Source: a virus. From it: a stretch of 25,125 nucleotides of DNA. The translations under genes and the position numbers were made by a program. The DNA is taken from positions 4,962-30,086 of IMG/VR virus record IMGVR_UViG_3300030451_004264, one strand, 5' to 3'. The notes beneath the pieces are model-generated. The model did no database searches. It saw only the letters and a list, made by a program, of their open reading frames with translations, and had not been told where the DNA came from. This document shows positions 1 to 25,125 of this stretch, one piece after another (position 1 is the first letter of the stretch; each line of letters opens with the position of its first letter).

Positions 1-1
1 C

Positions 2-895
2 ATTTACACTTCTCTTTACTCCTTCGATGAGGCAGGCAATTATGATTCTGCCGTCATGGATAGGGCATGGTGGGATTTCGACATGAACGACGATTTCACG
101 ATGGATGATGTCAAGCATGATGTCGCCGCACTGATTGAGCGTTTGGATGGCGATGTTCGCCTTGTTGCTACTGGGCGTGGATTCCATGTTCACCAATTGT
201 TCAAGCGACCTGTGCGTGGTCGGGAATGGGCAATCCACCTTGACCGCTATGAGCGCAAAATGGCGGAGGGTTTGAGCAGTCTTGACGGCGTTGGTTATCC
301 CGAAAAGTTGACAAGAGTTTCGGGCACATACAACCCAAAGCGCAGAAAGTGGGCAGTTTCTATACCTGCAAATGAGTTTGCGCAGAATCCTTTTGATTTT
401 CCGATTCCCAGTAAACCTTTACCGCATTACAGACATTTATGCCCGTTTCAAGGCTCTTTTTCGGTAAATGAATGCTTTGATTTGGTTAAGTGGGCACATG
501 AGAACCCCGTTCCTATACGCAAGCAGACATCATTTGTTGGCGAAGGTGTTTCAGTTGGCGCAATAGTGGGTGAATGCGCACTGCCCGATTGTCTTGAGCG
601 TGCAATCCGTGTGAGCAACCCACCGCATCATGTCCGTGTAGCACTGGTTCAAGAAATGCGCAGACAGTTGGCGTTTTACGCACCCCCCTCCGCTTTATCC
701 GAAGAGGAAAACCATGAAATTACAGACAAGATATGCCTATTCATAGAAGGTCTTAACTGGCAAGACTACAAAGAGGCGATAACACGAAAGTATGTTGCAG
801 GCGCAGTGCGCAAATATGAACACGCACCCTCTCCACTGTGGTATCGCAAACACAATTTATGCAATGGAAAAGGATGTTGGTTTTGTGCGCAATGA
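2..895 (+). CDS. Archaeo-eukaryotic primase, PriS-PriL-like fusion (5' end outside window)
   Basis: Likely synthesises RNA/DNA primers for virus replication. The frame is open to the left edge (first full codon at 2) and the peptide before the first ATG (56) already looks primase-like (SLYSFDEAG), so the true start is outside. Seen: an acidic catalytic motif WWDFDMN (about 68-88), the second AEP motif TGRGFHVH (about 170-195) and a basic R-x-x-GTYNPK segment (about 317-345). From about 560 the sequence resembles PriL C-terminal domains: PDC, then NPPHHVRVAL, and a terminal CNGKGCWFC. Cysteines at ORF residues 174/179, 227, 269, 274 and 277 (counted from the ATG at 56) could supply the four ligands of a [4Fe-4S] cluster. 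Catalytic and Fe-S regions in one chain instead of separate PriS and PriL subunits is a compact virus/plasmid-type arrangement. Family call is fairly sure; Fe-S binding is inferred. Confidence 0.8.
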   Translation: MYTSLYSFDEAGNYDSAVMDRAWWDFDMNDDFTMDDVKHDVAALIERLDGDVRLVATGRGFHVHQLFKRPVRGREWAIHLDRYERKMAEGLSSLDGVGYPEKLTRVSGTYNPKRRKWAVSIPANEFAQNPFDFPIPSKPLPHYRHLCPFQGSFSVNECFDLVKWAHENPVPIRKQTSFVGEGVSVGAIVGECALPDCLERAIRVSNPPHHVRVALVQEMRRQLAFYAPPSALSEEENHEITDKICLFIEGLNWQDYKEAITRKYVAGAVRKYEHAPSPLWYRKHNLCNGKGCWFCAQ

Positions 896-1088
896 AGAAG
901 AATTAAAGGACATGCTTAAACAAGCATCGCAGTTGCGGGATAGATGGCTTCAATGCTTGACCGATAAAACATACGCAGACAACAAGCAAATGGTTGCGGC
1001 GGTTCGCAACTACAACGCTTTGCGTGGAGTCATCAAGACTTTACATTGGGTTTTGCGCCATCCACTTGCAGAATCCCCTCTCCGATAA
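864..1088 (+). CDS. Small helical protein of unknown function, overlapping the primase end
   Basis: A 74-aa ORF that starts inside the primase Cys-motif codons in another frame and overlaps its end by 32 bases. The frame is open further upstream (first ATG 792), but that part reads like a shadow of the primase, so I chose the ATG at 864 (MEKDVGFVRNEEEL). No Shine-Dalgarno precedes it; a GTG at 885 is another possible start. The peptide is charged and mostly helical, with no membrane segment and no family I recognise. The same-strand position between primase and nuclease suggests a replication-module accessory protein, but that is inference, and the ORF itself is only moderately certain. Confidence 0.5.
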   Translation: MEKDVGFVRNEEELKDMLKQASQLRDRWLQCLTDKTYADNKQMVAAVRNYNALRGVIKTLHWVLRHPLAESPLR

Positions 1089-1129
1089 GACACTGTGTTA
1101 AATACCTCTTATGCGCAGAACAACACTTG

Positions 1130-1831
1130 ATGATAACGGCAGACGACAGGGAGAATGAGAAACTTCTCCATCGACTGTTCGTTAAGGTTGGCAATCGAAA
1201 GACAGACCCCAAAGGGCAATGCGTCGTCAAAAGACTGCGCACTGGCGATTACATCATCGGTGATTACGGGATTGAGGCGAAAGAAATCAATGACTTGTAT
1301 CGGAGTATTCTCGGTATTGGGCGCAATGGGCGCACAGTCAATCATCAGTTGGCGGAGTTGTGCGAAGCAGTCGAATACCCAATCCTTGCAGTTTACAACA
1401 CAACGCTCAAACCATACTTCAAAGGGCGCAAACCAAAGAGGCAAGAAGTTGCAAGAGAAATACTGCGCCAACAAAGAGTCATCAAGTCATTCAAAATGAC
1501 GCTCTATTCAAAGTTTCCAAAGGTTCGATTGATTGAGTTTGCAGACATGGATGAGTTTGTCGAATGGCTCGCTATCCTCAATATGAATAGCGCAATGCGT
1601 GGAAAGTTTAAGCCAGTGCCTCGAAACCAACCTCCCGATGACCCACGATTGCGTGCGCTTTGCGCAATTCAAGGGATTACAGAACCGATTGCCGTCGACA
1701 TAATGAAGAAGTATGGCTCATTGCCCGAATTGCTCAAGGCAAAAACTACTCAAAAGGATTTGATGAAAATTAAAGGCGTTGGTCGCACTATTGCTCGCCG
1801 AATCAAGGAATTGAGAAAGCAGTGGGTTTAA
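1130..1831 (+). CDS. ERCC4 (XPF/Hef/Mus81)-type structure-specific nuclease with C-terminal HhH domain
   Basis: A 233-aa protein. ERCC4 nucleases cut branched, flapped or forked DNA, which suits processing of replication or recombination intermediates of the virus. Seen: N-terminal ITADDREN strand, then the nuclease core with TGDY (residues 38-41) and EAKEIND (49-55), followed by NHQLAEL and YPILAVY. This matches the family pattern GDY...ERKxxxD except that the central Arg is Ala; Glu, Lys and Asp remain. Residues about 175-233 form a helix-hairpin-helix domain (AIQGIT..., then KIKGVGRTIARRIKEL) as in archaeal XPF. No helicase domain is present, unlike Hef. The ATG at 1130 begins exactly at the conserved strand; an in-frame ATG at 1046 would overlap the upstream ORF and add a non-conserved tail. 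It ends 104 bases before the convergent tail gene. Confidence 0.85.
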   Translation: MITADDRENEKLLHRLFVKVGNRKTDPKGQCVVKRLRTGDYIIGDYGIEAKEINDLYRSILGIGRNGRTVNHQLAELCEAVEYPILAVYNTTLKPYFKGRKPKRQEVAREILRQQRVIKSFKMTLYSKFPKVRLIEFADMDEFVEWLAILNMNSAMRGKFKPVPRNQPPDDPRLRALCAIQGITEPIAVDIMKKYGSLPELLKAKTTQKDLMKIKGVGRTIARRIKELRKQWV

Positions 1832-1855
1832 TAGAGAGTCCAAGCAAGGGTATAT

Positions 1856-1926
1856 TGCGGGGCAAGAACCCAACAACAACTCCTTCGTTTGTTTCTTGTT
1901 TCTTTCCTCACCTCTCTTGCCCCGCA
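1856..1926. terminator. Convergent intergenic hairpin with T-rich loop, probable bidirectional terminator
   Basis: Perfect 12-bp inverted repeat: 1856-1867 (TGCGGGGCAAGA) pairs with 1915-1926 (TCTTGCCCCGCA) across a 47-base loop. The loop is pyrimidine-rich on the plus strand, with repeated T runs at about 1888-1906. It lies between the end of the plus-strand nuclease (1831) and the end of the minus-strand tail-tip gene (1936). The T-rich tract fits an archaeal terminator for the rightward module; the GC-rich stem could stop both directions. A replication or packaging role cannot be excluded. Confidence 0.55.
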
Positions 1927-1935
1927 TCCTACTCA

Positions 1936-4900
1936 TCAATAGGGCTTCATGCTATTGCTTTGAGCCGTTCCAACATTGCTATAACGACGCAATTTCACGG
2001 ACAAGGAATGAACCTTGATTGAATAAAATCCCGATTGGATTGTTTCATTGCCCTGTGCGGGTCGACGCTCGATGCGCACATTGATTGTGTTGCCTGCTAC
2101 ATTTGCGCCTCTCAAAGAAGAAGGATGGAAAAGGGTGATTGCCCTTCTCACGGTATTTTGGTCTGCGTTTCCTTTGACTGCTATCGTTTGCGTCTGTTCT
2201 TCGCCTGTTTCTGCGCAACTCACTACGGTTGTGATTTCACCGATGTTTGAAGTATCTCCGCCGAATGTCAACTGCGCAACAACCGACACGAAACCGCCTT
2301 CGCTCACATCATTCGGAACACGAACATTGATTGAATGGCTATTTATCTCGCCCAGTTGACCCATTTCGGGGTCGACAATCCCTGCGAGAACAAAACCATC
2401 GCTTGTCATAACGCTTGAGCCTTCGCTTGTAGCCAAAGACGATTCGATTCCGTCAATATCACGGTCGAAAGAGAGCGATGATGACGGTCTGTTCTGCCCT
2501 ATAACTCCAAATTGCCCTGTGGATAGCCCTACATCGCTTGCAAACGACGCTTTTCCTTTCAAGCCCCTGTATGCCCCCGAACCCAAAAGGTTCGCAGAAA
2601 GCCCGTTAAACGACGATTCCGAGTCGCCTGTTCTCGACACGCCCAAAAGACCGCCTACTGGCGCAATAGTGCCGCCCCCGCCCAAAGGTGGGATTGGTTT
2701 GTTTGGTTGCGTTGTAGGTGGCGGGAGAGGTGGCGTTTCGGGTCGTGGAGGTCTGTTGTTTCCTCCGCCGCCTTCTCCGACAATTTTGACAAAACTTGCA
2801 AGACCATACTTGAAGTGTTTTTCCGTTCTTTGCAAATCCAAAACAACATTGTCAATTTTTTGCTCATCCTTAGTCCATTGAATGCCTGCAATGTTCAGCG
2901 TTTCGGTTTCTAAATCAATGTGGGTATCTGTCAATGAAACGGTCGTTGCAGGGATGTAGTTGATGTCCTTGACGATTTTGACTCTCGGCGCATAGTAAAG
3001 TGCCCTTGTTGACATCTGTTCTCCAAGACCCGCCAAGTGATAACCCAACGGGAATGCACTGCGCATATTGCTCACATTGCCCGAATACGCAAAGCCAAAC
3101 ACGCTATGCGAGTTTTCCAAATGCTCACTGCCCGAACCACTGTTTGCATCAATTTCTTCGCTCATTCTGCGCAAAAGACCCATGAGGTAATCGTAGTCAA
3201 CACTGAATGTAATGTATCGAGCAGTGCTTGAGTATGTCGTTGGCACTTGCACCCGATAAAGTCCATTTCCTGTAATTTCAATACTGGAATACGCACCTGT
3301 TGTATATGAAGCAGTGTCATATTCGGGAGGCAAACTGCCGCTTTTCGCACTATCAAATGGAATGTCAAACAAGTGCAATCGGAATCGTGCGTTGTCTGTT
3401 GGTGGGTTTGCGGCTCGACCATCTGCGCCGTCGCCATCAATAGTGATACAAAGGCGCAAATCCTGTGAAGTGCCATTGCTCACAAGAGGCATGTCTTTGT
3501 CGACATACATGACCTTCAAACATGGTTGCAGACTGCGTGTTCCGTATGTTGGATAGCCACGATGACGAGGCGCAACTGGAACAAAGTCTATCGGGTATTC
3601 TGTGTTGCTTGACGGCAGGCTGAATCCACTTTTACAGAAGATGCTAATTTTTGCTATGCCGCCTCCCGAAGTCAAAGTGTGATAACCATTTGACAGTGCT
3701 ACTGCCGTTCCGTATGCTTCTCCACCCCACTTAAACTGCGCCGTTCCCGCCGAATTGATTTTCAGCGTTCCGCCTATTCCCATACCACCAATGTTGCTAC
3801 TTCGCACTTGTATATTGTGCGCAACGGAGGGGTCGGGGTTGGGAATAGCAATTGTGTAGCCGCTTGTGCTATTTTGACTTTGGCTTGTAATGTCGGAGGC
3901 ATTGCTTTCGTGCGCAAATCGGGTGTTGTTGCTCAAACGATAGTCTTGAATGCCGTTGTATCGGAATCCTCCCCATGTGTTGTTCCATGAAGCATTGCTT
4001 TTGCGCCCATACAAATAATTGCGCACAAATGCGTCGTTGACATAACCATACCTGCCTCCGTCGAGCATTTTATTTTTGTCGCCTGCCTCAAGCATCACTT
4101 CTGCGCTGATTGAAACCTGCGCATCCTTTTCACGCAAAAACTCCTGTTTAGCAAGAGCCAGTGCTTCATCACGACTAAACACCTTTGGATGTTGCAAGAC
4201 ACGCCATCGAGTCAATGTTTGTGGAGAGGGTGTAGGAAAATCAACAAAGTTTGAGTTGCCGTTAAAGTAAACACGAACATTGGTGATTTGAGAACCGAGT
4301 CTTGTCGTCATGTTTGTTGTTTTTAAGTTGTTTCTTGTGAATGCAAATCCGCTTGTCATCTGTTGGCGCACAGTCAAAATGTTATCTCTATCCATCAACC
4401 AGTTGAAAGTTGTTTGATGCGTTGCGCCGTTTCCATCCTTTGCAACAATTTCTTTTGCAATGTTAAGTAGTGTGGAGTTTTTGCCATCAAACGAAGAACC
4501 GAATGAATCCCTGTCCGATGAGTTAACTGCCTTGAGCATGTTTCTTGTAGGAGTCATTTGATAGGAACATGGGAGAGTTGAGTTTTGCCCCCATGTATCT
4601 GCAAATGCAAGAGTAAACATACTGCGCAGTTTGTCATCTGCGTAGTATGTGCCTACATTTTCGGACTTGATAACTCCGTCAATGTTGACAGAAAGGCGCA
4701 GTGGGAATAGCGCAGAAGGTGTGTTAAACACTTGAACCGTTTGGAATTGCCCAGTTGAGTTTTCATCTTCGGGATTTTTGAGAGTAATGGTGGCTCTCGA
4801 CGCAGGCGTAATACCTGTTCCCGCCAAACCTTCTTTTTCCGAAGTAAGAATGGTGTTGATACTGCTAATTTCACCAATCAACTTTGAGTCAATTGAAGTG

Positions 4901-7900
4901 ATAAATACGCCCGTTAATTTATCACCTTTTACTGCGTCATGTCCTTTTCCAGTCCATGAAAAGTAGTAAATCAAATCCTCTTGTGAACGATTATCTCCCG
5001 CTTGACAAATGATTGCGCCAGTGCCGCTTGTATTAAACAAAGAATTGTCGTCGATAAAAATTGTAGTATCTCCAAGTGTAATGTCTGCTGACAAAATAGT
5101 TTTGTCATTTAACATGTAAAGTGAGTTTTTGTGTGAAACAATTTTGCTACTATCGCTTGTTTGATACGACGCAATACCTGCTTTGTAGTAAGCATCTGTC
5201 AAATATGGGAATCCTCTTGTTGCAAGAACATAGTCGCCAAAGTCAACAAGTCCTCCGCTTTTGTATCCACTTCGACCGCCTGTTGACATGGTGTTAAGGT
5301 TGTAAAATCGGGATGCGTCAAGAATGAGGAAAGAACCTCCTTTGGTTTCCCAGTTATGATAACGGTCATCCAATGTTTCGTGATTGCTACAACCATTCAA
5401 AGACGACCATGCAAGACCTGTAAATGGTTCATTTGTTGCATCGAAACTCCACATGTCGACATCTTCGCCTATTTTTAACGATGTAAAAACATCGGGTTCG
5501 CCGTTTTCATTGATTTGGTCTGCAAGAGCAACATTGATTTCATAGTTGCTTGGGGTTGGCAAAACAATTCCAAAATCAGTTTTGCGCAAACCTCCATCTG
5601 CATTTGCTCTCCCGTCATTGCGCATATCAGCCCAAAGAACATAACAGTGCTTGTATCCATTGCTTTCATCAATTTGGCGCAAAGTGTAAATTGTTTTTGC
5701 AGGGTCAAATGTCTTTTTGATTCCCTTGATTCCACCAATTTCGATGTTTCCTTTGCGCAGTTTTCCTCCCGACTGCGTAATAGGCGTTTGATTAAATGAA
5801 ATAGCCCTTGCCCCGCCAAAATCAACATCCTGTCTGCGCACTTTGATTGCATCGGGGTCATTAAAATAATGCGCAGAACCGAGCGACCACTGTGAATTGC
5901 CTTGATATTTTGCTTTTACATAGGAAAACTCATCAATCATAGGTTCAAAATGAACACGGCATACTTGATAGATTTGACTACTTGCTCTTGCAATAACTTG
6001 AAAAACACCATTGAGGTCGAAATGACGGAATCCTTCATGGATAACAATGTCGCCCAGTGCAACAGTATTTGTTCCTGTGATTGTAAATGTATCATTTGAT
6101 GCGTCATAGTCAATAGTATCGGTAATTGATGGGTCGGACACGGTATTTCCAATAACATACTGCGACTCATTAGTTTCAGTATCAAGCAACTCAAGAATAA
6201 TTCCTGTGTCCTCCATATTGTATTTCTTAATAAAATGCCACATACCTGCCTCGTTAAACTTTAGAGTAGTGCAAGCACCATTGATTTCGTTTGCGCCACC
6301 TACTGCATGATGGACTTGATTCAAACCATTCCATGCTGATGCCGTTCCATCACTGTTATAGCCTGCAACACTATGCCCTGCGGCAATGTAGTTTGGACTC
6401 TTTACCCAATGAAGTGCAGACTTTTCCCCACTGCGCCAATAAGGAACATCCTTGATAACTCCAAACTGCGCTCGGAAAAATGGCGACTTTGCTATATCTC
6501 TCATCCATCGAGCATGAATACGGCTATGTTTAACACGCTCATAAAGAGCAATTGTTGATGGTGCAGTTTTGTATAGCACAGGAGAAGTTTCGGGTTTTCT
6601 ATGAGCAATTGGATTTGAGTTGCCGTCATACGCACCCAAACGCATAATTTCGGGTCTATCAGCAGTCGCAGGGATTAAACCAACTATACCGCCACCAAAT
6701 GCGTCATACGGCGCAACAAATCCTACCTTTGTTGATGAATGAACAGACTCAACTTGAAATGGCTCACAATGATAATGATACTTTCCTGTATGCGCAGATT
6801 TAATTCCATCGGGAAGAATAAACCAATCTCCTACACTAAGCCCATGCGCAGAAGTTGTTGTCATTGTAGCGGCAATCGGAACTTCTGTTTGCTGATGGGT
6901 ATTTGTTTTAACTTCGATATTTTGTTTTCCATTTGATGTCAAAATAGAAGAATAGGATGTGAGAGCATTTGTGTAGTTTCTGCTTAATCGTTCAACCGTA
7001 AAGACTTTATCGCCTGCATCAGCAAACGCAAAGGTCGTTGAAGTTTCAATGCGCACAAAGTAATCAGTTGTGTTTACATTAACATAACCACTTCCCCCAC
7101 TACTGCCTTGTTGCATTTTGCGCAGAATCTTGATACTGTTGATTGGGTATGTTCCATCATAGCCGTCTGTTCCTTTTACAGTAATGCTATCGGCAGTTGT
7201 AATTCCTCTAAATGATGAAAGAGTTGCTTCAAAATCTGTTGATGACCCAAAAGAAGGAACTGCGCCATCATAGTGAGTATCATATTTGACCCAAAATGCA
7301 AGTTTGCCTGTTGGTTCATGTTCACCAAGAGCAAAGACATCGGATAAACCAGTATCGCTACTATACATGCCCTCCCATTCTGCTTCGATTTCATTTGCGC
7401 CGTATTCATCCTCCCCGATATACATTTGAATGGCTTGACCCGAATACAGTTGATTGCGCCCGTTAACATCTGCGGTATACTTTGTGCCCGATTCATTTAC
7501 ATTCCACTTATTAAAACCGAGAGAGTTTTCTCCAATTGTCAAACTGTGTGCGCCAAATAGCATTGTTGAAAGCAATGCTTCACTTTCAAATGTGCGCCTT
7601 ATGTTTATCGAATCCATTGAAATGTGTTGATTCAAAGACAAGAATGCGTTTTGCCCAGTTTCCCAAATAGGCAACACACGGTCAAGCACACCTGTTGAAT
7701 CTCTTGCATCAATTGTAGTCGAAAGAGTCTTTCCTTTACTGTCTTGGTCGTGCTTGATACCTTCGATGTAGCCAAACCAAATAGGTCGGGATTCGTTGTC
7801 AATAAATGAAATCAAACGCCATTCTGTTGCAGAAGAACCAGTAGTCAATGCAGACAACGCATACTCATTCATGTCATCAAGAATAGTTAACTGCATAGTT

Positions 7901-9234
7901 GATACTTGGTCTGCGCCGCTTGAATAGCGCATACGCTGAACGGGAGGTGGATAAGTGCCTCCGAGTTTCCAGTTGAGGGGCAAAGCAACTGCCGCCCTGT
8001 CAATTAAAGTATCAAGAACAACGCAGTTTTCTGTGCCGTTTGCAGACCATTTTGCGTCAAGACTCCAACCAATTGCGGTATCAAATGGCACTGCGGTATT
8101 GACAGAACCAGTTGCAAACGCCGTAGTGTCATCATTGGCGTATGCCTCCCATGTGTTTGTGTTAAAATCAAAAACCACATATACATCAGCCCAAATGTTA
8201 TCTGCGTTGTAGGGTGTTTCTGTGCCGCCATTCCACTTTTGAATGCCACTAATCCCTAAGTTTGCAAGAGTAATGTTAATTGTAGCAAGTGAAGCAGTGT
8301 CATTAAAATCATCGGAGGTCGTTGAATAGATTGCGCTATCTTTGTATCCAATTTTGAGAATGTAATTGTCAAAAGTCCAATCGCCAATTTTGTGCGCAGA
8401 AATGCGCAGATGGAACATTTCACCCAAACCACGCAGTCTAATTGCGCCATTGTAGGTCAAAAGACGAGATGTATGCGCAGAATTAGCATCATTGTAAAGT
8501 GAGTTAACCATGAAGTTTTTACCCGATGGCGATTGCACTTCTTGTAGGTATTTTTGTGGTCGTGTTTGCGCAGTATTGTAGCCTGCTTGTGCTTCTTCGC
8601 CAGTATAAACACCCGCAAAGGATGTCATTTTAATTTCACCTTCGAGATTACTATACAATAAGCGAGAATAACCACCCGCATGTTCCATGTTAAGTAGCGA
8701 CAAACCTGTTCCTTTTGGAGTAAAGTATCTGTCGCCTCCAAGTGTAGGGTCAATTGTTCCAGTAGGCATGTAGTAAGAACCTGCTGAATCGTGAGAGTTT
8801 GCAATGCGCAAATAGCCTTCTGTTCCTGTTCCATTCCATTTATGTCTGTTCGCCGCAAGACTTGTAGGTATTGATAGGAATGATTGCAATTCGGGTTTTG
8901 AACCATCAGTATTTGTAATGTCAACAGTAATCCATTCGTGAATCCCACGATTCATTGTTAACTTGTTATCTGCATCAGTGAAAAAATCATGCCCAAGATT
9001 CAAAACTGGGTCATTTTCGTGATACTGCCCACTGCGCAAACGGTCATAGTATGAATGTTTGAATCGTGGATTAAGGACATTTTCACCATTCAAAAGACTG
9101 CCAAAGTGCGATTTTGTGTGGTCGATAGTGCGCACACTACCTTCATTTGCATCATCTGCTACTGCAACAGACGAATGAAAATCGTCATAGTATCCTGTAA
9201 GCCAGTAAGTTTGCTCTAATGTAATTGACTTCAT
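1936..9234 (-). CDS. Giant multidomain tail-tip protein (baseplate hub plus receptor-binding/fibre domains)
   Basis: 2432 aa, the last and largest gene of the structural operon, overlapping the tape measure stop by ATGA. This position is where tailed viruses encode the distal tail, hub and host-binding parts. Seen: an N-terminal beta-rich region with a LamG/concanavalin-like stretch (about residues 265-420). A hub-like block follows (about 430-540; FGYIEGI, then a D-rich segment ending VLDRVLP) typical of tail proteins that plug the tube. A GDTTIFIDD...FSWTGK beta microdomain lies near 1390-1435. A second hub-like block is near 1585-1720 (LNIAKEIVAKDG, MDRDNILTV, LGSQITNVRVYF). A Pro/Gly linker (about 2155-2190) precedes a C-terminal beta domain (about 2310-2432). 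Cysteines are few, with no obvious signal peptide. No collagen repeats, endosialidase or peptidase motif was recognised. Probably several normally separate tail-tip proteins in one chain. Role confident; domain borders approximate. Confidence 0.75.
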   Translation of the reverse strand: MKSITLEQTYWLTGYYDDFHSSVAVADDANEGSVRTIDHTKSHFGSLLNGENVLNPRFKHSYYDRLRSGQYHENDPVLNLGHDFFTDADNKLTMNRGIHEWITVDITNTDGSKPELQSFLSIPTSLAANRHKWNGTGTEGYLRIANSHDSAGSYYMPTGTIDPTLGGDRYFTPKGTGLSLLNMEHAGGYSRLLYSNLEGEIKMTSFAGVYTGEEAQAGYNTAQTRPQKYLQEVQSPSGKNFMVNSLYNDANSAHTSRLLTYNGAIRLRGLGEMFHLRISAHKIGDWTFDNYILKIGYKDSAIYSTTSDDFNDTASLATINITLANLGISGIQKWNGGTETPYNADNIWADVYVVFDFNTNTWEAYANDDTTAFATGSVNTAVPFDTAIGWSLDAKWSANGTENCVVLDTLIDRAAVALPLNWKLGGTYPPPVQRMRYSSGADQVSTMQLTILDDMNEYALSALTTGSSATEWRLISFIDNESRPIWFGYIEGIKHDQDSKGKTLSTTIDARDSTGVLDRVLPIWETGQNAFLSLNQHISMDSINIRRTFESEALLSTMLFGAHSLTIGENSLGFNKWNVNESGTKYTADVNGRNQLYSGQAIQMYIGEDEYGANEIEAEWEGMYSSDTGLSDVFALGEHEPTGKLAFWVKYDTHYDGAVPSFGSSTDFEATLSSFRGITTADSITVKGTDGYDGTYPINSIKILRKMQQGSSGGSGYVNVNTTDYFVRIETSTTFAFADAGDKVFTVERLSRNYTNALTSYSSILTSNGKQNIEVKTNTHQQTEVPIAATMTTTSAHGLSVGDWFILPDGIKSAHTGKYHYHCEPFQVESVHSSTKVGFVAPYDAFGGGIVGLIPATADRPEIMRLGAYDGNSNPIAHRKPETSPVLYKTAPSTIALYERVKHSRIHARWMRDIAKSPFFRAQFGVIKDVPYWRSGEKSALHWVKSPNYIAAGHSVAGYNSDGTASAWNGLNQVHHAVGGANEINGACTTLKFNEAGMWHFIKKYNMEDTGIILELLDTETNESQYVIGNTVSDPSITDTIDYDASNDTFTITGTNTVALGDIVIHEGFRHFDLNGVFQVIARASSQIYQVCRVHFEPMIDEFSYVKAKYQGNSQWSLGSAHYFNDPDAIKVRRQDVDFGGARAISFNQTPITQSGGKLRKGNIEIGGIKGIKKTFDPAKTIYTLRQIDESNGYKHCYVLWADMRNDGRANADGGLRKTDFGIVLPTPSNYEINVALADQINENGEPDVFTSLKIGEDVDMWSFDATNEPFTGLAWSSLNGCSNHETLDDRYHNWETKGGSFLILDASRFYNLNTMSTGGRSGYKSGGLVDFGDYVLATRGFPYLTDAYYKAGIASYQTSDSSKIVSHKNSLYMLNDKTILSADITLGDTTIFIDDNSLFNTSGTGAIICQAGDNRSQEDLIYYFSWTGKGHDAVKGDKLTGVFITSIDSKLIGEISSINTILTSEKEGLAGTGITPASRATITLKNPEDENSTGQFQTVQVFNTPSALFPLRLSVNIDGVIKSENVGTYYADDKLRSMFTLAFADTWGQNSTLPCSYQMTPTRNMLKAVNSSDRDSFGSSFDGKNSTLLNIAKEIVAKDGNGATHQTTFNWLMDRDNILTVRQQMTSGFAFTRNNLKTTNMTTRLGSQITNVRVYFNGNSNFVDFPTPSPQTLTRWRVLQHPKVFSRDEALALAKQEFLREKDAQVSISAEVMLEAGDKNKMLDGGRYGYVNDAFVRNYLYGRKSNASWNNTWGGFRYNGIQDYRLSNNTRFAHESNASDITSQSQNSTSGYTIAIPNPDPSVAHNIQVRSSNIGGMGIGGTLKINSAGTAQFKWGGEAYGTAVALSNGYHTLTSGGGIAKISIFCKSGFSLPSSNTEYPIDFVPVAPRHRGYPTYGTRSLQPCLKVMYVDKDMPLVSNGTSQDLRLCITIDGDGADGRAANPPTDNARFRLHLFDIPFDSAKSGSLPPEYDTASYTTGAYSSIEITGNGLYRVQVPTTYSSTARYITFSVDYDYLMGLLRRMSEEIDANSGSGSEHLENSHSVFGFAYSGNVSNMRSAFPLGYHLAGLGEQMSTRALYYAPRVKIVKDINYIPATTVSLTDTHIDLETETLNIAGIQWTKDEQKIDNVVLDLQRTEKHFKYGLASFVKIVGEGGGGNNRPPRPETPPLPPPTTQPNKPIPPLGGGGTIAPVGGLLGVSRTGDSESSFNGLSANLLGSGAYRGLKGKASFASDVGLSTGQFGVIGQNRPSSSLSFDRDIDGIESSLATSEGSSVMTSDGFVLAGIVDPEMGQLGEINSHSINVRVPNDVSEGGFVSVVAQLTFGGDTSNIGEITTVVSCAETGEEQTQTIAVKGNADQNTVRRAITLFHPSSLRGANVAGNTINVRIERRPAQGNETIQSGFYSIKVHSLSVKLRRYSNVGTAQSNSMKPY
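4945..4962. repeat. 18-bp repeat, copy 1 (tail-tip gene)
   Basis: TTTTCCAGTCCATGAAAA, identical to 16772-16789 in the connector gene. On the minus strand both copies encode the FSWTG part of a shared beta microdomain, so the identity extends to DNA level. Confidence 0.8.
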
Positions 9235-12200
9235 ACTGATATACCCCGATTGCTTAACTCCGCTACTACTCCATCTGCTACTTGACTCACCATTTCGGGA
9301 AGTGTCATTCCATTAAAGACATTGGTTTGGATAATTTCTGTTTTATGCAGTAGGTTTTCGATACCGCCCTGCGATACTTGCTTGTAAAGTGCGCCCGTAA
9401 AGTTTTGTCGTTGACCGAAGAATAATTCTTCTCTTGCATTTGCAAACTCAAACATTTCGCCCATAGTTTGCGCATTTGCTTCTGTGATTTGCCTTATCGA
9501 CGCTTCATGGTATTCTTCTTCAATAGTTAACATTGCATCAAGGAACTTCTTTTTTGCCATTAAGCCATCATAAGAGTAATCAGCGTTAATCTGTTTCACC
9601 CTGTCAAGTGCCTTTTTTTCACTTGTAAAAATCTCTTCATGTTGCTTTCCTTGTAAATCTGTATATTGAACCATATATTCATCTTCACCAAATGAAATGT
9701 AGGGAACGCCAACCGCATCACCAAGAATACCAGTAGGTATTCTTTCTTCTCCGCCTAAATCTGTTTTGAATCCGCCGCCAAAATTGCCGCTTGCAAGGGC
9801 TTCATTTACTCTCTTTTGTTCCTCCATTGAATCGCTCAAGTTTTCAATAGCAAACTTTGCTTTGTTAGCCGCCGCAATTCTATCCTTAATATCAGCGTTA
9901 AAAGCCTCCGAGCCTGTTCCACTGACGGCTTCAAGAGAAGCCAATTCAGTGTTGATGTCTGCAAGGGATTTTGTAATGAGTTGTGGATTTTTGATTAAAT
10001 CTTGCGCAGAATGGTCGACAATACCTGCAAGCAAGGCATCTTCGTTTGCTATAATTGATGAAAGACTTGACTCCATTGTGTTTAGACCATCGTTAAACTC
10101 ATTAAGGTTGTCAAGAGGACTTGCAAGGAAACTGTCGCCTACAAACGCCTTAACCATCATGTAGCCTGCGGCAATAGCAAGACCTGCGGCAACAAGACTT
10201 GCACCTGCCGTTAATCCTCCTTGTAGCACAATTGCGGCGGCTTGTTGGATGTTCATTCCTTTCAGTGCCGCAGTCTTAGCCATCAATGCGGGAACGGCTC
10301 GCATCAGCATCATAGCCGCCATTCCACCCATCATAACAGTCATTGATTCTTCGGCATCAACAACAAACGGCAGAATCATTGTCAACGGCATCATTGCTCG
10401 ATTGACATTGTTAATTGAAAATCCAAGACGCACTGCCGCAACGGAGGATTGACCCATTGCAATTGCATTTGCTCGGAATCCAACTGTTGATTTAGAGTTT
10501 GTTGCAATTTGTTGTTTTGCGGCGGCATCTGCTTGTTGTGATGCTACAATGCTCATTTCAAGCGTGTTATTTTTCTTTTGTAATGACGCAATGTTTGCTT
10601 CAAGCAATGATATTTCTTCTATCAAAGCAGGGTTAACTTTTGTATTTGTCAATTCTGCACGAATTAAATCGCTACGAATGATACCTATTTTGACTCTTGA
10701 CTCTTGAATCAGCGCATTGTTTTTCTGTATCCGTAATGCCGCTTGATTTTGTTCTGCTTGTGTCAAAGGAACAAGAAGTTGATATTCTTGATTCATTATT
10801 GCCTGTTCTTCTCGACGAGCATTTGTCAAAGCAACTTGAGCCTGCACTCTTTCTCGCATCCCCATTGTTCCCGACGCAAGAAGTGAATTGAAATTAGCAG
10901 TAGCAATACCTGCCTGTTGATTTAGGCTTTTATACATCATCATTTGTTGTTGGAATGGTTGCATGTGCCCTGCAACAGTTGCAAAAGCACTTCCGCTTTG
11001 CGTCAATTTCATGCTTAAATCTTGCAGTGCTTGTGCTTCATAAAAGACCATTCGCCCAGTATATTGATGTATTCTTGCTTGATATGAACCAGTTGCGCCA
11101 TACTCTTGTTGTTGCAATGCCATTAGGCGCACAGTTTCAGTATTGTTTCTTTGCGCAATTGCAAGACCTTGCAACTCATTGCGATAATAGCGCACTTGAC
11201 CCATGTTGTTGACTAATTCTTGACGATAAATGCGATTTTTTGCAGTCAATGCGCCAAGATTTACATTTGCGTTGACCGAGTATTCGTTTTCAACTTGATT
11301 TGAAAACTTTACTGCTTTTGCTTTTTCAAGGAACACATTGCGCTGATTAACGGTTTCTGCGCTCATTGCTCGTTGAACTGCGCCAAGTGTGCGAAAAGCA
11401 ATAATCATGTTAAATACTTGAAAACCAACATTTGCAAACGGCGCAATAAGGTTTTGATAAAGACCCGCAGTGCGAATAACATTTGTCATTACATCCAAAC
11501 CAAAGTCGGTTTCGGATAAATCACGAATAACAGTCAAATAATGATAAGTGGCTTCTTCTGCTTTGAGGTATGCGGGGGCAAGATTTTCACCAATTTCCAC
11601 ACGCACATTTTCAGTGATGGCTCGCAACTGTTCCATATCGAACACTGCTGATTCTGCACGATTTGAAAACTCATCAAGTGCGCCATATACGCCATTATAT
11701 GCGCTTGTTTGCAATTCAACAAGACGCTCTTGATTTTCCATAAGTTTGAGAAACTTAACATAGTGTCGAGAACCTGCAACTGATACGGCAAGATTTCGCT
11801 TTTGCTCGGCAGTCATAGTTTGATAAGCAGGCGCAATCTCTTTCAAGATGTCCGATAGTTTCATTTGTGTAATAACCGAAGCATCAACGCCGCCCATCAA
11901 CTCTTGTAGGGTCTTAACCGCATCGGTATTTTCATTTCCAATGCGCTGATAAATCATACGCAGACCTGTTCCCGCACGACTTACTTCTTCACCAGTTTCA
12001 AGCAACAACGCCGACATAGCCGCCATTTCACCAATAGATTCACCCGCAATGTTTGCCTGCGATGCAAACTGGTTAAGAACGAAGGTAATGTCCTCCATCG
12101 TTGCAACGGAGGTGTTTTCGACTGTGTTTAACTGGTCGAGAACACGCAAAGTATTTCCACGCACAACATTTGCTTGTTGTTCTGCGCTAAGAGCATCATA

Positions 12201-12722
12201 CTGCGCCTTAGTCAAATTGCCCATCATAAAGCCAGTCTGTTGCGCAAGAGCAATCAAACGGTTCATACCCATCTCGGTTTCCATTTCACCGACTGCCGCC
12301 ATCAAAAGACCTGCTCTTGTGGCTTCAATAATTGCTTCTTGCGACTCAAGAACCTGTTTCAACTGCGCAGTCCTTGCGCTTGCGGCAAGTGCTTGTTCAC
12401 CGCTAAATGCAAACGATTCACCCAGTTTTACTGCTGATGCGGCGAACCTTTCGGTTTCACCATCCATGCCTTGATAAAACTTTCTAACACGAACAAGTTG
12501 CCTTTCAAACTCATAAAAGGAATCAGTGATTTCGGCTACTGCATTGAGTATGCCTTCTGCCATTTCATCAAAAGAATCTGCAATGTTTGCGGCGGCATCA
12601 GCCATAATAGCAGACTGAACAGTAGCGGCAGACTGTGTATCGCTGATGAGTTTTGAGGCTTGAAATGTTCCGACAACATCGAAAAAGACTCTTGCCGCAC
12701 CTGCTCTTGCCATATCAACCAC
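9231..12722 (-). CDS. Tail tape measure protein (TP901-type core)
   Basis: 1163 aa, the ruler that sets tail length and occupies the tail tube. Seen: an alanine-rich helical N-terminus, then a segment typical of the TP901 tape-measure core (FAFSGEQALAASARTAQL; MSALLLETGEEVSRAGTGLRMI; SVAGSRHYVKFLKLM; residues about 70-350). Long coiled-coil stretches follow (about 440-745). A hydrophobic block (about 770-900; MMPLTMILPFVV, MGGMAAMMLMRAVPALM, VAAGLAIAAGYMMV) could insert in the host membrane. No lysozyme or peptidase motif was seen. Its N-terminus overlaps the G-T extension by 8 bases and its stop overlaps the tail-tip start (ATGA), both signs of translational coupling. At about 0.15 nm per helical residue this predicts a tail near 170 nm. 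Very likely correct. Confidence 0.93.
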   Translation of the reverse strand: MVDMARAGAARVFFDVVGTFQASKLISDTQSAATVQSAIMADAAANIADSFDEMAEGILNAVAEITDSFYEFERQLVRVRKFYQGMDGETERFAASAVKLGESFAFSGEQALAASARTAQLKQVLESQEAIIEATRAGLLMAAVGEMETEMGMNRLIALAQQTGFMMGNLTKAQYDALSAEQQANVVRGNTLRVLDQLNTVENTSVATMEDITFVLNQFASQANIAGESIGEMAAMSALLLETGEEVSRAGTGLRMIYQRIGNENTDAVKTLQELMGGVDASVITQMKLSDILKEIAPAYQTMTAEQKRNLAVSVAGSRHYVKFLKLMENQERLVELQTSAYNGVYGALDEFSNRAESAVFDMEQLRAITENVRVEIGENLAPAYLKAEEATYHYLTVIRDLSETDFGLDVMTNVIRTAGLYQNLIAPFANVGFQVFNMIIAFRTLGAVQRAMSAETVNQRNVFLEKAKAVKFSNQVENEYSVNANVNLGALTAKNRIYRQELVNNMGQVRYYRNELQGLAIAQRNNTETVRLMALQQQEYGATGSYQARIHQYTGRMVFYEAQALQDLSMKLTQSGSAFATVAGHMQPFQQQMMMYKSLNQQAGIATANFNSLLASGTMGMRERVQAQVALTNARREEQAIMNQEYQLLVPLTQAEQNQAALRIQKNNALIQESRVKIGIIRSDLIRAELTNTKVNPALIEEISLLEANIASLQKKNNTLEMSIVASQQADAAAKQQIATNSKSTVGFRANAIAMGQSSVAAVRLGFSINNVNRAMMPLTMILPFVVDAEESMTVMMGGMAAMMLMRAVPALMAKTAALKGMNIQQAAAIVLQGGLTAGASLVAAGLAIAAGYMMVKAFVGDSFLASPLDNLNEFNDGLNTMESSLSSIIANEDALLAGIVDHSAQDLIKNPQLITKSLADINTELASLEAVSGTGSEAFNADIKDRIAAANKAKFAIENLSDSMEEQKRVNEALASGNFGGGFKTDLGGEERIPTGILGDAVGVPYISFGEDEYMVQYTDLQGKQHEEIFTSEKKALDRVKQINADYSYDGLMAKKKFLDAMLTIEEEYHEASIRQITEANAQTMGEMFEFANAREELFFGQRQNFTGALYKQVSQGGIENLLHKTEIIQTNVFNGMTLPEMVSQVADGVVAELSNRGISV

Positions 12723-13361
12723 CGTTTAGCCAACTGTTTACTGAATCTCCTATTTCTTTTTGATTTTGAATCTGTTGTCTTTGTTGATTACGCCTTGCCA
12801 CTGCACGCTTTGCGGCACGACTACCGCCGTTGCCACCACGATTGGTTTTGGCTTGTTCGTGTTGTTCTGTAATCCTTTCGCTAATTTCCCTCGCTATTTC
12901 CATATCAAACTGCATTCTTTCATAGCCATTTTCTTCATTGTATCGTTCATATAATTCGTGTGGGGCTATTCCTTTGAAAGTGCTACATAGGGAGGGTAAT
13001 ATGCGAGGGATTAGTCCAAAGGGGTCGCACCCTCTAAGGTGTCGCCTCTTACAAAGGACAGGATTTTGCGCACTTCTTCGGATGTCAAAGTGTTGATGTC
13101 AAAATCAGCAGGTTCAATGACACAGTTTGGAATCCATGCTTGGATTTGGTCTGCCATACCGCCGCCTGCTTCATCAAGCATATCGGCAAACTCTTCATTT
13201 TGTTCGGGAGTCCATTCGGAGGGGTCTGCGCCAAAATGACGAGTCTTTCGGAAAATCCTTGCTTGGATATTTTCAATCGGCAGTTTTTCCATACCCGACG
13301 CTTGGCGAACCCAAATCTTTTTACCGTCGTTTAATTCAATTTCTTTTTTCATTACTGGCAT
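12715..13361 (-). CDS. Tail assembly chaperone G-T fusion made by -1 ribosomal frameshift
   Basis: Predicted 215-aa product: the G reading frame (13361 leftward) to the slippery site at 13017-13023, then the -1 frame to the TGA at 12715-12717. The T part (100 codons from 13017) is open throughout and reads like protein (GLIPRIL..., HELYERYNEENGYERM) before a charged, basic C-terminal region ending NSWLNGG. Only its last 66 codons have an ATG (12915), which by itself would leave the preceding open stretch unexplained. In many siphoviruses G and G-T bind the tape measure and guide tube polymerisation. Order (tube protein, G, G-T, tape measure) and the 8-base overlap with the tape measure match that arrangement. 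A sequencing indel could give the same picture, but the precise heptamer argues for programmed frameshifting. Confidence 0.8.
13011..13361 (-). CDS. Tail assembly chaperone G (short, unshifted form)
   Basis: 116 aa, starting MPVMKKEIELNDGKKIWVRQ with an AAGTGA-type ribosome binding sequence just upstream; a second ATG three codons in is also possible. The N-terminal beta-like segment, an acidic middle (EWTPEQNEEF, ADMLDEAGG) and a C-terminal EEVRKILSFV helix look like tail assembly chaperones placed before tape measure genes. The frame stops with TAA at 13011-13013, one sense codon after a slippery heptamer. It should be made in excess over the G-T form. Assignment rests mainly on position and on the frameshift, because these proteins diverge strongly in sequence. 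Confidence 0.8.
   Translation of the reverse strand: MPVMKKEIELNDGKKIWVRQASGMEKLPIENIQARIFRKTRHFGADPSEWTPEQNEEFADMLDEAGGGMADQIQAWIPNCVIEPADFDINTLTSEEVRKILSFVRGDTLEGATPLD
13017..13023 (-). promoter_or_regulatory. -1 programmed ribosomal frameshift site C_CCT_TTG
   Basis: On the minus strand the G frame reads ACC CCT TTG GAC TAA. The heptamer CCCTTTG has the exact X_XXY_YYZ form, with codons CCT and TTG re-pairing as CCC and TTT after a one-base backward slip. The -1 frame is then open for 100 codons. A GAGGGTG sequence lies a few bases upstream and a short GGGT/ACCC stem overlaps the site; either could stimulate slippage, but that is speculative. Confidence 0.75.
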
Positions 13362-13398
13362 ACTTTTTCACTTCTCTTTGCTATACTTTACTTTACTA

Positions 13399-13590
13399 TT
13401 ACTGTCCTTCGACAGTGATTACTGCGAAATACTGATTGCCGACACTTTTTCTCGTAATGCTTATGTCGACGATTTTATCACCATTGGTTAAAGACAACCA
13501 GTGTGCTTGAATGTTTGCTGATATTGTGGCATGTGTTCCAAAAATAACCGTAGTGCTTAACTTGGTCTTGTCTGCTATTGTGTGGCTCAT
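13399..13590 (-). CDS. Small protein of unknown function between tube and chaperone genes
   Basis: 63 aa (MSHTIADKTKLSTTVIFG...), beginning 14 bases after the tube protein stop, with a GGTGGTG ribosome binding sequence about 6 bases before the ATG. It looks like a small all-beta domain (alternating polar and hydrophobic residues, NQYFAVITVEGQ at the end) without Cys or membrane segment. Position and clear ribosome binding site support a real gene. It may be a minor tail component or chaperone partner; no family recognised. Confidence 0.7.
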   Translation of the reverse strand: MSHTIADKTKLSTTVIFGTHATISANIQAHWLSLTNGDKIVDISITRKSVGNQYFAVITVEGQ

Positions 13591-13604
13591 TTAAGCACCA
13601 CCCA

Positions 13605-14657
13605 TCAAGCATCATAGTTGGCTACAATCGAAGAGTCTGCACCTTTGCACACAATTTGCATCATTTTGTTCGCATCGCCCAAATCATAAAGGGCGTGGAA
13701 GTTAACGCTCATAGTTTGAGAATCACGACCCGATACAGAAGTTTCGGGCATCTCAAAGTGAACCTTGAAGAAATCAAATCGAATAAAGTTGTTTGCATCG
13801 ACTTCAAACAAGGCTGAAATAGCAGGTGCGGCAGAACCGGGATTAAAGATTCCTTGACCGTTGGTTGCAGTTGCGCCCATCAATTCATCAAAGAATGGTT
13901 CATTATCTGCAACATCGCCAGTAAGCAAAGACTTGTGGAAAGTCAATGAACCACTGATTTCTCTTGTAGTGGTTGGTGGGGCACGAATGCAAGTTTCCGA
14001 AGCAAGACTGTATGAGTTTTCAATATCCCTGTTGGTCTTGATTTCAAAGTCAATACTTTGCACAAGATTGGAATGAGCAGAACTTGTTGCCGCCGCTTCA
14101 AATCTCACAAAGGACTTTGCAAAGTGTGCCGCATCACCAGTGTAAGTAGGAACGGAGGTTGAAAGAGTTTCAGTTGACGACTTTTGACCTGCGCCAACAG
14201 TGTTAACAGTCATCATTGCGTATTCTCCAACGCTTGCAGAAACGCTGATAGACTCGATAACTTGACCGCCAAAGACATGCTCTTTTTCATCACGACCAAT
14301 TTTGAAAGTGTATGAAGGCAATTCGCCTTGCTCGTTAACATCCAACTCGGCAAAGGTTCTTTGGTCTGCTTTAGTTGAGCCTTCGATGTCCTCGCCCATG
14401 ATACCATGAAGGCAAGTGAAAGTAAAAGCGTCGGGTTGCAAAGCCATGCTGATTGAACCTTCTGCGGTTTTCTTGCTGACAATTGCTTTTGCCGCACCTT
14501 GATAATTCATATCATTGCGCTTCATTACATCAAATGATTGTTGGAATGATTCGGACTCAACTTCGCCAACGACACCGCCGCTTGGAGAAGAAGATGGGTT
14601 GTAATCCGTTGAGGATTCTTTTACGATTTTAACATAGCGTGTATGGCTACTGGGCAT
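13605..14657 (-). CDS. Major tail tube protein
   Basis: 350 aa, placed between the tail terminator and the chaperone/tape measure genes, the standard site of the tube protein. Seen: an N-terminal SSHTRYVKIV strand, a Ser/Gly-rich loop, and alternating beta strands with SMALQPDAFTF and SFVRFEAAATS. Later segments SLTFHKSLLTGD, FEVDANNFIRFDFFKVHF and the late SVNFHALYD strand resemble tube proteins, where the last strands pack as inner-tube sheets. It is larger than the smallest tube proteins, so it may carry an extra surface domain. No sheath gene lies next to it, implying a non-contractile tail. No ribosome binding site precedes the ATG; a TATA-like sequence 46 bases upstream may give a short leader. 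Confidence 0.85.
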   Translation of the reverse strand: MPSSHTRYVKIVKESSTDYNPSSSPSGGVVGEVESESFQQSFDVMKRNDMNYQGAAKAIVSKKTAEGSISMALQPDAFTFTCLHGIMGEDIEGSTKADQRTFAELDVNEQGELPSYTFKIGRDEKEHVFGGQVIESISVSASVGEYAMMTVNTVGAGQKSSTETLSTSVPTYTGDAAHFAKSFVRFEAAATSSAHSNLVQSIDFEIKTNRDIENSYSLASETCIRAPPTTTREISGSLTFHKSLLTGDVADNEPFFDELMGATATNGQGIFNPGSAAPAISALFEVDANNFIRFDFFKVHFEMPETSVSGRDSQTMSVNFHALYDLGDANKMMQIVCKGADSSIVANYDA

Positions 14658-14703
14658 GAATCAAATGAAGCGTTGCTTGTCTATTAAACACTTCTATCAA
14701 AAT

Positions 14704-14711
14704 GTTTATAA
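14704..14711 (-). promoter_or_regulatory. Possible archaeal TATA box for the tube protein gene
   Basis: TTATAAAC on the minus strand, in the 54-base gap between the terminator-fusion stop (14712) and the tube ATG (14657). A start site 22-27 bases downstream would give a leader of about 25 bases. The tube gene lacks a ribosome binding sequence, unlike most neighbours. A strong separate promoter for an abundant protein is plausible but unproven; no clear BRE was seen. Confidence 0.3.
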
Positions 14712-15809
14712 CTACGCTTCTCTCAAAAACATTCGGATTTTCTTCATGTAAGTCAAACTTAGGCTATGAATGCACACTGTTTCATCATCATCAACCTTTG
14801 TGTCAAACTTAACATCATAGGAAATCAAACTATCAACTCCATGTTGCAATCCAGTTTGTGTATACAACTCATCGAATACTTCTCCGAGAATGCTTGCGCC
14901 TAAACGATAAGCGTTTGCGTAGTTTGTTCCTCTTGTAGTGATAAACACAATAACTTCATAGCGTTGGTCTGTGCGTGTGCCTGCTAAAGTCAAAAACTCA
15001 GGAGAGTCGCTTTTTTGAATCATCACATGCACACTGGGAGTCGGGAAGCGATTAACCATACTGTTGCTTGACAAATCATAACCATAAACAACACTGCTCG
15101 GTTTGACATGGGTTTTCAAAAACAAACGATTGCTATTGCGCAAAACTTCAACAACTTTCATTCCTGTGCGCAAAAGACTATGCGAAATAAAATCCGACAT
15201 ATCCATTTCATCGGGAGAATAAGCACCATGAGGCGTGAAATAAACAGAATAGAAATCGACTGTTCCACTGGTCGTTCCAAAAAATGCGCCTTGCGCAGAA
15301 GTGCTTTGCGCAGAAACTTCAAGGTAATGTTGTTGTGCATCATCATCCTCAATAATTTCACGCATATAGAGTCGAGCCTTTCCGCTACTATCGAGAGTCA
15401 AGCGCAAAATACAAGGGATGGCTTCTTCATCTCCCATGCCCAAATCAAGCCCTCCACTGGTTGTTGTAGTAGCACCAACGAGTTTTACCTTGCTCAAACT
15501 CCCATCACTATGCACTTCGACTCGGTGATTACCGTTGTCGAGAGCCATGAGGACTTCGCCATTAGAAGGGGCAGACTCAATATGGATAGCACACATCAAG
15601 GTGAGGTCATTTTCAGCATCAGCGATATTTTGTTTCCAAGTTTGCCCTCCGCTATCAGCAGTGATACGCCAATAACCATTTTGTGAAACTCCGTCGCCTG
15701 CATCGCCTGCGCTCAAAGTCCATGCGGCATTGTTATCACCAATTGGGCTTGTTGGGTCTTGTCCGTTTAGTCTTGAAGTCCAATAGTCTGTTTGTTTTGA
15801 TACTGTCAT
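14712..15809 (-). CDS. Tail terminator-like protein with N-terminal LamG/concanavalin-like domain
   Basis: 365 aa in two parts. Residues about 30-195 form a beta-sandwich-like region of LamG/concanavalin style (WRITADSGGQTW, LTLMCAIHIES, VLMALDNGNHRVEVHSDGSL, ILRLTLDSSGKARLYM). Residues about 200-365 fit tail terminator (gpU-like) proteins: an N-terminal helix before VVEVLRNS, a conserved-looking TPSVHVMIQK strand, YEVIVFITTRG, an AYRLGASILGEVFDEL helix and a final SLSLTYMKKI strand. The gene order gp10-like, this gene, tube protein is where the terminator sits. A strong AAGGAGAGG ribosome binding sequence precedes the ATG and partly overlaps the previous gene. A sugar-binding-type domain at the head-tail junction is unusual. 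Terminator call from position plus fold-like pattern; the LamG call is by pattern only. Confidence 0.65.
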   Translation of the reverse strand: MTVSKQTDYWTSRLNGQDPTSPIGDNNAAWTLSAGDAGDGVSQNGYWRITADSGGQTWKQNIADAENDLTLMCAIHIESAPSNGEVLMALDNGNHRVEVHSDGSLSKVKLVGATTTTSGGLDLGMGDEEAIPCILRLTLDSSGKARLYMREIIEDDDAQQHYLEVSAQSTSAQGAFFGTTSGTVDFYSVYFTPHGAYSPDEMDMSDFISHSLLRTGMKVVEVLRNSNRLFLKTHVKPSSVVYGYDLSSNSMVNRFPTPSVHVMIQKSDSPEFLTLAGTRTDQRYEVIVFITTRGTNYANAYRLGASILGEVFDELYTQTGLQHGVDSLISYDVKFDTKVDDDETVCIHSLSLTYMKKIRMFLREA

Positions 15810-15811
15810 AT

Positions 15812-16525
15812 TTATCCTCTCCTTGCCGCCATAATACCTGTTCCACCAGTCTTTGTAGTAGCACTTGAGCCTCTTGCACTGATTGAACTTGTTTGTGAAA
15901 GGCTAAAGCCTGCAAGAACCGCCGCAGGTATAATCGCACCTGCGTCAACTCTTTCTTCAAAATACTGCTTAAACTTTTTTTCAATTTCTCCTATGTAGTC
16001 CATTGTGTCATAAAAACCGGGATGTGATGCTCTCATGCGCATACCTGTTGAAATCCAATTCCTTGCGCCAGTTGATTTATACCATCGTGTGCTTGACATA
16101 ACAAGCATAGGCAAGTTTCCGTATCGAAATGGGTCAATTCCTTTTGCAACAATGTGCGCAAGTCGACCGCCTCTTTGACCGAGAACACCAACTGCGGCAT
16201 CCTGTATTGATTTTCCAGTATGCACTGCATATTCCATTTGTTTGTATCTATGAATCTTCAAAGCATTAGCAACTTTTACATGGATATTTGTTGATTTACC
16301 GTATCCAAGTGTAGGAGGAACACGAACATTAGCAAGTGCGCCTGCTTTGCTTTTCAAATCACTGCGCACTTCTTCCATCATTGCAGTAATACCTGCACGC
16401 ATAAACCCATCGAGTTGTCCTTCACCTTTGTTTTGCAATTCACGCAAAGCCCTGCGCAAAGGTTTTTGGTCGACATTGATTGTAAAATCACTGTATGAAC
16501 CACGACGAGTAAAAGTTTGAGTCAT
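15812..16525 (-). CDS. Neck/tail completion protein, HK97 gp10-like
   Basis: 237 aa. It begins with basic TFTRRGSYSDF and a helix LRRALRELQNKG, then GFMRAGITAMMEEVRSDLK and a variable loop, the general pattern of HK97 gp10-type neck proteins that cap the connector and join head to tail. A conserved-looking LAHIVAKGIDPFRYG is followed by RNWISTGMRM and SHPGFYDTMDYIGE, then a long helix IEKKFKQYFEERV near residue 190. The C-terminal 35 residues are Ser/Thr/Gly-rich. It is longer than typical gp10 proteins. Only a weak GTGAT element lies before the ATG, and the gene follows the connector stop by a few bases. Assignment by position and pattern. Confidence 0.65.
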   Translation of the reverse strand: MTQTFTRRGSYSDFTINVDQKPLRRALRELQNKGEGQLDGFMRAGITAMMEEVRSDLKSKAGALANVRVPPTLGYGKSTNIHVKVANALKIHRYKQMEYAVHTGKSIQDAAVGVLGQRGGRLAHIVAKGIDPFRYGNLPMLVMSSTRWYKSTGARNWISTGMRMRASHPGFYDTMDYIGEIEKKFKQYFEERVDAGAIIPAAVLAGFSLSQTSSISARGSSATTKTGGTGIMAARRG

Positions 16526-16531
16526 TTTACA

Positions 16532-17065
16532 TCACGCCTTGCCCGAATGAGCAAGTCGTTGTAGGCAATGTTCGCCTCTCATGCGCAAAGACTTGCCTCG
16601 AAGTCCACCGTCTGCGCCAGTTTGGTGTGTGCCTTCATCTTCTAAATACCCTGCCGCCGCTAAATCTGCGCAAACTTCACGCAAAACATGCGCAAACTCT
16701 CCTTGATAAACAACAGTAGCAGTATTGTGGTTAAATGAAATGCCAGTGCAACCTGTCAAATCATTGCTTGATTTTCCAGTCCATGAAAAAGAATCACCGT
16801 CAATGTTTCCACTGCCTGCCGTTGCAAAAGAAGAAGCATCGGAAAGAGTAATTGTAGTAGCACCTGCATTTACTGCGCCGTTCAAAGTAGTTTGCGCAGT
16901 TTCTTCTGTTGGCTCATCACGACCATACTCAACAAATGATTGGTCGATATGAATTGCGGCTTGTCTAATATGACGCTTGATTCGGGATTCTGCCCTACTT
17001 CTTTGCGCAGAATCAAGACCAATGCGAGAACCAACATCAGCAACAGAACAGTAGTATTCAGTCAT
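16532..17065 (-). CDS. Head-tail connector (gp6-like adaptor) with an inserted beta microdomain
   Basis: 177 aa. The N-terminal helices (YYCSVADVGSRIGLDSAQRS; IRQAAIHIDQSFVEYG) and C-terminal helices (FAHVLREVCADLAAAGYLED) match gp6-type adaptors that bind under the portal. Between them (about residues 57-115) sits a Gly/Thr-rich insertion, AGATTITLSDASSF...FSWTGKSSNDLTGCTG. This is a small beta domain commonly seen in tail-tip proteins, not connectors; a related copy is in the giant tail-tip protein and 18 bp are identical. A GGTGA ribosome binding sequence lies in the end of the preceding gene, whose stop is one base away. Function from pattern and location. Confidence 0.65.
   Translation of the reverse strand: MTEYYCSVADVGSRIGLDSAQRSRAESRIKRHIRQAAIHIDQSFVEYGRDEPTEETAQTTLNGAVNAGATTITLSDASSFATAGSGNIDGDSFSWTGKSSNDLTGCTGISFNHNTATVVYQGEFAHVLREVCADLAAAGYLEDEGTHQTGADGGLRGKSLRMRGEHCLQRLAHSGKA
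16772..16789. repeat. 18-bp repeat, copy 2 (connector gene)
   Basis: Identical to 4945-4962; encodes the FSWTG motif of the inserted microdomain. A shorter related match, CCAGTCCATG, lies at the start of the fibre gene (about 20454-20463), which also encodes a YTWTG motif. Confidence 0.8.
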
Positions 17066-17066
17066 T

Positions 17067-17378
17067 TTACTTCACCGTTTCACGCAATTTTTTAATCAGT
17101 TGTTCTTTTGTTCCTTTTGTATCAATGTCATATTCTGCGCAAAGGTTCATAATTTCCGATTTGCGCATACGCATCATTGCACTGTATGAAGGCAATGATT
17201 TGACTTCTTCAACAATTTCAGTAGCCTCTTCAACTATTTCCATTGCTTCTTCGATAGTCAACTGCCCATCTTCAAGTGCCTCTTCAACAAGAGGTTTCAT
17301 TTTTTTCCAGTATTTGTATGCAAGACCTGCGCCAAACAAACCTAATGCGCCAATTGCGCCAATCATTTCAATATCCAT
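17067..17378 (-). CDS. Small membrane-anchored protein with acidic helix and SAP-like C-terminus
   Basis: 103 aa from the ATG at 17378, chosen because AGGTGA lies just upstream; a longer ORF from 17495 only adds residues overlapping the previous gene. Residues 4-20 are a hydrophobic segment (IGAIGALGLFGAGLAY) followed by basic KYWKKMKP, suggesting one membrane helix. Residues about 30-60 are a strongly acidic amphipathic helix. Residues about 70-103 (MRKSEIMNLCAEYDIDTKGTKEQLIKKL) have the two-helix pattern of SAP domains, which often bind DNA. A membrane segment plus a SAP-like domain suggests a role at the host envelope or in the capsid, e.g. during DNA entry or lysis. This is speculation; holin-like function cannot be excluded. 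Confidence 0.65.
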   Translation of the reverse strand: MDIEMIGAIGALGLFGAGLAYKYWKKMKPLVEEALEDGQLTIEEAMEIVEEATEIVEEVKSLPSYSAMMRMRKSEIMNLCAEYDIDTKGTKEQLIKKLRETVK

Positions 17379-17559
17379 TTCGTTCACCTTTTTTCTCTTT
17401 GTATTCAACAACAACTGCTTTTGACAGTGGAACAATCGCAAAATGACGGCTTTCGCCATCCCTATATAGACGGTATCCATGTGGTGTTTCTTCAATGTTT
17501 ACATTAGTGTAGCACTTTTCGGGAGGCACATACACAATTTTACCTTTTCTTTGCGTCAT
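17368..17559 (-). CDS. Small basic protein of unknown function
   Basis: 63 aa (MTQRKGKIVYVPPEKCYTN...), preceded by AGGTGA six bases before the ATG. It overlaps the next gene by 11 bases and its start overlaps the 35-aa ORF stop (ATGA). The sequence looks like a compact beta domain (GYRLYRDG, HFAIVPLSKAVVVEY) with a charged C-terminus. No membrane segment; family not recognised. The start context and coupling make it a convincing gene. Confidence 0.7.
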   Translation of the reverse strand: MTQRKGKIVYVPPEKCYTNVNIEETPHGYRLYRDGESRHFAIVPLSKAVVVEYKEKKGERNGY

Positions 17560-17663
17560 TTTTGTTCACCTGTTATTAAGTCTTTGTTGAGTTTTTTTTC
17601 TTCTGCATCAAGACGCTTTGATTGAGCGTCAAACCATTCATCCAGTATTTTGCATCTTGTCAT
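17556..17663 (-). CDS. 35-aa coupled small ORF
   Basis: Encodes MTRCKILDEWFDAQSKR followed by an acidic-basic helical tail ending GEQK. The start codon shares a base with the upstream stop (TAATG) and its TGA overlaps the next ATG (ATGA), so it exactly fills the gap between two genes. A GGTG lies 11 bases before the ATG. Probably one amphipathic helix. Function unknown; the exact packing suggests it is translated. Confidence 0.55.
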   Translation of the reverse strand: MTRCKILDEWFDAQSKRLDAEEKKLNKDLITGEQK

Positions 17664-18421
17664 TATCGACACACCCATGTCCTTGTTGTTGAAATAGTTG
17701 CACCTGCACTATTGCTTGCTTCAAACACGGCTTTGATTGTTTCGCCTGCGGCAATTTGTCCTACAAGTCCACCTGCTATCCAAAGCCAATACAAAGGACT
17801 ATTGAAAGCCCCTGTGTTAACATTCATTTGACCCAGTAAATTAACATCTTCGGGGTCGGGAACTGCGCCTCCGCCTCCGCCTCCTAAATCATCATCTAAA
17901 AATCCGCCTCCGATTGGGTCAATAGGTTGTTCACCAATACCGCCAAAATCGGGGAAATCGCCAAAACCGCCTTCATCGTCTAAGCCTCCGCCGCCTCCGC
18001 CGCCGCCTATTGCCATCGGCATAAATTGAACATCTGAACCTAAAGCATGGTTGCCATGTCCTTGCCATAAAATGTGGTCGAATTGACCGAGATTTAGAGT
18101 AGGGTTTGCATTGGATAATGTTGCAAGTTTGTGCTTAGTAGGCACAAGTCCTTTTTGCATACTCACTGTAAAAGAAGTTAATGTTGTTCCAGTTGCCATA
18201 GTAAATGGATTTCCTTCTGCAACAACAATTTCATTTTGAGTAGGAACAAAAGGATTTGATGCGGGAGGTGTAAGGTTTACACCAGTATATGCAGAAAGTT
18301 TTGCGCCTAAATTGCCTAAAGCATCCGATGAAACCAAATCCCATGAAGGATTAAAACCGAATGAAGGTGGTGGCGCAGACGCAGTTTGTGCCTGCAAAAT
18401 ACCTACTGATGTTGGCAACAT
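17663..18421 (-). CDS. Gly-rich structural protein, companion of the fibre gene
   Basis: 252 aa directly after the fibre gene (stop TAG followed by ATG) with a perfect GGGAGG ribosome binding sequence in the fibre's last codons. Seen: a Pro/Ser-rich start (SAPPPSFGF), a middle domain (about 25-136) with LWQGHGNHALGSDVQ, and a very Gly-rich acidic linker (about 138-190, with runs of eight and six Gly). The C-terminal domain (about 195-252) contains YWLWIAGGLVGQI and ends RTWVCR. The linker separates two small folded parts, typical of virion decoration or fibre-tip proteins. The hydrophobic stretch near 208-224 could be a membrane helix or a buried strand. No known family recognised. Possibly a fibre-attached tip or adhesin. 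Confidence 0.65.
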   Translation of the reverse strand: MLPTSVGILQAQTASAPPPSFGFNPSWDLVSSDALGNLGAKLSAYTGVNLTPPASNPFVPTQNEIVVAEGNPFTMATGTTLTSFTVSMQKGLVPTKHKLATLSNANPTLNLGQFDHILWQGHGNHALGSDVQFMPMAIGGGGGGGGLDDEGGFGDFPDFGGIGEQPIDPIGGGFLDDDLGGGGGGAVPDPEDVNLLGQMNVNTGAFNSPLYWLWIAGGLVGQIAAGETIKAVFEASNSAGATISTTRTWVCR

Positions 18422-20482
18422 CTAAATGCCTCCCATTACATACCATGCAGAAGGTGCGCCTACATCACCTATACAAACAATTGATGTTCCGTTGTTAATT
18501 GTAGTAGCAAGAGCAGTGCCATTTGATACACCATTAAGTGTATCGTTTGGGTCGGATAAACGAATTGTTATGTCGTTGCCCAATGTGTTGATAATGATAT
18601 ATTGAACACCTGCGGGTGCGCCTGCGGGTAAAGTAAAGAAAATTGCACCTGTATTAACCATACCGTAAACTCTTCCCGATTCTTCAATTGCGGGTGCAGG
18701 GTCAGTAGCAATGACTTCAACGGGGGCACGAAAATGGATTTGTCCTACACAGTCAAGAGTAGCCTCTCCTTCGACTGCGGCGATAGCATTTGCATCTGTA
18801 TATTGAGAAGGAATAGTAGGCTTGTTAAGGATTTGAGCATCGCCACTTGAAGCATTCCAATCTGCATTTACATTGACTTCTGCGCCAGTAGCAATGCCAT
18901 TCAGTTTAGTATGGTCTGCATCTGTAAACACATTTGAGTCTGTTGCACTTTCAACTAATGTGCGTATTTCGGATGCGGTTTGGTCTGCCGTTGCACCTGC
19001 TTCTATTCCATTTAACTTAGTGTGGTCTGCGTCTGTAAAAACATTTGAATCTGTTGCCGCTTCAACTGCCGCCCTTATTTCTGCATCTGTTTGGTCTGCG
19101 GTTGCATTTGCTTCTATACCCAACATTGTGCGCACTTCTGCGGGAGTTAACTCTTCGCTATCACCACTGCCTGTATCATTACGACCAAGAATTGTGTTTG
19201 TTGCTACATTTGACACAACATCAACTGTGCTACTCCCACCGCCGCCGCCACTGCCTACTGCGCTTGAACCAAAGTAAAGTTTGTTTGAATCTCCACTATT
19301 GACCCATAACTGATTTGCCGCAGGGCTTGAAATAACGCTTGCGGGAATAACAATACCGCCACTGCCAACGCTTAGTGTGCCACTTGCACTATCATAAGTA
19401 AAATCACCGTTATGCCCAAGTGATTGTTCAGTTTCTCCAAAAACAACTCTCCCTGCGCCAACAGAAGTTAAGCCTGTGCCGCCAAATGCTACATTGAGGT
19501 TAAACAGTCCTTTGTAGTGATAAACACCATCAGCAATAGGAAAAAAGCCCCATGTTCCATTGATAGTAGGTCTATTCACAAGATGGATTGTTGCGCCTTT
19601 TTCACCATCCCCTTTGATAGAAGCACCTTCGTTGATTGTTAAGTTTGTAAGAGAAAGAATAGAACCAAAAGGTAATATGCAGAATGAACCTACGCCACCT
19701 GCGGTTGCATCAATAACTAAGTTTCTCCATAGAAAAATCCAACCGCCATAAGCAGGGTTTCCATTTACGGGAAAGGTATGTCCTCCCATTTTTCCTTGAA
19801 AAGTCCATGTTCCCCATCCACTATCAAAACTGTTAATTGTTCCCGCTTTTACTTCAAATTGCAAACCAGTGCTATTATGACCCGAATGATGTGCAATAAT
19901 CCAATTCATTTTTCTGTCATCTGCGTTTGGAGTATTGCTTGATGGCGCAACATTTTGTCCTCCCAAAAAAATGCTCATCATAGAAACAGTGTATTTGTTT
20001 TCAGTGCGAGTTGGCGTAATGTATTCGGGTCGAAACCCATAATCAAACTTCATGTGCGGATAAATACCTGCGTCTATTTTGACAACAGTATTACCTGTAA
20101 AATTGAATCTTAAATTATTCCTTGAACTGGAATCTGCAAATGGGTCTGCTACATTGTTTTCAATATACGCAGTATTGCTTTTATACTGTGGTGTTCCACT
20201 AAATGAAACAGTTGTTGCGCTTGTTGATTTGATTGAGTTTTCTTTACCGATGGATAAACCAACTTCGACTGTGCAATTTGCATTCATTGTTATCAAATGC
20301 GGGAATGTTGAGTCTATTGTTATGTTTGCAACAGTGGCTATATTCCAATCGCAGTTTTTTGTGCTAAATGAATTAAATGTTGCACCATCGCCAGTAGCAG
20401 GCACACCCGATGGAATCCAATTAGAAGAATTGTTTGCATCGTTATTTGATGCACCAGTCCATGTATAAACTGTCATTATCAC
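18422..20482 (-). CDS. Fibre-like virion protein (tail/head fibre or adhesin)
   Basis: 686 aa. N-terminus TVYTWTG...NWIPSGVPATGD resembles beta-helix adhesin starts, and the next 300 residues are Asn/Thr/Gly-rich beta sequence with repeating hydrophobic strands (ILSLTNLTINEGASIKGDG). A GRVVFGETEQSLGHNGDFTYDSASG segment is typical of fibre shafts before a Gly-rich hinge (about 408-417). Two 37-aa repeats follow (about 460-533; ADQTxxEIR...VFTDADHTKLNGI), a motif found in many marine virus fibres. A compact C-terminal beta domain closes with WYVMGGI. The start AGGTGTGATA-ATG is good; a second ATG two codons on could also serve. It lies in the head-neck region, not with the tail tip. It may be a head or neck fibre, or a misplaced tail fibre. 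Confidence 0.75.
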   Translation of the reverse strand: MIMTVYTWTGASNNDANNSSNWIPSGVPATGDGATFNSFSTKNCDWNIATVANITIDSTFPHLITMNANCTVEVGLSIGKENSIKSTSATTVSFSGTPQYKSNTAYIENNVADPFADSSSRNNLRFNFTGNTVVKIDAGIYPHMKFDYGFRPEYITPTRTENKYTVSMMSIFLGGQNVAPSSNTPNADDRKMNWIIAHHSGHNSTGLQFEVKAGTINSFDSGWGTWTFQGKMGGHTFPVNGNPAYGGWIFLWRNLVIDATAGGVGSFCILPFGSILSLTNLTINEGASIKGDGEKGATIHLVNRPTINGTWGFFPIADGVYHYKGLFNLNVAFGGTGLTSVGAGRVVFGETEQSLGHNGDFTYDSASGTLSVGSGGIVIPASVISSPAANQLWVNSGDSNKLYFGSSAVGSGGGGGSSTVDVVSNVATNTILGRNDTGSGDSEELTPAEVRTMLGIEANATADQTDAEIRAAVEAATDSNVFTDADHTKLNGIEAGATADQTASEIRTLVESATDSNVFTDADHTKLNGIATGAEVNVNADWNASSGDAQILNKPTIPSQYTDANAIAAVEGEATLDCVGQIHFRAPVEVIATDPAPAIEESGRVYGMVNTGAIFFTLPAGAPAGVQYIIINTLGNDITIRLSDPNDTLNGVSNGTALATTINNGTSIVCIGDVGAPSAWYVMGGI
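18884..19105 (-). repeat. Two tandem 111-bp repeats in the fibre gene
   Basis: Units 18995-19105 and 18884-18994 encode the 37-aa repeat starting ATADQT; the protein segment VFTDADHTKLNGI is identical in both, while the DNA has diverged at third positions. A partial third unit (ATGAEVN) follows. Divergence shows an old duplication kept for its protein structure. Confidence 0.85.
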
Positions 20483-20877
20483 ACCTGCCGACTGTTGCTA
20501 CTGTCGATTGCGAAGGCAGAAGATTCGGCTTCGGCAATCGCTTTAAGCAAGCGGTCGGCTTGTGCTTCAAACGATTTCAGTTGTGCGGAGAGCCGTATAT
20601 CTGTCCTTCTTTGCTCGGCTTCGGGAACATACATTGGGATAGTGTCAATCATAACACGCAGACAATCGACGCAAACAAGAAACTTAATTGCTGATTCGCA
20701 TTCAGTATCGCTCACGCCACTTGTAGCACCAAGACCATACAAAGTGCTACTTCTGCGCATTCTTGTAATCTGCGCACTACGAATAGTAATGTATTCGTCA
20801 ATCGTGCCGTCATTCAGTCCTCTCGGTCTGTTGAGCAAATCACGAATCTGACTTTTTGTTGGATTTGTTATTGCCAT
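20479..20877 (-). CDS. Probable head-tail connector/adaptor protein
   Basis: 132 aa. Helical, with an N-terminal KSQIRDLLNRPRGLNDGTIDEYI pattern as in gp6-type adaptors (short helix, loop, then helices carrying an IRSAQITRMR segment). A Cys/hydrophobic middle (AIKFLVCVDCLRVMI) follows and the C-terminus is a charged coiled-coil-like helix (LKSFEAQADRLLKAIAEAES). AGGTGA lies before the ATG, which overlaps the preceding gene by 38 bases. The fibre gene start overlaps its stop. Lying after the capsid genes supports a connector role, but another adaptor-like protein is also present (the one at 16532-17065), so the exact slot of each is uncertain. Confidence 0.55.
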   Translation of the reverse strand: MAITNPTKSQIRDLLNRPRGLNDGTIDEYITIRSAQITRMRRSSTLYGLGATSGVSDTECESAIKFLVCVDCLRVMIDTIPMYVPEAEQRRTDIRLSAQLKSFEAQADRLLKAIAEAESSAFAIDSSNSRQV

Positions 20878-21262
20878 CCTTCTTCACCTTTGCACTGCTT
20901 GACTTCTTTGGTGTAGCCTTTTTCTTTTCAACCTTTGGTTCGGAATAAACTTCGGTCTTAGGAACATCAATTAAAGTATGGACTTTAGGGTCATAGTGCG
21001 CACGACCCATAGGGAACATTGCGCCAGTCTTGATAAGGCTTCGAGCAAAATCACTGTTTGGAACAAAAACAATAGTGCCAAACGGTATTTCAGCAGGCAA
21101 CTTTTGACGAGCATAAAAGCGAGTCTTAATTCTGCGGAATAAATAACCCAGTCCTTTATCCCATGAGTTAAGACGGTGCATCATTGCATCAAATGAATCT
21201 TCTTCGGGAAGAGGAATGCCCTTCTCTTTAAGAGCCTTTGCAACTGCCGCTTTACTCTTCAT
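20840..21262 (-). CDS. Conserved-looking small head-module protein with Lys-rich tail
   Basis: 140 aa. An N-terminal part KAAVAKALKEKGIPL and a middle with LFRRIKTRFYARQK and FGTIVFVPNSDFARSLIKTGAMFPMG form an apparently folded domain of about 95 residues. The last 45 residues are Lys/Ser-rich and unstructured (KKKATPKKSSS...), suitable for contacting DNA or acidic partners. Preceded by AAAGGTGGT before ATG; it overlaps the 69-aa gene by 11 bases. Function unknown; located directly after the major capsid region, so a head-completion or DNA-binding head protein is possible. Confidence 0.6.
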   Translation of the reverse strand: MKSKAAVAKALKEKGIPLPEEDSFDAMMHRLNSWDKGLGYLFRRIKTRFYARQKLPAEIPFGTIVFVPNSDFARSLIKTGAMFPMGRAHYDPKVHTLIDVPKTEVYSEPKVEKKKATPKKSSSAKVKKDGNNKSNKKSDS

Positions 21263-21461
21263 CCTTTACCACCTTTGGTTTGATTGTCTTATCTTTCAAA
21301 GGGGCAGAAGGCTTTGGTTTCTTTTGCGCAAACTCGGCGCAAAGGTCGGAAACACTGCGTCTGCTTGTTTCTGCGCAAACCAAATCCTTTTCGGATTTCG
21401 TCAAAGCACGACCCAAACGCCTTTCAGCGTATTTGATAAGAAACTCGCTTCTTTCAGACAA
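21252..21461 (-). CDS. Small unknown protein with TTG start, downstream of the capsid gene
   Basis: 69 aa, starting TTG with a GGTGAT ribosome binding sequence five bases upstream, which decides the start. Sequence SERSEFLIKYAERRLGRALTKSEKDL is helical; the middle has two Cys (VCAETS, LCAEFA) and the C-terminus is Lys/Pro-rich and probably disordered. It begins 18 bases after the capsid stop and overlaps the next gene. No family recognised. Confidence 0.6.
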   Translation of the reverse strand: MSERSEFLIKYAERRLGRALTKSEKDLVCAETSRRSVSDLCAEFAQKKPKPSAPLKDKTIKPKVVKDEE

Positions 21462-21479
21462 CTAAATCACCGCCTAACC

Positions 21480-22382
21480 TCAAGCGGTAATGTTTGTAAT
21501 CTTGCAGATACGGTTGTTCTTTCCGCTTGCCGCACCGTCTTGGTGTTCGTGGACTACGCAACCCATGTATCCAGTAAGCATCCAGTCGAAACCAACGCCC
21601 GGAATACGGGTCAATTCAGTTTCTTGGAAACCGTCGCCGTTGTATTGAAGGAACTCGGCGGTTTCTGCGCCCGGAATTAGGAGTAGTGCGGTGTCATCAA
21701 GAAGGGAATCACGACTGTAATAGATAGTCAAGTTTGCCATTCTCTTCAAGTGGTCTTGAAGCGACTCGACAACATTGCCGTAAAGCGTGGTTTGCAGAAG
21801 GACACTGCGATGCTTAGTAGGAACGATAAGAGCCATTGGCTCGTCGCCGCCTACACGACCGTTCTCGAAGATTTTATCCATTGCGCCAAGAATGTTTGCT
21901 TCTGCGTCGCCGCTTCCGCTATCCCATTCCGAACCACCTGCAACTGCAAGGGATTGACCTGCACCATCAATAAGTGCAGAAATGATAAGGTTGTCAATAA
22001 CTGATGCTCGGTTGCGAACAATAGCCATTTGTTGCCTATCCATGTTCTCGAAAGTTTCACCACGAAGTAGCGTGGAGTCAAGGAAAATGCAACGACCCTG
22101 CCCCTTCTTCAAGTGAACGGAATAGTTTGCAGTGCCGATTTTGGTCGGGTCTGCAACTGCGTTATCAGCAAGAGGGTAAGTGAAAGTGCCTTCTGCACCA
22201 GTATACCATGTAAACTCAAGGTATGGAACTGAACGGACACCAACGACTTGCGTTCCGATTGCAATAGTAGTGGACTGCAATTCGATAAAATCACGAAGGG
22301 TTTGTTCAAGGACTGCATCGGCTTGACCGAATGCACCGTCTGCGGCTTCAACAGTTAGGATTTGCTCAAGTGTTTGATTCAT
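21480..22382 (-). CDS. Major capsid protein, HK97 fold
   Basis: 300 aa from the ATG at 22382, chosen because GGAG lies 8 bases upstream; an upstream ATG at 22397 would add five residues. HK97-type features in order: a helical N-arm (EQILTVEAADGAF..., residues 1-30) and a beta region with VRSVPYLEF (E-loop/P-domain, 45-100). A long spine helix follows (about 112-142; ENMDRQQMAIVRNRASVIDNLI), then an A-domain with DEPMALIVPTKHRSVLLQTTL, DDTALLLIPG and a final TRIPGVGFDWMLTGYMGCVVHE. The order protease-scaffold, decoration protein, capsid is standard. Codon use and palindrome content resemble the rest of the window. It should form the icosahedral shell. Very likely correct. Confidence 0.9.
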   Translation of the reverse strand: MNQTLEQILTVEAADGAFGQADAVLEQTLRDFIELQSTTIAIGTQVVGVRSVPYLEFTWYTGAEGTFTYPLADNAVADPTKIGTANYSVHLKKGQGRCIFLDSTLLRGETFENMDRQQMAIVRNRASVIDNLIISALIDGAGQSLAVAGGSEWDSGSGDAEANILGAMDKIFENGRVGGDEPMALIVPTKHRSVLLQTTLYGNVVESLQDHLKRMANLTIYYSRDSLLDDTALLLIPGAETAEFLQYNGDGFQETELTRIPGVGFDWMLTGYMGCVVHEHQDGAASGKNNRICKITNITA

Positions 22383-22411
22383 TTTTTTCATCTCCATTTA
22401 TTTTTTTGTCA

Positions 22412-22819
22412 TCAAGCAATGATGGATGCACCAGTCATCACAGGAACGAGGTCGCCTGCGGAGGAAGAAGTAGTCTTTCCTTCTCCGATGTAAAGTCCGA
22501 CTTTCTTGTTTGAGCCTGCGGTAGTAGTCAAAAGACCACCTGCACCTGCATAAACAGTAAGTCCAGTAGTGTAAGTTTGGGATGCGGCAGAAGCAATCAT
22601 CAGCACACCGCCCATTGGGGTATAGCCGACCGTTCCGCCCGACACAAGACCGCTTGCATCACGCTCGGATTCATCCATTGATACACCGAGAGCGACTTCG
22701 CCTGCGGCAGTCAAGTCGAGTTTGTTGTTTGTTCCATCGTTAGTCAACAGATAACCTGCGCCAACAACAGTCGTTCCAGACTTTAGAGTAGCATTTCGTG
22801 GGGTATTCATTGCAGTCAT
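22412..22819 (-). CDS. Capsid decoration (cement) protein
   Basis: 135 aa between scaffold and capsid genes, the usual position for decoration proteins that bind the outside of the shell and stabilise it. The sequence is small, Gly/Ala/Thr-rich and all-beta (GYLLTNDGTNNKLDL, GEVALGVSMDES, GGTVGYTPMGGVLMIA, KVGLYIGEG), like the small trimeric capsid proteins of other tailed viruses. AAGGTGAT precedes the ATG by five bases; a second ATG three codons on is possible. No Cys or membrane segment. Good positional and compositional support. Confidence 0.75.
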   Translation of the reverse strand: MTAMNTPRNATLKSGTTVVGAGYLLTNDGTNNKLDLTAAGEVALGVSMDESERDASGLVSGGTVGYTPMGGVLMIASAASQTYTTGLTVYAGAGGLLTTTAGSNKKVGLYIGEGKTTSSSAGDLVPVMTGASIIA

Positions 22820-22830
22820 TTTTCATCACC

Positions 22831-25125
22831 TTAAATCAAGTTTTTCATTTTTGCCTCTTCAAAGGTTGGTGCGCCTTGACGCTCAACTTCGGATGCAGAC
22901 AGGGTTTGATTCCATGCCTTTGCCCAAGCATTCCATGCCTTTGCATAGAGGGATTCGGGGGTCTTAACCAATCTGCGGTTAAGGTAATTTGCGACCACTG
23001 CTTCTTTTTCAGCAGGGGTTGAAACAGATGCTTCAACATTGCTTGCAACTGGGGTCATTTCCTTTTCGACAGGCTTGATAGCCTCAAAGGATGCGATAAC
23101 AGATTCGAGGGATTCGACAGGAAGTGAATCAACACCTGCAATTCCTAACTCGGTAGCCTTTTCGACAAGAGCAAGGCGTGCTTCTTCTGCCTTTGCTTCT
23201 TCGTCAGCCTTAATTGCGTTCAATTCTGCTTCTTTCTCGGCAAGTGAAGCCTTTAGAGCCTCGATTTCTGCGGAGTAGTCAATAGTTGCTTCTTCTGCGA
23301 TAGGAGTTTCGACAACTTCCTCTTCGCTAATTTCGGATGCGATGATTTCTTCGGACATGTTATTCATTCCCGTTGCGATAGTTTGGAGAGAATGCGGTTG
23401 ACTATTAAACTCTTCTGCTGATTTTGAGGGAATTACTCTTTCAACGCTTTCAATTTTTGCGCCGTTGTATGCAGGCTTGTGAACAATTGCAAGATGGTCG
23501 AACTCAAAATCGGATTCAAACAACATAGTCATGCGACCATCTTCTGCTTCAAACATGTCATCAGGAATACCACTGCCACCAATAGATACTCCATAACCCT
23601 GTCTTAACCAAAGCCCCGACTCAAGAGCCTCAAACAACTCTTTTCGATGGACTTCGGCTTTGAAACGAACATCCCAATCGCCACCCATTTTGTCAACAAC
23701 ATAGGCTTCTGTGATAAATCCAACTACTGCTTCTTCAACGCCGCCATTCATGTTGCGCTTAAAGCGACCATTTTCGGATGTAGGGTGTTGTAGTGTTAAG
23801 TCTGCGCCAACCATTTGTGAAACTGCAAGGTTTGCGCCTTTTCGAGTAATCTCCCAACCGTTTTTGTTGATTCCTTGATGGAATGCAATACCCGATATTG
23901 CAACAATGTATTCACCAGTTGATGCTTGAAGAACCATATCATCAACAGTAATTTCAACATCAATTTGGAAATCTGCTTTTACACATTGTCCGTTCTGCAT
24001 TTTGTATCCCTTTCTGCAACCATTTTTCTTCACGGAAGGTTTTGAGTATGAGTAGCCACCGCCACCGCCGCCATATCCTTCAACATCTTCTTTGAAGTTA
24101 TGACCTTTGTGAGCCTCCATACATTCTTGACTATCAAAGCCCATTTCTGTGCAACGACTCATAAACTCGTCATGCGATTCAGTGTCGTTTGGTTTTGGCA
24201 ACTCTTTATCGCCATGTTTCATTGCTTCAAGTGATTCGCCACTACAACCGCAACCGCAACCGCCCATATCATTTGCTACGGGAGAGTCTGTTTTATTAAA
24301 CTCATCATTGCTACTGGTATAATCGGAAACAGACTTATTTCTTTCCCACATTTTACAAGACCAGTAGCGAGGCGTTGTTTTGTCCTTTGCTTCTGCGCAG
24401 TTATGCCTATCACGGAATGCTTTGCGCCGTTTTGGGTCATCACGCTTAATTTCCATATTTGGGTCGCCAAAACGAACAATGATTACATTGCCTTTTTCAT
24501 TTTGCACATAAACTGCAAACTTCTTTGATTCTTTTGGTGTTCGGAATGGTTTGTTCAATTTTACTTTGCGCCCTTGATATTCTGCGCCTTCAAACTCAAC
24601 TCCATCCCAGTCCTCATAATCCTCTCCGCTTTCGTCTGCTCTCGGATGTGATTTAGGCAACAAGTCGTTGTCTTGCTTGTAATTTGGATTGCTCGGTCGA
24701 CCATTGCGCAAAAGATACAGGAATGCTTTGACTCTTGCGATACCCCAACCACCCCTTGACATGTTTGGTGCGTGTGAACGAGAAAATGCACCTGCGCCTC
24801 TTCGATAAACAGACTTGAGGCGACCCATGCTTGCTTTTGAGCCTTTACCTTTCTTTTCGACTTTTTTGTTATGCTCTTGCATCATCTTGCGCAAACGGGC
24901 TTCTGTTTCCTTGCTAATTTTGATTGAGTTGTTTGGTTTCTTAGCAGAACCGGGTTTATTCTTTTTTGACCCTTTGCGCCGTTCACTTGGTTTAGCGGGA
25001 GTTTTTCGTGGGTCATTTTTAGGAGGTCGCCCGTATTGTAGTGCGCTTAACTCTTGTTCTGCATCGGGGTCATTTTTTCTATACCATTCAATAAACTCTT
25101 TTTCAGTTTTTGCAGGGGAATATAG
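22831..25125 (-). CDS. Head polyprotein: basic N-terminal domains, prohead protease and scaffold (5' end outside window)
   Basis: At least 764 aa; the frame is open to the right edge, so the start lies outside. In order: a basic disordered segment (about 25050-24830; RRKGSKKNKPGSAKK). A head-associated domain (about 24830-24670; GAGAFSRSHAPNMSRGGW, then RVKAFLYLLRNGRP) follows, then a second one (about 24560-24340) with RFGDPNMEIKRDDPKRRKAF and TPRYWSCK. A Cys-rich stretch (about 24275-23990) contains GGCGCGCSG. The protease domain (about 23980-23430) has TLQHPTSENG, supplying the candidate His, GVSIGGSG, supplying the candidate Ser, and FDHLAIVHKPAY. A coiled-coil scaffold (about 23358-22831; SAEIEALKASLAEKEAEL) ends PTFEEAKMKNLI. 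Prohead proteases digest scaffold during head maturation, so a fused scaffold is functional. The upstream portion may continue into a portal or MuF-type gene. Confidence 0.75.
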   Translation of the reverse strand, partial: LYSPAKTEKEFIEWYRKNDPDAEQELSALQYGRPPKNDPRKTPAKPSERRKGSKKNKPGSAKKPNNSIKISKETEARLRKMMQEHNKKVEKKGKGSKASMGRLKSVYRRGAGAFSRSHAPNMSRGGWGIARVKAFLYLLRNGRPSNPNYKQDNDLLPKSHPRADESGEDYEDWDGVEFEGAEYQGRKVKLNKPFRTPKESKKFAVYVQNEKGNVIIVRFGDPNMEIKRDDPKRRKAFRDRHNCAEAKDKTTPRYWSCKMWERNKSVSDYTSSNDEFNKTDSPVANDMGGCGCGCSGESLEAMKHGDKELPKPNDTESHDEFMSRCTEMGFDSQECMEAHKGHNFKEDVEGYGGGGGGYSYSKPSVKKNGCRKGYKMQNGQCVKADFQIDVEITVDDMVLQASTGEYIVAISGIAFHQGINKNGWEITRKGANLAVSQMVGADLTLQHPTSENGRFKRNMNGGVEEAVVGFITEAYVVDKMGGDWDVRFKAEVHRKELFEALESGLWLRQGYGVSIGGSGIPDDMFEAEDGRMTMLFESDFEFDHLAIVHKPAYNGAKIESVERVIPSKSAEEFNSQPHSLQTIATGMNNMSEEIIASEISEEEVVETPIAEEATIDYSAEIEALKASLAEKEAELNAIKADEEAKAEEARLALVEKATELGIAGVDSLPVESLESVIASFEAIKPVEKEMTPVASNVEASVSTPAEKEAVVANYLNRRLVKTPESLYAKAWNAWAKAWNQTLSASEVERQGAPTFEEAKMKNLI

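What the first reader, a model, noticed from the sequence alone, without database searches (positions are those of the whole stretch)
1..25125. Seven tetranucleotide palindromes are absent and one is very rare
Reading the window by eye, I found no GATC, AGCT, GTAC, ACGT, CTAG, GGCC or CGCG, and only about five CCGG (near 13831, 16017, 21598, 21671, 24951). At about 43 percent G+C each mixed palindrome should occur about 90 times and each all-GC one about 50 times. The component trinucleotides (AGC, GCT, GGC, GCC, GTA, TAC, ACG, CGT, GAT, ATC) are common, so composition does not explain it, while CATG, TGCA, TCGA, GCGC, AATT and TTAA remain abundant. Palindrome avoidance is known for viruses facing type II restriction; losing eight at once is extreme and would imply hosts with many restriction systems or a special replication constraint. 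A few sites may have been missed by eye.
Basis: partly seen in the sequence, partly recalled or inferred. Interest (0 to 1): 0.85.

Follow-up and report, generated by a model that had tools for sequence, protein, structure and literature searches.

The report
Viral genome stripped of restriction sites
This archaeal-type virus genome has lost almost every copy of eight four-letter DNA words and about twenty longer ones; most are words that restriction enzymes cut, so the virus appears to have made itself hard to cut by a large and changing set of host DNA-cutting defences.

Summary
Codon-preserving shuffles expect 37-86 of each. The avoidance goes beyond palindromes: the record also lacks non-palindromic words such as GTCTC, GTCCC and GAAGAC. 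Across 32 related virus records, eliminated words are enriched in known restriction specificities, including asymmetric ones (odds ratio 8 for 5-mers, 26 for 6-mers), which argues against a palindrome-specific replication constraint. GATC and AGCT are gone from nearly all relatives; other words switch on and off between lineages. Between two 90%-identical genomes 0 of 54 GAAGAC sites survive, while control hexamers keep 62-73%. Poseidoniales genomes show only mild depletion, in MGIIa-like genomes mostly of the same palindromes. Best explanation: repeated purging of sites under restriction by a host population with diverse, patchy R-M systems. The kind of strategy is known (HF1-group haloviruses); this is an extreme variant (8 of 16 tetramer palindromes, against 1-2 in three haloviruses tested). 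The enzymes responsible were not found, and the Poseidoniales host is an inference.

The parts
1..25125 (.). Whole window: free of GATC, AGCT, GTAC, ACGT, CTAG, GGCC and CGCG
   Evidence: codon shuffles
13837..13840 (.). CCGG site 1 of 5
16017..16020 (.). CCGG site 2 of 5
21599..21602 (.). CCGG site 3 of 5
21671..21674 (.). CCGG site 4 of 5
24950..24953 (.). CCGG site 5 of 5
1046..1831 (+). XPF/ERCC4-type nuclease with helix-hairpin-helix (context: archaeal-type virus)
   Evidence: Pfam ERCC4 E 1.3e-10, HHH_5 2.6e-6
9231..12722 (-). Tail tape-measure protein (context: tailed virus)
   Evidence: PHROG 28 E 4.8e-21, Pfam PhageMin_Tail 1.8e-13
21480..22397 (-). Probable major capsid protein, used to fetch relatives (no family match; call rests on size, position and conservation)
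   Evidence: 67 IMG/VR relatives at 54-96% identity

Best explanation
The genome is the product of strong, repeated selection for loss of restriction sites. Its ancestors infected host populations (most likely MGIIa Poseidoniales) whose strains carry different restriction-modification systems. In each lineage the words cut by common host enzymes were removed, mostly by single substitutions, until none was left; words no longer under attack can drift back. Shown here: total elimination, specificity for restriction-type words including asymmetric ones, site-by-site loss between close relatives, and lineage-by-lineage turnover. Inferred: that host restriction enzymes are the selecting agent, that the host is Poseidoniales, and that systems spread over a population rather than many in one cell supply the pressure.
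For: Eight tetramers at zero or near zero, against 37-86 in codon shuffles. Eliminated non-palindromic words are enriched in REBASE sites: 5-mers 10/67 against 3/399 in the window's record, 6-mers 10/186 against 2/1303 in G006; strictly asymmetric sites pooled OR 8 and 26. Host DNA and phages T4, lambda, T7, HTVC010P and P-SSP7 have 0-9 eliminated REBASE words, this group 8-36. 0 of 54 GAAGAC and 0 of 182 GTAGA sites shared between relatives, against 62-73% and 43-52% for control words. Trp-Pro, which forces GGCC, is absent only from the two GGCC-free records. In MGIIa-like genomes the palindromes eliminated in most viruses are the most depleted (rho -0.66, p 0.005).
Against: No cognate restriction enzyme was identified: the GATC-cutting DpnII family was found in 9 of 381 Thermoplasmatota, none of them among the genomes recognised as Poseidoniales. 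R-M genes in single Poseidoniales genomes are few. Longer avoided words are not depleted in hosts. Host identity rests on gene content, habitat knowledge and a post hoc correlation; capsid and tRNA tests gave nothing. Some eliminated words (GGACG/CGTCC, TCTAC/GTAGA) have no enzyme in the site list used.
Confidence: 0.88

Rival explanations
1. A replication, packaging or DNA-structure constraint of the virus itself selects against short palindromes (for example a palindrome-sensing nuclease or hairpin formation).
For: The most conspicuous losses are palindromes; GATC and AGCT are lost in nearly all relatives.
Against: Seven tetramer palindromes are never eliminated in any relative; the eliminated set differs between close relatives; asymmetric words are eliminated, with strong enrichment for known restriction sites.
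Confidence: 0.03
2. The virus (or a co-infecting element) encodes its own restriction enzymes to destroy host DNA and spares itself by lacking the sites.
For: 12 of 32 records encode type II-like DNA methyltransferases.
Against: Pfam and PADLOC scans of 69 proteins of G006 and G025 showed methyltransferases and Cas4-like nucleases but no type II endonuclease among the families listed (only the first 25 families are listed). The window's record has no match to the two methyltransferase families searched, and dozens of specificities would be needed.
Confidence: 0.04
3. The word bias is inherited genome composition shared with the host or with marine DNA in general.
For: MGIIa-like genomes are mildly depleted in several of the same palindromes.
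Against: Host stretches have no word below 10% of expectation, whereas the viruses have 8-36 such REBASE words; marine phages HTVC010P and P-SSP7 have 8 and 3. Codon shuffles exclude it.
Confidence: 0.02

Closest known systems
HF1-group haloviruses (HF1, HF2, HRTV-7 and others; Hafunaviridae) and other haloarchaeal viruses (BJ1, SH1, His2)
   Same: Archaeal viruses that completely lack GATC and CTAG (HRTV-7 also AGCT) and 21 hexamer palindromes (PMC7230728; BJ1 in PMC2194725). In my test HF2 has 34 eliminated REBASE words in 50 kb, as many as this group. Their toolkit includes PolB, an ERCC4 nuclease, Cas4-like nucleases and viral methyltransferases.
   Different: Only 1-2 tetramer palindromes eliminated in the three haloviruses tested, against 8 of 16 here; polymerase only about 24% identical; different habitat.
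Restriction-site avoidance in prokaryotic viruses in general (Rusinov et al. 2018, PMC6286503)
   Same: Elimination (observed/expected < 0.1) of recognition sites as an anti-restriction strategy.
   Different: That survey found elimination in only 3.9% of phage-site pairs and no systematic avoidance of type I, IIG or (bar a few) III sites; here dozens of words are eliminated in one genome, asymmetric ones and the type III site CAGAG included.
Magroviruses and other Poseidoniales viruses (Magrovirales, Adrikavirales)
   Same: Tailed dsDNA viruses predicted to infect Poseidoniales: a plausible home for this record, given its archaeal replication genes.
   Different: Kinship untested: no match of the capsid protein or Cas4-like nuclease in the GenBank phage collection; ICTV exemplars not held. 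The paper on magroviruses that I could search does not mention palindromes, restriction or methyltransferases.

Membership tests
Restriction-site elimination as an anti-restriction strategy | Recognition words at less than 10% of expectation with adequate expected counts | tested here: met
   Eight tetramers plus 17 longer REBASE words in the window's record
Restriction-site elimination as an anti-restriction strategy | Eliminated words are restriction specificities rather than arbitrary words | tested here: met
   Enrichment among palindromic and non-palindromic words
Restriction-site elimination as an anti-restriction strategy | Cognate restriction enzymes present in the host | tested here: inconclusive
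   Host not proven; patchy methyltransferases; GATC endonuclease family not found in the genomes recognised as Poseidoniales
HF1-group haloviruses (Hafunaviridae) | Sequence kinship of the capsid protein and polymerase | tested here: not met
   No capsid match; polymerase about 24% identical
Magroviruses / Poseidoniales viruses | Kinship to ICTV exemplar genomes | not testable with these tools
   Exemplars not held
Magroviruses / Poseidoniales viruses | Infects Poseidoniales | tested here: inconclusive
   Archaeal replication genes; host palindrome ranking fits MGIIa-like genomes; no binned or proviral copy found; tRNA test uninformative

The most novel reading that the evidence does not exclude
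These uncultivated viruses act as recorders of the restriction repertoire of their host population. Each genome carries a readable barcode of dozens of specificities, including asymmetric ones and some without an enzyme in the list used (GGACG/CGTCC eliminated in 19 of 32 records, TCTAC/GTAGA in 10, GAACT/AGTTC in 4). The barcode is rewritten within about 10% sequence divergence, and the hidden restriction landscape of an abundant uncultured marine archaeon could be read from it.
Probability: 0.45. Interest if true: 0.7.

Novelty: new variant of a known kind. Interest (0 to 1): 0.58.

Why it matters
Restriction avoidance is usually reported for one or a few sites. Here half of all tetramer palindromes and 17 longer REBASE words are gone from one 30 kb record, and the avoided set can be watched changing between relatives. 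That makes the pace of the virus-restriction arms race measurable without cultures, predicts specificities in the host population, and gives a list of words to look for in host methylomes.

Tried and rejected
Host by capsid gene in GTDB genomes: none. Host by viral tRNA-Ala: partial matches of 72-93% scattered over Thermoplasmatota, not informative. Methylate-or-avoid: sister pairs with and without viral methyltransferases compared; gains and losses of words do not track the methyltransferases in any simple way, so no specificity could be assigned. GATC endonuclease family DpnII in hosts: 9 of 381 Thermoplasmatota, none among the genomes recognised as Poseidoniales. Depletion of the longer avoided words in hosts: none. 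Three ICTV Poseidoniales virus exemplars: not held. Replication-constraint and composition explanations rejected (see rivals). Cautions: for non-palindromes the per-word numbers are per strand (half of all sites), ratios unaffected; the pooled Fisher tests treat related genomes as independent, so their p-values are nominal, but the single-genome contrasts stand on their own.

Full report
Observation. The window holds 0 GATC, AGCT, GTAC, ACGT, CTAG, GGCC and CGCG and 5 CCGG (13837, 16017, 21599, 21671, 24950), against 94 or 57 expected from composition and 34-94 from maximal-order Markov models; they are the eight lowest of all 256 tetramers. The rest of the 30,086-base record has none of them either. 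When synonymous codons are shuffled within the record's genes, every one of 200 shuffles has at least 23 copies of each of the eight words, with means of 37-86.

What the record is. A tailed virus with archaeal-type replication genes: an XPF/ERCC4 nuclease and, upstream of the window, a family B polymerase (G000 1270-3513) whose best-ranked GenBank matches are haloarchaeal tailed viruses at about 24% identity. Related records add polymerase, clamp-loader-like AAA, portal and terminase families, and RFC- and PCNA-like genes by inspection. 67 relatives were fetched from IMG/VR with the probable capsid protein; 31 of their parent records and the window's own record were read almost whole. No capsid relative was found in 50,697 phage records or in GTDB genomes.

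How far it extends. Across the 32 records GATC falls below a tenth of expectation in 31, AGCT in 28, ACGT in 26, CTAG in 23, CGCG in 17, GTAC in 14, CCGG in 4, GGCC in 2 and TCGA in 2; the other seven palindromes in none (counts). In records of 60-70 kb this means 0 GATC and 0 AGCT where about 220-260 of each are expected. Longer words go too: the window's record lacks CACTC, CAGAG, GTAAC, GTCAC, GAGAC, GCTCC, CCAGA, GCAGC, GTAGA, GGACC, CCAGG, GGGAC, GAAGAC and six further hexamers, five of them palindromic, on both strands. Relatives lack up to 21 of 29 testable hexamer palindromes.

Are these restriction words? I compared them with the recognition sites in the REBASE copy inside Biopython. 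Eliminated non-palindromic pentamers are 10/67 REBASE words against 3/399 others in the window's record; eliminated non-palindromic hexamers are 10/186 against 2/1303 in G006. Pooled, even strictly asymmetric sites are enriched 8-fold (5-mers) and 26-fold (6-mers) (nominal p-values, related genomes are not independent). CAGAG, unmatched in that list, is a type III site according to PMC6286503. Controls under the same test, up to 50 kb each: T4 0 words, lambda 2, P-SSP7 3, HTVC010P 8, T7 9; haloviruses HVTV-1 10, HRTV-27 22, HF2 34; this group 8-36; Poseidoniales and other Thermoplasmatota DNA 0. The total load is thus matched by HF2, but eight tetramer palindromes are matched by no control (HF2 has 2, T7 has 1).

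Purging can be seen. Between G013 and G015 (90% identical) all 54 aligned GAAGAC sites of one are altered in the other, 40 of them by a single base, while control hexamers keep 62-73%. Between G021 and G022 (82%) 0 of 182 GTAGA and 0 of 82 ACTCC sites are shared, against 36-52% for control pentamers. Between the window's record and G006 (73%) 0 of 17 GGCC sites are kept, against 26-66% of control tetramers. A switch already appears at 95% identity (GGACCC 12 to 0, L037/L038). The dipeptide Trp-Pro, which can only be encoded with GGCC, is absent from the two GGCC-free records (9.4 expected by composition) and present in all 30 others. Whether each switch is a purge or a regain after relaxation is not resolved without a tree.

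Hosts. They show mild depletion only. In MGIIa-like genomes AGCT (0.47), GATC (0.52), CTAG (0.57) and CGCG (0.64) are lowest, and the ranking over 16 palindromes follows the number of viruses that eliminate each (rho -0.66, p 0.005); the correlation is weaker and not significant for MGIIb (-0.27) and other Thermoplasmatota (-0.36). The longer avoided words are not depleted in hosts. DNA methyltransferases are patchy: PF01555 in 18 of 41 genomes, including a conserved ~318 aa enzyme in most MGIIa-like ones, PF00145 in 8 of 43 and PF02086 in 3 of 43. The GATC endonuclease family DpnII was not seen in them. No cognate enzyme is therefore identified.

Mechanism. Best supported: successive elimination of restriction sites under a diverse and shifting set of host R-M systems spread over the host population. 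Elimination, word specificity and turnover are shown; the enzymes and the host are inferred. Virus-encoded methyltransferases (12 of 32 records) may be a second, complementary protection, but none could be tied to a retained word.

Place among the known. The strategy is known from phages (PMC6286503) and most strikingly from HF1-group haloviruses, which lack GATC, CTAG and 21 hexamer palindromes (PMC7230728). New here are the degree at tetramer level, the extension to asymmetric specificities, the fast switching between relatives, and the lineage. I call it a new variant of a known kind.

Noticed in passing
window 1046-1831 (ends KELRKQWV); G000 1270-3513 (ends GADDRQWL); many ORFs of the related records: Unrelated replication and modification proteins (polymerase B, XPF nuclease, several cytosine-C5 and N4/N6 methyltransferases, a ~220-250 aa protein) share a C-terminal Trp plus Leu/Val/Ile. 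Trp at position -2 occurs in 103 of 1,335 ORFs, about 20 expected. It resembles a PCNA-docking tag and would imply methylation coupled to replication.
   Followed up: partly
L004, L005, L063: The non-palindromic tetramer AGTA (with TACT) is absent from the aligned parts of L005 and/or L063 but present (9-13 sites) in L004 at about 90% identity: a possible tetramer specificity of unusual form.
   Followed up: no
G025 2568-4127, G031 4322-5899, G030 2774-4297: Divergent GroEL-like chaperonins encoded by three related viruses.
   Followed up: no
L166-L177 (host loci), e.g. L172:1255-2211: A ~318 aa N4/N6 DNA methyltransferase is conserved in most MGIIa-like genomes and nearly absent from MGIIb-like ones; closest solved structure 2zie, putative modification methylase. 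Its motif is unknown.
   Followed up: partly
window, whole: GCGC is almost three times its composition expectation (162 against 57; maximal-order Markov 130), possibly because CGCG, GGCC and CCGG are forbidden.
   Followed up: no
window 1936-9234, - strand: One 2,432-codon open frame, probably a giant tail protein, takes up 29% of the window.
   Followed up: no
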